Shown here piece after piece: positions 1 through 59,350 of a stretch of 59,350 nucleotides of DNA. The stretch is from positions 359-59,708 of the forward strand of contig NZ_BMGG01000014.1 of assembly GCF_014640075.1 (NCBI RefSeq). The letters run 5' to 3'. The translations under genes and the position numbers were made by a program. Under the pieces are notes generated by a model, which did no database searches, was not told where the DNA came from, and saw only the letters and a list, made by a program, of their open reading frames with translations. The DNA comes from Chelatococcus reniformis. Its GTDB lineage: Bacteria > Pseudomonadota > Alphaproteobacteria > Rhizobiales > Beijerinckiaceae. The stretch's first letter is position 1; every line of letters starts with the position of its first letter.

Positions 1-129
1 TTGCATGGCAACACGGATCTCGCCCTCGACGCCCCCGATCGCCTGCTGTAGCGCGCGGGCAAAAACCGGGTTGGGGGTGTCGACGCGGACCGGATACTGC
101 AGCAACCCATCAGTGTAGAACATTTTCAT
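1..129 (-). CDS. Manganese catalase, N-terminal fragment
   Basis: Only the first 43 codons lie in the window; the gene runs off the left edge. The visible protein begins MKMFYTDGLLQYPVRVDTP and continues through AIGGVEGEIRVAMQ, the N-terminal signature of the di-manganese (ferritin-fold) catalases, where the Glu of the GGVEGE segment is a metal ligand. These cytoplasmic enzymes dismutate hydrogen peroxide. Family members usually start at the second Met (position 123), so the start may be 123 rather than 129. A near-perfect EcfG-type promoter lies about 85 bp upstream, suggesting induction by the general stress response. Identification rests on a short segment. Confidence 0.85.
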   Translation of the reverse strand, partial: MKMFYTDGLLQYPVRVDTPNPVFARALQQAIGGVEGEIRVAMQ

Positions 130-213
130 AGCCTCAGCGCTGGGACATTTCGGTCAGGCGCACAATTGGGATGGAGGGCATGGCTAGCCAGCAGACGGCT
201 GCCACGACGGCCT

Positions 214-238
214 AACGTGGAGAACCGAGGCATGTTCC
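214..238 (-). promoter_or_regulatory. EcfG-type general stress promoter for Mn catalase
   Basis: On the minus strand this reads GGAAC, 16 bases, CGTT, matching the alphaproteobacterial EcfG (PhyR-NepR-EcfG) consensus exactly. The expected start of transcription would be near 205, giving a leader of about 75-80 nt before the catalase ATG. Assignment is by motif only. Confidence 0.7.
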
Positions 239-433
239 GACGTCTTTGTACGCTGTTGCTCAGAATACGCTCATCCCGTACACCTAAGGTTACGTATAAA
301 TTTCCAAGCGCCACGTTTAGACCGAGCTTGCTAATAAAAAAATTAGCCGTGGCGGCACGATTATCTGCAATTTCAGTGTAACTTCGGCGCAGCTGAACGG
401 TTGTACCCCATCATCGAAGAAGGAAGCTACGCC

Positions 434-949
434 ATGACCGCGAATCAGGAGACCCGGAACTTCTTCGTTGTGGGCTTGCGCGACGCCCATGCGTTAGAGA
501 ACCAGGCCCTCTCCCTAATCGATCGGCAGCTTGACCGGTCAGAAAGCTATCCAGAAGTCGCTGAGATGCTTAGGCAACATAGGGGCGAGACCGAGCAGCA
601 GATTCTCCGCCTTCGAGAGATATTGACAAAGCTGGATGAGTCTCACTCGGGCATGAAGGACGTGGCCTTGTCCTTCGTCGGCAACGTCGCTGCGCTGGCG
701 CACACTGTAGCGGACGACGAGATCATCAAAAACTCTCTCGCGAACTTTGCCTTTGAGAACTACGAAGTTGCCAGCTACCGGAGCCTGTTGACCGTAGCGG
801 AAGCGGGAGCGTTCGCATTCGCGACGTCTCTGCTTAGCCAGTCTCTCAACGAGGAGCAAGCGATGGCCGACTGGATTGGCAGCAACCTTCCCGCGCTGAC
901 GACGAAGTATTTGTCGTTGCGTTCGCATGGCATGCAGGCCGACCGATGA
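434..949 (+). CDS. YciE/YciF-like (DUF892) ferritin-like protein
   Basis: 171 aa, almost entirely helical, with spaced acidic and His residues expected of a four-helix di-iron bundle (LRDAHALENQAL near residue 20, RQHRGETEQQI near 50, FENYEVASY near 115, LNEEQAMADWI near 140). This matches the YciE/YciF/DUF892 family, linked to stress and metal handling but with no firmly assigned reaction. The ATG at 434 was chosen because AGAAGGAAG lies seven bases upstream; an in-frame start at 401 has no such site. Its stop overlaps the next gene's start (ATGA), indicating translational coupling. It is divergent from the Mn catalase, another ferritin-fold oxidative-stress protein. Confidence 0.75.
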   Translation: MTANQETRNFFVVGLRDAHALENQALSLIDRQLDRSESYPEVAEMLRQHRGETEQQILRLREILTKLDESHSGMKDVALSFVGNVAALAHTVADDEIIKNSLANFAFENYEVASYRSLLTVAEAGAFAFATSLLSQSLNEEQAMADWIGSNLPALTTKYLSLRSHGMQADR

Positions 950-1206
950 GCGGCCCGAACCCCAGCCGCGCCGATTTGGCAGGTTGGACCGTGGGTTACT
1001 TCAAGTTTGAATTGACCTGCGGTTCAGTCGTCCGCACGGTCATTAGGAATAGTGCTTCTGATTTGCTTTCTGAAATGCAGGCTGTGGACCGTCATGACGA
1101 GACGTTCAGAATTTGCGCTGTCCTTGAATTGACCTATGACCAGCTCGTTGACTTGGCGTCCGCTGAAAGCATGCAGCACGATGAACCGCTGATTTCGGGC
1201 AACTAA
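946..1206 (+). CDS. Hypothetical protein coupled to the ferritin-like gene
   Basis: 86 aa, no recognised domain, no signal peptide or membrane segment. Its ATG overlaps the upstream stop codon by four bases, and its own TAA sits in the loop of a strong intrinsic terminator; together these support a real two-gene unit with the DUF892 gene. The sequence is mixed alpha/beta in character, with a run predicted as strands (GYFKFELTCGSVV) followed by helical acidic segments. No function is assigned. Confidence 0.6.
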   Translation: MSGPNPSRADLAGWTVGYFKFELTCGSVVRTVIRNSASDLLSEMQAVDRHDETFRICAVLELTYDQLVDLASAESMQHDEPLISGN

Positions 1207-1220
1207 TCGGTTGCCCTTTT
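1197..1220 (+). terminator. Rho-independent terminator after the ferritin-like operon
   Basis: Seven-base stem GGGCAAC/GTTGCCC with a six-base loop followed by TTTT. The loop contains the TAA stop of the preceding gene, so the terminator overlaps the end of the coding region. Confidence 0.8.
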
Positions 1221-1266
1221 GGGCTGCACTTTGATGTCCCGCCTCACCAATAGATTGGAGCATTCC

Positions 1267-1779
1267 ATGCAAAGACGCGCGTTTATTTTGGCAGCCGCAG
1301 GCGTACTCCCGATTGTCTCTGTTGCATATGCAGCACCGCCCACGGCAACCCCGATCGGATCAATGGAGGAAAAGCATGTCCGCGACACACTCGCTGCCGG
1401 CAAGCTCGCTCTCGAAACAAGCCGGATTGCGCTCCAGAAAGCCCAGGATGCGTGGGTGAAGAAATTCGCTCAGTTCGAGGTTGCGGAGCAGGAGACGCTG
1501 GCTGACGTTCTGCGGGTGGCCAACCCTGCGGCGACGTCGACTCCGCCTGCCGGCCAACCTGATGAGGTGGGCGAGTTGGCCAAATACGCCGGTGCTGAGT
1601 TCGACGCGGCCTATGTCGGGCTTCAGCTCGACGGGCACAACAAGCTGCTCGCCATTCAAGACGAGTACCTCAAATCAGGCAAGAACCCGCCACACGTGGG
1701 AATTGCTAAGCTGGCCCGCGGACAGATCAAGGAACATATCGAGCTGCTCAACACCATAAAGCAGCAGGCCAAGGGCTGA
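1267..1779 (+). CDS. DUF4142 family exported protein
   Basis: 170 aa beginning MQRRAFILAAAGVLPIVSVAYA, a Sec-type signal peptide with AYA-A cleavage near residue 22, followed by a helical ferritin-like DUF4142 domain (EKHVRDTLAAGKLALETSRIAL, later AEFDAAYVGLQLDGHNKLL and IKEHIELLN). DUF4142 proteins are periplasmic and frequent in general-stress regulons; biochemical role unknown. TTGGAG six bases upstream of the ATG at 1267 fixes this start over longer in-frame options at 1219. It follows the terminator, so it is probably separately transcribed. Confidence 0.75.
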   Translation: MQRRAFILAAAGVLPIVSVAYAAPPTATPIGSMEEKHVRDTLAAGKLALETSRIALQKAQDAWVKKFAQFEVAEQETLADVLRVANPAATSTPPAGQPDEVGELAKYAGAEFDAAYVGLQLDGHNKLLAIQDEYLKSGKNPPHVGIAKLARGQIKEHIELLNTIKQQAKG

Positions 1780-1957
1780 GCAACAAGAGGGCCGTGCGGA
1801 TATAGCCCCCGCTGAACGAGTTGACCCGGAGCGGCGCCGGTCACCTGGCGGTGCCGGGGCACTTGATCCGCGCCGCCGAACATAGCAGCCGCGCCACACG
1901 ACAGACTTGCGCCAGGGCGGTCGCCCCCTGAAGGGTCGAGACTTGGCATCGCCCGCT

Positions 1958-2430
1958 TCAGCCGGGGGGCTCGCGCTGCTCAGCATGGCGGAGACGCCAC
2001 TCGGTGGGTGACATGCCAGCCCAGGCCTTGAACGCCCTGCTAAAGGCGAACGCATCAATAAGGCTCACGGCGGCACCCACCTCGGCCGCGGTAATCGCCG
2101 TGCCACTCAGGAGGTGCGCCGCAAACTCAAATCGTATCTCGTCCAACAAGCGCTGGAACGTCATGCCTTCGGCCGCGCGCGTTCGATGCAACGACCGGCG
2201 GCTCATCCCAAGTTGCTGCCGCATGTCGTCGACAGAGTGGGCGCCGTCGCAACAGCGGCGCGCTGCAAACAACGCGTATGCTCGACGATGTCGACAATCT
2301 CTTCCCCCCGTGGGGCCGTGCTTGCTCTCCACCCTTGCATCCGATCCGCGGCCAATTTGAACTCGGCCAGACCACAACGGCAAGGCGTCCGAGGGCCCCG
2401 CCCGCGGGAGCGCACCTCCGTCGCGAACAA
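1958..2430 (-). pseudogene. Decayed AraC-family regulator (C-terminal HTH remnant)
   Basis: The frame at 1958-2260 encodes a recognisable AraC double-HTH domain (SVDDMRQQLGMSRRSLHRTR, then FSRAFKAWAGMSPTEWRLRH). The preceding linker-like segment (EEIVDIVEHTRC) reads in another frame between about 2203 and 2430, so a frameshift separates them. The ~200-residue N-terminal effector domain of full-length family members is absent, and upstream sequence shows no continuation. A stand-alone DNA-binding fragment could in principle be made, but decay is the simpler reading. Confidence 0.6.
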
Positions 2431-2519
2431 TCCCCAGGGGCTATCAAGGAACCGGAAGGGCCGGCGGAGATTATGGGGGGCCGATTGAAACTCAGGTGGG
2501 CGTTCGGCGTTCTCAAACC

Positions 2520-2891
2520 ATGTCGCGGAACAAAGCTCTTATCATCGACGACGAAGCGTTAATCCGGATGATGGAGGCTGACACGGTTGAAGAGGTTGGT
2601 CTTGATGTCATCGAATGCGGGAATGCAGAGGCCGCTCTGGATTACCTTTCCGACCCCGCCAAGGCGAACGAAGTCTGCCTTGTGGTGACAGACGTTCGGA
2701 TGCCGGGGCCGATGAATGGTGTGGAGCTAGCGCAGCACATCGCGGAGTATTTCCCCTGGATCCACCTCATCATCACGTCAGGTTGCCATGACAATCTGGG
2801 GCAGCGGCCGCCGAAGGCCGAGTTCCTGCCCAAGCCGTGGCCAATCGATCGGCTCACGCAAATTGCGAAGAAAGCGCAAGCTGAGTGCTAG
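2520..2891 (+). CDS. Single-domain response regulator (receiver only)
   Basis: 123 aa CheY-like receiver without an output domain. Acidic pocket at ALIIDDEA (D10/D11), phosphoacceptor D58 in LVVTDVRMPG, Thr/Ser position in LIITSG and the conserved Lys in FLPKPW near the C-terminus. It converges on the HWE histidine kinase downstream with a 45-bp gap. Single-domain receivers in alphaproteobacteria often act as phosphate sinks or partners of HWE kinases in the general stress pathway; a link here is inferred from position only. The start is uncertain: an in-frame codon at 2496 would add eight residues. Confidence 0.85.
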   Translation: MSRNKALIIDDEALIRMMEADTVEEVGLDVIECGNAEAALDYLSDPAKANEVCLVVTDVRMPGPMNGVELAQHIAEYFPWIHLIITSGCHDNLGQRPPKAEFLPKPWPIDRLTQIAKKAQAEC

Positions 2892-2936
2892 GTCTGCTGA
2901 GAACACTTGGCGTTTGGCTCACAATACGCCAGAATC

Positions 2937-4058
2937 CTACAGATCATCGATGCCAGCGCTTAGAACACTGACGGGGATGGACATACGTACTACCATGCCA
3001 TCGCGCCTCCATTCCCGCAGGATGGTCATCCTGAGCGCTTGCTTGATGGACTCCTCGAGGCGGGTGCCGAACCCGGCAATACCGGTGGGCGCGGTGACGG
3101 GCGGCCCACCCTGCTCCGCCCACGTCAAGTGCAGTATGTCGCCGCCGGCGATCCGGGCATCGATGGCGATACGGCCATCGGGCACCGAGAGCGCCCCGTA
3201 TTTGGCCGCGTTCGTCACGAGCTCATGGAGCAGCAAGGCCAGGTTGACAAGGTTGCGCCCTCCGATCCCGACATCTTGCCCGGTAACGGCGGCTCGCGTC
3301 CCGTCCTCATTTGAATATGGGGCAAGGAGGCCGTCGAGCAACTTGAACAGGGTGGTGCTGGGCTCCGCCAGCATGTGGTCGACGGAGAGGCTCGGAAGCG
3401 TCATTTCATGCGCACGCGCCAGCGCGACGAGGCGCTCCTTCATCGCACGTGCGAGTGACGCGGGAGAGTCCGCGGTGCGGGCGGCCAAGGTGATGATACC
3501 GCCAGCAACTGCAAACAGGTTCTTGATTCGATGATGCATCTCCCGCAGCAACAGTGCCTGGCGCTCGGCCGCCCGCCTGCGCTCCGTGATGTCACGGGCC
3601 ACCTTTGAGGCGCCCACGATCCGTCCATCATTGCTGCGCACTGGGGAAATCGTAAGGGAAATGTCGAGCAGCGTCCCGTCCTTCCGCCGCCTGATCGTCT
3701 CGAAGTGGTCGACGCGCTCGCCGGCGTGAATGCGGGCCAGGATGGCCGGCTCTTCACCGAGGCGATCTTCGGGGATGAGGATGGTAACGGACTTGCCGAT
3801 GACCTCTTCGCCCGTGTAGCCGAAGAGCCGCTGTGCGCCCCCGTTCCAGCTGGTGATGATGCCCCTTAGGTCCTTGCTGAGGATTGCGTCTTCCGACGAC
3901 TCTACGATGGCGGCAAGGAGGGCTGCCGGATCGTGCGCCTCGGGACGACCGTCCACGGCCTCTGGCGCCATTTTCGCCTGCGTGTTCCGTGCCTCTGCCG
4001 CCCCGGCAGCGGCGCCTCTCTCACCTTTTTTCGGCTCGAGGCTCGGTAGATCTACCAT
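2937..4058 (-). CDS. PAS-HWE family sensor histidine kinase
   Basis: 373 aa, soluble (no membrane segment). Low-complexity Ala/Gly-rich N-terminus, a PAS domain at about 45-160 (IVESSEDAILSKDLRGIITSW, ending in the PAC-type ARDITERRRA), then the kinase core: phosphoacceptor His at 175/176 in REMHHRIKNL, N box HELVTNAAKYGALS, and the HWE signature WAEQGGPPV. HWE kinases are common in Rhizobiales and Rhodospirillales and several feed the PhyR/EcfG stress response. It lies among candidate EcfG-regulated genes and beside a lone receiver. The PAS ligand is unknown. Confidence 0.9.
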   Translation of the reverse strand: MVDLPSLEPKKGERGAAAGAAEARNTQAKMAPEAVDGRPEAHDPAALLAAIVESSEDAILSKDLRGIITSWNGGAQRLFGYTGEEVIGKSVTILIPEDRLGEEPAILARIHAGERVDHFETIRRRKDGTLLDISLTISPVRSNDGRIVGASKVARDITERRRAAERQALLLREMHHRIKNLFAVAGGIITLAARTADSPASLARAMKERLVALARAHEMTLPSLSVDHMLAEPSTTLFKLLDGLLAPYSNEDGTRAAVTGQDVGIGGRNLVNLALLLHELVTNAAKYGALSVPDGRIAIDARIAGGDILHLTWAEQGGPPVTAPTGIAGFGTRLEESIKQALRMTILREWRRDGMVVRMSIPVSVLSAGIDDL

Positions 4059-4273
4059 TTAGAGCATGCTCGTTCGAGGAGCGCGCCCCTCGCACGCTCG
4101 CCCGAGCGTATCCGACGGCTGCCCCTGTGCATAGAACCGGTTTGCTGGTGGTGAGTGCGCGGAGCCGGCACAATCGGCTCAGAAAGCGTGGCTCGATGGG
4201 CCTTCGAGCAGGCAGAGGCCAAACGAACTTCGTGACGCTCTAGACGTTTCTTAGGCTACTCAGGGAGGAGATC

Positions 4274-4567
4274 ATGGCCGACGGCTGGTCACTTACCATC
4301 CGCGAGCGGTTTAGCGCCGAGGTTTGGTACGTGCGAATGCGTAACGCAGTCGATGCCGAGAAGGCGCTACGGGGGCTCCTGAACCTGGATCATGGAGCGC
4401 GAGTTGATGTCCGGAGACAGGTGCCGCAGGGCATCCTGGAAGCGAAAGGCGTAAGCGAAGGCGCCATGAGCAAGATCGCTTGCCGAGAGCCTTCTCCGGC
4501 GCGCGAAACAGATGGGCCCCCCCCGCAGCGGGGCAGCCGGGGCCTAGAGGGACTCGGGCTGGGTTAA
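4274..4567 (+). CDS. Hypothetical protein
   Basis: 97 aa, no recognised family. AGGAG lies three bases before the ATG, closer than usual. The first ~60 residues (SLTIRERFSAEVWYVRMRNAVDAEKALRG) look like a small folded domain, while the C-terminal third is Pro/Gly/Arg-rich and resembles non-coding translation, so the gene may be frame-disrupted near 4500. A run of eight C and a GC-rich inverted repeat occur in that tail. Confidence 0.45.
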   Translation: MADGWSLTIRERFSAEVWYVRMRNAVDAEKALRGLLNLDHGARVDVRRQVPQGILEAKGVSEGAMSKIACREPSPARETDGPPPQRGSRGLEGLGLG

Positions 4568-4708
4568 CGTGCGCCCAGCATTGTGGTTCCAGACCCGACG
4601 TCCGCGCCAACCGCCCTACATAACTTTCATCGTCGGCATGGGGATTCCCGGGCGCCGGCGGCTGCGAGACCAAGCGTGCTCCCGCCTGATGGCAATGGAG
4701 CAGACGCC

Positions 4709-4978
4709 TTGCCAAACATCGAGCATATGCTCGAGGAACTCGAGGCCGACATCGCGGCCGGCGAGGATCAACTGGTGCGACAGCGCGAGCTCATCGCCGA
4801 TCAAGAAATCCGCGGTCAGAATCCAGCCTTCGCAAAGAGCATCATCAAGGAGCTCAAGGCGATACAGGCCAAACAGGTCGCCCTGCGCGAAAAGCTGCGG
4901 GCGGAAGTGACCCGACGCGCTTGGTCAGATCAGGACATGCGTGCGGCCGAAAGCTGGACCTCGAGCGAGCGGATGTAA
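4709..4978 (+). CDS. Small coiled-coil protein
   Basis: About 83-89 aa. From the ATG at 4727 (or an in-frame TTG at 4709) the protein is charged and heptad-like (MLEELEADIAAGEDQLVRQR, then IIKELKAIQAKQVALREKL), predicting a coiled coil; the C-terminus is polar. Sequence upstream of 4700 in this frame has Pro/Arg-rich composition and is unlikely to be coding. No function known. Confidence 0.5.
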   Translation: MPNIEHMLEELEADIAAGEDQLVRQRELIADQEIRGQNPAFAKSIIKELKAIQAKQVALREKLRAEVTRRAWSDQDMRAAESWTSSERM

Positions 4979-5197
4979 GTTGGTCTGCCTTTCCGGCGTC
5001 GGTTGTCCATCATTCGCCGTAACGGCCGCCTGCGTGAATGCTCTCAAGGCGGCCTGCGCGGTTTTACATCGGGAAGCCTCCTCGGCAGTTGCGTGGGCGT
5101 GCTGGCAACCAACTGCTCTGCCCTCCTCCGATTCCGCGCACAGTCTCCAGCCCGGTGTCCCGTTTCCCCCAACTAGACGGACAGTGAAGACCCGCAT
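4925..5197 (-). CDS. Possible small hypothetical protein
   Basis: About 90 aa from the ATG at 5197. The middle part (TPGWRLCAESEEGRAVGCQH, then ATAEEASRCKTAQAALRAF) has three cysteines and a helical segment that look protein-like. The 3' end overlaps the end of the convergent coiled-coil gene by about 54 bp. No clear ribosome-binding site; included with low confidence. Confidence 0.3.
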   Translation of the reverse strand: MRVFTVRLVGGNGTPGWRLCAESEEGRAVGCQHAHATAEEASRCKTAQAALRAFTQAAVTANDGQPTPERQTNLHPLARGPAFGRTHVLI

Positions 5198-5462
5198 CCT
5201 CCCGACTCCAAATTTTAGAACGCTTATAGAGATCAAATGTCCTAACGCGGAGTTCGTCCATTCAAACTCGTGTGAGTGAAGCGCCGCCCGCCGCGAGCTT
5301 CATGCTCTCAGCCGGCGTCCTTCAGATCTTCAGCGGCTCTCCCCGATCGGGAACGGCCGGCACCGCAACGCTGGCAGCGTGCAGGGCGCCCGCGAGCTGG
5401 AGGATGCGCTTGGCAAGCTCGCGCCTGGCGTAGCGGAAGCGTGTGATTAGTGTTCATCCTGG

Positions 5463-5771
5463 TCAGGCCTTCGTGGCAGCGGCACCGGCCGCGAGCAGCG
5501 AGCCGTAGGCGTTGAGGACGGCAGCGCAGGACTGCACGTCGACGACCTGGCCGGCCTGGAGCGCGGTGCAGGTGGTGATGACCGCGGGCGCGACCTTGGC
5601 GGCAGCGCTCTGGACCTTGGCGTTGCCGGTGGTGGCTGCGATGGCCGCGTAGGGGCAGGCGGCAGCGGCCTTGCCGGCCGTGCTCGACACTGAGGCATCG
5701 ATACGGGCGGGGTCGCACGCGGCGAGCACCAGCGCGCACACGGCAGTGGCCGCGAGAGCGGTGAGCTTCAT
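5463..5771 (-). CDS. Small putative lipoprotein
   Basis: 102 aa. MKLTALAATAVCALVLAACDP is a lipoprotein signal peptide with lipobox LAAC (Cys19); Asp at +2 would favour inner-membrane retention by the E. coli rule. The mature part is Ala-rich and helical, with three further cysteines (CPYAA, TTCTAL, QSCAAVL). It lies upstream (minus strand) of a frame-disrupted fragment at 5322-5457 and near a broken peptidoglycan-binding gene, reminiscent of a phage lysis or spanin cassette, but no homology to Rz1 is evident. Confidence 0.6.
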   Translation of the reverse strand: MKLTALAATAVCALVLAACDPARIDASVSSTAGKAAAACPYAAIAATTGNAKVQSAAAKVAPAVITTCTALQAGQVVDVQSCAAVLNAYGSLLAAGAAATKA

Positions 5772-5836
5772 GTCTTAGGCGTGGTGGAACTTTGCGGGGT
5801 CGTCGGCTCTTCATGCCGCTCGCGAGGAGATTTTCA

Positions 5837-6088
5837 ATGTCGGATAGCGAACAGAGCCAGGCCGAACTCGGCACTTGGTTCGTGATGAGGGGTGACAGCT
5901 TCGCCACCGGGGGGTTGGTAGCCTTGCGACTACATCTAGTTGAGCCGAGCGCGGAGCAAGAGCGCTCTGCGCCCGCGACGGAGCGATCCCTCGCATTGTT
6001 CCTTCCGAGGGAACGCGCCGCTGCTATCGCGCGCTCGATTCTGTCCGCCACGGCGGACTTGCCGGCGGCCGGGCCTCGCGCCCACTGA
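5837..6088 (+). CDS. Hypothetical protein
   Basis: 83 aa starting MSDSEQSQAELGTWFVMRGD with AGGAG eight bases upstream of the ATG. It contains a short strand/helix pattern (GGLVALRLHLVEPS, LFLPRERAAAIARSIL) and no membrane segment. Family not recognised. The ribosome-binding site and balanced composition support it as real. Confidence 0.5.
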   Translation: MSDSEQSQAELGTWFVMRGDSFATGGLVALRLHLVEPSAEQERSAPATERSLALFLPRERAAAIARSILSATADLPAAGPRAH

Positions 6089-6169
6089 ACGGGTGTCAGG
6101 ATATCGCAGCCCGGCCGCCGGGAACAACGAGGGTCGGTGCGGCTTCCCCAGGCGAAAGGGAGCCGACGC

Positions 6170-6301
6170 ATGGAAAGCAGCTTTGCCGAACACCTGTGGG
6201 CGTACGCCATCATCGGCGGCCCGATCCTTCTCGGGATCATCCTCGTGCTGGGCATCATCCGGACCCGCCGGCGGCGGCATCGCCCTGGCATGGAGGACTA
6301 A
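6170..6301 (+). CDS. Small single-pass membrane protein
   Basis: 43 aa. After MESSFAEHLWAYA comes one hydrophobic helix (IIGGPILLGIILVLGII) and a positively charged tail RTRRRRHRPGMED, predicting an N-out/C-in anchor. AAAGGGA lies about eight bases before the ATG. Similar tiny proteins with the IxGGPILLG motif are widespread in Rhizobiales, function unknown. It sits in the accessory zone next to a broken peptidoglycan-binding gene. Confidence 0.65.
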   Translation: MESSFAEHLWAYAIIGGPILLGIILVLGIIRTRRRRHRPGMED

Positions 6302-6309
6302 GGCCTGGG

Positions 6310-6523
6310 CTATGTGGCAGCCGGCGGCGGCGCGGTGCGCAGCGCGCGCCAAGTTTCCGGCCCGACAACGCCATCAACCGGCGACAGGCCGGCTTTGCCC
6401 TGGAAGCTCTTCACCGCCGTGATCGTCTTCAGGCCAAAGTCCGTCCTCGCCCACGCCGATCTGGTAGCCCGTGCGCGGGAGGTCGATGTCGGCGAGCTTC
6501 GTCGCCAAACCAATGAATTGCAT
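6310..6523 (-). pseudogene. Frameshifted peptidoglycan-binding (PG_binding_1) protein
   Basis: From the ATG at 6523, with GGAA upstream, one frame gives MQFIGLATKLADIDLPRTGY then QIGVGEDG. Near 6443 the continuation moves to another frame: DFGLKTITAVKSFQGKAGL then VDGVVGPETWRALRT, ending at 6310. Joined, the two make a normal PG_binding_1 repeat (YxIGVGxDGDFGxKTxxAVxxFQ...VDGxVGPxTW). A net two-base loss (or one-base gain) at the GAGGACGG/ACTTTGG junction explains the break. Such domains occur in phage-type endolysins and cell-wall enzymes. It could be a sequencing error or true decay; neighbouring remnants favour decay. Confidence 0.65.
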
Positions 6524-6602
6524 ATGAATTTCCAGAGGCGTATGCGCGCTCGGTTGCAACGCCGGAACGAGGACTCGACGTTGCCGGAAAGGGAAGCAGA
6601 AA

Positions 6603-6980
6603 TTGGAAAGCACTGAGTTTTCGCTTGGCTTCTTTGCCGCCTTGACAGCCGCGATCCTGGCAATTTTATATTTCACTAGACGGATCGTTTATTGATATAG
6701 ACTTTTGGATAAAGGCTATCGATGGAGCGATATTCTTCTTCGGCCGCCGCGTCCTTCTTCTGAGGGACTGGCTGGACATGCAGGTCCAAGCGGAAGCGCG
6801 CGCCCAGGGGGGCAGTTCGCCAAAAGGGGAATAGAAACGGCGAGCGCCCACGCGCTATGAATCGCGCAGGGCGGGGGCTCGGCGATGATCAATCAGCTGG
6901 TTCGGATTGTGGCGACAGCAGGCTATGCAGCGGGCACAGCCGGCCTCTATTTCAGCATCTGCGCCAGGCTTCTGGGATAA
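6603..6980 (+). other. Stretch with short membrane-protein-like ORFs, none secure
   Basis: Three short plus-strand frames look protein-like. 6603-6695 (TTG start, 30 aa) is one hydrophobic helix (LGFFAALTAAILAILYF). An overlapping frame open to 6834 gives IDFWIKAIDGAIFFFGRRVL then LLRDWLDMQVQAEARAQG but has no ATG, GTG or TTG before its first likely residue. 6885-6980 (ATG, 31 aa) gives MINQLVRIVATAGYAAGTAG then LYFSICARLLG. They may be fragments of one or two degraded genes in the mobile-element zone, or genuine small membrane peptides. Confidence 0.3.
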
Positions 6981-6983
6981 TCG

Positions 6984-7099
6984 ATGGTCATCTTTGGCTG
7001 GACCGAGCCGAAGATGGCTACCCGGTACACGCAAAAAGGCCCCAACGAAAGAAGCTCGCCGGGGCCGCAATGGGCTTGATCGACGTGGGGGAAAGCTAG
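6984..7099 (+). pseudogene. Tyrosine recombinase (integrase) C-terminal remnant
   Basis: One frame from 6984 reads VIFGWTEPKMATRYTQK and a second frame continues QRKKLAGAAMGLIDVGES to the stop at 7099. Joined, this matches the extreme C-terminus of phage/ICE tyrosine recombinases (IFGWxDPKMAxxYTRKAxQxRLAxxAM), the segment carrying the active-site Tyr. The catalytic core upstream is absent and a frameshift splits the tail. It ends 85 bp before a tRNA gene, the usual target of such enzymes. Confidence 0.6.
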
Positions 7100-7184
7100 T
7101 ACACCTGGGTCCAACTTGAGCCGGACCCTTCGGTCCAGTTGGACACTTCGGGCGAAAACATCAACGTTTTCAATGCCGAACCTA

Positions 7185-7259
7185 GCGGGCGTAGTTCAGT
7201 GGTAGAACGACAGCTTCCCAAGCTGTATGTCGTGAGTTCGATTCTCATCGCCCGCTCCA
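7185..7259 (+). tRNA. tRNA-Gly (anticodon CCC)
   Basis: Complete cloverleaf: acceptor GCGGGCG/CGCCCGC, D stem GTTC/GAAC, anticodon stem ACAGC/GCTGT with loop TTCCCAA giving anticodon CCC, variable ATGTC, T arm GTGAG-TTCGATT-CTCAT with one G-T pair, discriminator T and encoded CCA (7257-7259). It reads GGG codons. It is flanked by an integrase remnant on the 5' side and toxin-antitoxin remnants on the 3' side, suggesting it has served as an integration site. Confidence 0.95.
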
Positions 7260-7325
7260 GTTTTCCTCAACGTTTCAAACAGATACCGGCTTATTGACGG
7301 AGCAGGCGACGGCCTCGCAGAGCGG

Positions 7326-7481
7326 GTGTCCGGCGATCGTGTTCCCTGCCAAGCTCGAGCGGCTGCCGGCCGTGGCGAGTTTCGCCGGCGGCTGATGGCG
7401 GTGGTGTTCAAGGCGTTTGGCGCCGAAGCTGTCTCCATCATCAGCATGCGGCCGGCGTCGCGAGCGAAAGGAGGACCTATC
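7326..7481 (+). pseudogene. BrnT toxin C-terminal remnant, in frame with brnA
   Basis: The segment RLMAVVFKAFGAEAVSIISM followed by RPASRAK matches the last strand and helix of BrnT RNase toxins (xxVVxTxRGxxIRIISARxAxxxE). The first two-thirds of BrnT is missing; sequence upstream to the tRNA has no matching frame. The usual toxin stop is also gone, so the frame runs into the antitoxin gene. Confidence 0.5.
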
Positions 7482-7649
7482 GTGGCTAAGATGAAGGAAT
7501 TCGAACCGGGCCGCGGCTACACCAGGGCGGATTGGGATGACGCGGAAACGCCGGAGGCGACCGCGGAGGAGCTTGCGGTCGGACCGTCTGAGAAAATAAT
7601 GAAAGCTGTGGCACAGGCGGGCATCGCAGACCTTCGCCAGTCGGCCTAG
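7482..7649 (+). pseudogene. Truncated BrnA-like antitoxin
   Basis: 55 aa from a GTG at 7482, preceded by a very strong AAAGGAGG with a seven-base spacer. The N-terminus (AKMKEFEPGRGYTRADWDDA then ETPEATAEEL) matches the BrnA toxin-binding segment. BrnA normally continues to ~90 aa with a ribbon-helix-helix DNA-binding part, which is missing here. Downstream, a different frame shows TRLDLVDLDHAPDLTARQAK and RRGRPE, which may be a displaced piece. Possible role if expressed: a toxin-neutralising fragment lacking autoregulation. Confidence 0.55.
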
Positions 7650-8013
7650 CAAGCGCTCTACTCGCCTCGATCTCGTTGATCTTGACCACGCGCCGGATCT
7701 GACCGCGCGGCAGGCCAAGGACGCTGCGGCGGCACGGCGCGGCCGGCCGGAGTGCAAAGGCTCCCCGACCGGCTCATCCGCTAATCCCTGCACAGCGACA
7801 TGCGTATTTCCCCGCCCAGACCGGCAATGATCAGGTCGTTCAAGACCACCGGGGAAGAGCCGCGCCCGCGGTTCGCACTGGCCGGCCGCGGTCGCGCTCG
7901 TCCTCGACGATCTTCGATGCCGGCCACCACCGCCTCGAGGCGCCGATCATCGACCCGCGGTCGGGAACCGTTGTTTGTGCGGGACCGGAGATCGGGCCGA
8001 GGCGGCGACCGCC
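7650..8013. other. No secure gene; possible degraded coding sequence
   Basis: No frame has a plausible start, ribosome-binding site and family resemblance. The plus-strand stretch around 7890-8010 reads TIFDAGHHRLEAPIIDPRSG then TVVCAGPEIG in one frame without a start, and may be the tail of a lost gene. Confidence 0.3.
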
Positions 8014-8265
8014 CTATGTGCGGCGCGCGATGGCACCCCACCCAAGAAGGAGGATGACGGCGCCGACCACGGCGCCGACCAAGCCGGCACCTTCGCCGGG
8101 GCGGTACCAGCCCAGGGCCTGGCCGAGATATGTCGCGATGACCGCGCCGACGATGCCGAGGATGGTGGTGAGGATAAAGCCGCTCGGTTCATTGTCACCC
8201 GGGGTGATGAACTTGGCGATGACGCCGGCGACGAAGCCGATGATGATTGTCCAGATAATTCCCAT
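8014..8265 (-). CDS. GlsB/YeaQ/YmgE family stress membrane protein
   Basis: 83 aa with three hydrophobic helices: IIWTIIIGFVAGVIAKFI, SGFILTTILGIVGAVIATYL and GAGLVGAVVGAVILLLGW, separated by the conserved PGxxxxG loop. This is the transglycosylase-associated (GlsB/YeaQ) family, small inner-membrane proteins upregulated by stress; no enzymatic role is established. It is divergent from the yidB-like gene, with a near-symmetric EcfG-type element between them. Confidence 0.9.
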   Translation of the reverse strand: MGIIWTIIIGFVAGVIAKFITPGDNEPSGFILTTILGIVGAVIATYLGQALGWYRPGEGAGLVGAVVGAVILLLGWGAIARRT

Positions 8266-8302
8266 AACTTAGCCCCCTTTTTTTGCCGAGCTGACGCCTA
8301 TA

Positions 8303-8329
8303 GGAACTTTCTCGCGCTGTTCGGGTTCC
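8303..8329. promoter_or_regulatory. Symmetric EcfG-like promoter shared by glsB-like and yidB-like genes
   Basis: Plus strand: GGAAC (8303-8307), 16 bases, GGTT. Minus strand: GGAAC (8329-8325), 16 bases, AGTT. Both directions have the full EcfG -35 and three of four -10 bases at correct spacing. Predicted leaders are about 22 nt (yidB-like, ATG 8357) and about 33 nt (glsB-like, ATG 8265). Motif-based. Confidence 0.5.
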
Positions 8330-8356
8330 GTCAGTCCAGCAGGAGGAGCATCTTCC

Positions 8357-8863
8357 ATGAGCCGTGGCTTCCCATCAATGACCGCTCTGCTTGGCCTGTT
8401 GGCGGTCGCCGGTTTCCAGAATCGCGACAAGATCGCAGAGTTTCTCAATGGGCTCGGCAACAGCAAGCCTGCCGGGGGCCCCGAGGGTCCGGCGGCCCAA
8501 GGTGCGCAAGGAACCGCGGCTGGACAGGGCGGGTTGGGCGACATCTTCGAGAAGTTTCGTGACATGGTGAGCGGTGCCGGGACGAGCGCCGGCGGAGCCG
8601 GCGTCACGGGTGGCCTGTCTGAACTGCTGGAGCGCTTTCGCCAAAACGGCCAGGGCGAAACAGCCGAATCGTGGGTGAAGAGCGGGCCCAACAAGTCCAT
8701 CGAGCCTTCCCAGCTCGAGCAGGCAATCGGACCCGACGTGCTCGATGCCCTGGTCGAGCGAACGGGGCTGAGCCGCCAGGAGCTGTTGGCGCGTTTGGCC
8801 AATGGCCTACCCGAAGCGATCGACAAATACACGCCCGACGGCCGGCTGCCGGCCGGCGGCTGA
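8357..8863 (+). CDS. YidB-like (DUF937) protein
   Basis: 168 aa. Short hydrophobic start (MTALLGLLAVAGFQN), a Gly/Ala-rich linker at about 38-80, then the conserved YidB core: GGLSELLERFRQNGQGETAE, SWVKSGPNKSI, QLEQAIGPDVLDALVERTGL, LLARLANGLPEAIDKYTPDG. The family is common in proteobacteria, soluble, of unknown function and often stress-regulated. AGGAGGAG sits about ten bases before the ATG. Confidence 0.9.
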   Translation: MSRGFPSMTALLGLLAVAGFQNRDKIAEFLNGLGNSKPAGGPEGPAAQGAQGTAAGQGGLGDIFEKFRDMVSGAGTSAGGAGVTGGLSELLERFRQNGQGETAESWVKSGPNKSIEPSQLEQAIGPDVLDALVERTGLSRQELLARLANGLPEAIDKYTPDGRLPAGG

Positions 8864-8922
8864 TCGTCCGGGCTTTCCAACTCCGCCGAGGTCGGACGTG
8901 CGGCATGTCGATCAAGCCGGCG

Positions 8923-8959
8923 CTGGAAGCGGCGCTGCTGCGTGCAGCGCCGCTTCCAG
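8923..8959. terminator. 16-bp perfect hairpin between convergent yidB-like and tyrS
   Basis: Arms CTGGAAGCGGCGCTGC (8923-8938) and its exact complement (8944-8959) with a five-base loop. It lies 14 bp beyond the tyrS stop and about 60 bp beyond the yidB-like stop. No T tract follows on either strand, so it may act as a bidirectional transcript-end stabiliser or Rho-linked terminator rather than a classical intrinsic one. Confidence 0.6.
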
Positions 8960-8973
8960 ATGGTTGGCGCAGT

Positions 8974-10230
8974 TCAAGGGTCCGAGGTACGGACGAGCGC
9001 GTGCCGCTTGCGCCCGGCGCTGAGCTTCAGCGCACCCGTTTTCAGATCGCCGGCGTTGACGGCCGCCGCCTCGTCGCCGATGCCGCGACCGTTCACCCGT
9101 GCACCGTTGCCGGCGATCAACCGCCGTGCCTCGCTCTTGGAGCCGACGAGCCCTGTCAGCACGAAGAGTTCCGCCACGGTGATGCCGCGATCGAGGCGGC
9201 TGCGCGGCACCGTGATCGTCGGCAGGCCGTCCAGGTCGTCTCCGCCTGCGAATGCCTGTCGCGCCGTCCCGGCCGCCTCGACGGCTGCCACCTCGCTATG
9301 GGCGAGCCCGGTCGCCGCGTGCGCCAGCACCTGCTTTGCCGCGTTGATCTCGGCGCCTTGCAATGCCTCCAGGCGCGAGATCTCGGCCAGCGGCAGGTCG
9401 GTGAACAAGCGCAGGAAGCGGCCCGCGTCGGCGTCTTCGGTGTTCCGCCAGAATTGCCAAAAGGCGTAGGGAGCGAGCCGGTCGGCGTTGAGCCAGATGG
9501 CGCCCCCAACCGTCTTGCCCATCTTCGCGCCGGATGCGGTGGTCAACAACGGCGTGGTGAGGCCGAAGAGCTGTCGTTGGTCGGCCCGGCGGCCAAGCTC
9601 CACGCCGTTCACGATGTTTCCCCACTGGTCCGCCCCGCCCATTTGCAGCACGCAGCCATGACGGCGCGCCAGCTCGAGAAAGTCGAACGCCTGCAGGATC
9701 ATGTAGTTGAATTCGAGCAGCGTCAGCGGCTCCTCGCGATCGAGCCGCGTGCGCACGCTGTCGAAGCTCAGCATCCGATTGACCGTGAAGTGGCGCCCCA
9801 CATCTCGCAGAAGCGGAATGAAGTGCAGGGCATCGAGCCAGTCCGCATTGTTGACCAGCACCGCGTCCGTGGGCCCGTCCCCGAAGGCGAGGTAGCGGGA
9901 GAACACCTGCTGCAAGCCAGCCAGGTTCCGGGCGATCTGCTGGTCATCGAGCAGCGGTCGCCCGCTGTCCCGGAAGCTGGGGTCGCCGATGCGGGTCGTC
10001 CCGCCGCCGACAAGCACGATCGGCTTGTGGCCGCTGCGCTGGAGCCAACGCAGCGACATCAGCTGCAGGAGATGGCCGGTATGCAGGCTGTCGGCCGTGG
10101 CATCGAAGCCAATGTAGGCGGCCACCGGCCCACCGCTCAGCGCATCGTCAAGCGCGGTGAGGTCGGTGCATTGGTGAATGAAGCCACGCTCATTGAGCGT
10201 GCGGAGGAATGCGGATCTTGGGCTGTGCAT
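8974..10230 (-). CDS. tyrS: Tyrosyl-tRNA synthetase
   Basis: 418 aa class I aminoacyl-tRNA synthetase charging tRNA-Tyr. HIGH-type motif HTGH at 50-53, tyrosine-pocket sequences [12 protein letters not shown] and [16 protein letters not shown]-type loop KMGKT near 245, and a C-terminal S4 RNA-binding domain ([20 protein letters not shown]). Length is normal for the bacterial TyrRS. It stands alone between stress genes, convergent with the yidB-like gene. Confidence 0.97.
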
Positions 10231-10518
10231 CGAGGTCTCTCACAGGGTGCATGCGGCACCCGGAGACCCTCAGACAGTTATGCAGAGCCGCCGGAGTGCG
10301 GCGGCTCTTGATCGTTGCTCGCAACAGATCGCAGCCGCCCTAAGGGGACGGCGCATAATACTGTGCGACGGAAAGCGAGCGGATCATGCCGTTCTGATAG
10401 TCAGGCCCCGGCCAGGCGTCAAGCACGAGAGATCCATTCGAACGCCTCGGAACGCGGTACACCGATCCGGCGCCAAGCCTAGCGCATTTGCATTCAATCG
10501 GGTCTTGCGTGACCTCTC

Positions 10519-10680
10519 CTACAGCTTGCCGGTGAGCAGCAAGACAAGCACGACGACGATCAGCACGCCGATGATGCCGGATGGGTAATAGCCCCATCCT
10601 GCCGAGTACGGCCAGGACGGGAGACCCCCGATCAGCAGAACGATGAGAATGAGCAGGAGGAGGATCGTCATCAGGCCCAT
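10519..10680 (-). CDS. DUF3309 small membrane protein
   Basis: 53 aa with two hydrophobic helices (MTILLLLILIVLLIGGLP and GIIGVLIVVVLVLLL) joined by the diagnostic WPYSAGWGYYPSG loop. DUF3309 is a tiny inner-membrane family, frequent in stress-adapted alpha- and betaproteobacteria, of unknown function. The ATG at 10680 fits the family start; a longer frame to 10725 adds a Cys/Arg-rich stretch not seen in relatives. Confidence 0.85.
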   Translation of the reverse strand: MGLMTILLLLILIVLLIGGLPSWPYSAGWGYYPSGIIGVLIVVVLVLLLTGKL

Positions 10681-10859
10681 GGGCGGATCCTTGGCTTGGC
10701 AGGCTGGCACATAGCGTCGGGGCAACGATCCGGACCCTTGCCGGCGGCTCTAGGCATGAGGCGCCGGGCCAGCATACACCCGGACCTCCGCCGCGCTCAC
10801 TTCTTGGTGCCGCCAAACGCGTTAGACTGCCCCGACTGAAAGAACCACGAGGAAACGCC

Positions 10860-11675
10860 ATGACTTACCAGACGATCTCGATCCGGCAGGACGGCCCGGT
10901 GGATTGGCTGACCCTGAACCGCCCCGATCGTCTCAACACCATCACCGGCCGGATGGTGGAGGAGCTTTGCGGCTACTTCGACGGGCTGAAACAGGACTAC
11001 GGCGTCCGCATCGTCGTGATGCGCGGCGCCGGGCGGGGCTTCTGTGCCGGGCTCGACATCAAGGAGCACCAGCACGGCGAGCGCATGGACGGGGGCGGCG
11101 GCACGCTGCATCCGGGCTACCCCCTGTTCGACATCGTCAAGTTGATGCGGGATTGCCCCCAGCCCATCGTCGCCCTGCTGCACGGGCCGGTGTGCGGCGG
11201 CGGCATGGGTTTCGCGCTGGCCGCCGATATCCGCATCGCCGGCGAGAGCATGCGCATGAACGACGCCTTCGTGGCGCTGGGTCGCTCCGGCTGCGAGCTC
11301 GGCGTCACCTATTTCCTGCCGCGGATCGTCGGTCTCGGGATCGCGACGGAGCTCATGTACACCGGCGCCTTCATCGGCGCCGCCCGCGCCAAGGAGGTCG
11401 GCCTCGTCAACAAGGTGTCCGCCGACGACGACATGGAGGCCGCCGCTGCGGAGTATCTGGAGCCGATGCTTCGCACGGCCCCGCTGGGCCTGCGCATGAC
11501 CAAGCAGACGCTGAACCGGGCCCTGCGGGTGAACGATCTGCTCGCGGTCATGGACCTGGAATGGCACGCGCAGGAGGTGTGCGGCGGCGGCCCCGACTTC
11601 GACGAGGCCATGAATGCCTTCATCGAGAAGCGCTCCGCCCGCTACACGCTGCCCGACCGGCGCACCTCCGCCTGA
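10860..11675 (+). CDS. Enoyl-CoA hydratase/isomerase (crotonase) family protein
   Basis: 271 aa crotonase fold. First oxyanion-hole segment AGRGFCAGLDIKEHQ near 60-75, second HGPVCGGGMGFALAADIRIA near 117-135, and the catalytic region GRSGCELGVTYFLPRIVG near 143-160, with a Glu where hydratases carry one of the two acid/base residues. C-terminal trimerisation helices follow. Likely substrate is an enoyl-CoA or related acyl-CoA; the exact reaction cannot be read. GAGGAA precedes the ATG. The acyl-CoA ligase 2.6 kb downstream could be functionally linked. Confidence 0.9.
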   Translation: MTYQTISIRQDGPVDWLTLNRPDRLNTITGRMVEELCGYFDGLKQDYGVRIVVMRGAGRGFCAGLDIKEHQHGERMDGGGGTLHPGYPLFDIVKLMRDCPQPIVALLHGPVCGGGMGFALAADIRIAGESMRMNDAFVALGRSGCELGVTYFLPRIVGLGIATELMYTGAFIGAARAKEVGLVNKVSADDDMEAAAAEYLEPMLRTAPLGLRMTKQTLNRALRVNDLLAVMDLEWHAQEVCGGGPDFDEAMNAFIEKRSARYTLPDRRTSA

Positions 11676-12154
11676 CGGGCAGGGCGACGGCACAGGAAGC
11701 GCGTCCCAGCAACATCCGGTCCAATCGCGAAACACGCCGGCGATCGCGGCGCCGGGCAGCGGGTGCTGCGCCGGCTCTGCGACCCCTCCGCGGCCCCTTG
11801 GCCAGACGCAACAAGATCCCGCCCGCAAGCCGATGGGCGCGGCATGCCTTCCGGGGACAGGCCACGCGCGGGACATCGGATCGCCCGGCGGCAAGGAAAA
11901 TCCGTCATGAACACAGCCCCGACGACCTGAACCGTTGAGGAATTGCAGCGGGACGCCCCCAGGGGTGTGGAGGCGCCGTCCCATGATCGCCTCCGGCGAC
12001 GCTGCTGACCCGGTGCCATCTCCGGACCCGCGCTTGGTACCGGTCAATCCCACAGGCGCAGGCTGCGCACGCCCCGGCTACCTCATTCGGGCAGATTGCA
12101 GATCGACCCGCAGCCGCTCACCATCGCCCCAGGTTGGAGCTGCAGGGGCGGAGT
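11676..12154 (+). other. No gene seen
   Basis: About 480 bp downstream of the crotonase gene without a credible start, ribosome-binding site or family match on either strand; open frames here are Arg/Pro-rich and antisense in character. Confidence 0.6.
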
Positions 12155-12256
12155 GTGGCCGACAGGACGGTTTGGATGCTGTTGATGATGGCGGCGGGGC
12201 TGCTCACGTGCACCGTTTGCCTCTTCCTGGTCAACGCTCTGGTCGCCAGCGGATAG
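12155..12256 (+). CDS. Possible tiny membrane protein
   Basis: 33 aa from a GTG: VADRTVWMLLMMAAGLLTCT followed by VCLFLVNALVASG, essentially one transmembrane helix with two cysteines. A GGGGCGGAG sequence precedes the GTG closely. Isolated in a 900-bp gap; no homologue recognised. Confidence 0.35.
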   Translation: MADRTVWMLLMMAAGLLTCTVCLFLVNALVASG

Positions 12257-12329
12257 GTGAGGAGCCATAGCGCTGGGCCAAGCGGGACGCAGCCGCGTGG
12301 GGACGGCAACCCTGGTCGACCCGAGTGCG

Positions 12330-12420
12330 CCTCGCGATTGGGCGGAAATCACGCCATCGCCAGAGAAGCGGCTCAGATTCAATAGCTTGGATCATTTTTC
12401 CCAATCGGGAAATGCTCTAA
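12330..12420. repeat. Short-type intergenic repeat copy
   Basis: Reverse complement reads TAGAGCATTTCCCGATTGGG and continues with GATCCAAGC..ATTCAA..AGCCGCTTCTC, matching the short-type repeat consensus (TAGAGCATTTC.CGATTGGATG.AATCACC..CGCAGAGAAGCGCTCC..ATTCAAA). The ends form an imperfect inverted repeat around TTTCCC/GGGAAA. Confidence 0.65.
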
Positions 12421-12576
12421 GCACCCTGAATCCGGGCGCCCGCACCGATCGCCAGGTCCATCCGAGGGGTGAGTGATGCCTCGATCGGGGCCGTCGGCAA
12501 CCGCGGGGCGGGTTGTGGCTGAGAAGAAGCTTACGCATGATCGTGGCGCGATGCGGCCACGGGCGACCGGCCGGCG

Positions 12577-13413
12577 TTGCTGCGGCTAGAACCGAAGGGG
12601 AACCGGATTTTGTTGAACCCTGTCGACCGCAGCTTCGGTGTTTCGCTCGCCCTCGCCTCCGAGAACGTCGTTCTCACAAGCGTGAAACCGCGGACGGGCG
12701 CCACCGAGGCTGGTGTCGCACTGCCGGCGCTCGACCTGCCGCTCGATCACGAGAAGGCGAACGAGGCTTCGGCGTGCATCGGGCACCGGGAGATGCTCAT
12801 CGTCGAACGCATCGAGGCCGGGCTTCCGGATCGCAGCTATCACAACGTCAATGACATGATCGCGGCCCATGGCGGCGAGCTGGTGGCGGGATGGATGCTG
12901 GAATACGTTCCAAACGTCCTTATCCGCGCAGCGCGCCACGCCGTCTGGCGGGATCAGGACGGCGTGCTCTTCGACGTCACACCGGTCCGCCGCCCCGCCG
13001 ACCAGACGCGGTCGACCTTCGCCCCGGACGAGGAGACATTGCTCGACTACATCGCGTCCCTGCCGGTCGAGGATCGCTATGTCGTCCTGGCCAGGGATGC
13101 CGACGTGCGCTCGGTGGCCGTCCAGTACAAGCGCAACATCGCAGCCCAGAGAAAGCTCCTGGCGCGAATAGTTGCCGACTTCAGGTACGAGATCCGACCG
13201 GGCGGGGGCTTGCAAGGGCCGTCGCTCCTCGAGAATTATCCGGATCTCAGCCAGGAGGTCGACGACAGTTACTTCAAGATGCACCGCTACCGCCGCCGGG
13301 TGCTCCAGCGTTACTTTCCCGAAGAGGCTGCCGCACTGGCGGCGATGGCGCCTTCGGCACGAGCGCGCAAGCCGGTCCCGACGTCAGGAAGGCCGAGCAC
13401 CGCCGGCAGCTAA
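12577..13413 (+). CDS. Hypothetical protein
   Basis: Up to 278 aa from a TTG at 12577; no ATG occurs before residue 72, and the true start is uncertain. A core at about 95-140 (HGGELVAGWMLEYVPNVLIR, then ARHAVWRDQDGVLFDVTPVR) is typical of a widespread bacterial family of unknown function in which a Trp/His-containing strand pair precedes a GxLxDVTP motif. The C-terminal part is helical and basic (RKLLARIVADFRYEI; HRYRRRVLQRYF). The stop TAA (13411-13413) is the first codon of a repeat element. Confidence 0.6.
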   Translation: MLRLEPKGNRILLNPVDRSFGVSLALASENVVLTSVKPRTGATEAGVALPALDLPLDHEKANEASACIGHREMLIVERIEAGLPDRSYHNVNDMIAAHGGELVAGWMLEYVPNVLIRAARHAVWRDQDGVLFDVTPVRRPADQTRSTFAPDEETLLDYIASLPVEDRYVVLARDADVRSVAVQYKRNIAAQRKLLARIVADFRYEIRPGGGLQGPSLLENYPDLSQEVDDSYFKMHRYRRRVLQRYFPEEAAALAAMAPSARARKPVPTSGRPSTAGS

Positions 13414-13509
13414 AGCGATTTGCGACGGGTGGAATCAGCCGATCGGCTTCGAAAAGCGGGAACATTTTGCTGCGGTCGGATGATGCTCGTCCAATCGCGA
13501 AATGCTCCT
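13411..13509. repeat. Short-type intergenic repeat copy
   Basis: Begins TAAAGCGATTTGCGACGGGT and ends (reverse complement) GGAGCATTTCGCGATTGGAC; the two ends are related inverted copies of the repeat's terminal motif. It supplies the stop codon of the upstream gene. Confidence 0.6.
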
Positions 13510-13541
13510 GGCGGCCGCGTGCCGCTGGCGCACTGGGGGCG

Positions 13542-14136
13542 ATGAGCGACGATGACTGGGGGCGCCTCGCGCCCTTCGTCGACGCCGACGCCGGCCGGAC
13601 GCCGCACTGCAGGTCGGCTTCGTCGGCTGGCTTCAGCGCGAGGCGAGCGCCGACGATCGGCACCGCGTGGCGGAGGGCTGGAACTGGGACCGGGACCGGG
13701 GGTGCTGGAGCGGATTGGGGCGCGGCCGGACTGCGAGCCGGCGACGGCCCTGCTGCTCTTCTGGCGCACCGCACCGGATTTCGACCTCCGCCATCCGCCG
13801 GACGATGCGTCCGCGAACGATGAGGCATGGCAGTTGCAAGAGCTGATCAGAGGCCGCTGGCGGCGCGGCCGCTACCGCCGCGCCGAGCTGTCGTTCGACA
13901 TCGAGGACATTCCGCTCGTGAGTGACAAGGCATCGTACAATGCGGCCGCGCGGGCGCTGGAGGCGACGACGACGGCCGCGGAGCAGTTCGCCGAGCTTGA
14001 GCACCAGCTCGGACCCGACGCCGTCGCCGGGGCCATGCCGCCTTCCATGAGGATCTCGCTGCCGGTCCGGACGCCGGTGGGTGAACGGCTGATCGAGGGC
14101 ATCCCGGCGCGGTTCTGGCCCGCGGCGTTGCAGTGA
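13542..14136 (+). pseudogene. DUF4274-like gene broken by two frameshifts
   Basis: The ATG at 13542 starts MSDDDWGRLAPFVDADA. Around 13595 sense shifts to a second frame (PDAALQVGFVGWLQREASAD, then DRHRVAEGWNWDRD), and at a run of five G near 13700 to a third (GPGVLERIGARPDCEPATAL, LLFWRTAPDFDLRHPPDD) that runs to 14136. The combined NWDxGxxVLExIxxRPDCxxATALxLFW is the DUF4274 signature. Restoring one G at the poly-G run rejoins the second and third frames. Two independent shifts argue for decay over a single sequencing error. Confidence 0.6.
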
Positions 14137-14299
14137 CGGACCGAGCCGATTCGAGCGGAGATCCATCACACAGCAGCGGGAGCCCGGTTGCGCGCCCTCC
14201 CTTGGCGCAAGGCGCCCATTCGCTGAGCGCAGCTGGCGCGACCGCCAGGCCGTGCCATGGTCGTGGACGCTCCGCCCGCATGACGCCGACGAGGTTTCC

Positions 14300-16021
14300 A
14301 TGGCACCCCCCCAGCCGATCGACGAGAATGCCTACCTCGGCGAGCTCCAGGCCCTCTACGCCAAGGCTTGGCCGGCGGGGCTCGACCGCACCATCGCCTA
14401 TACGCACGGCGAAAGGCCCCTCACCGACTATCTGGGAATCTGGGCCCGCACCCGGCCGGACAAGCCGGCGGTCATCTTCTATGGCGCGGTGATGACCTAC
14501 CGCGAGCTTGACGAGCTCAGCGATCGCTTTGCCGCCCTCCTGGCCGGGCACGGCATCGGCAAGGGCGACCGGGTCTCGCTGTACCTGCCCAATTGCCCGC
14601 AATTTCATGTCGCCTTCTTCGGCATCCTCAAGCTGGGCGCCGTCCACTGCCCTGTGAGCCCCCTGTCGAAGGCGTTCGAGCTCGCCTATCAGGTCAAGGA
14701 TTGCGGCTCCCAGGTCATCCTGGCACAGGACCAGCTGATGCCGGTGGTGCGCGAGGTGCTGGTCGAGACGGGCATCCGCAAGATCTTCGTGACCAGCTTC
14801 GCCGATGTCGTCCCGGCCGAGCCGTCGATCCCAGCCCCCGCCGCCGTGCGCGCGCCTGCCATCCCCTGCCCCGACGCCATCGACCTGATGCCGGCATTGG
14901 CCGCCATCGACGACGCGACCTACCCCCCCGGCGCGACGCTCGATGATGTCGCCGCGCTCAACTACACCGGCGGCACCACCGGCCTGCCCAAGGGCTGCGT
15001 CCACACCCAGCGCGACATGATCTACACGGTGGCTGCCAACATGTCGCTGGCGCCGCCACCGGACGATTCCGTCTCGCTGAGCTTCTTTCCCGAGTTCTGG
15101 ATGGCCGGCGAGAACAGCTGCCTCGTCTTTCCCGTCTACAATGGTGCTACGCTGGTGCTGCTGACACGGTGGGACCCCGTCACCGTCATGTCCGCCATCG
15201 AGCACTACCGGGTGACGGCGACGGCGATGCCGGTGGATGGCGCGCTGGAGATCATGGACCATCCACGCTTTCACGAGTTCGACTTGAGCTCGCTCGTCAA
15301 CGTCCGCGTCGTCTCGTTCGTCAAGAAGCTGACCATCGACTACCGGCGCCGCTGGCAGCACATGGTGGGCACGACGCTGGCCGAGTCGGCCTGGGGCATG
15401 ACCGAGACCCAGACCTCCGACACCTTCACCACCGGCATGCAGGACGACGATTTCGACCTGAAGTCGCGGCCGACCTTCGTCGGCCTCCCGGTGCCCGGCA
15501 CCCAATTCAAGATCTGCGATTTCGAGACCGGGGCCATCGTGCCGCTCGGCACCGAAGGCGAGATCTGCTGCCGCTCGCCCTCCCTGCTCAAGAGCTACTG
15601 GAACAAGCCGGAAGCGACGCGGGACGCCTTGCGCGACGGCTGGCTGCACACCGGCGACATCGGCGTGATCGATGCACAGGGCTACCTGTTCTTCCTCGGA
15701 CGCCGCAAGGAGATGATCAAGGTCAAGGGCATGAGCGTGTTCCCGGGCGAGATCGAGGCCATCCTCGGCCAGCATCCGGCGGTGGCGGCGAGCGGCGTCG
15801 TGCCGCGGCCGGACCCGGAGCGCGGACAGGTGCCGGTCGCCTTCGTGCTGCTGAAGCCCGAGCAGACTGCGGGCGCCGAGCCCGGCGCCATGGAGGCCTG
15901 GTGCCGGGAGCGCATGGCGAGCTTCAAGACGCCCGAGGTGCGCTTCGTCGCCGCCCTGCCCATGACGGCGACCGGCAAGGTCAAGAAGAACGAGCTGGGC
16001 GAGCTGCTGAAGCCCGCGTAG
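14300..16021 (+). CDS. AMP-dependent acyl-CoA synthetase/ligase
   Basis: 573 aa ANL-superfamily enzyme that activates a carboxylic acid with ATP and CoA. P-loop-like A3 motif YTGGTTGLPKGC near 222-233, A5 ESAWGMTETQ near 365, A7 GWLHTGDIG near 445, hinge GRRKEMIKVKGMSVFPGEIE near 465, and the C-terminal catalytic Lys in TGKVKKNEL near 560. Substrate specificity is not evident; the sequence resembles medium- or long-chain and aryl acid ligases. Start 14300 chosen by family alignment (MAPPQPIDENAYLGE); the ribosome-binding site is weak (GAGG). Confidence 0.92.
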   Translation: MAPPQPIDENAYLGELQALYAKAWPAGLDRTIAYTHGERPLTDYLGIWARTRPDKPAVIFYGAVMTYRELDELSDRFAALLAGHGIGKGDRVSLYLPNCPQFHVAFFGILKLGAVHCPVSPLSKAFELAYQVKDCGSQVILAQDQLMPVVREVLVETGIRKIFVTSFADVVPAEPSIPAPAAVRAPAIPCPDAIDLMPALAAIDDATYPPGATLDDVAALNYTGGTTGLPKGCVHTQRDMIYTVAANMSLAPPPDDSVSLSFFPEFWMAGENSCLVFPVYNGATLVLLTRWDPVTVMSAIEHYRVTATAMPVDGALEIMDHPRFHEFDLSSLVNVRVVSFVKKLTIDYRRRWQHMVGTTLAESAWGMTETQTSDTFTTGMQDDDFDLKSRPTFVGLPVPGTQFKICDFETGAIVPLGTEGEICCRSPSLLKSYWNKPEATRDALRDGWLHTGDIGVIDAQGYLFFLGRRKEMIKVKGMSVFPGEIEAILGQHPAVAASGVVPRPDPERGQVPVAFVLLKPEQTAGAEPGAMEAWCRERMASFKTPEVRFVAALPMTATGKVKKNELGELLKPA

Positions 16022-16036
16022 CGAAAGGCGTCGCGG

Positions 16037-17590
16037 TCAGGCCGCGAGTGCCGCCCGCCGCGGGCTGACGAGGTGCTCCTTGAGCACCGTATCGGAGCCG
16101 TCGACCTCCCGGAGCAGCACGTCGTAGCTCCACAGATCGGCCAGGTGCTGCAAGACGCGCTTCAGGTCCGTCTCGGCGAGCAGGCCGCCGTTCACCACGG
16201 TGTGGCGCAGAATGAGACGCCGGTCACCGGCGAGATCGACATCGACGATCTCGATGTGCGCGTCGATCCAGCCGACGTCATACTGGCGCGACAGCTGGCG
16301 GCGGATGCGCCGGTAGCCGCGCTCGTCGTGGATCGACCCGATCTTCATGCCCGCCTTGTCCGCGGGGTCGTCATTGAGATGGAACATGCGCATGCGCCGC
16401 ATCAGATGCGGGCTGAGAAACTGGGCGACGAAGCTTTCGTCGCGGTAATTGGCCCACAGGTCGCGCAGCACCGCCATCGCATCGCCCGTGCCGGCGATGT
16501 CGGGAAACCATTCCCGGTCCTCGTCCTGCGGCTGGGTGACGATGCGCTCGATGTCCTGCATCATCGCGAAGCCGAGCGCATAGGGGTTGAGGCCGGAATA
16601 GCGGGGATCGTCGTATCCCGGCTGGAACACGACGTTGGTGTGCGACTTCAGGAACTCCAGAAAATCGCCATCGCCGATGGCGCCCAGCTGGTGCAGGCGG
16701 TTCATGACGCGATAGTGGACATAGGTCGCCGTCCCCTCGTTCATGACCTTGGTCTGCCCCTGCGGGTAGAAGTACTGGGCGACATGCCTGACGATGCGCA
16801 GCAGTTCGCGCTGCCACGGCGCCAGCCGCGGCGCCGCCTTCTCCAGGAAGTAGAGGATGTTCTCCTGGGGCAGGCCGGCCAGGGAGCGGCGGCGCTCCGC
16901 CTCCAGGTCGGGCGTCGCTCGCGCCGCGCCAGCCGGCAGGGTGCGCCAGAGATCGTTGAAGATGCGCTCGTTGTGCGCCTGGCGATCGCGTTCGCGCCGC
17001 TCCTCCTGGCGCAGGTCGAGCTTCTTCTTGCCGGCATAGCGGTGGACGCCGTGCGACATCAGCGCATGCGCCGCATCGAGGGTGCGCTCCACCGCGGCCG
17101 GCCCATAGCGCTCCTCGCAGCGGGCCACGTAGTTCTTGGCGAAGTCCAGATAGTCGAGGATGCCCTCGGCGTCGGTCCACAGCTTGAACAGATAGTTGTT
17201 CTTGAAGAAGTGGTTATGTCCGAACGCGGCATGTGCGATGACGAGCGTGTGCATGGTCGCCGTGTTCTCCTCCATGAGGTAGGAGATGCAGGGCGAGCTG
17301 TTGATGACGATCTCGTAGGCGAGCCCCATCAGGCCCTTGCGGTAGAAGGCCTGCTGGTGGGCGAAATGCTTGCCGAACGACCAGTGCTTGTAGAACAGCG
17401 GCATGCCGATCGAGGAATACGCGTCGAGCATCTGCTCGGCCGTGATCACCTCGATCTGATTGGGATAGATGTCGAGCCCGAGCTCGGACACGCCCACCGT
17501 GTGGCAGGCATCGTAGACGCGCTGCAAGGTGGCGAAGTCCCAATCGGCCCCCTGGAAAAGCCGCTCCATGCTCGTGACGGCCATGCTCAC
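16037..17590 (-). CDS. SpoVR family protein
   Basis: 517 aa, last gene of the prkA-yeaH-spoVR operon. Characteristic SpoVR segments: ELGLDIYPNQIEVITAEQML, YKHWSFGKHFAHQQAFYRKG, GLAYEIVINSSPCISYLMEE, AHAAFGHNHFFKNNYLF, and QTKVMNEGTATYVHYRVMNR. In B. subtilis SpoVR acts in spore cortex formation, but in non-sporulating proteobacteria the gene is always found with prkA and yeaH and its activity is unknown. The invariant His/Glu clusters suggest a metal site. Separated from yeaH by 17 bp. Confidence 0.95.
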   Translation of the reverse strand: MSMAVTSMERLFQGADWDFATLQRVYDACHTVGVSELGLDIYPNQIEVITAEQMLDAYSSIGMPLFYKHWSFGKHFAHQQAFYRKGLMGLAYEIVINSSPCISYLMEENTATMHTLVIAHAAFGHNHFFKNNYLFKLWTDAEGILDYLDFAKNYVARCEERYGPAAVERTLDAAHALMSHGVHRYAGKKKLDLRQEERRERDRQAHNERIFNDLWRTLPAGAARATPDLEAERRRSLAGLPQENILYFLEKAAPRLAPWQRELLRIVRHVAQYFYPQGQTKVMNEGTATYVHYRVMNRLHQLGAIGDGDFLEFLKSHTNVVFQPGYDDPRYSGLNPYALGFAMMQDIERIVTQPQDEDREWFPDIAGTGDAMAVLRDLWANYRDESFVAQFLSPHLMRRMRMFHLNDDPADKAGMKIGSIHDERGYRRIRRQLSRQYDVGWIDAHIEIVDVDLAGDRRLILRHTVVNGGLLAETDLKRVLQHLADLWSYDVLLREVDGSDTVLKEHLVSPRRAALAA

Positions 17591-17607
17591 AGCCCCCTCA
17601 GAACCGA

Positions 17608-18864
17608 CTACGCCGCACGACGCTGGAACAGCTCGTGGAACACCGGATAGATCTCCGTCCGGCTACAGACCCGGCGCAAAGACAGCAGCGGCCACTGCGT
17701 ATTGATGCGCTCGTAGAGGGTCCACAGCGACGAGCCGGAGACCGGCGAGCTGCCCATCTCGTCGACCTCCAGATAGGCGAAGTACTGGCAGACCGGCAGG
17801 ATGACGTCGTTCATCAATTGCTCGGTCGCAGCCGCGTCCGAATAGGAGTTGTCGCCATCCGAAGCCTGCGCCGCGTAGATGTTCCAGTCGGCCGGCGGAT
17901 AGCGCTCGGCCACCACCTGCTGCATGGCCAGCAGCGCGCTCGATACCTGGGTGCCGCCGGTCGCCGGGCTGTGGAAGAAGGTGTCCTCGTCCACCTCCTC
18001 GGCACGGTCCGTGTGGCGGATGAAGACGATCTCGACCTGTCGGTACTGCCGGACGAGAAAAATGTAGAGCAGCATGTAGAAGCGCTTGGCGAGGTCCTTC
18101 ATGTGCTCCGACATGGAGCTGGACACGTCCATGAGGCAGAACATGACCGCCTGTGCCACCGGCTTCGGCTCGTTCTCGAAGTAACGGTAGCGAATGTCGA
18201 TCGGATCGATATAGGGAATCCGCCGCACCTTCGACTGCAGCGCCTTGACCTCGGCTTCCAGCGTCAGGCGGCGCTCGTCGTCATCGCAATCGGCGATCTC
18301 GGCATTCAGTCGCTCCAGGGTGTCCTGTTTGGGGCGGTGCAGGGCCACCCGTCGCATCATGGCGAGCCGCATGGTGCGGTTGACCGCGATGTTGGCGGGG
18401 GAGCCGACCACGGCGTAGCCGGCCCGCACGGGCTTGACCTGATCGGCGTTGGCCAGCTTCGTCTTAGCCAGGTCGGGCAGTTCCAGATCGTCGAGGAACA
18501 GGTCGAGAAATTCATCGCGCGACAGGATGAAGCGGAAGGCGTCCTCCCCGTCTCCACTGCCGCCCTCCCGCGGGTCACCACCCCCGCCCCCGTCGGGCCG
18601 GGGAATGACGTCACCCTCGATGAAGTGCTTGTTGCCGGGCAGAATATGCTCGCGCACGCCCTTGGCGCCGCGGTGCAGGCGCGGCTCCTCCAGACCGTCG
18701 AGTGGAATGCTGATTTCCCCGCCCTCCAGGATGTCCTGGATATTGCGCCCCTGGGCGGACTTGGCCACAGCGCGTTGCACCAGCGCCTTGGCCCGCCGCA
18801 GGAACTTCTGCCGATTCTCCAGGCTTTTACCGCCTGGATTCAAGCGCCGGTCGACAATGTGCAT
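17608..18864 (-). CDS. yeaH: YeaH/YhbH family (DUF444) protein with VWA-like domain
   Basis: 418 aa. Basic N-terminus (IVDRRLNPGGKSLENRQKFL), a Gly-rich linker (DGGGGGDPREGGSGDGE) near 90-106, then a von Willebrand A-like domain whose MIDAS motif is FCLMDVSSSMSEHMKD near 245-260 with TGGTQVSSAL as the Thr-containing loop. In E. coli YeaH is the partner of the YeaG (PrkA) kinase and is induced in stationary phase and nitrogen starvation. Lies 21 bp downstream of prkA. Confidence 0.95.
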   Translation of the reverse strand: MHIVDRRLNPGGKSLENRQKFLRRAKALVQRAVAKSAQGRNIQDILEGGEISIPLDGLEEPRLHRGAKGVREHILPGNKHFIEGDVIPRPDGGGGGDPREGGSGDGEDAFRFILSRDEFLDLFLDDLELPDLAKTKLANADQVKPVRAGYAVVGSPANIAVNRTMRLAMMRRVALHRPKQDTLERLNAEIADCDDDERRLTLEAEVKALQSKVRRIPYIDPIDIRYRYFENEPKPVAQAVMFCLMDVSSSMSEHMKDLAKRFYMLLYIFLVRQYRQVEIVFIRHTDRAEEVDEDTFFHSPATGGTQVSSALLAMQQVVAERYPPADWNIYAAQASDGDNSYSDAAATEQLMNDVILPVCQYFAYLEVDEMGSSPVSGSSLWTLYERINTQWPLLSLRRVCSRTEIYPVFHELFQRRAA

Positions 18865-18885
18865 TCCCGCTCTCTTGGTTACCGC

Positions 18886-20829
18886 TCAGCCGGCCTGCTT
18901 CACCCGCATGTACCACTCAACGAGGCGGCGGACCTGCCGCTCGGTGTAACCGCGCGACGTCATGCGTTCGACGAACTCGCCGTGCTTCTTCTCCGTATCG
19001 CCGTCCTTCTTGGACCCGAAGGAGATCACGGGGAGCAGATCCTCGACCTGCGAGAACATGCGCTTCTCGATGACCTCCCGGATCTTCTCGTAGCTGGTCC
19101 AGCTCGGATTGCGGCCGGCATTGTTGGCCCGTGAGCGCAGGCAGAATTTGACGATCTCGTTGCGGAAATCCTTGGGGTTGGCGATGCCGGCCGGCTTCTC
19201 GACCTTTGTCAGCTCCTGGTTGAGCAATTCGCGATCGAGCAACTGCCCTGTGTCGGGATCCTTGAAGTCCACGTCCTCGATCCAGGCGTCGGCGTAGTCG
19301 ACGTATCGATCGAACAGGTTCTGGCCGTAGTCGGAGTAGGATTCCAGATAGGCCTTCTGGATCTCGTGCCCGATGAACTCGGCGTAGCGCGGCGCCAGCT
19401 CGCTCTTGATGAACTCGAGATACTGCTTCTCGGTCTCGTCGCGCAGCTGTTCGCGGCGAATGGCCTGCTCCAGCACGTACATGAGGTGCACCGCATCGGC
19501 GCCGACCTCGGTCGTATCGTGATTGAACGTGGCCGCCAGCACCTTGAAGGCAAAACGGGTGGAGACCCCCTCCATGCCCTCGTCCACGCCCGCCGAGTCC
19601 CGGTACTCCTGCACGCTGCGCGCCTTCGGGTCCGTCTCCTTGAGGCTCTCGCCGTCGTAGACGCGCATCTTGGCGTAGGGCGTCGAGTTCTCGTGCTTGG
19701 CAAGCCGCGACAGCACCGAGAAGCGCGCCATGATCTCCAGCGTCGCCGGCGCGCAGGGTGCCTCGCTGAGCTCCGAGGTCTTGATCAGCTTCTCGTAGAT
19801 CTTCTGCTCCTCGGTGACCCGCAGGCAGTACGGCACCTTGACGACGCAGATTCGGTCGAGGAACGCCTCGTTGTTCTTGTTGCCCTTGAAGCTCTTCCAC
19901 TCGGCCTCGTTGGAGTGCGCCAGGATGATGCCGGAGAAGGGGATCGCGCCGATGTTTTCGGTGCCGATGTAGTTGCCTTCCTGCGTCGCCGTCAGCAGCG
20001 GATGCAGCATCTTGATCGGCGCCTTGAACATCTCCACGAACTCGAGGATGCCTTGGTTGGCGCGGTTGAGGCCGCCCGAGTAGCTGTAGGCGTCGGGATC
20101 GTTCTGGGCCAAACTCTCCAGCTTGCGGATGTCGACCTTGCCGACGAGCGAGGAGATGTCCTGATTGTTCTCGTCGCCCGGCTCGGTCTTGGCAATGGCG
20201 ACCTGGCGCAGGCGCGACGGCTGGATCTTGGCCACGCGGAAGCGCGAGATGTCGCCGTCGAAGGCTTCGATCCGCTTCAGGCACCAGGGGCTCATCAGCC
20301 CGCTCAGACGTCGCACCGGGATGCCGAAGCGCTCCTCGATCATCGGCCCCATCGTCACCGGATCGAACAGGTTCAGCGGGCTCTCGAACACCGGGCTGAG
20401 CTCGTCACCAGCCTTCAGCACGTAGATCGGGTGCTCCTCCATAAGCGTCTTGAGCCGCTCGGCCAGCGAGGATTTGCCGCCCCCGACCGGCCCCAGCAGG
20501 TAGAGGATCTGCTTGCGCTCCTCGAGCCCCTGAGCCGCGTGCCGGAAGAACGAGACGATCCGCTCGATCGTCTCCTCCATGCCGTAGAAGCCGGCGAAGG
20601 CCGGGTAGACGCGGATCGTCCGATTCAGGAAGATGCGACCGAGGCGTGCATCCCTGGACGTGTCGATCAGCTCCGGCTCTCCCATGGCGGCGAGCAGGCG
20701 CTCCGCGGCATTGGCATAAAGCAGCGGATCGTCCCGGCACGCCTCCAGGTAATCCGAAAGCGTCATTTCAGTCGCGCGCCGCGCCTCGAAGGCGCGCGCG
20801 TACGAGTTGAACAGCGATTCTTCGAACAT
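18886..20829 (-). CDS. prkA: PrkA/YeaG AAA+ serine protein kinase
   Basis: 647 aa from the ATG at 20829 (MFEESLFNSYARAF, the conserved family start). N-terminal AAA+ module with Walker A GPVGGGKSS at 113-121 and an AAA+ PrkA domain through ~380; a C-terminal kinase-like domain follows (to WYMRVKQAG). PrkA/YeaG was described as a Ser/Thr kinase, and B. subtilis PrkA has been reported to have protease activity. First gene of the operon with yeaH and spoVR; a 360-bp upstream region carries a candidate stress promoter. A longer in-frame extension upstream lacks family similarity. Confidence 0.96.
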   Translation of the reverse strand: MFEESLFNSYARAFEARRATEMTLSDYLEACRDDPLLYANAAERLLAAMGEPELIDTSRDARLGRIFLNRTIRVYPAFAGFYGMEETIERIVSFFRHAAQGLEERKQILYLLGPVGGGKSSLAERLKTLMEEHPIYVLKAGDELSPVFESPLNLFDPVTMGPMIEERFGIPVRRLSGLMSPWCLKRIEAFDGDISRFRVAKIQPSRLRQVAIAKTEPGDENNQDISSLVGKVDIRKLESLAQNDPDAYSYSGGLNRANQGILEFVEMFKAPIKMLHPLLTATQEGNYIGTENIGAIPFSGIILAHSNEAEWKSFKGNKNNEAFLDRICVVKVPYCLRVTEEQKIYEKLIKTSELSEAPCAPATLEIMARFSVLSRLAKHENSTPYAKMRVYDGESLKETDPKARSVQEYRDSAGVDEGMEGVSTRFAFKVLAATFNHDTTEVGADAVHLMYVLEQAIRREQLRDETEKQYLEFIKSELAPRYAEFIGHEIQKAYLESYSDYGQNLFDRYVDYADAWIEDVDFKDPDTGQLLDRELLNQELTKVEKPAGIANPKDFRNEIVKFCLRSRANNAGRNPSWTSYEKIREVIEKRMFSQVEDLLPVISFGSKKDGDTEKKHGEFVERMTSRGYTERQVRRLVEWYMRVKQAG

Positions 20830-21191
20830 GGCGCCTCTGCGTATCACTCTTGCAATATACGTCGGCATCAGATACGGGGACGCAAGTCCTGGTGCGTCAC
20901 TCTGCGACTTTTGCCCCTTGGGGCCTATTGCACCCGCACTCGGGCGGCGCAGCAACGCATTTAAACGTGCGATCCCGCGTTTTTGTTCAGGCACATGCAC
21001 AAAAGATGTGCATATCTGGCTTTTCCAGAGCACAGTGTCGCAGTGGCCACGGCAACTTCGCCACGGCCGCGTGCCAAATTTCCGAAAAATGCCGATGTCA
21101 AGGGCTATCTGCGCACGACTTGCCGCATTGAAGCCCTAATATAATCGCGAGTCGGAGCGATTGAGACGCCTCGAAATCAGCTGGTCGCGCG
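20830..21191. other. prkA upstream region, 362 bp without a gene
   Basis: No credible ORF. It contains a candidate EcfG-like element (20964-20989), the inverted pair ATGCACAAAAGATGTGCAT (20995-21013, arms ATGCACA/TGTGCAT) and local AT-rich patches. The length suggests complex control of the prkA operon. Confidence 0.5.
20964..20989 (-). promoter_or_regulatory. Candidate EcfG-like promoter for prkA
   Basis: Minus strand reads TGAAC, 17 bases, CGTT: four of five -35 bases and a perfect -10 at allowed spacing. It would give a ~130-nt leader before the prkA ATG. One mismatch and genome-wide chance frequency make this tentative. Confidence 0.35.
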
Positions 21192-21701
21192 TCAGCCGAA
21201 CCGCGCGCGTAGCGCCTCGAAGCGTTGCACCTGGTCGGGTTCGAGCTCCCGTTCGGCATTGCGGCCGACGAACACCTTGAACATGGCCTCACCATCGCCG
21301 TTCACGAAGACGAGGGAGCAGGACCGGCGGCCGAAGAACGGGCGGTCGACGAAGTAGATGGCCACGCAGCGGTCGGCCCGCAGGTGGCCGCCGATGGGGC
21401 TGTCGCCGTGAATATTGAAGTAGCCGCGGCCGAAGTTGCCGGGGGGAATCGTCCCGCGGGTCTCGAACACACCGTCCCTGGTATGGACGATGAAGGTGAT
21501 GGAGCCCCACTGCACCAGATCGGCCCACACGCCCTCGAAGCGCGCGCCCTCGACCGCCACCGCCTGGCCGGTGGGCAGACAGTCGAGGACGGTGCGCAGC
21601 GGCACCCCATGGGTCTCGGCCAGCGCCTCCAGCACGCCGTCGGGCTTCTCGGCGATCGCTGCCTTGAGGGTTTCGGTCGAACCGGCTGCGGGCATGTGCA
21701 T
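21192..21701 (-). CDS. hutX: HutX-like heme carrier protein
   Basis: 169 aa. The pattern EKPDGVLEALAETHGVPLRT, GARFEGVWADLVQWGSITFI, ETRGTIPPGNFGRGYFNIHG, LRADRCVAIYFVDRPFFGR and FKVFVGRN matches HutX/HuvX, the cytosolic heme-trafficking protein that hands heme to HutZ. GGAGG lies nine bases before the ATG at 21701, fixing the start. No other heme-uptake genes are nearby, so it may serve general heme handling. Confidence 0.88.
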   Translation of the reverse strand: MHMPAAGSTETLKAAIAEKPDGVLEALAETHGVPLRTVLDCLPTGQAVAVEGARFEGVWADLVQWGSITFIVHTRDGVFETRGTIPPGNFGRGYFNIHGDSPIGGHLRADRCVAIYFVDRPFFGRRSCSLVFVNGDGEAMFKVFVGRNAERELEPDQVQRFEALRARFG

Positions 21702-21765
21702 GGATTGAGCCTCCGTCCGCGCGCGAATGACCATGAACGACCGTCCCCGTCAAACGCGGCCACGG

Positions 21766-21933
21766 TCAGAGCAGGGCGGCCAGCAAGTCGGCGACGCCCT
21801 CGCTGAGCACGGCGCCGGCTTTGGCTGCCATGGCGAGCATCGCCGCGGCAGCGATCAGCCCGGCGATCGCCGCCGTGCCTGCGACCAGCGGCACGAGGTG
21901 GTGATGGCGGTGGATGACGGAATGGATGATCAT
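21766..21933 (-). CDS. Small Ala-rich membrane protein under a CtrA box
   Basis: 55 aa: MIIHSVIHRHHHLVPLVAGT with a His cluster, then one long Ala-rich hydrophobic helix (AAIAGLIAAAAMLAMAAKAG) and an acidic/hydrophobic tail. GAGGGCAG lies upstream of the ATG. A perfect CtrA-type site begins 21 bp before the start codon. No family recognised. Confidence 0.5.
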   Translation of the reverse strand: MIIHSVIHRHHHLVPLVAGTAAIAGLIAAAAMLAMAAKAGAVLSEGVADLLAALL

Positions 21934-21953
21934 GGCCGTCTGCCCTCGCAACG

Positions 21954-21970
21954 TTAAGCAAAGGTTAACC
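21954..21970. promoter_or_regulatory. CtrA binding site (TTAA-N7-TTAACC)
   Basis: TTAAGCAAAGGTTAACC matches the full alphaproteobacterial CtrA consensus TTAA-N7-TTAAC on the plus strand and also reads TTAA-N7-TTAAC on the minus strand. It lies just upstream of the small minus-strand gene and 237 bp before SCO1, so it could regulate either. Confidence 0.6.
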
Positions 21971-22206
21971 ACGGGCGAGTGCGGGGCGCGTGCGCTGGAG
22001 CACCCGGGACGGCGGCCGTGCGGTTCAACGCGTTGCACCCTGCGCCCACCGCTGCGCAGGCCGTCGATGCGACGATACGGCGCCGCAGGCGCGAGCGACG
22101 GCGCTCCAATTTCGCCCAACTGGCGGCTAAAGTGCGGTGCTTCATCGGCTTACGCAGGCAGGCCCACATCGCGCCGGAGGCCCGCCCGTCGGAGGATCGC
22201 TCGCCC

Positions 22207-22800
22207 ATGCCGGCCCTGACCCAGCGGCGCATCGCGCTTCCGCTCGCCTGTTTCGTGCTCGGCCTCGTCATGCTGGGCGGCCTACTCGCCTACGTGATGA
22301 CGCAAAGCCCCTCGTCTGCCGGCGGCGGCGTCGGCGGTCCCTTCACCCTCACCGATCAGAACGGCGATGCTGTGAGCGACGCGAGCCTGCGCGGCGAGCC
22401 GTTCCTGGTCTTCTTCGGTTTCACCCACTGCCCCGACGTCTGCCCGACCACGCTCTTTGACGCCTCCGAGATGCTGCGCGCGCTCGGTCCGTCGGCCAAG
22501 GCCAAGGTCCTCTTCGTCTCGGTCGATCCGCAGCGGGACACGCCGGAGGTCCTGAAAAGCTACCTCGGCAGCTTCGATCCGCGCATCGTCGGGCTGACCG
22601 GCTCCCAGGAGGCGGTCGACGCCATGGCCAAGGCCTATCGGGTCTATGCCCGCAAGGTGCCGCTGAAGGATGGCGATTACACCATGGATCATACCGCCTT
22701 GGTGTATCTCATGGATCGGACGGGTCGTTTCGTCGGCGGCTTCGATCTCAAGCGCGCGCCGGCGGCCGCGGCCGCGGAGTACCAGCGCTACCTCTCGTGA
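22207..22800 (+). CDS. SCO1/SenC family copper chaperone
   Basis: 197 aa. One N-terminal anchor helix (LPLACFVLGLVMLGGLLAYV), then a thioredoxin-like domain exposed to the periplasm with copper-binding CPDVC (C75/C79) and the distal His in TMDHTALVYLMD near 165. SCO proteins deliver copper to the CuA site of cytochrome c oxidase or act as thiol reductants. GGAGG lies about ten bases before the ATG at 22207. No oxidase genes are adjacent. Confidence 0.93.
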   Translation: MPALTQRRIALPLACFVLGLVMLGGLLAYVMTQSPSSAGGGVGGPFTLTDQNGDAVSDASLRGEPFLVFFGFTHCPDVCPTTLFDASEMLRALGPSAKAKVLFVSVDPQRDTPEVLKSYLGSFDPRIVGLTGSQEAVDAMAKAYRVYARKVPLKDGDYTMDHTALVYLMDRTGRFVGGFDLKRAPAAAAAEYQRYLS

Positions 22801-22989
22801 GTGCCGGCGGGCTTTGCGCAAAGCGCCTCAGACTCGAAGGGATTTGGGCATTCCGCCAGTGGACGCACCCATCGAACGGCGAAAGGCTCTCGCCCATGAC
22901 GCCGCCGGGATAACGGCGTATTGCTTTCCGGGCTCGGAGCGAACTTGCCTCCGGCCGCTGTCCCGCAGCCGCCCTTGCACAGGCAACGG

Positions 22990-23838
22990 ATGACCAGATT
23001 CCCGGCCCTTCGGTTGCTGTCGCTCGCCGTGGCAGCCGTCCTGCTTGCCGCTGTGAACGGCGTCGCTGCCGAAAGCGTCGCCATCCCCAACTTCTGGGAT
23101 CCGAAGTCCCGCCTCGACAAGCCGGACCTCGCCGGCATCCGCACCATCCGCTTCCTTACCGACGACGAGTTCCCGCCTCTCCACTTCGCCAACCCCGACG
23201 GCCGGCCGGTGGGCTTCTCCGTCGACCTCGCGCGCGCCGCCTGCGACAAGCTGCGGGTCGCCTGCACCATCCAGACGCGGCGGTTCGATACCCTGCTCAC
23301 GGCGCTCGAGGAGAAGCGGGGCGACGCGATCGCCGCCGCCATCCCGATCGCGCCGGCGCTGCTGGATCGCTTTTCAGTGACCCGTCCTTACCATCGCACG
23401 CCGGCGCGCTTTGCCGTGCGCGAAAGGGCCGGGCTGCCCGCCCCCAGCGTACAGAGCCTCGCCACGCATACGGTCGGCGTGGTGCAGGGTTCTGCCCACG
23501 AAGCCTACCTCAAGGCTTTCTTCGACGGCGCCAGGATCACGCCGTTTCCGGACATGGGGGCGGCCCAGGCAGCGCTGAAGGCGAGCCAGGTCGACTATCT
23601 GTTCGGCGACGGCATGTCCCTCTCGATCTGGCTCGGCGGACGCAGCGCCGAGGGGTGCTGCGCCTTCGCCGGCGGCCCCTATCTATCGCAACGCTTTTTC
23701 GGCGAGGGCGTCGGCTTCGTCGTGCGGCGCGACGACCTCCAGCTGCAGCGGGCGCTCGATTATGCGCTGCAGGCCCTGTGGGACGACGGCACCTATGCCG
23801 ACCTCTACCTGCGCTATTTCCCGATCAGCTTCTATTGA
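22990..23838 (+). CDS. Periplasmic solute-binding protein, family 3
   Basis: 282 aa with a signal peptide (PALRLLSLAVAAVLLAAVNG, cleavage near AAE) and a bilobed SBP_bac_3 fold: IRFLTDDEFPPLHFANPDGR, VGFSVDLARAACDKLRVAC, the MGAAQAALKASQVDYLFGDG hinge region and a C-terminal ALWDDGTYADLYLRYF motif typical of amino-acid binders. No permease or ATPase is linked, so it is an orphan binding protein or sensor-type domain. Start set at 22990 because the signal peptide begins there. Confidence 0.88.
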   Translation: MTRFPALRLLSLAVAAVLLAAVNGVAAESVAIPNFWDPKSRLDKPDLAGIRTIRFLTDDEFPPLHFANPDGRPVGFSVDLARAACDKLRVACTIQTRRFDTLLTALEEKRGDAIAAAIPIAPALLDRFSVTRPYHRTPARFAVRERAGLPAPSVQSLATHTVGVVQGSAHEAYLKAFFDGARITPFPDMGAAQAALKASQVDYLFGDGMSLSIWLGGRSAEGCCAFAGGPYLSQRFFGEGVGFVVRRDDLQLQRALDYALQALWDDGTYADLYLRYFPISFY

Positions 23839-23965
23839 GCCGGTTGACGTCCCGGCAGCCAAGCCACATTGAGGACGCAACCGTGCGTCACAGCACTCCC
23901 GTGCATTCCTGGTCGGGCCCCGGCTCGCCGCCGGCCGGCCGCCGGACGATCCAGCCCCTGGACTC

Positions 23966-25711
23966 ATGACGACTTCGAAGATCGACCCGCAGCTGATCGA
24001 AGCTGCCCAGACATCGTCCGCGTGGCCATTCGAGGAGGCACGCAAGCTGGTGGCGCGGCAAGCTGCCAGCGGCAAGGACCACGTTCTCTTTGAGACCGGC
24101 TATGGCCCTTCGGGCCTGCCGCACATCGGCACCTTCGGCGAAGTCGCCCGCACCTCGATGGTCCGTCAGGCCTTCCGCCTGCTCACCGGCGACAGCATCC
24201 CCACGCGGCTGATCGCGTTCTCCGACGACATGGACGGCCTGCGCAAGGTGCCGGACAACGTGCCCGACCGGGCGTTGCTCGCCGCCCACCTCCACAAGCC
24301 GCTCACCGAGGTGCCCGACCCCTTCGGCACGCACCCGAGTTTCGGCCACCACAACAACGCCCGGTTGCGCGCCTTCCTGGACGCCTTCGGCTTCGACTAT
24401 ACCTTCATGTCGGCGACCGAGTGCTACAGATCCGGTATCTTCGACCCGACGCTCAGGCTGATGCTCGAGCGCTACGAAGAGGTGATGGCCATCATGCTGC
24501 CGTCGCTGCGGCAGGAGCGAGCCCAGACCTACTCGCCGTTCCTGCCGATCCACCCTGTCACCGGACACGTCATGCAGGTGCCGATCGACGAGGTGAAGCG
24601 CGATGCGGCGACGCTTGTCTGGCGCGATCCGGAGAGCGGCGAGCGTTACGAGACGCCGGTGACCGGCGGCCACGCCAAGCTGCAGTGGAAGCCCGACTGG
24701 GCCATGCGCTGGGTGGCGCTGGGCGTCGACTACGAGATGGCCGGCAAGGACCTGATCGACTCGGTCAAGCTGTCCGGGCAGATCGTCCGTGCACTCGGCG
24801 CGCCGCCGCCCGAAGGCTTCAACTACGAACTCTTCCTCGACGAGCGCGGCCAGAAGATCTCCAAGTCGAAGGGCAACGGGCTCACCATCGACGAGTGGCT
24901 CGCCTACGGCACACCCGAGAGCCTGGCGCTGTTCATGTACGCCAAGCCGCGCGAGGCCAAGCGGCTCTACTTCGACGTCATCCCGCGTATGGTGGACGAA
25001 TATGGCAGCTTCCTCGACGCCTATGTGCGCCAGGATGTGAAGCAGCGATTGACGAATCCGGTCTGGCACATCCATGCCGGCCGGCCGCCGGCGCCCGAGG
25101 TGCTGAAGCAGCCAGACGCCGCCGCCGGCGGCGCCAAGCCGACGCAGATCTCCTTTTCGCTGCTGCTCAATCTGGCGACCGTTGCCAACGCGGAAAGCAA
25201 GGACGGGCTGTGGGGCTTCCTGAAGCGCTACGCTCCGGAGGCCTCACCGCAGACGCATCCCCGTCTCGATACGCTGGTCGGCTACGCGGTCCGCTACTTC
25301 CAGGACTTCGTGAAGCCGGACAAGGCTTACCGGGCGCCCGACGAGGAGGAGCGGCGCGCCTTGGAGCTGCTGTCGGCCAAGCTCGGCGAGCTGCCGGCGG
25401 GGGCCGGCGCCGAGGCGATCCAGGACGTCGTCTACGACGTCGGCCGCACGGTCCCACGCTACCAGGACTTCAAGGCCAAGGGGGCCACCCCCGAGCGCCC
25501 CGGGGTGTCGAACGCCTGGTTCAACACGCTCTACCAGATCCTCCTCGGCGAGGAGCGCGGACCGCGCTTCGGCTCCTTCGCCGCCATCCTTGGGCTGCCT
25601 GAGACTCGCGCGCTGATCGCTCAGGGTCTGTCGGGCGGCCTGATCGCCGCCCACGACGCCTTTCTGGCCGGCCGCGCCGGCATCCCCTCCCCCAAGGAAG
25701 CAAGGCAATGA
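23966..25711 (+). CDS. lysK: Lysyl-tRNA synthetase, class I (archaeal type)
   Basis: 581 aa class I LysRS, distinct from the class II LysS of most bacteria but usual in alphaproteobacteria. HIGH motif in [13 protein letters not shown] (P-H-I-G at 52-55) and KMSKS-type KISKSKGNG near 297; the family-specific CxxC-type metal sites are not obvious. C-terminal helical domain binds the anticodon. The stop overlaps the next gene's ATG (ATGA), coupling it to an FKBP-type isomerase. Confidence 0.96.
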
Positions 25712-26130
25712 AACGCCACCTGTTCACCCTCGCCGCAACCGCATTCATGGCCATGACAATGACCGCATCCGCACAGAACTACGTCACCACTCCGACGGGC
25801 CTGAAGTACAAGGACGACGTCGTCGGCACGGGCGCCGAAGCCAAGGCCGGCCAGACCGTCTCGGTCCACTACACCGGCTGGCTCGACGCCGGCGGCAAGC
25901 CCGGCGCCAAGTTCGACAGCTCGCGCGACCGCGGCCAGCCGTTCTCGTTCGGGCTCGGCAATGGCCAGGTCATCGCCGGGTGGGACAACGGCGTCGCCGG
26001 CATGAAGGTGGGCGGCAGACGCACCCTGGTCATCCCGCCGGACCAGGGCTATGGCGCGCGCGGCGCCGGCGGCGTAATCCCGCCCAATGCCACGCTGATC
26101 TTCGATGTGGAGTTGCTCGGCGTCCGCTAG
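25708..26130 (+). CDS. Periplasmic FKBP-type peptidyl-prolyl isomerase
   Basis: 140 aa. Signal peptide [20 protein letters not shown] (cleavage near SAQ), then one FKBP domain: [80 protein letters not shown] and IFDVELL, retaining the aromatic Trp/Phe/Tyr pocket. It catalyses proline isomerisation during export folding. Four-base overlap with lysK is an odd pairing. The stop TAG is the opening triplet of a downstream repeat (TAGAGCACGTCC). Confidence 0.93.
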
Positions 26131-26230
26131 AGCACGTCCAGCAAAAGTGTGCAGCGATTCTGCGTCCGGAGTTGCGCCAGAACAAATGAGATAGCTCGTG
26201 TCCGGCGAACCGGGTTTCGCCGGACACGAG
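26128..26230. repeat. TAGAGCA-type repeat plus 15-bp hairpin after FKBP
   Basis: TAGAGCACGTCCAGCAAAAG followed by TGTGCAGCGATTCTGCG resembles a common Rhizobiales intergenic repeat. At its end lies a perfect 15-bp stem: CTCGTGTCCGGCGAA (26195-26209) and complement (26216-26230), six-base loop. The hairpin probably ends the lysK-FKBP transcript although the following T tract is weak. Confidence 0.6.
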
Positions 26231-26233
26231 TTA

Positions 26234-26335
26234 GAGCATTTCCGCGTTTCCTCGAATCGCCGAAATGCTCTATCTATTTGCTTTGTCGCGTTTTCTTCAC
26301 GCGAACCGGCGTCCACTTCGCTCGAAAACGCTCTA
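26234..26335. repeat. Long-type intergenic repeat, copy 1
   Basis: 102 bp from GAGCATTTCCGCGTTTCC to CTCGAAAACGCTCTA, with conserved centre CTATCTATTTG..TTGTCGCGTTTTCTTC and CGTCCACTTCGCTCGAAA. Closely matches copies at 28910-29011 and 53679-53779 (inverted). Confidence 0.85.
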
Positions 26336-26337
26336 AA

Positions 26338-26412
26338 GCATTGCGCAGCTGGATGAGCATCATCCAATTGCAGAGAATACCTCACCATCATTTGAATCTG
26401 GAGTGCTCAGTG
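26338..26412. repeat. Short-type intergenic repeat copy
   Basis: GCATTGCGCAGCTGGATGAG, CATCCAATTGCAGAGAAT, ATTTGAATCTGGAGTGCTC: matches the short-type consensus and abuts long-type copy 1. Confidence 0.6.
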
Positions 26413-27090
26413 GCGCGCCCAGATGATGCGCGCCATCCACGCGATATCGCCCAGGGGTACGACGTGGACCGGCCGCGCGGGGTCGATCGGGCGCAATTCA
26501 ACGGCGTGCGCCGTGCGTCCCGCCAACTCGCGCGCCGTCACCTCGCCGGCCCGCGTGCGCACCACCACACGGTCGCCCTTGCGCACCCGCGCGCCGGGCG
26601 ACACGACGATGATGTCGCCGTCGCGATAGAGTGGCAGCAGCGCCGGGCCCGACACCTTGAGCCCCAGCAGCCGCCCGGCCGACAGGCCCGGGAAGCTGAC
26701 CTCGCCGTCGGCGGGCGCGGGACCGCCATGGAACGCGTCGGCGGTCGCTGAATGGGCAAGGTCCACCACGGGAACACTGGCCGGCCGGGGGCGCAGCGTC
26801 GCACGTCGCTTTGCTCCCCGCGTCTCGCCCGTGGCGGCCGCAGGTGAGCCGCCCGGATCGCGCCCGGCAACGAGCGCCACGAACTCATCCAGGCTGGCAC
26901 CGGTCGCCTCGAGCACCTTGGCGATCGACTCCGTCGACGGCCAGCGCAGACGGCCGTCGGCTGCCGCCCGCTTCGACCGATTGAACGTGGTCGGATCCAA
27001 CCCCGAGCGCCGCGCCAGCCCCGATGGCGACAGGCCGTAGCGCGTCGCCAGCATATCGAGCGCCCGCCAGATCTGGTCGTGCGACAGCAT
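26407..27090 (-). CDS. HTH-S24-like repressor lacking the catalytic dyad
   Basis: 227 aa. N-terminal helix-turn-helix (RYGLSPSGLARRSGLDPTTF, NRSKRAAADGRLRWPSTESI) and a C-terminal LexA/CI-like S24 fold. Where active relatives have SGDSM, this protein reads VSGPALLPLYRDGDIIVVSP (no Ser or Asp), and where the catalytic Lys sits it reads GEVTARELAG (Arg). It therefore probably cannot self-cleave, and may be a constitutive or ligand-controlled regulator. ATG 27090 is preceded by an AT-rich promoter-like region (CCTAGGATTTATTACC). Confidence 0.85.
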   Translation of the reverse strand: MLSHDQIWRALDMLATRYGLSPSGLARRSGLDPTTFNRSKRAAADGRLRWPSTESIAKVLEATGASLDEFVALVAGRDPGGSPAAATGETRGAKRRATLRPRPASVPVVDLAHSATADAFHGGPAPADGEVSFPGLSAGRLLGLKVSGPALLPLYRDGDIIVVSPGARVRKGDRVVVRTRAGEVTARELAGRTAHAVELRPIDPARPVHVVPLGDIAWMARIIWARH

Positions 27091-27296
27091 GATCGACCAA
27101 TCCCTTGGCCCACGAGTCGGATCCCTAGGATTTATTACCTCAACCCGGGTCTGACAAGCGCGCCACGGATCGTGCGATGCCGCGAAAGCGCACCCGTACC
27201 GTCATATGTCCGCGCGGCCCACCTACTGCGTTGACGCGGCGCCGCATAACACCCTACGAATCGACGGCGACGCGTGACCATGGATGGAGCCTCGCC

Positions 27297-27689
27297 ATGT
27301 ACAGGGCCGTGACCCGCGGTATCCAGGTAACCGTCACCCCGCAATTCGTGGAAGAGCAGTCGTCGCCGGACCAGGCCCGGTTCTTCTGGGCCTACACGGT
27401 GGAGATCGCCAACCTCGGCATCGAGGTCGTGCATCTGCGAACTCGGCAATGGCAGATCATCGACGGCCACGGCTCGATGCAGGAGGTGAAGGGCCCCGGC
27501 GTCGTGGGCGAAGAGCCGCTGATCCTGCCCGGCCACAGCTTCACGTATACCAGCGGTTGTCCACTGTCGACGCCCGACGGCACCATGAGCGGCCACTACT
27601 TCATGGAAAATCGCGAAGGAGAGACATTCCCCGTCGACATCCCCTTGTTTCCGCTCGACAGCCCCTATGTGACCCGTGTCGTTCACTGA
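27297..27689 (+). CDS. apaG: ApaG protein
   Basis: 130 aa single-domain beta-sandwich (fibronectin-type) protein: VTRGIQVTVTPQFVEEQSSP, FFWAYTVEIANLGIEVVHLR, RQWQIIDGHGSMQEVKGPGV, VGEEPLILPGHSFTYTSGCP, TMSGHYFMEN. ApaG is often near apaH/ksgA in enterobacteria and linked to Co2+ resistance; the fold is known but function is not. Here it precedes argE with only seven bases between (or an overlap if argE begins at GTG 27676). Confidence 0.95.
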   Translation: MYRAVTRGIQVTVTPQFVEEQSSPDQARFFWAYTVEIANLGIEVVHLRTRQWQIIDGHGSMQEVKGPGVVGEEPLILPGHSFTYTSGCPLSTPDGTMSGHYFMENREGETFPVDIPLFPLDSPYVTRVVH

Positions 27690-27696
27690 CGCGCCC

Positions 27697-28863
27697 ATGG
27701 CCGGACCGCGCTACACGCCGTTGGCGATGCTTGAGCGACTGGTCGCCTTCCCGACGGAAAGCACGACGTCCAACCTGGCGCTGATCGACTTCGTCGAAGA
27801 CTATCTGCGCGCCTGGGGCGTCCCCGCGACGCGCATCCCCAACGCTGCGGGCGACAAGGCGGCGCTCTTCGCCACGGTCGGACCCGCCGGCGACGGTGGC
27901 ATCGTGCTCTCCGGACACACCGACGTGGTCCCCGTGGCGGGCCAGGTCTGGACCAGCGATCCCTACGCGCTGCGCGTCGCCGACGGGAGGGCTTTCGGCC
28001 GCGGAGCCGTCGACATGAAGGGCTTCGTCGCTACCGCGCTGGCGCTCGTTCCCGATTTCCTGGCGGCGCCGCTGGCCATTCCGATCCACCTCTTCCTCTC
28101 CTACGACGAGGAGATCACCTGCCTCGGCGTGGTCGACGGGATCGCCCGCATGGGCCGCGATCTGCCGACGCCGGCTATGGCGATCGTGGGCGAGCCCACC
28201 TGCCTGGCGGTCACCGACGCGCACAAGTCGGTGGTATCCCTGCGCACCACGGTGGTGGGCCAGGCGGGCCACTCCTCCCGCCCCGCGGCTGGGGCCAGCG
28301 CCGTCATGGCGGCCGGCGAGTTGATCGCCGAACTGGTCCGCATGCAGGAGCGGCTGATCGAGGAAGGGGATCCGAGCCACCGGTTCGATCCACCCTACAG
28401 CACGGTTCATGTGGGCGTGGTGTCGGGAGGCGTCGCGCGAAATATCCTGGCGCCTCAATGCCAGTTCCTGTGGGAGTTCCGCGGACTGCCCGGCCGGACG
28501 CACGAGGCGGTCATGGCCGAGTTCGATCAGTTCGCCACCGATGTCGTGCTGAGGCGGATGCGGCGCGGCGCGCCAGGCGCGGCCATCGAAACGATCTGTG
28601 AAGTGGCCGTGCCGCATCTGTCGCCCCGGCCGGGCTCGCCGGCCGAGGTCTTGGCCTTGCGACTCGTCGACAGCAATCGCACCATCACGGTGCCCTATGC
28701 GACCGAGGCCGGGCACTTCCAGGATGCCGGCATTCCCACCGTCGTCTGCGGCCCGGGCTCGATCGATCAGGCTCATCAGGCGGACGAATTCATCTCGCTA
28801 GCCGACCTGGACGCGGGCGAGCGGTTCCTGCGCCGACTGGCCCACGAGATCAGCCGGCCGTGA
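27697..28863 (+). CDS. argE: Acetylornithine deacetylase (M20 family)
   Basis: 388 aa zinc/cobalt amidohydrolase that releases ornithine from N-acetylornithine. Metal/active-site motifs SGHTDVVPVAGQVW, the GRGAVDMKGFVA bridging Asp, FLSYDEEITCLG catalytic Glu pair, IVGEPT, and the distal His in YATEAGHFQDAGIPTVVCGP. Arginine genes argD and argF lie 1-3 kb downstream on the opposite strand, supporting ArgE over a paralogous M20 peptidase. An in-frame GTG at 27676 would overlap apaG. Confidence 0.9.
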   Translation: MAGPRYTPLAMLERLVAFPTESTTSNLALIDFVEDYLRAWGVPATRIPNAAGDKAALFATVGPAGDGGIVLSGHTDVVPVAGQVWTSDPYALRVADGRAFGRGAVDMKGFVATALALVPDFLAAPLAIPIHLFLSYDEEITCLGVVDGIARMGRDLPTPAMAIVGEPTCLAVTDAHKSVVSLRTTVVGQAGHSSRPAAGASAVMAAGELIAELVRMQERLIEEGDPSHRFDPPYSTVHVGVVSGGVARNILAPQCQFLWEFRGLPGRTHEAVMAEFDQFATDVVLRRMRRGAPGAAIETICEVAVPHLSPRPGSPAEVLALRLVDSNRTITVPYATEAGHFQDAGIPTVVCGPGSIDQAHQADEFISLADLDAGERFLRRLAHEISRP

Positions 28864-28909
28864 TCGGCGGCCACCCCTGGGGCGCCTCGCGATTGGGTGG
28901 ATTCACCTA

Positions 28910-29011
28910 GCGCATTTCCGCGTTTCTTCAAAGCGCCGAAACGATCTATCTATTTGATTTGTCGCGTTTTCTTCCCGCGAACCGGCGTCCACTTCGCTCG
29001 AAAGCGCTCTA
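28910..29011. repeat. Long-type intergenic repeat, copy 2
   Basis: 102 bp, same orientation as copy 1 and about 90% similar by eye. Preceded by part of a short-type element (CTCGCGATTGGGTGGATTCACC, 28886-28907) and followed by another partial one (AAGCGCTCCAGGTTCAAAGG and GGAGCATTTCCCGATC, to 29058). It fills the gap between convergent argE and hslO. Confidence 0.85.
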
Positions 29012-29095
29012 GTCTAAGCGCTCCAGGTTCAAAGGCGCGGAGCATTTCCCGATCAAGCGGAGCCGCCGGATCGGCAAACCGCATTCGCGATCATC

Positions 29096-30142
29096 TCAAC
29101 GGGAGGCGGCCACCTCGCGCTCGACCTCGACCGGATCGAGATCGTAGTGGCGCGAACAGAATTCGCAGGTCACACCGATGCGGCCGTCGTCCCCCACCAT
29201 GTCGCTCCGCTCCTGGGCGCTGAAGCGTGTAAGCATGGACATGATGCGCTCGCGCGAGCACTGGCACGCCTCATGGACCTCCTGCGCCGCGAACACGCGC
29301 ACGCCGCGCTCGTGGAACAGGCGGAACAGCAGGCCCTCGCTCGACACTGTCGGATCGATGAGCTCGTGATCCTCGGTCGTGTCGACCAGCATCCGCGCCT
29401 CGGTCCAGCCGTCGTCCTCGCCATCCGGCGCTGGGGCGTCGGCCGCGCCCTCCGGCGCATCGCCCGGCGGCAGGTCAGGCCGGCGCAGCCGGTCCTGCGC
29501 CTTCGGCATGAACTGCACCATCAGCGCGCCGGCCCGGAAATGGCCACCGGCCTCACCGGGTACCACCTCTTCGCCCACCGCCAGGCGAATGCGCGTCGGG
29601 ATCTGCTCCGACTGGCTGAAATAGTGGTGAGCCGCGTCCTCGAGGTTCTGCCCCTCCAGGGCAACAATGCCCTGGTAACGGCTGGCCTCGCTGCCCTGGT
29701 CGATGGTCATGGCCAGGTGGCCGTTGCCGAGCAGCGCGCCGGTGTCGAGCGCGTGCTCCGCGGCCGCCTGCTCCAGCCGTCCGGCGTCGAAGCGGGCGCA
29801 GGCGCGCACCCGGTCCGGCGCGTCGAAGTCGACGACGATCATGTCGATCGGGCCATCCGAGCGCGTTTGCAGCTGGAAGCGGCCATCGAGCTTGAGCGAG
29901 GCGCCGAGCAGGACGGTCAGCGCCGTGGCCTCACCCAGGACACGCGAGACCGAAGGCGGGTATTTGTGGCGGCCGAGGATGCGATCCACCGCCGAGCCGA
30001 GCCGCACGACTCGCCCGCGCACGTCCAGGCCCTCGATGGCAAACGGCAGGACCCGGTCGTCGCCGGCATGGCCGTGGCCGGCGTCCGGCACCGGCGACGT
30101 GTCCGATCCTTCCGGGATGAACGGGCGATCGCCGCCGCTCAT
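29096..30142 (-). CDS. hslO: Redox-regulated chaperone Hsp33
   Basis: 348 aa. N-terminal substrate-binding domain ([56 protein letters not shown]) and a C-terminal zinc switch with CQC and CEFC, the four Cys that release zinc and form disulfides upon oxidation, activating the holdase. An Asp/Glu/Ala-rich insertion near 215-240 is longer than in E. coli. The ATG at 30142 overlaps the argF stop (ATGA), chosen over a start at 30166 within argF. Confidence 0.95.
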
Positions 30143-31131
30143 CCCTCGACCGCTCCCAGGCACCACGCCAGGATGCCCTTCTGGGCGTGCAACCGGTTCT
30201 CGGCCTCGTCGAAGACCACCGACTGGGCGCCGTCCATCACCTCGTCCGTCACTTCTTCACCGCGGTGGGCGGGCAGGCAATGCATGAAGATGGCATCCTC
30301 GGCTGCCGCGGCCATGAGCTTGGCGTTGACCTGATAGGGCTTGAGCAAATTGTGGCGACGGCCCTCGTCCTCGTCGCCCATGGACACCCAGCAATCGGTG
30401 ACGACCGCCTCCGCCCCCCTGACCGCCTCGAACGGATCGGTGGTCAGCGAAACACGCCCATCGGCGATGGCCAGAAGCTCGTCGGCCGGCCGCAGTTCGG
30501 GCGGCGTGGCGATGGCTAGCTCGAAATCGAAGCGCGCGGCAGCCTGGATCCAAGAGGCCAGCACATTGTTGGCGTCCCCCGTCCAGGCCACCTTGCGGCC
30601 TTCGATACGACCCCTGTGTTCCTCGAAGGTGAGCACGTCGGCCATGATCTGGCAGGGATGCGAGCGCTTGGTGAGCCCGTTGATGACCGGTACGGTGGCG
30701 TGCCGGGCAAGTTCCAGCATGGCCTCGTGATCGAGGATGCGGATCATCATCGCGTCCACATAGCGCGACATGACCCGGGCGGTGTCGGCGATCGACTCGC
30801 CTCGCCCGAGTTGCATCTCCGCCCCGGTCAGCATGATGGCATCGCCGCCGAGCTCGCGCATGGCCAGGTCGAACGACACACGCGTGCGGGTCGACGGCTT
30901 GTCGAAGATCATCGCCAGTGTCTTGCCCGCCAGCGGCCGCTCGCCCGTGCGGCGGCGGGCCTTGAGACGGGCGCTGGCATCGAGCACCAGCCGCAGTTCC
31001 TCGCGCGTGAAGTCAGCGAGGTCGAGGAAGTGGCGGGCCTGCTCCGTACGCCCATTGGCGGGCACACCCTGGCCAGGCGCCGCATGGCCGGCGCTCTGCC
31101 GGTTCACCGCGGCCTTCTTGCTGAGAGACAT
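30139..31131 (-). CDS. argF: Ornithine carbamoyltransferase
   Basis: 330 aa. Carbamoyl phosphate motif STRTR at 80-84, ornithine motif [11 protein letters not shown] near 292, and [11 protein letters not shown] near 155. Produces citrulline in arginine biosynthesis. An Ala/Gln-rich extension of ~30 residues precedes the usual start ([11 protein letters not shown]). Overlaps argD by one base (TGATG) and hslO by four, forming the operon argD-argF-hslO. Confidence 0.96.
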
Positions 31132-32360
31132 CAGGCTGCTCCCCGCCTCTCGCCCCGCAGGTCGGCTTCGAGCCGCCCCGCTGCTGCTGCGATCCGTTCG
31201 ATGCCCTCGGCCACCTCGGCTTCCCCGATGATGAGCGGAGGCAGCAGGCGAACCGTGTTTTCACCTGCGCCGATCAGCAGCAGATGCTGCGCCTGCGCGG
31301 CAGCGATGAAGTCGGTGTTGGGAACGTTCATCTTCAGCCCGAGCATGAGGCCTTCGCCGCGCACCTCGACGATGAGCGAGGGGAAGCGGTCCTTGATCTC
31401 GGCGAGACGCTGCTTCAACAGCAGGCCCATGGCGCGCACATGCTCCAGGAAACCGGGCGCCAGGACGACGTCAAGCACGGCGTTGCCGACCGCCATGGCA
31501 AGCGGGTTGCCGCCAAAGGTGGTACCGTGCACGCTGGCCGTCATGCCCTTGCCCGCCGCCTCGGTGGACAGGCAGGCGCCGAGCGGAAAGCCGCCGCCGA
31601 TGCCCTTGGCGATGCCCATGATATCCGGCGTGACGCCCGTCCATTCGTGGGCGAAGAGCTTGCCGGTGCGGCCGACGCCGGTCTGCACCTCGTCGAAGAT
31701 GAGCAACAGCCCGTGCTCGTCGCACAGCGCCCGCAGCGCCCGCAGCTTGGCCGGCTCGACGACGCGAACGCCACCCTCGCCCTGGATCGGCTCGATCAGG
31801 ATAGCGGCGGTCTCCGGCCCGATCGCGGCCCTGAGCGCCTCGTCGTCACCGAGCTCGACCTGATCGAAGCCGTCGACTTTGGGGCCGAAGCCCTCCAGAT
31901 ATTTGGCTTGGCCGCCCGCGGCGATCGTGGCCAGCGTACGGCCGTGGAACGCGCCCTCGAAGGTGATGACGCGGTAGCGCCCGGGCTCGCCGTTTGCGGA
32001 ATGGTATTTACGCGCCATCTTGATGGCGCACTCCAGCGCCTCGGCGCCCGAATTGGTGAAGAACACGCGATCGGCAAAGGTGGCGTCGACCAGCCGTTGT
32101 GCCAGCCGCTCGCCTTCGGGAATCCGGTAGAGGTTGGATGTGTGCCAGACCTTGGCCGCCTGCGTGGTGAGCGCTTCTACCAGGTGCGGGTGGGCATGGC
32201 CGAGCGAGTTCACCGCGACGCCGGCCCCGAAATCGAGATATCGCTCGCCGTCACGGGTGACGAGCCACAGGCCCTCTCCCCGGTCGAATTGCAGATCGGC
32301 GCGCGCAAAGGTCGGCAGAAGCGGCGAGGTCACGGGTCGGATCTCCTCATGCGGGATCAC
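31131..32360 (-). CDS. argD: Acetylornithine aminotransferase
   Basis: 409 aa class III PLP aminotransferase. GDGERYLDF-type start region, [51 protein letters not shown], and the PLP Lys in [16 protein letters not shown] near 257. Converts N-acetylglutamate semialdehyde to N-acetylornithine. First gene of the operon; its upstream region faces gcrA divergently. Confidence 0.96.
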
Positions 32361-32683
32361 TTCGGTTCAATCGACGGGTGTCCACAAGTACCCGTCCGCA
32401 TGTCGAAGCCGCGGTCCGCAACTGGGGCAATGCCGTCCGGATCCGGCGCAATGCTCCAGCTCATCGAAACAGGAGCCCCGCGTTCCGCCGGCGTGGTCCC
32501 ACGCAAACGGCCAGTTGCTCCGCAGCGGCGTGAATTCGGACGGCCTCGCGGCCAGCGAAATCCCCAAAAACCAAGTGCCGCCCAGCGGGGGCGGCACTAT
32601 GCCTATTCTAGGGATGAGGCTCCGACTGTCAATTCAAAGCGTACATTTGGTGCCTTGCGTCGCTTTTGCAACGCGCCTCGACT

Positions 32684-32692
32684 TTATGCACA
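32684..32692 (+). promoter_or_regulatory. DnaA box upstream of gcrA
   Basis: TTATGCACA matches the DnaA-box consensus TTATNCACA exactly. In Caulobacter DnaA directly activates gcrA; the site lies about 280 bp before the gcrA start here. Confidence 0.55.
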
Positions 32693-32761
32693 GGTTCGCA
32701 GGAGTGCGATTTCGATCGCTGCTGCGATTGCAGCATCTGCGGCGCAAAACGGCCGCACTTG

Positions 32762-32940
32762 GACTCGGTTTTGTCACCTTCCTGGGGAAAACATCCGCCG
32801 CACCGGGGCCGGTCTTGGCGCAGACTCGCGTCATCTTGTATGGTCCTGCGTGTAAGCCACGACATATCGTGGGTTAACCGGTCATTGGTGATGGTCCTGC
32901 TGCGCTGCGACGAGGAGCGTGCGCAATCGCGGAGGGATTC
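32762..32940. promoter_or_regulatory. GANTC cluster and TTAACC half-site upstream of gcrA
   Basis: Three CcrM methylation sites: GACTC at 32762-32766 and 32823-32827, GATTC at 32936-32940. A CtrA half-site TTAACC lies at 32874-32879. GcrA acts at methylated GANTC promoters in Caulobacter, and CtrA represses gcrA, so this resembles an autoregulatory cell-cycle switch. Confidence 0.5.
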
Positions 32941-32970
32941 CCAATGGCGGCGCCGAGCGCGGAGGGGCGG

Positions 32971-33498
32971 ATGAACGATCCTGGAAATATCTGGAGCGAC
33001 GACCGCGTCGAGTTGCTGAAGCGGCTCTGGGCCGAGGGGCTCAGCGCCAGCCAGATTGCCACGGCCATGGGTGGCATCACGCGCAACGCCGTGATCGGCA
33101 AGGTGCATCGGCTGGGCCTCTCGGGGCGTGCCAAGGCAGCGGCATCCGGCGTGCCCAAGCCCCGCAAGAGTGTGGCGGCGCCGCCACGCTCCACCGCCGC
33201 GAGCCCGCGCCCGGCGCAGGGCCCGACGGTCCAGGGCAACACGGTACTCGCCGTCAGCATGCGCATCGAGACCGACGCCTACGAGCCTCACCCCGCGACG
33301 CAGGCGGCCGACGTCGTAGTCCCGCTCTCCGAACGGGTGACCATCACCGAACTGCGCGAGAACATGTGCCGCTGGCCACTGGGTGACCCGACATCGGCCG
33401 AGTTCCGCTTCTGCGGCAACCGCACCACGCCCGGTCAGCCCTATTGCGCCCATCACGCGCGCATCGCCTACCAGCCCCCTGAGCGGCGCCGCCGCTGA
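32971..33498 (+). CDS. gcrA: GcrA cell cycle regulator
   Basis: 175 aa. N-terminal HTH-type domain WSDDRVELLKRLWAEGLSAS, QIATAMGGITRNAVIGKVHR, LGLSGRAK; a Pro/Ala-rich linker with basic patches; C-terminal zinc-like sigma-interaction segment CRWPLGDPTSAEFRFCGNRT then CAHHARIAYQP. GcrA binds sigma-70 and methylated GANTC promoters to drive cell-cycle genes. GGAGGGGCGG precedes the ATG at 32971; an in-frame ATG at 32944 is less likely. Confidence 0.95.
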   Translation: MNDPGNIWSDDRVELLKRLWAEGLSASQIATAMGGITRNAVIGKVHRLGLSGRAKAAASGVPKPRKSVAAPPRSTAASPRPAQGPTVQGNTVLAVSMRIETDAYEPHPATQAADVVVPLSERVTITELRENMCRWPLGDPTSAEFRFCGNRTTPGQPYCAHHARIAYQPPERRRR

Positions 33499-33793
33499 CG
33501 CGCTCCCCCTTCGGACGGCGCTCGATCGCGTCGACGTGCCAGGGAGGCCTTTGTGCAGCGGCGGCCCCCATTCTGCCGCGCGCGGCGGGCCATGCCGACG
33601 CGGGCCGGCCTGGCCCTCAAGGCTGAGCTGGCGCATGTGCTCGCAAGAGATCGGATGATTCACCCGGTCGGATAGAAATGCACCAACCGCGGCCTTTGGG
33701 GTGCTTCTTGCCGACCGGGCGGTTCCGCCGACGGCGGCGCAGGCAGGCCCGATGCGGTCCCTACGTCGCGCCGGACGACTGTTCCGGCTTCGC
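33499..33793. other. Gap between gcrA and phoB, no gene; partial short repeat
   Basis: No credible ORF. Positions 33655-33690 (GATCGGATGATTCACCCGGT, AGAAATGCACC) resemble half of the short-type repeat, lying between two convergent transcription units. Confidence 0.45.
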
Positions 33794-34492
33794 TCAATCC
33801 CGCGCGAAGGTCTCGTCGAAAGCGTAGCCCGCGCCGCGCACGGTGCGGATCGGATCGGGCTTGCGCGGCCGGTTGATCGCCTTGCGCAGGCGGCCCACAT
33901 GCACGTCCACGGTTCGTTCGTCGATGTAGACGTCGTGGCCCCACACCCCGTCGAGCAGTTGCTCGCGCGAAAACACGCGGCCGGGGCTCTGCATCAGGAA
34001 TTCGAGCAGGCGGAACTCAGTCGGGCCAAGGTGCAGCTCACGGCTTGACCTGCGCACGCGCCGCGTCTCGCGATCGAGCTCGATGTCACCGGCAGTCAGC
34101 AGGTTGGCCACGTGCGACGGCTTGGCCCGGCGCAGCAGCGCCCGCACGCGTGCCAGCAGTTCCGGCACGGAGAACGGCTTGACGACGTAGTCGTCCGCGC
34201 CGGTGGCGAGTCCCCGTACGCGCTCCGTCTCCTCGCCGCGCGCCGTCAGCATGATGACCGGCAGCCGCTCCGTCTCCTGCCGCGAGCGGATGCGCCGGCA
34301 CAGCTCGATGCCGGACAGGCCGGGCAACATCCAGTCGAGCAGCACGAGATCCGGCACCAGCTCACGCAGCCTGATCTCGGCGTCGTCCCCGCGCGCCACC
34401 GTGTCGACGTCGTAGCCTTCCGCCTCGAGGTTGTACCTCAGCAGCAAGCTCAACGGCTCCTCGTCCTCGACGATCAGAACGCGCGTCCCCAT
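33794..34492 (-). CDS. phoB: Phosphate regulon response regulator PhoB
   Basis: 232 aa OmpR/PhoB-type regulator. Receiver with acidic pair ED (9-11), phosphoacceptor D53 in LVLLDWMLPG, Thr in VIMLTAR and Lys in DDYVVKPFS; C-terminal winged helix LGPTEFRLLEFLMQSPGRVF, SREQLLDGVWGHDVYIDERT, VDVHVGRLRKAI. Last gene of the phoR-pst-phoU-phoB cluster, binding Pho boxes such as that at 39299-39327. Gap of 15 bp after phoU. Confidence 0.95.
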   Translation of the reverse strand: MGTRVLIVEDEEPLSLLLRYNLEAEGYDVDTVARGDDAEIRLRELVPDLVLLDWMLPGLSGIELCRRIRSRQETERLPVIMLTARGEETERVRGLATGADDYVVKPFSVPELLARVRALLRRAKPSHVANLLTAGDIELDRETRRVRRSSRELHLGPTEFRLLEFLMQSPGRVFSREQLLDGVWGHDVYIDERTVDVHVGRLRKAINRPRKPDPIRTVRGAGYAFDETFARD

Positions 34493-34507
34493 CCCCCCAC
34501 CGTTCCG

Positions 34508-35224
34508 TTAGCTCTTCGCAATGTCCACGGTCGTGAAGCTCGACTTGTCGGCCTTCGGCCGCTCCGGCCCAAGCGTCTCGCCCGTCACGAGATAGTTGAT
34601 CGTCTCAGCGATATTGGTCGTATGATCGCCGATCCGCTCGATATTCTTGGCGCTGAACAGGAGATGGGTGCAGAAGCCGATGTTGCGCGGATCTTCCATC
34701 ATGTAGGTCAGGAGCTCGCGGAACAGCGAGGTGTAGAGCGCGTCGATGTCACCGTCCCGGTTCCAGACCGCGAGAGCGACGTCGGCGTCGTGCTGGGTGT
34801 AGCCGTCGAGCACATCCTTGAGCTGCTCCTGCACCAGATCGCTCATGTGCTGCACGCCGACGACGATCTTCGGAGGCTGGAACTGATTGCCGATGGCCAC
34901 CGTCCGCTTGGCGATGTTCTTGGCAAGGTCGCCGATGCGCTCGATGTCGCCGGCGACGCGGATAGCGGAGACGATCTCCCGCAGGTCGACCGCCATCGGC
35001 TGGCGCCGGGCAATGGTGAGGATCGCCCGCTCCTCGACCTCACGCTGCAAATTATCGAGCCGGATGTCCGCCGCGATGATCGTCTGGGCAAGGTCCGGGT
35101 CGCGGCGCACCAGCGCCCGCGTCGCATCCTCGACCATCTTCTCGGCGAAGCCGCCCATCTCCACCACGGTGCTCCGCAGCGACGACAGCTCGGTATCGAA
35201 GGCGGAGACGGTATGTTCGGTCAT
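34508..35224 (-). CDS. phoU: Phosphate signalling protein PhoU
   Basis: 238 aa all-helical repeat protein with two PhoU domains: acidic metal-binding motifs RVAGDIERIGDLAKNIAKR and LLFSAKNIERIGDHTTNIAE (ExxxD-type). PhoU couples PstSCAB status to PhoR, keeping the kinase inhibited in phosphate excess. ATG 35224 chosen where conserved sequence begins (MTEHTVSAFDTELSSL). Confidence 0.96.
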   Translation of the reverse strand: MTEHTVSAFDTELSSLRSTVVEMGGFAEKMVEDATRALVRRDPDLAQTIIAADIRLDNLQREVEERAILTIARRQPMAVDLREIVSAIRVAGDIERIGDLAKNIAKRTVAIGNQFQPPKIVVGVQHMSDLVQEQLKDVLDGYTQHDADVALAVWNRDGDIDALYTSLFRELLTYMMEDPRNIGFCTHLLFSAKNIERIGDHTTNIAETINYLVTGETLGPERPKADKSSFTTVDIAKS

Positions 35225-35348
35225 CGCGCTCTGCTCCCAGTTCGTCGGGGCATGCCGCCGAGCCGCGCGACGCGGCTCGCCATGGCTTGCATGCCCACAG
35301 TATCGTAATGCGCGCCCCCGCCTCGACCGGAGCCGAGGGCACCGCAAG

Positions 35349-36167
35349 TCAGCCGAAGCGTCCGGTGATGTAATCCTGCGTGCGCGAGTCGGTCGGCGAC
35401 GTGAAGATCTTCGATGTCGGGCCGAACTCGACGAGATCGCCGAGATACATGAAGGCGGTATTCTCCGACACGCGTGCCGCCTGCTGCATGTTGTGCGTGA
35501 CGATGGCGATCGTGTAGTCGCTCTTGAGCTCGTCGATCAGCTCCTCGATCTTGGCCGTCGAGATCGGATCCAGCGCCGAGCAGGGCTCGTCGAGCAGGAT
35601 GACCTCGGGCCGGATCGCCACGGTGCGGGCAATGCACAGGCGCTGCTGCTGGCCGCCGGAGAGGCTGAGGCCGCTCGCGTTCAGCTTGTTCTTCACCTCG
35701 TCCCAGATCGCCGCCCGCCGCAGCGAGGATTCAATGCGGTCGTCGAGCTCGCTCTTCGGCACCTTCTCGTAGAGGCGGATGCCGAAGGCGATGTTGTCGT
35801 AGATGCTCATCGGGAACGGTGTCGGCTTCTGGAACACCATGCCGACCCGCGAACGCAGGATGTTCACGTCCTGCTTGGGCGCCAGGATGTTGTTCCCGTC
35901 GAGCAGCACCTCGCCCTCGGCGCGCTGGCCCGGATAGAGATCGTACATCCGGTTCAGGACGCGCAGCAGGGTGGACTTGCCGCACCCGGACGGGCCGATG
36001 AAGGCGGTGACCTTGCGATCGTAGAGCGGCAGGTCGATGCCCTTCAGGGCGAGGCTATCGCCGTAGTAGAAGCGCAGGTTGCGGACCGTGATCTTCTCCT
36101 TGAGGCCCTGGGTGGAGGAGACCGGCCTGGCGGCTGCGATTTCGGCGGCGGAAACGGATTCGCTCAT
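35349..36167 (-). CDS. pstB: Phosphate ABC transporter ATPase PstB
   Basis: 272 aa ABC ATPase. Walker [11 protein letters not shown]-loop [12 protein letters not shown], signature [13 protein letters not shown], Walker [14 protein letters not shown] and H-loop [12 protein letters not shown]-terminal extension with the alphaproteobacterial pattern. ATG 36167 overlaps the pstA stop (ATGA). Confidence 0.97.
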
Positions 36168-37009
36168 TTCTGTGTCCTCGCGGCGACGACCCGCGCCAAG
36201 ATGGAAAGAGTCAGCACGGCCAGGGTGATGATCAGCGCGCCGGTCCACGCCAGCTTCTGCCAGTCCGCGTAGGGCGACAGGGCGAACTGGAAGATCACGA
36301 CCGGCAGGCTCGCCATCGGCCCGTTCAGGTTGGTGCTGGCGAACTGGTTGTTGAGGGCGGTGAACAGCAGCGGCGCCGTTTCACCGGAGACGCGGGCGAT
36401 GGCCAGCAGCACGCCGGTGATCATGCCGGCACGGGCCGCCCGGTAGGCGATCCGGCGGATGACGAAATGGCGCGGCATGCCGAGCGCCGACGCCGCCTCG
36501 CGCAACGGGTTGGGAACCAGGAGCAGCATGTCTTCCGTAGTGCGCACGACCACCGGGATCACGATGACCGCCAGCGCCACCGATCCGGCGATCGCCGAGA
36601 AATGGCCCATCTGGATCACCATGACCTCGTAGATGAAGAGGCCAACGACGATGGAAGGCGCGCTGAGCAGGATGTCGTTGATGAAGCGGACGACCGTGGA
36701 CAGCCGGCTGTGCCGACCGTATTCGGCCATGTAGGTGCCGGCGAGGATACCGATCGGCGTGCCGATCACGACGCCGAGGCCGGTCATGATCAGGCTGCCG
36801 ACGATGGCATTCAGCAGACCCCCGGCCGATCCGGGAGGCGGCGTGTTCTCGGTGAACACCGCGGTGCTGAGGCCGCTGAAGCCCTCCCACAACAGGGTTC
36901 CCAGGATGATCACGAGCCACGTCAGGCCAAAGACCGCGGCCGCCATGCAGAGGCCCATCATGACCCCGTTGGAGCGCTTGCGCCCCGCAAACGATACACG
37001 CGCGGTCAT
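36164..37009 (-). CDS. pstA: Phosphate ABC transporter permease PstA
   Basis: 281 aa with six predicted helices ([80 protein letters not shown] among them) and the EAA loop [20 protein letters not shown] that contacts PstB. Four-base overlap with pstB, four-base gap after pstC. Forms the channel with PstC. Confidence 0.96.
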
Positions 37010-37013
37010 GCTC

Positions 37014-38039
37014 TCACTTCCCCTGCTGCTTTTCGAGACGCAGCAGCATGAGCCGCGCGAATGCGAGGACGACGAAGGTGATGACGAAGAGCAGCAGGCC
37101 CAGCGCGATCAGCGACGAGGTGTAGAGGTCGCCCACCGCTTCGGTGAATTCGTTGGCGATCGTGGCGGAGATCGTGGTGCCCGGCTGCAGGATCGATGCG
37201 GAAATCTTGTGAGCGTTGCCGATGACGAAGGTCACCGCCATGGTCTCGCCGAGGGCGCGGCCCAGGCCCAGCATGACGCCGCCGATCACGCCGACGCGGG
37301 TGTAGGGGATGACGACGTTGCGGACCACCTCCCACGTGGTGCAGCCGACGCCGTAGGCGGCCTCCTTCAGCACCGGAGGCACGGTCTCGAACACGTCGCG
37401 GGAGATCGAGGTGATGAACGGCAGTACCATGATCGCCAGGATGAGCCCGGCGGTGAGCACCCCGATGCCGTAGGGCGGGCCGGCGAAGACCGACGACAGG
37501 ATGGGGATGTTGCCGAAGACCGAGATCAGGAACGGCTGCAACGTCTGCTGCAGGAACGGCGCGAAAACGAAGAGGCCCCAGATGCCGTAGATGATCGACG
37601 GAATGCCCGCGAGCAGCTCGACGGCGATGCCGATCGGCCGGCGCAGCACCGGCGGGCAAAGCTCGGTGAGGAAGATGGCGATGCCGAGGCCCACGGGGAC
37701 GGCGATCAGCATGGCAATGAGCGAGGTCACCAGCGTGCCGTAGATCGGCGCCAATGCGCCGAACTTCTCGGTCACCGGGTTCCACGACTGCGACGTGACG
37801 AAGCCGAAGCCGAACGTTTGCAGCGCGGGCAGCGCGCCCGCGATCAGGGCGACGATGACACCGCCCAGGAGCACCAGCACCAGAAGGGCGGCGCCGCGGG
37901 TCAGGTTGAAGAAGGCGAGATCGCCCAGTCGAAAGCCCCGCAGCACCGACGCGCGGTCGACGGCCTTTGCCGCCGGCTCGGCCGTACTTGGGTTCAGCGC
38001 TACATCAGCCATCGGTGATCGTTCCTGGACATCGGACAT
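37014..38039 (-). CDS. pstC: Phosphate ABC transporter permease PstC
   Basis: 341 aa from ATG 38039 (an in-frame ATG at 38012 has a better-spaced AGGA). Six or more helices ([60 protein letters not shown]) and the EAA loop [20 protein letters not shown]. Partner of PstA in high-affinity phosphate uptake. The ~50-residue cytoplasmic N-terminus is variable in the family. Confidence 0.95.
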
Positions 38040-38149
38040 GCGGTTCCCGCATTCACTCGAGAGACCCAATGGGGCGAGTGCCACGCACGCGATCGAAGTG
38101 AATGGTGCGGCAAGGCGCTGGCGCCTTGCCGCATTCTACGGACGGACGA

Positions 38150-39199
38150 TCAGTTGGAGGCCGACGGCATCACCGGCTTGCCGTTGGCGTCAACCACCTG
38201 CACCCATTCCTTCTTGACCAGGCCCACCACCTTCTCGGGCATGGGGATGTAGTCGAGATCGTCGGCGAGGGTCGCACCCCGGGCATAGGCCCAGTTGAAG
38301 AACTTGAGGGCCTCGGCGGCGGAGGCCGGATCCTGCGGCTTCTTGTGCATCAGGATGAAGGTGGCGGCCGTGATCGGCCAGGAGTCGGCACCCGGCTCGT
38401 CGGTCAGGATCACGCCGAAGCCCGGAACGGAACTCCAGTCGGCATTGGCCGCGGCAGCCTGGAACGTCTTGGTCTCCGGGCCGACGACCTTGCCGTCCTT
38501 GTTCTTCATCTTGGCATGGGTGAGCTTGTTCTGCTTGGCGTAGGCATATTCGACGTAACCGATCGAGCCCTTGGTCTGCGCGACGTTGGCGGCGACGCCC
38601 TCGTTGCCCTTGGCGCCGAGGCCGACCGGCCACTCGACGGCGGTAGCGGAGCCGACCTTCGACTTCCAGTCCGGGCTCACCTTGCTCAGGTAGTCGGTGA
38701 AGTTGAAGGTGGTGCCCGAGCCGTCCGAGCGGCGGACGACGGCGATCGCGGTGGACGGCAGGGTCACGCCGGCGTTGAGCGCCTTGATGGCGGCGTCATC
38801 CCAGGTCTTGATGTCACCGAGGAAGATCTTGGCCAGGGTCGGACCATCCAGCACGAGCTGGCCGGGCTGAACGCCCTCAAGGTTCAGGACCGGCACGATG
38901 CCGCCCATTACCATCGGGAACTGGATCAGACCGTCCTTCTCGAGCTCCTCGCCCTTCAGCGGGGCGTCGCTGGCGCCAAAGGTCACGGTGCGGGCTTTGA
39001 TCTGCTTGATGCCGCCGCCGGAACCGATCGACTGGTAGTTCAGACTGACGCCCGCGTCCTTCCTGTAGGCCTCGGCCCACTTCGCATAAACGGGATAGGG
39101 GAAGCTCGCGCCGGCGCCCGAGATTTCGGCGGCGAAGGACAGTGTCGCAAAGCCGACGGCAGCGATGCTGGCCGCAGCGATGAGCGATTGAAACTTCAC
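38150..39199 (-). CDS. pstS: Periplasmic phosphate-binding protein PstS
   Basis: 349 aa. Signal peptide [20 protein letters not shown] (cleavage near SFAAE), then [64 protein letters not shown]: the Ser/Thr/Asp/Arg phosphate-coordinating loops of PstS. First gene of the pst operon, ~100 bp below a triple Pho box; likely the most strongly induced gene in phosphate starvation. Confidence 0.97.
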
Positions 39200-39298
39200 G
39201 GGGGTCTCTCCTTAAGGGTTGCAGAAAGGCCTTCAGGCGGCGCCGACCGGCACCGCCAGTTGCTCGCGCACAATGAAGCCCCTTAGCGCGGCCTACGT

Positions 39299-39327
39299 AT
39301 GACACCCAGATGACAGTCGAATGACAC
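39299..39327 (-). promoter_or_regulatory. Pho box (three PhoB repeats) of pstS
   Basis: Three ATGACAN units at 39299-39305, 39310-39316 and 39321-39327 spaced exactly 11 bp (plus-strand reading); on the coding strand GTGTCAT, CTGTCAT, GTGTCAT. This is 1.5 Pho boxes of the consensus CTGTCAT-N4-CTGTCAT, about 100 bp upstream of pstS and just after phoR. Confidence 0.9.
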
Positions 39328-39360
39328 CGCGGGTCCTTTGCCCGCCAACGACCGGCGCGA

Positions 39361-40677
39361 TCATCCGCGCATGCGGCCCGCAGCCTTCTGGTCGCCAAAG
39401 AGAGGCAGAACGACGCGAAACAGCGCCCCCTGTCCGAGCTCGCTCTCGATCTGCAAGCGCCCGCGGTGATGGTTGACGATATGCTTGACGATGGCAAGCC
39501 CCAGGCCCGTACCGCCCTTGTCCCGGCTGGCAGCAACGTCGACGCGGTAGAATCGCTCGGTCAGCCGCGGCACATGCTCGGGCCCGATGCCGGGGCCGAA
39601 ATCCCGGACCGAGATGGAGATCTCATTGTCGTTCGCTGCCGCCCCTTCCGCGGGCGTCGACACGGTGATGACGACCCGCTTGCCCGACTGGCCGTACTTG
39701 ACCGCGTTCTCGATCAGGTTCTCGAACACCCGCAGCAGTTCGTCACGGTCGCCGGGGACGATCACCGGCGTCGAGGGCGCCACCAGCTCGAGCGCCACGC
39801 CGCGGTCGCCGGCCAGCGGTGTGAGGGTGTCGATGATGTGCTTGACCAGGCCCAGCACGTCCACGGGAGTCGCCGGCTGCACGTGAGCACGCATCTCGAT
39901 CCGCGACAGGGACAGCAGGTCGTCGATCAGGCGCGACATGCGCTGGGCCTGCTCGCGCATGATGCCGAGGAAGCGCTCGCGGGCGACCGCGTCGTTGCGC
40001 GCCGGCCCCTGCAAGGTCTCGATGAAGCCCATCACCGACGCGAGCGGCGTGCGCAACTCGTGGCTGGCATTGGCGACGAAATCGACGCGCATGTGCTCCA
40101 GACGCCGAGCGGCCGTCTCATCCCGGAAGAACAGCAGCGCGCCCTTGTCATCGCCCGCGGTCAGGGCGGTGATGGAGACCGCGTACACGCGCTCGGCCCC
40201 TCCCCGATGGGTGAACTCGACCGTCCGCGCCTCGCCCGACTTGAGCACGTCGTCGAGCCCCTCCAGCACCGCCGGGGCGCGCAGCGTGAACGACAACGGC
40301 TGGGCGATGCGCAAGGTCGGAAATGCGCCATAGGCCGCCGGCGTCGCACCGACGACCACGCTGCGGCGGTCGACGAGCAGCGCCGGATCGGGAACCGCCC
40401 CCAGCAGCGCCGCCACGCCGGCATCCGCCCTGTCGCCCGAGCGGCTGGCGGACGGCACCCCGATCGGCATGCGGTCCCTGAAGAGCAGCAGGGTCAGGAG
40501 GATCGCGGTGCCGCTCGCCGCCATCAACCAAGGGCTGAGGCCGTGCTCCGCCAGAGCGAACAGGGCGAAGACGACCGAGGTCGTCGCCGTCGCGCAGACG
40601 GCGGCCTCGCGGCCGCGCAGGCCCCGCGTCTGGGTCGTATCGGCAGGCATGCGTTGCTCAGGCGGCGCCAAGGTCAC
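39361..40677 (-). CDS. phoR: Phosphate regulon sensor kinase PhoR
   Basis: 438 aa (GTG start at 40677; ATG 40650 is an alternative). Two N-terminal helices (AVCATATTSVVFALFALAEH, PWLMAASGTAILLTLLLF), a PAS-like region at about 95-200, HisKA with SHELRTPLASVMGFIETLQG (phospho-His) and HATPase with NLIENAVKYG, VRDFGPGIGPEHVPRLTERF, GGTGLGLAIVKHI. Transfers phosphate to PhoB under phosphate limitation. Upstream of and co-directional with pstS. Confidence 0.95.
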   Translation of the reverse strand: MTLAPPEQRMPADTTQTRGLRGREAAVCATATTSVVFALFALAEHGLSPWLMAASGTAILLTLLLFRDRMPIGVPSASRSGDRADAGVAALLGAVPDPALLVDRRSVVVGATPAAYGAFPTLRIAQPLSFTLRAPAVLEGLDDVLKSGEARTVEFTHRGGAERVYAVSITALTAGDDKGALLFFRDETAARRLEHMRVDFVANASHELRTPLASVMGFIETLQGPARNDAVARERFLGIMREQAQRMSRLIDDLLSLSRIEMRAHVQPATPVDVLGLVKHIIDTLTPLAGDRGVALELVAPSTPVIVPGDRDELLRVFENLIENAVKYGQSGKRVVITVSTPAEGAAANDNEISISVRDFGPGIGPEHVPRLTERFYRVDVAASRDKGGTGLGLAIVKHIVNHHRGRLQIESELGQGALFRVVLPLFGDQKAAGRMRG

Positions 40678-40738
40678 GGCCTCCCAGCCGGCGGTAAAGC
40701 ATTCCCTGACGGCATCCTAATCGCGAGATGCTACCGAT

Positions 40739-41806
40739 TTACGGAGGTGCCGCCCACGCCCTCGCGCGCAGACGCTTTCTGACCTCATGGGCGCCCAGCA
40801 GCAACAGCGCCACGACGAACGGCATCAAATAATAGTAGAGGCGAAATAGCAGCAGCGCCCCCAGCACCCGCTCTCCGGGCAAGCCGGACAGGGCAACGAG
40901 GATGGTGGCCTCGAAGACCCCCAGCCCGCCCGGCGCGTGGCTGGCGATGCCGAGCATGCAGGCGCAGACATAGATGGCCAGGAAGGTTTCGTAGCTCAGG
41001 CCATGTCCGGCCGGCAGCAGCACGTACAGCACGCCGGCACCGGCGCAGACGTCGCCGGCGCCGAGGATCATCTGGCCGATGGTCAGACGGAATCCCGGCA
41101 GCTCCAGGCGCCAGCCCTGGATCGTCGCGGCCCTATGCTTGATCGACACCCAGACGAGATAGCCGGCGACAACGGCGAAGACCACGAGGCCCGCGATCTG
41201 GTTCATCGCGATGCGCGTGTGTGCGAGCAAGGCAATGGCGCCCGCCTCCCGCACCAAGCTCCAGGCCAGGACCACGCCCATGCCCAGCCAGAAGGTGATG
41301 CCCGCGATCACGGTCAGCGTCGCCACCTGCGAGGCGCGCAGGCCCTTGGCCGAATAGATCCAGTAGCGCACCGTGCCGGCCGTCACGAGCGGGAAGCCGA
41401 GGGTGAAGCTGACGGCGTAGCTTGTGAACGAGGCGAGTGCCGTCGTGCGATAAGGAACGCGCAGGCGCATCTGTCGGAGCGCCAGGAAGTCGTAGCCGGT
41501 GAGCAGCACATAGCTGGTGCAGGTGAGCAACAGGGCGATGCAAGTCTGTCGGCCGGTGACGCCCGAGAAGGCCGCCCGCACGTCGGCGGCGTCGAGCTGG
41601 CTTACGGTACGCCAGAGGACGTATAGCGCGGCCGCGAACAGCACGGCGCTGGCGAAGCCGCCCAAAATCGAGAACCGTCGCCGGCGCGCGTGATGGACCA
41701 CGTCGTCCGCGGCCCGGCCGGACGCCTGCGCCGCATCGGCGTCCGCCGCAACGGTGACCAGCGCCGCGCCCGATGCATCCGGCTCTTTGACCTCACTTCG
41801 CATCAA
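40739..41806 (-). CDS. YbhN/LPG synthase-like integral membrane protein (UPF0104)
   Basis: 355 aa with about eight hydrophobic helices after a charged cytoplasmic N-terminus (FASAVLFAAALYVLWRTVSQ, TCIALLLTCTSYVLLTGYDF, GITFWLGMGVVLAWSLV, AGLVVFAVVAGYLVWVSI) and the conserved SHAPGGLGVFEATILVAL segment of the lysylphosphatidylglycerol synthetase TM family. Stand-alone members lack the synthase domain and are proposed flippases or lipid-linked transporters. Follows phoR with a 60-bp gap on the same strand. Confidence 0.88.
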   Translation of the reverse strand: MMRSEVKEPDASGAALVTVAADADAAQASGRAADDVVHHARRRRFSILGGFASAVLFAAALYVLWRTVSQLDAADVRAAFSGVTGRQTCIALLLTCTSYVLLTGYDFLALRQMRLRVPYRTTALASFTSYAVSFTLGFPLVTAGTVRYWIYSAKGLRASQVATLTVIAGITFWLGMGVVLAWSLVREAGAIALLAHTRIAMNQIAGLVVFAVVAGYLVWVSIKHRAATIQGWRLELPGFRLTIGQMILGAGDVCAGAGVLYVLLPAGHGLSYETFLAIYVCACMLGIASHAPGGLGVFEATILVALSGLPGERVLGALLLFRLYYYLMPFVVALLLLGAHEVRKRLRARAWAAPP

Positions 41807-41964
41807 ACGCCTTCAGCACGCCTTCATCATTGCAGCGACGCCAGCGGTGCCGCCCGTCTTGCCCGATGCGCCGGTTACGTGCATCGAGGCGGAACCCGGC
41901 TCGCATAGCCCGTCCGCTCCGACGACTCAAATCGGCATCGACGACCGGCACTGAGCAACAAGAC

Positions 41965-42954
41965 ATGGCCGAACCATATCAAGGCATCATCGCGATCACC
42001 GGCGGCACGGGTTTCGTGGGCACATATGCCACCGCCTATCTCGCGGCCAAGGGCTATGCGCCGCGTCTCATCACGCGCCGGGCCGGCGTCGCCGACCCCG
42101 CGGCATCGGTGACGATCGTGACGGCCGGCGATCTCGCCGCGCCCGGCACCGAGCTGGCGCCCGCGCTCGCCGGAGCAGATGCGGTCGTGCACCTGGCGGC
42201 GCGCGCCCACCGGGCCGTCGGCGAAGGCGCCGATGCGCTGGCTCTCTATCGCGCGGAAAACCGGGACCCGACGATCGCGCTGGCGCGCGCCGCGGCGACG
42301 GCGGGCGTGCGGCATTTCATCTTCGCCAGCACCGCCTATGTGCACGGGCATGGCGGCGACGGGCTCATCCACCCCGACATGCCGCTGGCGCCAAGCGGCG
42401 CCTACGCGGTGAGCAAGGCCGAAGCCGAGACGGCGCTGGCGGGCGTAGCCCGCGACACCGGTCTTGCGGTGACGATCATCCGGCCCACGATCGTCTACGG
42501 CCCGGATGCGAAGGCCAATATCCGTGCCCTGTCGCGGGCCGTTGCCCGCTCCCTGCCGCTGCCCTTCGCCGCGGTCAGCAACCGCAGATCCTTCCTCGGC
42601 ATCGAGAACCTGGCCTCCTTCATCGACCACCGCCTGGCGCATCCGCCGGCCGCCGGCCGCTGCGAGGCGTTCCTGCTCGCCGATGCGGAGATCGTCTCGA
42701 CGCCGCAGTTCATCCGCCTGCTCGCCGCCGCCCACGGCCGGCGGGCGCGCCTGCTGCCCGTCCCGGCGCGTGCCCTCGCCGCCGCGCTGTCGCTCGTCGG
42801 TCGCGCGGGCATGGCGCAAAGCCTGCTCGGCTCGTTCGCCGCCGACATCGGCCCGGCCCGGGCGCTCGGCTGGGCTCCGCCGGTGTCGCTCGCCCAGGGC
42901 CTCGTCGACATGGTGGGCGCGGACGGCGACGGCCGCCTGGGTCACGGCGCTTGA
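41965..42954 (+). CDS. NAD-dependent epimerase/dehydratase (extended SDR)
   Basis: 329 aa Rossmann-fold protein. NAD motif TGGTGFVGTY near 13-22, VVHLAARAH, catalytic Ser/Thr region FASTAYVHG and Tyr-Lys pair YAVSK, then IIRPTIVYGP. Related to UDP-sugar 4-epimerases and to complex I assembly (NDUFA9-like) proteins; substrate unclear. Its last codons overlap the RpoH-type promoter of the next gene. Confidence 0.88.
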   Translation: MAEPYQGIIAITGGTGFVGTYATAYLAAKGYAPRLITRRAGVADPAASVTIVTAGDLAAPGTELAPALAGADAVVHLAARAHRAVGEGADALALYRAENRDPTIALARAAATAGVRHFIFASTAYVHGHGGDGLIHPDMPLAPSGAYAVSKAEAETALAGVARDTGLAVTIIRPTIVYGPDAKANIRALSRAVARSLPLPFAAVSNRRSFLGIENLASFIDHRLAHPPAAGRCEAFLLADAEIVSTPQFIRLLAAAHGRRARLLPVPARALAAALSLVGRAGMAQSLLGSFAADIGPARALGWAPPVSLAQGLVDMVGADGDGRLGHGA

Positions 42955-42980
42955 AATGCAGCCGGCAATGCCTAGATCTG
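42950..42980 (+). promoter_or_regulatory. RpoH (sigma-32) type promoter for hsp20
   Basis: CTTG (42950-42953), 17 bases, CCTAGATCTG (42971-42980): matches the alphaproteobacterial heat-shock consensus CTTG-N17-CYTATNTNNG at all but one specified -10 base. It overlaps the stop of the epimerase gene. Confidence 0.65.
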
Positions 42981-43037
42981 GCCCGATGCCGCAGCAGCGG
43001 GTCACCCCTACGAAGTGCCTTCGAAAGGGCTTCGCCG

Positions 43038-43466
43038 ATGAGCAGAGCTTCGCCGTTCTCACACCCGTTTTTGCTCGGTTTCGACGAGATCGAGCAAGCG
43101 CTCGATAGAGCAGCCAAAGCGGCGTCTGACGGCTATCCGCCCTACAATATCGAGCGCATCCCTCGCGAAGGGAACGAGCCGGAGCGGCTGCGCATTGTCC
43201 TTGCTCTGGCGGGCTTCACGCGGGAGCAGCTCGAGATCACGCTGGAGGAGAACCAGTTGGTGATTCGCGGTCGGCAAGTCGAAGACAAGACACGTCAGTT
43301 TCTGCACCGCGGCATCGCCGCGCGCCAGTTTCAGCGCTCCTTCCTGCTTGCCGACGGCATGGAGGTGCTCGGGGCCGACCTGTCGAACGGGCTGCTGTCC
43401 GTGGACTTGGCCAGGCCCGATGCCGAGCGCATCGTGCGGAAGATCGAGATTTCGGCGCGCAGCTGA
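43038..43466 (+). CDS. Small heat shock protein Hsp20
   Basis: 142 aa IbpA/HspA-type holdase. N-terminal FDEIEQALDRAAKA, then the alpha-crystallin domain: YPPYNIERIPREG, LRIVLALAGFTREQLEITLE, ENQLVIRGRQ, QFLHRGIAARQFQRSFLLAD, and LSNGLLSVDLARP. ATG 43038 fits the family start (MSRASPFSHPF). Paired with DUF1150, as usual in alphaproteobacteria, behind a heat-shock-type promoter. Confidence 0.95.
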   Translation: MSRASPFSHPFLLGFDEIEQALDRAAKAASDGYPPYNIERIPREGNEPERLRIVLALAGFTREQLEITLEENQLVIRGRQVEDKTRQFLHRGIAARQFQRSFLLADGMEVLGADLSNGLLSVDLARPDAERIVRKIEISARS

Positions 43467-43514
43467 AGCGGCCGAACAACCGCACCGCTCATCGGAGGGT
43501 GCGAGGAGGACGAG

Positions 43515-43766
43515 ATGAACGACATCACCCACGCCGACGACGCCGAATTCGTGCTGACCGACGCCGATGAGAAGCTCGCCTACGTCCGGGCCATCCGCTC
43601 GGAAGACGTACAGCAGCTGTTTCCGCAGGCCCCTGCGCTCCAGCCCGGCATCGAGCTGTTTGCCCTGCTCACCGCCGACGGCACGCCCATCCTGCTGACC
43701 GATTCGCGCGCTTCGGCGCTGGCCAACGCATGGGCGCAGGACCTGACCACCGTCAGCGTCCACTGA
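43515..43766 (+). CDS. DUF1150 family protein
   Basis: 83 aa: DDAEFVLTDADEKLAYVRAI, GIELFALLTADGTPILLTDS, ASALANAWAQDL. This domain is found almost only in alphaproteobacteria downstream of hsp20 genes; role unknown. GAGGAGGACGAG precedes the ATG. Followed by a strong terminator. Confidence 0.93.
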   Translation: MNDITHADDAEFVLTDADEKLAYVRAIRSEDVQQLFPQAPALQPGIELFALLTADGTPILLTDSRASALANAWAQDLTTVSVH

Positions 43767-43793
43767 CGCCGGCGCAGGACCGATGGTTTTCAG

Positions 43794-43826
43794 AAGGCCG
43801 AGCGGCTGATGTCCGCTCGGCCTTTT
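43794..43826 (+). terminator. Rho-independent terminator after hsp20-DUF1150
   Basis: Perfect 12-bp stem AAGGCCGAGCGG/CCGCTCGGCCTT, seven-base loop, four T. Confidence 0.93.
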
Positions 43827-43909
43827 CGCCGACGGACATCGGGGCCCGGATCGGCGAAACGGGAGGGTCTCCCCTCGGGTATTTCCCGATCAGATCGAAA
43901 CACCTGATC

Positions 43910-43988
43910 GCTAGGAATGCTCCAAGTCTTTGAATTTGGATCGCTTCTCCCCGATCGGGTGATTCCACCCGTTCAAGAAATGCTCTAG
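43910..43988. repeat. Short-type intergenic repeat copy
   Basis: Reverse complement TAGAGCATTTCTTGAACGGG, GGAATCACCCGATCGGGGAG, GATCCAAATTCAAAGACTTG, GAGCATTCC. It provides the TAG stop (43985-43987) of the minus-strand hydrolase. Confidence 0.75.
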
Positions 43989-44809
43989 GCGCGCGGATGC
44001 TCCGCCACCATCGCCTCGACGGCACCGACCAGGCGCTCGATGTCCTGCGGCCGCGACAGCCGATGGTCGCCATCCTTGACCAGGGTCAGACTGACCGAAT
44101 CCCCCGGCAGATGCTCGACCACTTCCATGGCATGCGCCCACGGCACATCGGGATCCTGCATGCCCTGGAGAATGTGGACGGGGCAGCCCGTCGAGATCGG
44201 ACGCCCGAGCATGAGGTGCTTGCGCCCATCGTCGATGAGCTTGCGCGAGATCGGATAGGGCTCGTCGGAATAGGCCGACGGACGATACCAGACGCCGGCG
44301 CCAGCGATCGCCCGCTTGCCCTCGTCCGGCATCGAGGCCCACATCCGCTCGGTGAAATCGACCGCCGGTGCGATCAGCACGAGCCCGCCGGGCGCCTGGG
44401 CGGGCCGCTCGCGCATCAGCGCCGCGGTGGCGAGCAGCGCGATCCACCCCCCCATCGACGAGCCGACCAGCACAGGCCGCTCACCGGCGAAAGCGCCGAT
44501 GACGGCCAGCGCATCCTCGAGCCAGATGGACACGGTGCAATCCTCGAAGCGCCCCGGCGACTCGCCGTGCGCGCTGTAGTCCATGCGCAGAAACGGCCGG
44601 CCGGTGCGCGCGGCCCAGCGGTCGAGCTCTGTCGCCTTGGTGGCCCGCATGTCCGACCGGAACCCGCCGAGCCACACCACGGTGGGGCCCCGGCCCGGCC
44701 GGCGCAGCAGGGCGATCCGGCGGGCGGGCGCGCCCACCTCGATATAGTCGGGACTGGTATCGTTCACGCCCAAATATCCCCTGTGTGAGCAGCCGGTGCG
44801 GTTAGGCAT
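43985..44809 (-). CDS. Alpha/beta hydrolase
   Basis: 274 aa. Nucleophile elbow VLVGSSMGGWIAL near 112-120, oxyanion WLGGFRSDMRATKATELDRW near 46, acid-bearing ILQGMQDPDVPW near 225 and catalytic His in VKDGDHRLSRPQD near 250. Likely cytoplasmic carboxylesterase/thioesterase related to palmitoyl-protein thioesterase ABHD10-type proteins; substrate unknown. Start could be ATG 44809 or GTG 44767 (NDTSPDYIEV). The stop lies in a repeat. Confidence 0.88.
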   Translation of the reverse strand: MPNRTGCSHRGYLGVNDTSPDYIEVGAPARRIALLRRPGRGPTVVWLGGFRSDMRATKATELDRWAARTGRPFLRMDYSAHGESPGRFEDCTVSIWLEDALAVIGAFAGERPVLVGSSMGGWIALLATAALMRERPAQAPGGLVLIAPAVDFTERMWASMPDEGKRAIAGAGVWYRPSAYSDEPYPISRKLIDDGRKHLMLGRPISTGCPVHILQGMQDPDVPWAHAMEVVEHLPGDSVSLTLVKDGDHRLSRPQDIERLVGAVEAMVAEHPRA

Positions 44810-44897
44810 TTGAAGTTCCTAAACGCGGATGCCATGAGAAGGAAGGCAGCACCGTCCGCAACCGCAGACCTCCGGGACCTTGATTCAGCAACTCACG

Positions 44898-46094
44898 ATG
44901 GCGCATTTTCCGACCACAACCCACGCGCTTGCCGGCAGCACCATCCTGCAGATCGTGCCGGAGCTCGACGCCGGCGGCGCGGAGCGGACGGCAGTCGACA
45001 TCGCGGCCGGGCTCGCCGCGGTGGGCGCCCGCGCCCTGATCGCGACCGAGGGCGGGCGGCTGGTGGGCGAACTGCAAGCCGAGGGCGGCATCTGGGTGCC
45101 GTTTCCGGCGCGGACCAAGAACCCGCTCGCCATGGCGCTGAATGTGCGCAAGCTGGCGCGAATCTGCCTGGACGAGGGGGTCAGCCTCATCCATGCCCGC
45201 TCGCGCGCCCCGGCCTGGGTGGCGCTGGCGGCGACGCGGGCACTCAACCTGCCGTTCGTCACCACCTACCACGGTGCCTATGCCGGCCGGTCGCCGATCA
45301 AGCTGCGCTACAATTCGGTGATGGCGCGGGGCGACGTGGTGATCGCCAACTCGCACTACACGGCCGGCCTGATCGGCGCGCTCTACCCGCAGGCACGCCC
45401 GCGCCTGCGGGTGATCTACCGCGGCACCGACCTGCGCGCCTTCTCGGCCCAGGCCGTGCCACCGGAGCGGGTGGAGCTGCTACGCCGGCACTGGGGGCTG
45501 GCACCGCACCAGCGGATCGTGCTCCTGGCCGCGCGATTGACGGCCTGGAAAGGGCAGCGCGTGCTGATCGATGCGGCGAAGAAGCTCGTGGACGGTGGCC
45601 TGCGCGATGTCGTGTTCGTGCTGGCCGGCGATCCCCAGGGGCGCGATTCCTACGTGAAGGAGCTTGATGCAGCGATCGCCGGCCATGGGCTGACCGGCAT
45701 CGTGCGGCGCGTCGGGCACTGCACCGACATGCCGGCCGCGCTGCTCGCGGCGGCCGTCGTCACCGTGCCGTCGACGGAACCGGAGGCGTTCGGCCGCGTG
45801 GCGGTGGAGGCGCAGGCACTGGGGACGCCGGTGATCGTCAGCGACCTCGGGGCCGTACCGGAGACGGTGCAGTTTCCGCCGCGTGTGACATCCAGCGAGC
45901 GCACCGGCTGGTGCGTGCCACCCGGCGATGCGGAGGCGCTGGCGACGGCGATCGGCGGTGTGCTGGGAATGGGCGCGAGCGCCCAGGAGGCGATGACACG
46001 CCACGCCAGGGCCCATGTGGAGCACCATTTCTCGCTGGAGAGAATGGTCGCGGATACATTGGACACCTATATAGCCATCACGGCGCGCCGCTAA
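44898..46094 (+). CDS. Glycosyltransferase family 4
   Basis: 398 aa GT-B fold. N-terminal acceptor domain ILQIVPELDAGGAERTAVDI, ARSRAPAWVAL, TTYHGAYAGR; C-terminal donor domain LLAARLTAWKGQRVLIDAAK, VGHCTDMPAALLAAAVVTVP and the EX7E-like EPEAFGRVAVEAQALGTPVI. Typical of retaining glycosyltransferases in LPS or exopolysaccharide assembly. ATG 44898 chosen; an upstream TTG (44880) adds six residues. No neighbouring polysaccharide genes. Confidence 0.93.
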   Translation: MAHFPTTTHALAGSTILQIVPELDAGGAERTAVDIAAGLAAVGARALIATEGGRLVGELQAEGGIWVPFPARTKNPLAMALNVRKLARICLDEGVSLIHARSRAPAWVALAATRALNLPFVTTYHGAYAGRSPIKLRYNSVMARGDVVIANSHYTAGLIGALYPQARPRLRVIYRGTDLRAFSAQAVPPERVELLRRHWGLAPHQRIVLLAARLTAWKGQRVLIDAAKKLVDGGLRDVVFVLAGDPQGRDSYVKELDAAIAGHGLTGIVRRVGHCTDMPAALLAAAVVTVPSTEPEAFGRVAVEAQALGTPVIVSDLGAVPETVQFPPRVTSSERTGWCVPPGDAEALATAIGGVLGMGASAQEAMTRHARAHVEHHFSLERMVADTLDTYIAITARR

Positions 46095-46255
46095 CGCGCG
46101 CGAATTGATCGTCCGAGCCTTGTGCTCGGTTGACTTGGCGGGACTTTCTGCGAATGTCCCGAAGTTCAAGACCATGTGTGCGGGGCCGCTCCGGGCGGGA
46201 GCAGCGCGATGAGGCGTCCGCGCCGAAGCAGGAGATATGAGCCATTCGTCGACCG

Positions 46256-46786
46256 ATGCGATCCATGCAGGCCCCGCAGAAGGACGGGCCCCGCGCGAAC
46301 AGGGACATTCGGGGTGTCCGCGAAGTCCAGCTGATTGACGACAGCGGACAGAACCGGGGCGTCGTGCCGTTCTTCGACGCGCTGAGCGCGGCCGAAGAGG
46401 CTGGCCTCGACCTCGTCGAGATCGCCCCGAACTCGGTTCCGCCAGTCTGCAAGATTCTCGACCACGGCCGCTTCAAGTTCCTGGAGCAGAAGAAGGCCGC
46501 CGAGGCACGCAAGAAGCAGAAGACCGTCGAGGTCAAAGAGATCAAGCTTCGCCCGGGCATCGACGATCACGACTACGAGACCAAGATGAAGGCCGTGCAT
46601 CGCTTCTTCGAAGAGGGTGACAAGGTCAAGATCACCTTGCGCTTTCGTGGCCGCGAGATGGCGCACCAGGATCTGGGTTACCGGCTGCTCGACAAGGTCA
46701 AGGGCGAGACCGCCGAAGTTGCCAAGGTGGAGAGTGAGCCACAGCTCGAAGGTCGCCAGATGATCATGATCCTGGCACCGAGATAA
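46256..46786 (+). CDS. infC: Translation initiation factor IF-3
   Basis: 176 aa. N domain [20 protein letters not shown] then [20 protein letters not shown]; basic linker [17 protein letters not shown] domain [40 protein letters not shown]. Binds the 30S platform and controls start-codon choice. Start at 46256 or the ATG at 46265. Unusually separated from rpmI by two unrelated genes. Confidence 0.95.
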
Positions 46787-46787
46787 T

Positions 46788-47189
46788 ATGCTCGCGGAGC
46801 TCCTTCCGTTCGCTCTGCTGGTCCTCGCCGTATTGGTTTGGCCCTGGAAGATCGCAGCCGGGGTCATTTGGATGATCGCCTCGCTGCGCAAGGTGAGGTA
46901 CCAGGAGGCAACCGCGGGGCGCCTCGCTCGCACGTCCATGGGCCCGTTTTCAGTGATGGTGCTGCCCTGGACTGTCCTGGCGGCATTCCATCTGCGCAAC
47001 TACAATGGATCTTGCTCCACGGCTGGCTTCAAGCGGGTTCGCGCGCGCGATTGCGATTTGTTCGAATACCTCAACACCAATGTCTTCCATCCACTACCCT
47101 GGATCGAATCTATCGTATTCTTGGCTATACTTCTCTACTTCCTAGCCAAATTAGTTAACTCTCATGGGTACACGACGGACGTGAGCTAG
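46788..47189 (+). CDS. Hypothetical membrane protein behind infC
   Basis: 133 aa beginning one base after the infC stop. Hydrophobic segments MLAELLPFALLVLAVLVWPW, AGVIWMIASL, MGPFSVMVLPWTVLAAF and IESIVFLAILLYFLAKLV predict three to four helices; a Cys-containing loop (GSCSTAGFKRVRARDCDLFE) lies between. The 3' third is clearly lower in GC than its neighbours, suggesting recent acquisition. No family recognised. Confidence 0.65.
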   Translation: MLAELLPFALLVLAVLVWPWKIAAGVIWMIASLRKVRYQEATAGRLARTSMGPFSVMVLPWTVLAAFHLRNYNGSCSTAGFKRVRARDCDLFEYLNTNVFHPLPWIESIVFLAILLYFLAKLVNSHGYTTDVS

Positions 47190-47216
47190 GCCCACGTGTC
47201 CGGTCAGGCTCCGACA

Positions 47217-48551
47217 TCACGTGGACACTCCTCGCGTCCCACGCCCCTCGTACCTTGACTGCTGCTCGACGATCAGCGTTCGCCTGGCGGCGATCGCCGC
47301 GCGCAGGTCGGTCAAGGCCAGGCCGAAGGCGGCGATATCCTCCCCCCTGAGCTCACCGTCCGCCGCCTTCCGGAAGGCCAGACGCGCCCGTTCGCTCGCC
47401 GCCTGCTCGATCGCGGTGAGCTCGGCCAGGGTGGTCGCTGCCGGCACCTTCGCGGCGACATCCTGGATGTCGAAGAGCGCGGCGAGCGTGCGTCGCCGCC
47501 GGCGGCTGGCGAGGCTGCCCATGCTCAGCGCGACGGCCGAGGCGAGGCCGCTGGCGAGCGAGGCACCGAGATACAGATAGTCGCTGTAGCGCTCGACGAA
47601 GCTGGTGTCGTCGCCGTCGAGATAGGCCTTCACGCCGGCGTGGAGCACCAGGCTGTTGTCGTCATCGGGATCGGGAGGAGCGATATTGGCGGCCGTCGAA
47701 TGGCTCGCCGCCAGGCTCGACTTCATGGCCAGCAGCTGGCGCACGAGGGCCGCGACGGTGCTCTCGTCGAGCGCGTCGGTGGCGAAGAGCCTGACGCCGT
47801 AGCCGATCGTGCTCACGTCGGCGGGCGGCTGCAAAGGCCGCCCACTGAACGCGCCCTCGGCAATCTTGGTGGAGGCGAGGCCGTCATGCACGGCTGCGAC
47901 GGCATCGGCGTCGTCGACGCCGACGAAGACCACGCGGTCATGCAGGACGGTGTCGACGGCATGGACGGTCTTGGTCAGGGCGCGCGCGCCGGGAACGCCC
48001 ATGAGGATCGCCGCATCGATGCGGCCGTCCTTGAACGCTGCGGGCACGTCGGCGAGCGCCAGGTCGACGCGCGTCACCTGCCGCCCGGACAGGCCGTAAT
48101 ACGACAAGAGCGTCGTGAACACGTCGCCGGTGCCTGGAACGTCGGTGGAGATGCCGATGCGCCGGCCGGCGAATTCGGTCGTCTTGGTGATGCCGGAGGC
48201 CTTCGCGGCGATGATCACGGCCGCATCGTTGCGCAGGATCAGCACCACGCGGGCACTCGCCGGCACGGCTGCATCGGAGCGGGCGATGGCGAGATCGACT
48301 TTGCCGCCATCGAGGGCGGCGAGCGGCTGGCTCGGGTCGTCCTGGACGACAAGCTCGAGGCGCAGTGGTGACCGCCGCGTCTTGAGCTGCGCGGCCGCGG
48401 CCTGAAAGATGGCGCGGTCGATCGCGTCGTCGGCAAGAAGGGCCACGGTCAGCCTGGTGGGCAGCCGCAGCACATAGGCCGCCGCGGCGAGGACGGCCAC
48501 CACCGCAAGGCCCGCGCCGACCGCCGCGAGCGCCATCCGCCAATGCCTCAT
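47217..48551 (-). CDS. TAXI-family TRAP-type binding protein, membrane anchored
   Basis: 444 aa. N-terminal helix ALAAVGAGLAVVAVLAAAAY, then a TAXI/NMT1-like substrate-binding domain (LEAVVQDD-type strand; DLAIARSDAAVPASARVVL; AGRRIGISTDVPGTGDVFTT; IDAAILMGVPGARALTKTV), a second helix near 330 (LYLGASLASGLASAVALSM) and a helical cytoplasmic tail of ~90 residues. This anchored form without TRAP permease genes may act as a sensor or scaffold. It interrupts the infC-rpmI neighbourhood on the opposite strand. Confidence 0.85.
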   Translation of the reverse strand: MRHWRMALAAVGAGLAVVAVLAAAAYVLRLPTRLTVALLADDAIDRAIFQAAAAQLKTRRSPLRLELVVQDDPSQPLAALDGGKVDLAIARSDAAVPASARVVLILRNDAAVIIAAKASGITKTTEFAGRRIGISTDVPGTGDVFTTLLSYYGLSGRQVTRVDLALADVPAAFKDGRIDAAILMGVPGARALTKTVHAVDTVLHDRVVFVGVDDADAVAAVHDGLASTKIAEGAFSGRPLQPPADVSTIGYGVRLFATDALDESTVAALVRQLLAMKSSLAASHSTAANIAPPDPDDDNSLVLHAGVKAYLDGDDTSFVERYSDYLYLGASLASGLASAVALSMGSLASRRRRRTLAALFDIQDVAAKVPAATTLAELTAIEQAASERARLAFRKAADGELRGEDIAAFGLALTDLRAAIAARRTLIVEQQSRYEGRGTRGVST

Positions 48552-48582
48552 CGCGCGCCTCCGAGCTCTGCTCGCTTACCTA

Positions 48583-48643
48583 GTGCATTTCGCAATTGAA
48601 TGAGATCACCCAATGCACAGAGATGCTCCAGGTCTTCGAAGCG
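48583..48643. repeat. Short-type intergenic repeat copy
   Basis: TAGTGCATTTCGCAATTGAA, GAGATCACCCAATGCACAG, GATGCTCCAGGTCTTCGAAG. Nearly the same as the inverted copy at 57296-57358. Confidence 0.7.
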
Positions 48644-48781
48644 GCGGGGCCGGACAAGGCCGCCACGCCTGCGTGGGCTTGTCGCCCAGGGCCGTTTCTG
48701 CCATAAGCGCGGCTTCGTTCGAACCGCCCGGCTTAAAGGGCTGCCGTGGCCGTTCGTCTCGCTCATGAAAATCATGGGTTC

Positions 48782-48802
48782 GGGAGCGGTTTTGCCGCTC
48801 CC
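48782..48802 (+). promoter_or_regulatory. Hairpin in the rpmI leader
   Basis: GGGAGCGG/CCGCTCCC stem with TTTTG loop, 21 nt before the rpmI ATG, just upstream of the TGAGGAGAG ribosome-binding site. May be part of an autoregulatory leader (L20-type control is known for this operon in other bacteria) or a weak terminator. Inferred. Confidence 0.4.
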
Positions 48803-48823
48803 TCTCGTATTGAGGAGAGCCAA

Positions 48824-49024
48824 ATGCCCAAACTCAAGACCAAGTCAGGCGCCAAGAAGCGCTTCAAGATCACTGGAACAGGGAAGGTGCTGGCGGCCCA
48901 GGCCGGCAAGCGCCACGGCATGATCAAGCGGACCAACAAGCAGATCCGCAATCAGCGCGGCACGGGTGTGCTGTTCGACGGCGACGCGAAGAACGTCAAG
49001 AAGTTCTTCCTGCCCAACGGTTGA
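48824..49024 (+). CDS. rpmI: 50S ribosomal protein L35
   Basis: 66 aa, highly basic: [60 protein letters not shown]. Full family length. TGAGGAGAG ribosome-binding site. First gene of rpmI-rplT, 35 bp before rplT. Confidence 0.97.
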
Positions 49025-49059
49025 TCGTCCCAGTTCCCCGACATTCCAGGAGATAGACT

Positions 49060-49428
49060 ATGGCCCGCGTCAAGCGCGGCGTGACCAGCCACGCCAAGCA
49101 CAAGAAAGTCCTGAAGGCCGCCAAAGGCTTCTACGGCCGCCGCAAGAACACGATCCGCACGGCCAAGGCCGCCGTCGATCGCTCGATGCAATACGCCTAC
49201 CGCGATCGCAAGAACCGCAAGCGCACCTTCCGGGCGCTGTGGATCCAGCGTCTCAATGCTGCGGTGCGCGAGCACGGGCTGACCTATAGCCGATTTATCG
49301 ACGGCATCGCCAAGGCGGGCATCGAGATCGACCGCAAGGTGCTCTCGGATCTCGCCATTCGCGAGCCGGCGGCCTTCAAGGCCGTCGTCGATCAGGCCAA
49401 GGCCGCCCTGCCTGCCCCAGCGGCCTGA
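49060..49428 (+). CDS. rplT: 50S ribosomal protein L20
   Basis: 122 aa: [80 protein letters not shown]. Binds 23S rRNA early in 50S assembly and autoregulates its operon in several bacteria. CAGGAGA precedes the ATG. Confidence 0.98.
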
Positions 49429-49444
49429 CACGCCTGACCGCGTC

Positions 49445-49543
49445 CCGATCGGATGGGATCGTCCGATCGGCGACGAGCGTCCCCTCTTCAGCCAATCCGG
49501 GCATGCCGTCCGGCGGAGGCACCATCCGGCCGGATGGTGCCTC
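49445..49543. terminator. Hairpin pair after rplT
   Basis: First: CCGATCGGA/TCCGATCGG (49445-49453 and 49462-49470), eight-base loop. Second: a perfect 28-bp loopless palindrome, arm GAGGCACCATCCGG (49516-49529) with its complement to 49543. Neither has a T tract. The pair may terminate rpmI-rplT or moderate read-through into pheST; no phenylalanine-rich leader peptide is visible, so attenuation is not supported. Confidence 0.5.
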
Positions 49544-49696
49544 AGGGCGTCGGAGGGGGCCGCGGGGTGCACCCGGGCGGCGGCATGAGGCCGTTGCCTT
49601 CCGGCGCGCATATCCGCACCGGCAAAGCCTTCCAGCCGCGCCGCGTTCATGCGGCAGCCGGCGCTCGCGATGTCAACCGGAGCCGTCGAGGCACCC

Positions 49697-50779
49697 ATGA
49701 GCGATATGTCCGTCCTTGAAGCCGGTCTCCTCGCCGAGATCGAGGGCGCGCCAGACGAGGCGGCAATCGAGAGCGTCCGTGTGGCGGCTCTCGGCAAGAA
49801 GGGCAGCGTTTCCGAGCTGCTGAAGACCCTCGGCGCCATGACGCCGGACGAGCGCAAGGCTCAGGGGCCGCTCATCAACGGCCTGCGCGACCGGGTGCAG
49901 GCGGCGCTCGGGAAGCGCAAGGATGCGCTGGCCGCGGCCGCGCTCAGCGCGCGGCTCGCCTCCGAGCGTCTCGATGTGACGTTGCCGGTGCAGGAGGCGC
50001 CGCAGACGCGCGGGCGCATCCATCCGATCAGCCAGGTGGTCGACGAACTCACCACCATCTTCGCCGACATGGGCTTCTCGGTCGCCGAAGGGCCGGACAT
50101 CGAGACCGACTTCTATAACTTCACGGCGCTCAACTTCCCCATCGGCCATCCGGCGCGGGAGATGCACGACACCTTCTTCCTCCCGGCCGATGCGGCCGGC
50201 GAGCGCAAGGTGCTGCGCACCCACACCTCGCCGGTGCAGATCCGCACCATGCTGAGCGCGCCGCCGCCGATCCGCGTGATCTGCCCGGGACGGACCTACC
50301 GCACCGATTCCGACCAGACGCACACGCCCATGTTCCATCAGGTCGAAGGCCTGGTGATCGACAAGGGCTCGCACCTCGGCCACCTGAAATGGGTGCTGGA
50401 GGAGTTCTGCAAGGCCTTCTTCGAGGTCGACAGCGTCAAGATGCGCTTCCGGCCTTCGTTCTTCCCGTTCACCGAGCCGTCGGCCGAGGTCGATATCCAA
50501 TGCTCGCGCAAGGGCGGCGAAATCCGCTTCGGCGAAGGCGACGACTGGCTGGAGATCCTGGGCTGCGGCATGGTGCACCCGAACGTGCTGCGCAACTGCG
50601 GCCTGGACCCCGACGAGTACCAGGGCTTCGCCTGGGGCATGGGCATCGACCGCATCGCCATGCTCAAGTACGGGATGCCGGACCTGCGACCGTTCTTCGA
50701 CGCCGACGTGCGCTGGCTGGAGCACTACGGCTTCCGCCCCCTCGATCTGCCGACGCTCGCCGGCGGGCTGACGTCGTGA
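49697..50779 (+). CDS. pheS: Phenylalanyl-tRNA synthetase alpha subunit
   Basis: 360 aa class II aaRS subunit. N-terminal coiled coil ([20 protein letters not shown]), then motif 1 [19 protein letters not shown], motif 2 region [12 protein letters not shown] and [30 protein letters not shown], and motif 3 [23 protein letters not shown] 49697 chosen as the family start ([12 protein letters not shown]). pheT follows 16 bp downstream. Confidence 0.97.
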
Positions 50780-50795
50780 TCATGGCAGAGACACG

Positions 50796-53216
50796 ATGAA
50801 ATTCACCCTTTCCTGGCTCAGGGACCACCTCGATACCTCCGCGTCGGTCGAGACCATTGCGGACACGCTGACGCGCATCGGCCTCGAGGTCGAGGGCATC
50901 CGGGACCCCGCCGCCGAGCTGGCCGCGTACCGCGTCGCACGGGTGATCTCGGCCGAGCAGCACCCCAACGCCGACCGGCTGCGCGTCTGCATGGTCGACG
51001 ACGGGTCCGGCACACCGATCCAGGTGGTGTGCGGCGCGCCCAATGCGCGGGCCGGCATGACATCCGTGTTCGCCCCTCCGGGCACCTATATCCCCGCCAA
51101 GGACCTGACCCTGGCGGTGGGCACCATCCGCGGCGTGGAGAGCCGCGGCATGCTGTGCTCGGCCTTCGAGCTCGGCCTTTCGGACGACCATGACGGCATC
51201 ATCGACCTGCCTGCCGATGCGCCCGTCGGCCAGCCCTACGCCGCCTGGGCCGGACTCGACGATCCGGTGATCGAGATCGCCGTGACGCCCAACCGCGCGG
51301 ACGCGCTCGGCGTCTTCGGCATCGCGCGCGACCTCGCCGCGGCGGGCCTCGGCACGCTCAAGACGGCGGCGATAAAGCCCGTGCCCGGCCAGGCGCCCTG
51401 CCCCGTCGGCGTGACGCTTCCCGAGGGCGACGACCGCCGCCTGTGCCCCGCCTTCGCGCTGCGCCTCGTGCGCGGGGTACGCAACGGGCCCTCGCCCCAA
51501 TGGCTGCAGCGCCGCCTTGCCGACATCGGTCTGCGGCCGATCAATGCGCTGGTCGACATCACGAACTATCTGACATTCGACCATGCCCGGCCGCTGCACG
51601 TGTTCGATGCGGCCAAGGTGGCCGGCAACCTCACCGTCCGCCGCGCGCGCGACGGCGAGGAACTGCTCGCCCTGGACGGCCGCACCTACCGGCTCGACCC
51701 GGGCGTGGTGGTCATCGCCGACGACGACGGCGTGGAATCGCTCGCCGGCGTGATGGGCGGCGAGCATTCCGGCGTCTCCGAGGCGACGACCGATGTGCTG
51801 ATCGAAGCGGCGCTCTGGGATCCGCTCAACATCGCCCAGACAGGGCGGCGGCTGGGGATCTCGACCGACGCACGCTATCGCTTCGAGCGGGGCGTCGACC
51901 CGGCGATGACCCTGCCCGGGCTCGAGCTCGCCACCCGGCTCGTCCTCGACCTCTGCGGCGGCACGCCGAGCGACGTCGTGTTGGCCGGCGAGGTCACCCC
52001 CCCGCGGCGCGAGATCGCCTTCCCCTGGAGCGAGGTGGAGCGGCTCACGTCGCTCTCCGTACCGCAGGCCGACATGGAGGGCATCCTTGCCTCGCTGGGC
52101 TTTGCCGTGAACGGAAGCAGCGACGGCGCCACCGTCGTGCCGCCCAGCTGGCGCGCCGACGTGGAAGGCAAAGCCGACCTCGTCGAGGAGATCGTCCGCA
52201 TCGCCGGCATCGACCGGGTGCCGTCGACGCCGCTCCCGCGGCTGAACGAGGGCGTGCCCAAGCCGGTGCTGACACTGCTGCAACGGCGCACGCGCGCCGC
52301 CAAGCGGCTGCTGGCCGCCCGCGGCCTGGTGGAGGCCGTCACCTACTCCTTCATTCCGGAGGACGAGGCCAAACTCTTCGGTGGTGGCACGGCCACTTTG
52401 AAACTCGTCAATCCGATCGCCGCCGACATGTCCGATATGCGGCCGAGCCTGCTGCCCGGGCTGCTGAAGGCGGCTCAGCGCAATGCCGACCGCGGCTATG
52501 CCGACACGGCGCTGTTCGAGGTCGGGCAGATCTTCGCGTCAGACGAGCCGGGTGGGCAGAGCATCAGCGCCACGGCGGTGCGACGCGGCACGGCCCGCCC
52601 GGCCGGCACCGGCCGGCATTGGGAGGGCGGCGGTGAACCGGTGTCGATCTTCGATGCCAAGGCGGACGCGTTCGCGCTACTGACCGCCCTCGGCGTGTCT
52701 ACGGCCGGCGTGCAGATCGTGCCGGGCGGTCCGGCCTGGTACCACCCCGGCCGCTCGGCCAGGCTGCAGTTCGGGCCCAAGACCGTCATCGGGGCCTTCG
52801 GCGAGTTGCACCCCTCGACGCTCAAGGCGCTCGGCGCCAAGGGGCCGATCGTCGCGTGCGAGATCGTGCTGGACCTGCTGCCAGCGCCCAAGGCGAGGCC
52901 AACCAAGGTCAAAGCCAAGCTTGTCTTGTCCGATCTCCAGCCGGTCACCCGCGACTTCGCCTTCGTCGTCGACAGCACGGTCGCAGCCGGCGATATCCTA
53001 CGGGCAGTGGCCGGCACGGACCGAGCGCTGGTGGCGGACACCACCGTCTTCGACGTCTACGAGGGTCCCCATGTCGGCGACGGCAGGAAGTCGATTGCCG
53101 TGAGCGTCCGCCTGCAGCCGACCGAACGCACCCTGACCGACGCCGACATCGAAGCCGTCTCGACCAGGATCGTCGAGGCCGTGGCAAAGCGGACCGGCGC
53201 CACGTTGCGGACATAA
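50796..53216 (+). CDS. pheT: Phenylalanyl-tRNA synthetase beta subunit
   Basis: 806 aa, full length. N-terminal tRNA-binding EMAP/OB domain ([20 protein letters not shown]), B3/B4 editing domain with MPNRADALG-type [21 protein letters not shown]5 domain, catalytic-like core and C-terminal ferredoxin-fold anticodon-binding domain ([38 protein letters not shown]). Forms the alpha2-beta2 enzyme with PheS and edits Tyr-tRNA-Phe. Confidence 0.97.
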
Positions 53217-53300
53217 GATTGGCGCTTCTCTTTGCGCTATAGGCCGGGCGCCCGATGTGCCGGCGAGCCATCGGCGGGCGTTCGAAGGAGACCTCGCACC

Positions 53301-53681
53301 GTGAAGGCCGCTCTCGTCCTTGCTCTCCTGGTCGTACCCGCCGCGGCGTGGGCGCAGGCGCCGCTGCGGACGATCGACGATTGCGAGCGCTTCGAGGAGC
53401 CTCTCGCCTACAATGCGTGCCTGGCCAAGTTCGGCCCCGAGCGGGGCGCCGGCCCGCAGACGACGTCGGAGGTGTCGGACGACAAGGATGACGGTCGCGG
53501 CAGGGAACGCAAGAGTGCCGCGCTCGGCAGCGGCGGCGGCCAGGAAGCGAAGGCAAGGCCGTGGCGGACGTCGCGGAGCCGCAACGGCCGCGTGTCCGCG
53601 AGCTTCGATGTCTCGCCCTACTTCTCCGGCAAGTCGTCGCGGCGGCACTACGGCAAGCGCTCCTATGGACGCCGCCATTAG
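53301..53681 (+). CDS. Small secreted basic protein
   Basis: 126 aa from a GTG preceded by AAGGAG. Signal peptide KAALVLALLVVPAAAWAQAP (cleavage after AQA), a conserved-looking DDCERFEEPLAYNACLAKFG segment with two Cys (a likely disulfide), then a charged, disordered Gly/Arg/Lys-rich tail (RGRERKSAALGSGGGQEAKA; SGKSSRRHYGKRSYGRRH). Periplasmic, function unknown. Stop TAG (53679-53681) is the first triplet of long-type repeat copy 3. Confidence 0.7.
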   Translation: MKAALVLALLVVPAAAWAQAPLRTIDDCERFEEPLAYNACLAKFGPERGAGPQTTSEVSDDKDDGRGRERKSAALGSGGGQEAKARPWRTSRSRNGRVSASFDVSPYFSGKSSRRHYGKRSYGRRH

Positions 53682-53779
53682 AGCATTTCGAGCGGAGTGG
53701 ACGCGGGTTCGCGTGAATAAAATGAGACAAAACAAATAGATAGTGCATTTCCGCGATTCGGAGAAACGCAGAATTGCTC
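53679..53779. repeat. Long-type intergenic repeat, copy 3 (inverted)
   Basis: 101 bp; its reverse complement aligns over its whole length with copies 1 and 2 (CTATCTATTTG, ATTCACGCGAACC, GCGTCCACTCCGCTCGAAAT). A short-type element follows at 53795-53866 (GCGATTGGATAGAACCACCC, GCAGAGAAGCGCTTCGGATT). Confidence 0.85.
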
Positions 53780-53873
53780 AAGTGGGCTCTGCGATTGGAT
53801 AGAACCACCCGATTGCAGAGAAGCGCTTCGGATTCAAAAACCTGGCGCATCTCCATCCGGTCGGATGGGCCTC

Positions 53874-54665
53874 TCAGCCCGCAGCGTTCGACACGGCGGC
53901 AATCCCGGACAGGGGATTGTCCGGGTCCCAGGCGTAGCGCAGCGTCTCGAACCGCATCGAACGGGCGTCCACCATCAGCAGCCGGCCGACCAGACCCTCG
54001 CCGAAGCCCACGACCTCCCGCACCACCTCGATCGCCATCAGCGATCCCATCAGGCCGGCCAGCGCGCCGAGCACCCCGGCTTCGGCGCAGGTGGGGATGG
54101 CACCGGCCGGCGGGGGCGCCGGAAACAGGCAGCGGTAGCTGGGATTGGGCTCGCCTTCGGCATTGCGCTCATGGGCGCGGATCGTGGTGAGCGTGCCGTC
54201 GAACATGCCGAGCGCCGCGGTGACCAGCGGCTTCGCCTCGTGGTAGCAGGCGTCAGACACGGCGTAGCGCGTGGCGAAATTGTCGGAGCCGTCGGCGACC
54301 ACATCGAAGCTGCGGACCAACTGGCGGGCATTGGCCGAATCGAGTCGCGCCTGCATGGCGTCCACGTGCACGTGCGGATTGAGGCGGCGCACCGCCTCGA
54401 CAGTCACCTCGACCTTGGAGCGACCTACGTCCTCGGTGGCGAACAACACCTGCCGCTGCAGGTTGGACAACGACACATGGTCGTCGTCGATGAGCCCGAT
54501 ATGTCCAACGCCGGCGGCGGCAAGGTATTGGACGAGGGGCGCTCCCAGGCCGCCGGCGCCCACCACGAGCACCCGTGCCTGCTTCAGGCGCGTCTGTCCC
54601 GGGCCGCCGATGTCGTGCAGCACGAGGTGGCGTGCATAGCGTTCGACCTCTTGGTCGTCGAGCAT
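53874..54665 (-). CDS. MoeB/ThiF/HesA family adenylyltransferase
   Basis: 263 aa E1-like enzyme that adenylates a ubiquitin-like sulfur carrier (MoaD or ThiS) for molybdopterin or thiamine synthesis. ATP motif VLVVGAGGLGAPLVQYLAAA near 32-51, LSNLQRQVLF, KVEVTVEAVRRLNPHV, DGSDNFATRYAVSDAC, and catalytic-loop PTCAEAGVLG. The first zinc CxxC of MoeB is altered (PSYRC) and the second is missing near the C-terminus, so the zinc site is probably lost. No rhodanese domain. AAAGGTGG precedes the ATG. Divergent from the BMP gene. Confidence 0.9.
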   Translation of the reverse strand: MLDDQEVERYARHLVLHDIGGPGQTRLKQARVLVVGAGGLGAPLVQYLAAAGVGHIGLIDDDHVSLSNLQRQVLFATEDVGRSKVEVTVEAVRRLNPHVHVDAMQARLDSANARQLVRSFDVVADGSDNFATRYAVSDACYHEAKPLVTAALGMFDGTLTTIRAHERNAEGEPNPSYRCLFPAPPPAGAIPTCAEAGVLGALAGLMGSLMAIEVVREVVGFGEGLVGRLLMVDARSMRFETLRYAWDPDNPLSGIAAVSNAAG

Positions 54666-54814
54666 GGGTCCACCTTTCCGTCGCCGCGTCGGGCGAACGC
54701 GCAATTGTCGGTGCGCGACGACCGTGGTCGGCTGGCGATTCCGTGCCGGGTCGAGGTATGCAACCTTGCCAGCCGATCCGCCACCGTCCGAGAGCTTCCA
54801 GATAAGGTTCGTGG

Positions 54815-55873
54815 ATGCATCACGCCAAGACTTCATCGCTCCACCGCGCACGCCGGCCCGGCGCCCCGCCCCGGGTCGCCCTCCGGCTATGGGCGGCCTG
54901 CGCGCTGGCGCTCGCGGCAGCCCTGCCGGGCTCAGCCCTCGCCCAGCAGCCCGGCCCGGCGCTGGTGCTGGACGAGAGCGATCCGATTGCGGCCGGGTTC
55001 GCGGCTTCGGCCCGTGCCGGAGCCGCGCGGTTCCAGAGCGAAGGGGGAGCCGCCGTTGACATCCAGATCGCCACGGCCGCGCAATCGGAGCAGGTGCTCC
55101 GACGCGCGGCGGATCAGGGCCGCTTTCCCATCATCGCGGTCGGCCGCAGTCAGGCCGGCGCCGTCGACAAGGTGGCCAAGACCTATCCCAACCTGCGCTT
55201 CACCATCGTCGACGGCATCGTCGGCCTGGCAAACGTGCGCTCCATCGTCTTTCGCCGCGAGGAGAGCGCCTATCTCGCCGGCTTCCTCAGCGCTCGCGTA
55301 TCGGCCGCCGGGCGGATCGGCTTCATAGGAGGCGTCGACGACGCGGAGACCCGGCAGGTGCTGTGCGGCTTCGCGCAGGGCGCGCGCGCCGCCAAGCCCA
55401 ACGTCGAGCTGTTCCAGAACATGATCGGCGCACCAGGCGAGGCCGCTGCCAACCGCTCGGCCGGCACCGACCTCACCCGCGGCCAACTGGATCGCGGGGC
55501 CGACGTGGTGATGGAAGCGGCGCGCCTCAACGGAGTTGGCGTCCTGCGGACGGTCGCGGATGCTGGGCGCCTGGCCGTCGCCTCGGACATCGACCAGAAC
55601 GCCCTCTTTCCCAGCACGATGCTGGCGTCGGCGGTCAAGCGGGTCGACACGGCCGTGCTGGCGACGCTCATCGCCGGCCGCGACGGGACGTGGCAGCCGG
55701 GCATGGTCACGTTGGGACTCAAGGAAGACGGCGTCAGCCTCGCGCTCAACCCGGCGCTGCAGCCGCCGCTGGCCCCCGACATCACCCAGGCGCTCGACCA
55801 ACGGCGCGCCGCGATTGCCGACGGCAGCCTCGTGGTGCACGATTTCGTTACCGACCAGAAGTGCCAGATGTAG
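54815..55873 (+). CDS. BMP/PnrA family periplasmic binding protein
   Basis: 352 aa. Signal peptide with a hydrophobic core LWAACALALAAALPGSALAQ (no lipobox Cys), then a Bmp (PF02608) domain: FPIIAVGRSQAGAVDKVAKT, YPNLRFTIVDGIVG, VRSIVFRREESAYLAGFLSA, AGRIGFIGGVDDAETRQVLC, ASDIDQNALFPSTMLASAVK. Relatives bind purine nucleosides or other ligands for ABC transporters. No transporter genes are adjacent. Confidence 0.9.
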   Translation: MHHAKTSSLHRARRPGAPPRVALRLWAACALALAAALPGSALAQQPGPALVLDESDPIAAGFAASARAGAARFQSEGGAAVDIQIATAAQSEQVLRRAADQGRFPIIAVGRSQAGAVDKVAKTYPNLRFTIVDGIVGLANVRSIVFRREESAYLAGFLSARVSAAGRIGFIGGVDDAETRQVLCGFAQGARAAKPNVELFQNMIGAPGEAAANRSAGTDLTRGQLDRGADVVMEAARLNGVGVLRTVADAGRLAVASDIDQNALFPSTMLASAVKRVDTAVLATLIAGRDGTWQPGMVTLGLKEDGVSLALNPALQPPLAPDITQALDQRRAAIADGSLVVHDFVTDQKCQM

Positions 55874-55905
55874 CGCCCGGCGGACCTCTCCGCCCGGACT
55901 GGCCT

Positions 55906-56766
55906 TCAGGCCATCGCCTTCAGGTGAGTGATGCCGCCGCCGCCCGAAGCCTCGATGCGGCGAACCGCGTCGTCGAGCGGCTCGATCTCGACCATCATGT
56001 GAAAGCCGTTGGCGTGGATCAGCCGCTCGGCATCGAGCATCATGCCGACGTGCCCCTTCCAGAACACCAGGTCGCCACGCACCAGGCCTGCGCGTTCGCC
56101 GGTAGCCTCGAGCGGACGTCCCAGGGAGGCGGCCTGCAGATCGCTGTCGCGCGGGCACGTGCGGCCGGCACTGCTCAGGCAGAGCTGCACGAGCGCCGAG
56201 CAATCCAGGCCCGACGAGGTGCGGCCGCCCCATAGGTAAGGCGTGCCGCGCAGGTGCTCTGCCACCGCCGCATAGTCGCCGACGACGGCATCGAGCGGCC
56301 GCAGGTGAGCGGCAAAGACAAAGCCGCCCTCCGCGGACAGATAGGGACCGCCGGCCGCGGGTTCGGACACATGGATGCGGGCGGCGAGTGGCAGCGCCCC
56401 GAGGGGCGGCCTCTTCATGTCCGGCGCGGGGTAGACGAAGGTGCGGGGCGCCTGGACCGCATGCGTTGGCCACGCGGCGCGCGCCGTCAGGTCGTCAGCG
56501 GGCAGGTAGCCCACGTAGCCGTCGGTGAGGAGCTGACCCCAGGCCCAGCCCTCGTCGTCGATCTCGAACACGTCGACGTCCTCACCATGGAGCGCCTCGG
56601 TGTCCAGCGCCGCATCGCGGCGCGGGGCGCGGCGGACCGGTGCGCAATAGGAAGCGACGCGCATGGGGCGCGGCTCGACGAAGCGGTCGGCCTCGACGAG
56701 ACCGCGCAGACGCGCCGCAGCGAGGTCCGGCCGCGCCGGCAGCAGGCGCCGCTCGATCGTACTCAT
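55906..56766 (-). CDS. NlpC/P60 family cell-wall hydrolase
   Basis: 286 aa. N-terminal bacterial SH3-like region (VASYCAPVRRAPRRDAALDT, EALHGEDVDVFEIDDEGWAW, GQLLTDGYVGYLPADDL) followed by an NlpC/P60 peptidase: YLWGGRTSSGLDCSALVQLC with the catalytic Cys, GRTCPRDSDLQA, and the His in FWKGHVGMMLDAERLIHANG. Cleaves peptide stems of peptidoglycan or similar gamma-D-Glu bonds. No signal peptide is visible, as in the widespread cytoplasmic-looking alphaproteobacterial form. ATGA overlap with the MarR gene. Confidence 0.92.
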   Translation of the reverse strand: MSTIERRLLPARPDLAAARLRGLVEADRFVEPRPMRVASYCAPVRRAPRRDAALDTEALHGEDVDVFEIDDEGWAWGQLLTDGYVGYLPADDLTARAAWPTHAVQAPRTFVYPAPDMKRPPLGALPLAARIHVSEPAAGGPYLSAEGGFVFAAHLRPLDAVVGDYAAVAEHLRGTPYLWGGRTSSGLDCSALVQLCLSSAGRTCPRDSDLQAASLGRPLEATGERAGLVRGDLVFWKGHVGMMLDAERLIHANGFHMMVEIEPLDDAVRRIEASGGGGITHLKAMA

Positions 56767-57110
56767 CGCACTTCTTTCGCCTTGGCCACCACCATGTCCG
56801 CCAGATGCTCGACGGCCAGCGCTCCCTTGACCGTTCGTTGGACAATGACGTTGCGGCGGTCGACCTCGTCCCGGCGGCGGGACAGCAGCTGCAACTTGCC
56901 CATGGTGTCGAGGGCACGGGTGACGACCGGCTTGGTGACGCCGAGCTTGCTCGCCAGGCCCCTGACGGTGTGAGGCGGCGTATCGAGATAGATGGTGAGC
57001 AGGATCGTCATCTGCCGGGCGGACAGATCATAGTCCCCGCCCCGGACAAGGCTGAGCATGACGTCGTGCCAGAGGGTCAGCGCCTCGCGGGGCCTGAGTT
57101 CAATGCTCAT
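56763..57110 (-). CDS. MarR-family transcriptional regulator
   Basis: 115 aa, short for the family. Winged helix with LSARQMTILLTIYLDTPPHT, VRGLASKLGVTKPVVTRALD, TMGKLQLLSRRRDEVDRRNV (the D-R-R-N wing) and a C-terminal helix. It likely regulates its own neighbourhood or a ligand-responsive target. Stop and next start overlap (ATGA), coupling it to the NlpC/P60 gene. Confidence 0.88.
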   Translation of the reverse strand: MSIELRPREALTLWHDVMLSLVRGGDYDLSARQMTILLTIYLDTPPHTVRGLASKLGVTKPVVTRALDTMGKLQLLSRRRDEVDRRNVIVQRTVKGALAVEHLADMVVAKAKEVR

Positions 57111-57295
57111 ACGACAATCGACAGCGACATTCGGGTATCGCCCTGGACAACCGGCAGTGGCATGCAGCCATTGTCGACGCGCAGGCGTGCGCCCGCAAGT
57201 GCAGGCGCGCAGCAGCCTGCGTTTTTGTTCCGGCAGCGGATGAATGGCCCCTCGAACGCTCCGCGATCGGGCAGCGTCACGAGAGGCGCTCCTGA

Positions 57296-57358
57296 TGCGA
57301 CGAGCTGGCGCACCTCTGTGCAAGTGAATGATCTCATCCAATTGCGAAATGCCCTGGC
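57296..57358. repeat. Short-type intergenic repeat copy (inverted)
   Basis: Reverse complement GGGCATTTCGCAATTGGATG, AGATCATTCACTTGCACAG, GGTGCGCCAG; nearly collinear with 48583-48643. It lies between the aminopeptidase and MarR genes. Confidence 0.7.
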
Positions 57359-57370
57359 CGGCGCTCGGCG

Positions 57371-58762
57371 TCATCCGTGAGCGGGATAACGCTCGCGCAA
57401 CAGCGCGTAGATAAGGCGAGCGCCCTGCGCCTCGCCGCCCTCCGGGCGACCCGGCCTGGCCGACGGCGACCAGCCGTAGATGTCGAGATGCGCGTAGGAC
57501 CTCGCCCTGCTCACGAACCGGCTGAGGAAAAGCGCCGCGGTTATCGAGCCGGCGAACGGGCCGCTGGAGACGTGGTTCACGTCGGCGATCTTGCTGTCGA
57601 GCATTTTCTCGTAGGGCGGCCACAGCGGCATGCGCCAGACCGGATCGTTGATGCGTTCGCCGAGTCGCGCCAGGTCGGCCGCCAAGGCGTCGTCGCGGCT
57701 GTAGAGCGGCGGCAGTTCGGGGCCGAGCGCAGTCCGCGCCGCGCCGGTCAAGGTGGCGAAATCCACCAGCAGCTCCGGCGCCTCCTCGTCCGCCAGCGAC
57801 AGCGCGTCGGCCAGGATGAGCCGCCCCTCCGCGTCCGTATTGCCGATCTCGACCGTCAGGCCCTTGTGGCTCGGCAGCACGTCGCCCGGCCGGAAGGCCG
57901 ATCCGGAAATGGCGTTCTCGACGGCCGGAATGAGCACCCGCAGCCGCACGTGCAGCCCGGCGCTCATGATCATGTCGGCAGCGGCGAGCGCGGCGGCTGC
58001 GCCGCCCATGTCTTTCTTCATCAGCAGCATGGCCGCGCTCGGCTTGATGTCGAGGCCGCCGGTATCGAAGCTCACCCCCTTGCCGACCAGCGTGACCTTG
58101 GGCGCATCTGTCGGCCCCCAGGCCATGTCGATCAGCCGCGGGGCGGTCGCCGACGCGCGGCCGACCGCATGGATCATCGGGAACTTCGCCTCGAGCAGGC
58201 CGTCGCCGACGATGCACCCGAAGCTCGCGCCATGGCGCTCGGCCATGAGGCGGACGGTGCGCTCGAGGCCATCGGGGCCGAGGTCGTTAGCCGGCGTGTT
58301 GATCAGGTCGCGGGCCAGGACGACGGCATCCACCTGGCGCCCGACCTCGGCGATGTCGACGCCCGGCGGCGCCACGAGGCTGATCTCGCCGCGCTTGGCG
58401 GTCCGATAGCGGTCGAAGCTGTAGCCGCCGAGCACGAAGGCGAGCACCGCGAGCTCGATGGGCTCCGGGGCATTGGCGAAGGCGTAGGTGCCGGCCGGCA
58501 GCAGCCCCGCCAGCGCACCGGCAAGGAAGGGATCGGGGCGCCTGGCATCGGGCCTGTCCAGGCCGAAGAGCACCGCGCCCAGGCCGCCGTCGGCCGCCGG
58601 CAGCACCAGCGCCTTGCCCGGCTGAGGCTTGAAGCCCTGCGCCGCCGCAAACGCGCGCGCCAGCGCCGGCAGTCCGGCGGCGACGTCCGGCCAATTGGCC
58701 TCGTCGACAAAATGGATGGGGACGGCGGATTGGTTGCTATGGGCCAAGAGGGAGGGGAGCAC
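57371..58762 (-). CDS. Leucyl aminopeptidase family protein (M17)
   Basis: 463 aa from a GTG at 58762. C-terminal M17 catalytic domain: LVGKGVSFDTGGLDIKPSAA (metal-binding Asp and Lys), MKKDMGGAAAALAAADM, GNTDAEGRLILADALSLADE (signature NTDAEGRL with Asp/Glu ligands and the catalytic Arg). Shorter N-terminal regulatory domain. A dimetal aminopeptidase for peptide turnover. Repeat element lies just downstream. Confidence 0.93.
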   Translation of the reverse strand: MLPSLLAHSNQSAVPIHFVDEANWPDVAAGLPALARAFAAAQGFKPQPGKALVLPAADGGLGAVLFGLDRPDARRPDPFLAGALAGLLPAGTYAFANAPEPIELAVLAFVLGGYSFDRYRTAKRGEISLVAPPGVDIAEVGRQVDAVVLARDLINTPANDLGPDGLERTVRLMAERHGASFGCIVGDGLLEAKFPMIHAVGRASATAPRLIDMAWGPTDAPKVTLVGKGVSFDTGGLDIKPSAAMLLMKKDMGGAAAALAAADMIMSAGLHVRLRVLIPAVENAISGSAFRPGDVLPSHKGLTVEIGNTDAEGRLILADALSLADEEAPELLVDFATLTGAARTALGPELPPLYSRDDALAADLARLGERINDPVWRMPLWPPYEKMLDSKIADVNHVSSGPFAGSITAALFLSRFVSRARSYAHLDIYGWSPSARPGRPEGGEAQGARLIYALLRERYPAHG

Positions 58763-58932
58763 GGGCGCAATCCTCAACGCACGGGGACGGACATGCCCGA
58801 TACCATGCCGGCGCGGCAACCGCGATGCGTCTTGGAGCTGGGGCCTGCCTCGCGCCTCGGATCAAGCGCAACGCCGCTTGGGGCGATGGCGCCGCGGCCG
58901 GCTTAAGCCTGCGGCGCGGCAGGCGCCCGCGC

Positions 58933-59127
58933 TCAACCGCGGCGGGCGGCGGCGTATTCAGGCGTCCCGGGCTCGTTCAGCACGCCGGTGAGGCCGCTTC
59001 GCAGCGTGCCGAGGGCCGTCACGATGGCCACGGCAATCAAGGCGGCGATGAGCAACTGCTCGATCGCCGCGGCGCTGAAGCGCTGGCCATTCGGCGGGGT
59101 GGCGCGTCCTCCACGCATCATCGCCAT
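58933..59127 (-). CDS. Flp/Fap-type pilin component-like protein
   Basis: 64 aa. After a basic start, FSAAAIEQLLIAALIAVAIV then TALGTLRSGLTGVLNEPGTP shows the Flp pattern: conserved Glu within AAAIEQ, a hydrophobic alpha helix and the GL.GVLN tail. The leader and cleavage motif of classical Flp pilins are atypical and tad secretion genes are not in view, so it may be a pseudopilin or stray paralogue. Start may be the ATG at 59127 or 59121. Confidence 0.7.
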   Translation of the reverse strand: MAMMRGGRATPPNGQRFSAAAIEQLLIAALIAVAIVTALGTLRSGLTGVLNEPGTPEYAAARRG

Positions 59128-59283
59128 GTCGCTCGCCTCTCCTCTCGGCTTCTTGTCGCCGTCGATGGAGTGACCTTGGGGCCGCCGCCGTTGCGCGTGC
59201 CTTAAGGAGTGAGCTTAACGAATGCTGTGCGTGGGATCGGCGCCCAAGATGGTTAACGCCGGCTGAACCGGCCGACGCCCGGC

Positions 59284-59350
59284 TCAGAGCGTCTGGTTGT
59301 AGGGTCCGACCTCGGGGTTTTCGCGGAGGATGGCGTCGAGGGCGTGGAAC
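59284..59350 (-). CDS. C-terminal fragment of an unidentified gene
   Basis: The frame runs off the right edge; only the last 21 residues (FHALDAILRENPEVGPYNQT plus L) precede the TGA at 59284-59286. Composition is protein-like and upstream of the Flp-like gene on the same strand. Too short to identify. Confidence 0.45.
   Translation of the reverse strand, partial: FHALDAILRENPEVGPYNQTL

Follow-up and report, generated by a model that had tools for sequence, protein, structure and literature searches.

Two intergenic repeat families of Chelatococcus reniformis as probable MITEs of an IS630 group with TAGAGC ends

The Rhizobium-specific intergenic mosaic elements (RIME) were reportedly described by Osteras in 1995, and Bru-RS1 and Bru-RS2 are said to go back to Halling and Bricker in 1994. 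The Bru-RS repeats are palindromic and measure 103 and 106 bp, according to PMC10800456. The CIR, the CcrM-associated intergenic repeats of Caulobacter, were reported by Chen and Shapiro in 2003, as told in the review PMC2229807; by that description they resemble the repeats studied here, for they measure about 110 bp, end in TA, consist of two palindromic arms joined by a linker, carry GANTC at the loop of an arm and are mostly intergenic. The IS630 of Shigella sonnei prefers a TA within 5'-CTAG-3', judging from the title of Tenzen and Ohtsubo (1991) as cited in PMC2170065.

Here we analyse the repeats of a 59,350-nucleotide stretch of Chelatococcus reniformis DNA (the window), together with their copies elsewhere in the genome and in related genomes. 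We conclude that both of its repeat families are very probably MITEs of an IS630 group with TAGAGC ends, with CTAG as target, an end made of two blocks and, for the long family above all, stop codons as harbour.

The repeat families and their copies in the window

The two families of intergenic repeats predicted from the window are real, and whole-genome model searches show that they are more abundant than was predicted, in excess over chance. Model R1 (long family) finds at least 150 distinct places, all full-length, the weakest among the matches listed scoring 109.4 bits, and model R2 (short family) finds at least 141 (one listing of R2 rows counts both strands). The sizes had to be revised: the "100-bp" type is a 104-bp unit, the TA at both ends included, and the "60–95-bp" type is a unit of about 114 bp that likewise has two arms. 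The coordinates originally predicted for the short copies cover pieces of this unit or degenerate copies. The kinship proposed from the termini is borne out, since both families follow a common plan, a TA-GAGC end, two palindromic arms, a linker and a GCTC-TA end; two arms and a linker in about 110 bp are true of both. TA is preserved at both termini in 36 of 49 long copies and in 7 of 17 short ones. Neither unit contains a transposase gene, and three of the six reading frames are free of stops in the long consensus, two in the short one. Among the 47 long copies of alignment A1, which were drawn from the best matches, 36 share 97% or more of their bases with the consensus. A search of the window against Rfam at the gathering threshold matched a single tRNA and no RNA family corresponding to the repeats.

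The figures given below for flanks, GANTC and stop codons come from a recount of 49 long and 17 short copies in which overlap by a shared TA was allowed. The tests of gene overlap, 3' bias and free CTAG sites rest on a first set of 47 long (48 under a looser rule) and 16 short copies, from which copies overlapping a neighbour by a shared TA are missing. Young copies are over-represented, because the copies were drawn from the best matches among the R1 and R2 places.

In the window, R1 recovers the three predicted long copies, at 26232..26335 (+ strand, 104 bp from TA to TA in the sequence, 132.6 bits), 28908..29011 (+, 115.9 bits) and 53679..53781 (−, 93.2 bits). The seven predicted short copies are all recovered by R2. 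The best preserved, which begins at CTAG, lies at 43875..43987 (−, 104.5 bits), followed in score by 53780..53891 (+, 66.8 bits); the copy at 26334..26446 (−, 44.1 bits) has its TA in common with the 3' TA of the long copy at 26232..26335, and four are degenerate, at 12323..12419 (+, 54.0 bits), 57252..57356 (+, 53.7 bits), 13411..13509 (−, 50.1 bits) and 48581..48672 (−, 37.8 bits). The three predicted partial copies are also recovered, weakly. One is a remnant at 33649..33742 (−, 26.1 bits), and the two others are the 5' (about 28878–28907; R2 match 28878–28948, 17.4 bits, E 0.024) and 3' (29000..29086, +, 29.2 bits) remnants of one short copy split by the long copy at 28908..29011. This long copy is apparently nested in an older short copy, as short-family sequence flanks it on both sides (by eye, and from weak R2 matches), and the empty site would read CCTAGTC. 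Some of these matches arise by construction, since window copies contributed three of the 47 rows of A1 (R1) and three of the 27 rows of A2 (R2; 43875, 13411 and 12330); the other short copies of the window took no part in building R2. R2 also finds two short-family-like copies absent from the original prediction, at 49434..49544 (+, 34.6 bits) and 22795..22891 (+, 30.5 bits), and a weak match at 32423..32522 (−, 27.0 bits), inside the called gene 31284–32855, which may be due to chance.

Target site, element ends and the source of the transposase

The repeats had been proposed to be non-autonomous mobile elements, and this is upheld by TA duplication at CTAG, by the ends of IS630 elements in relatives and by neighbours that share a TA. 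The duplication is observed in two natural comparisons of filled and empty sites, both of which concern long-family relatives in other genera (Bradyrhizobium and Rhizobium). In Bradyrhizobium, a filled B. barranii plasmid was compared with two records in which CTAG is intact, the flanks being 99.8–99.9% identical; the junction of a third record (L154) is slightly different. In Rhizobium, two filled records were compared with four empty ones; CTAG stands in three of the latter (TP42, OyaliB and TP60, which has an extra G) and CTAA in the fourth, and the filled flank shows C where the CTAG-type empty records show G. A Sinorhizobium empty site was rejected, its flanks being too diverged for a base-precise comparison, and so was the comparison of K102 with R. 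lentis, whose junction is not clean and in which the stop codon alone is comparable. Long-family-like elements occur in Rhizobium and Sinorhizobium plasmids, and the short family gives no match in plasmids at E 0.01. Two S. meliloti stretches carry no annotated features.

The C and G flanks are seen in most elements. The base before the element is C in 41 of the 49 full long copies and in all 17 short ones; after it, 30 of the long copies have G and 12 have A, and 14 of the short have G. The same bases precede (C, 12/18) and follow (G, 17/18) 18 elements of other genomes, taken from 24 loci (L122–L145) by leaving aside two from the own genome (L122, L134), three truncated ones (L124, L132, L141) and one whose match was short (L142). 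Among 291 elements, nine of the 16 pairs of neighbours at most 400 bp apart overlap by exactly 2 bp, with one TA in common, where random placement would give about five pairs this close and 0.012 exact overlaps. In the window, the short copy at 53780..53891 and the long copy at 53679–53781 also overlap by 2 bp, which now read AA, the TA being lost.

It could be imagined that the repeats are REP-like and moved by a RAYT/IS200-type single-strand transposase, as their opposed palindromic arms resemble paired REPs. IS200-type single-strand transposition is not known to yield a target duplication, and this origin is contradicted at both polymorphic sites, where TA is duplicated; the ends and the GANTC register moreover match IS630, and we consider this origin highly improbable.

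The match with IS630, on which our attribution to MITEs of this group relies in part, is seen in elements that code for a transposase. Ends of the TAGAG/CTCTA type were found in 15 of 30 IS630 loci of the window's taxonomic family, as compared to 2 of 65 control loci of the own genome, and again in 12 of 29 new IS630 loci that belong to other families in the same order. GANTC occupies end positions 23–27 in all 15 TAGAG-ended IS630 of the family (15/30 ends); at other shifts, it occurs nowhere from −12 to −1 and from +1 to +5, and six times in total from +6 to +12. At the level of the order, GANTC has this position in 11 of 12 elements (11/24 ends), one of the 12 (L246) having a doubtful end pair but being counted as found, and is seen off-register once in total over 16 shifts, from −8 to +8. 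In the long family of repeats, GANTC has this register in 46 of 49 left ends and in none of the 49 right ends. In the short family it does so in 9 of 17 right and 4 of 17 left ends, and among the 18 elements of other genomes in 10. In the long copy at 26232..26335, for example, GAATC at 26254–26258 corresponds to end positions 23–27. Past TAGAGC, single IS ends resemble the MITE ends weakly (p < 0.05 in 7 of 30, combined p 2e-6). The transposase tree, calculated without the fragment L071, does not support the TAGAG-ended IS630 as one clade: these ends are hardly clustered, with 9 changes against a mean of 11.0 after shuffling.

GANTC sits at the loops of the arms, on the long left arm and on both short arms, and the genome encodes a CcrM-like methylase that bears a RAMA domain. 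Together with the CIR literature (PMC2229807), these observations would suit repeats whose GANTC is kept for regulation by CcrM, their mobility being incidental. We find this rather unlikely, as transposase-coding IS630 bear GANTC at the same distance from their ends, for which a role in the transposon end suffices; the two roles are not exclusive. The position of GANTC is common to the IS630 of relatives and the repeats, so that the site which marks the related CIR repeats may be part of a transposase end.

The search for a partner in the own assembly, a draft of 39 contigs, found no TAGAG-ended IS630. Three loci match PF13358: the best end pair starts CTAGTGTCC in one, another has no end pair, and the third is a fragment that lies at the edge of a contig. 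The two testable transposases form a separate clade, and the ends of the own IS630s do not match the repeats, so these elements were rejected as their source. A search with the TAGAG-type transposase domain gave no match in this assembly either. An autonomous partner in the same genome, which is usual though not required for an IS630-type MITE, was thus not found. The identity of the copies makes it plausible that the repeats are active in this lineage, but the idea is weakened by the failure to find a matching transposase in the assembly and by the fact that the polymorphic insertions are in other genera.

In the mechanism that we propose for these IS630 MITEs, the transposase would recognize an end of two blocks, TAGAGC (positions 1–6) and nnGAATCR (about 21–28), excise the element and paste it into the TA of CTAG, which would duplicate the TA. 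Each palindromic arm may be an IS630 end that turns back on itself around the GANTC block. We infer that a TAGAGC-type IS630 transposase binds these blocks and moves the repeats, a larger related element probably supplying the enzyme. Given that the assembly yielded no matching transposase, this enzyme would act in trans, from a transient IS630.

Placement at gene ends and on stop codons

The repeats were predicted never to lie within clear coding regions. This is mostly true, the mean overlap with genes being 7.5% (93 elements, 65 loci, genes called by a home-made hexamer script), except that four of the 93 elements, all of the short family, are inside a called gene; the host gene of one (L041) seems to be a spurious ORF on the antisense strand. 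Placement at gene ends holds for the long family, which favours convergent and 3' positions; its 3' bias is not shared by the short one: in tandem spaces, 21 of 25 long copies are nearer the upstream stop, compared to 4 of 17 in the short family.

In many long copies, the overlap with a gene consists of exactly three bases, its stop codon. A called gene terminates exactly on the TAG of the element in 29 of 49 copies of the long family and in 4 of 17 of the short one; in the window this is so for the gene 53301–53681 (no Pfam match) and the long copy at 53679..53781. The far TA is intact in 20 of the 29 long cases, where it is followed by G in 16 and by A in four, which makes the old codon TAG or TAA; in the other nine, the base that follows is G in five and T in four. 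The binomial p value for this placement, computed with 28 of 47 long copies, is 5e-10, and the comparison with free CTAG uses 54 sites (of 86 outside elements, 22 located in genes and 10 located at edges being set aside). As the gene calls come from a home-made script, Pfam and annotated plasmid records served to check the stop-codon count. The proteins that end on the TAG of an element contain Pfam domains in 10 of 10 tested, out of 28 long stop-codon cases in the first set. In annotated Rhizobium plasmids, a CDS has a length of 198 bp and an identical C-terminus in two filled records and in three empty ones; some annotated records were selected for having a CDS in contact with the match, and they are no fair sample. 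The protein is unchanged by an insertion on the stop codon, as the first letters of the element itself restore TAG. A C-TAG stop codon contains the target, and the G that follows the duplicated TA lets either end rebuild TAG. Insertions into genes and divergent promoter spaces were probably lost.

That long copies prefer convergent and 3' positions would also be expected of fixed, immobile RNA elements of 3' ends (stabilizers of mRNA or terminators) kept for their function. The two arms can indeed pair: in A2, 12 of 20 pairs are changed on both sides and 90.1% of the cells pair, a value that none of 500 shuffles reaches, the structure being derived from the same alignment. Such covariation can equally be produced by palindromic DNA ends, the elements are present or absent between close strains with clean empty sites, and neighbours share a TA. 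The placement on stop codons follows from the choice of target, and we regard fixed RNA elements as very unlikely. Insertion at CTAG stop codons, followed by the loss of harmful insertions, accounts for the 3' placement of the long copies, which is explained more simply in this way than by the transcript processing that had been considered.

Comparison with known repeats

The attribution to IS630 offers a mechanism of movement for alphaproteobacterial repeats whose mechanism a 2007 review (PMC2229807) left open, and a simple possible reason for the conservation of GANTC in repeats; it also shows a route by which a transposon can occupy a stop codon, the protein being unaltered. In the open-access literature, as far as its accessible text goes, we found no link of RIME or CIR to IS630, or of GANTC to IS630 ends, which is no proof of absence. 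As a tentative extension, a large class of alphaproteobacterial repeats with GANTC (CIR- or RIME-like) might be IS630 MITEs in which the inner block bound by the transposase is at the same time the CcrM site; the methylation state over the cell cycle would then time transposition, and the CTAG/TAG chemistry would make stop codons safe harbours.

The RUP of Streptococcus pneumoniae is similar to the present repeats in its size (107 bp), its TA target and its ends in common with an IS630 element, according to PMC2229807. The repeats described here differ from RUP in that their partner is not found in the genome, and by their two separate arms, preference for CTAG, inner GANTC block and placement on stop codons. 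RIME and Bru-RS are, like them, repeated and intergenic, a likeness that goes by description (PMC10800456). The likeness to the IS630 of Shigella sonnei is that of the target; that element encodes a transposase, unlike the repeats. As for CIR, PMC2229807 gives multiple stops in all six frames (an unpublished finding of its author), whereas the repeats studied here have open frames, and it describes the target duplication as unknown and the mobility as open, while for the present repeats and their relatives the target, the duplication and the IS630 source of the ends are shown.

Copies, anatomy and spread of the two families

The best account of these repeats is that they are MITEs of a group of IS630 elements with TAGAGC/GANTC ends. 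The ten full copies listed in the window by the original prediction are all recovered with the models of the long family (R1, built from 47 rows) and of the short family (R2, built from 27 rows, degenerate copies among them), and its partial copies reappear as weak matches. The genome that holds the window is a draft of 6.81 Mb in 39 contigs. When it was searched with the long repeat, the best 40 of 283 candidates were all full-length and 95–100% identical; a recount in the stretches around search matches yields 49 full and distinct copies of the long family and 17 full ones of the short, the sample for our counts of flanks, GANTC and stop codons. Over the whole genome, R1 finds at least 150 places and R2 at least 141 distinct places. 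The mean column identity is 96% in the alignment of 47 long copies.

From TA to TA, the long unit measures 104 bp and the short unit 114 bp, and both have the same plan: (C)TAGAGC, first arm, linker, second arm, GCTCTA(G). RNAalifold folds each unit into two arms; both sides have changed in 12/20 pairs of the short family, and 90.1% of its cells pair, a value which none of 500 shuffles reaches. The elements of other genomes matched by R1 or R2 retain this plan. By eye, two of them (L136 and L137) combine a short-type first arm with a second arm resembling that of rhizobial elements, and in these and L140 arms have apparently been exchanged between repeat families across genera; the elements look like mosaics, and it may be that they evolve as mosaics of end-arm modules.

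R1 matches (E 1e-6 or better) occur in 17 of 240 genomes of the class and R2 matches in 13 of 60 genomes of the family, the own genome being counted in both cases; the R2 rows are mostly from the own genome (at least 62) and from one other genome of the family, G053 (34 rows, both strands counted). Long-family matches are also present in 60 plasmid records, mainly from Rhizobium (39). As for the host, the HSP33 protein of the window is 68–72% identical to proteins of Camelimonas, Chelatococcus and several Methylobacterium, among the 50 matches listed.

Target site and duplication of TA

The base on the 5' side of the unit is C in 41/49 long and 17/17 short copies; that on the 3' side is G in 30 and A in 12 of the 49 long copies, and G in 14/17 short copies. 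In 329.6 kb of own-genome loci, picked around elements, CTAG is found 86 times free and 99 times at elements, against 986 expected from base composition. In these loci CTAG is thus depleted about five- to elevenfold, with or without the element sites, and the elements account for about half of the sites observed.

A set of 291 elements (150 long and 141 short) contains 16 pairs of neighbours less than 400 bp apart (about 5 expected at random), and nine of these overlap by exactly 2 bp, TA, against 0.012 expected. Two more such overlaps lie in the window, at 26334–26335 and at 53780–53781, where TA has changed to AA.

Natural filled and empty sites are found in relatives. A B. barranii plasmid is filled by a 105-bp element related to the long family (79% identity), and two Bradyrhizobium plasmids with flanks 99.8–99.9% identical are empty, with CTAG intact at the insertion point; these are two of the four records with a two-piece signature among the matches listed. 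In a third Bradyrhizobium record (L154), CTAG lies three bases further along. The R. leguminosarum complex offers for comparison two filled records and four empty ones, the latter having CTAG (three records, with an extra G in TP60) or CTAA (one); the filled site minus the empty site equals the element plus a second TA. Among the matches listed, this Rhizobium region has 40 rows: half of them (20) match in a single piece, and the other 20 are split into two pieces that fall about 102 bp short. In the flank, C of the filled records stands opposite G of the CTAG-type empty ones, which calls for a subsequent change or another starting allele there. The element of S. meliloti pSymA is likewise absent from some Sinorhizobium relatives (L147/L157 vs L155/L156), at a junction too diverged for base-level reading.

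Placement at gene ends and rebuilt stop codons

Compared with expectations taken from element-free intergenic length, 49 placed long copies are in tandem (25, 25.9 expected), convergent (23, 6.0 expected) and divergent spaces (1, 17.0 expected; p 2e-14), and 38 placed short copies number 17, 14 and 7 (20.1, 4.7 and 13.2 expected; p 2e-5). In tandem spaces, 21/25 long and 4/17 short copies are closer to the upstream stop.

The element's own TAG is the exact end of a called gene for 29/49 long and 4/17 short copies. As controls, CTAG ends 8/216 other called genes, and stop codons make up 10/54 of the free CTAG sites that are non-genic or stops (p 5e-10 for 28/47 long copies). An in-frame TAG cannot arise by insertion into an intragenic CTAG, since CTAG in that frame is already a stop. 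In 20 of the 29 stop-codon long copies the far TA is intact and followed by G (16) or A (4), which makes the former codon TAG or TAA; in the remaining nine the next base is G (5) or T (4). Pfam domains were found in 10/10 tested proteins ending on an element's TAG.

Annotated relatives can be read in the same way. On Rhizobium plasmids, two filled records and three empty ones annotate the same 198-bp CDS with the ending HSLIS-stop. In TP60, another empty record, this CDS is given 207 bp and a longer C-terminus, since the TAG there is not in frame. A FadR-family CDS of R. lentis ends on the element's TAG; the related CDS of strain K102 ends on TAA. Among loci partly picked because a CDS touched the match, the annotated CDS ends 3 bp inside the match in L165, L166 and L167, and at its far end in L146 and L164; L148 and L151 have no annotated CDS ending at the match.

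IS630 ends and comparison with known systems

The IS630 transposase domain DDE_3 has a match in 68 of 149 genomes of the family. A blind TA-anchored inverted-repeat search of 30 fetched IS630 loci turned up ends starting with TAGAGC, and in a defined test 15/30 of these loci have TAGAG/CTCTA ends, against 2/65 own-genome control loci, which contain MITEs themselves. The 30 ends of these 15 elements, aligned on TA, have a second conserved block: G23 (27/30), T26 (23/30), C27 (29/30) and a purine at 28 (29/30). GANTC stands at 23–27 in at least one end of 15/15 elements (15/30 ends), with no occurrence at registers shifted by −12 to −1 or by +1 to +5, and six in total at +6 to +12. The result was replicated in 29 further loci, taken from other families of the order: TAGAG ends are present in 12, of which 11 have GANTC at 23–27, and the 16 shifted registers together give one match.

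At the same register, GANTC is present in 46/49 left and 0/49 right ends of the long family, in 9/17 right and 4/17 left ends of the short family, and in 10/18 elements of other genomes. Outside the two blocks, the likeness of IS ends to repeat ends is weak (p <0.05 for 7/30 ends).

Of the three DDE_3 matches in the own genome, none was found to have TAGAG ends: the best end pair of the first starts with CTAGTGTCC, the second shows no such pair, and the third, at a contig edge, is a fragment. The two testable proteins form a separate clade (100/99), and a search of the draft assembly with the TAGAG-type transposase domain found nothing. Thus, the MITEs are either dormant or mobilised by an IS630, be it a visiting one or a copy lost in the gaps of the draft.

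The own genome also encodes a CcrM-like methylase (RAMA domain in a 440-aa open frame; 390-aa ORF), whose presence would make methylation of the element ends possible. The ends within a single IS are unlike (L092–L121, L225–L253), GANTC being in exactly half of the ends of the family set, one per element; they may perhaps be methylated differently. The ccrM-like gene itself (L254, contig C3, ORF 646–1818) has a TAA stop that coincides exactly with the end of a degenerate short-family element (1816–1933), beyond which lies a convergent gene whose product, read from sequence, resembles a MutY-type glycosylase.

According to PMC2170065, ISY100, of the IS630 family, inserts almost exclusively into TA, which it duplicates in vitro; a paper title cited there states that Shigella IS630 prefers CTAG. 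The CcrM-associated intergenic repeats (CIR) of Caulobacter, as described in the review PMC2229807, agree with our repeats in their length, their arms and linker, the GANTC loop and the terminal TA; whether CIR are mobile is a question that the review leaves open. A combination of these observations, in which GANTC belongs to the transposase end and stop codons are rebuilt, may be new; our literature search, outside of which the original papers fall, found nothing comparable.
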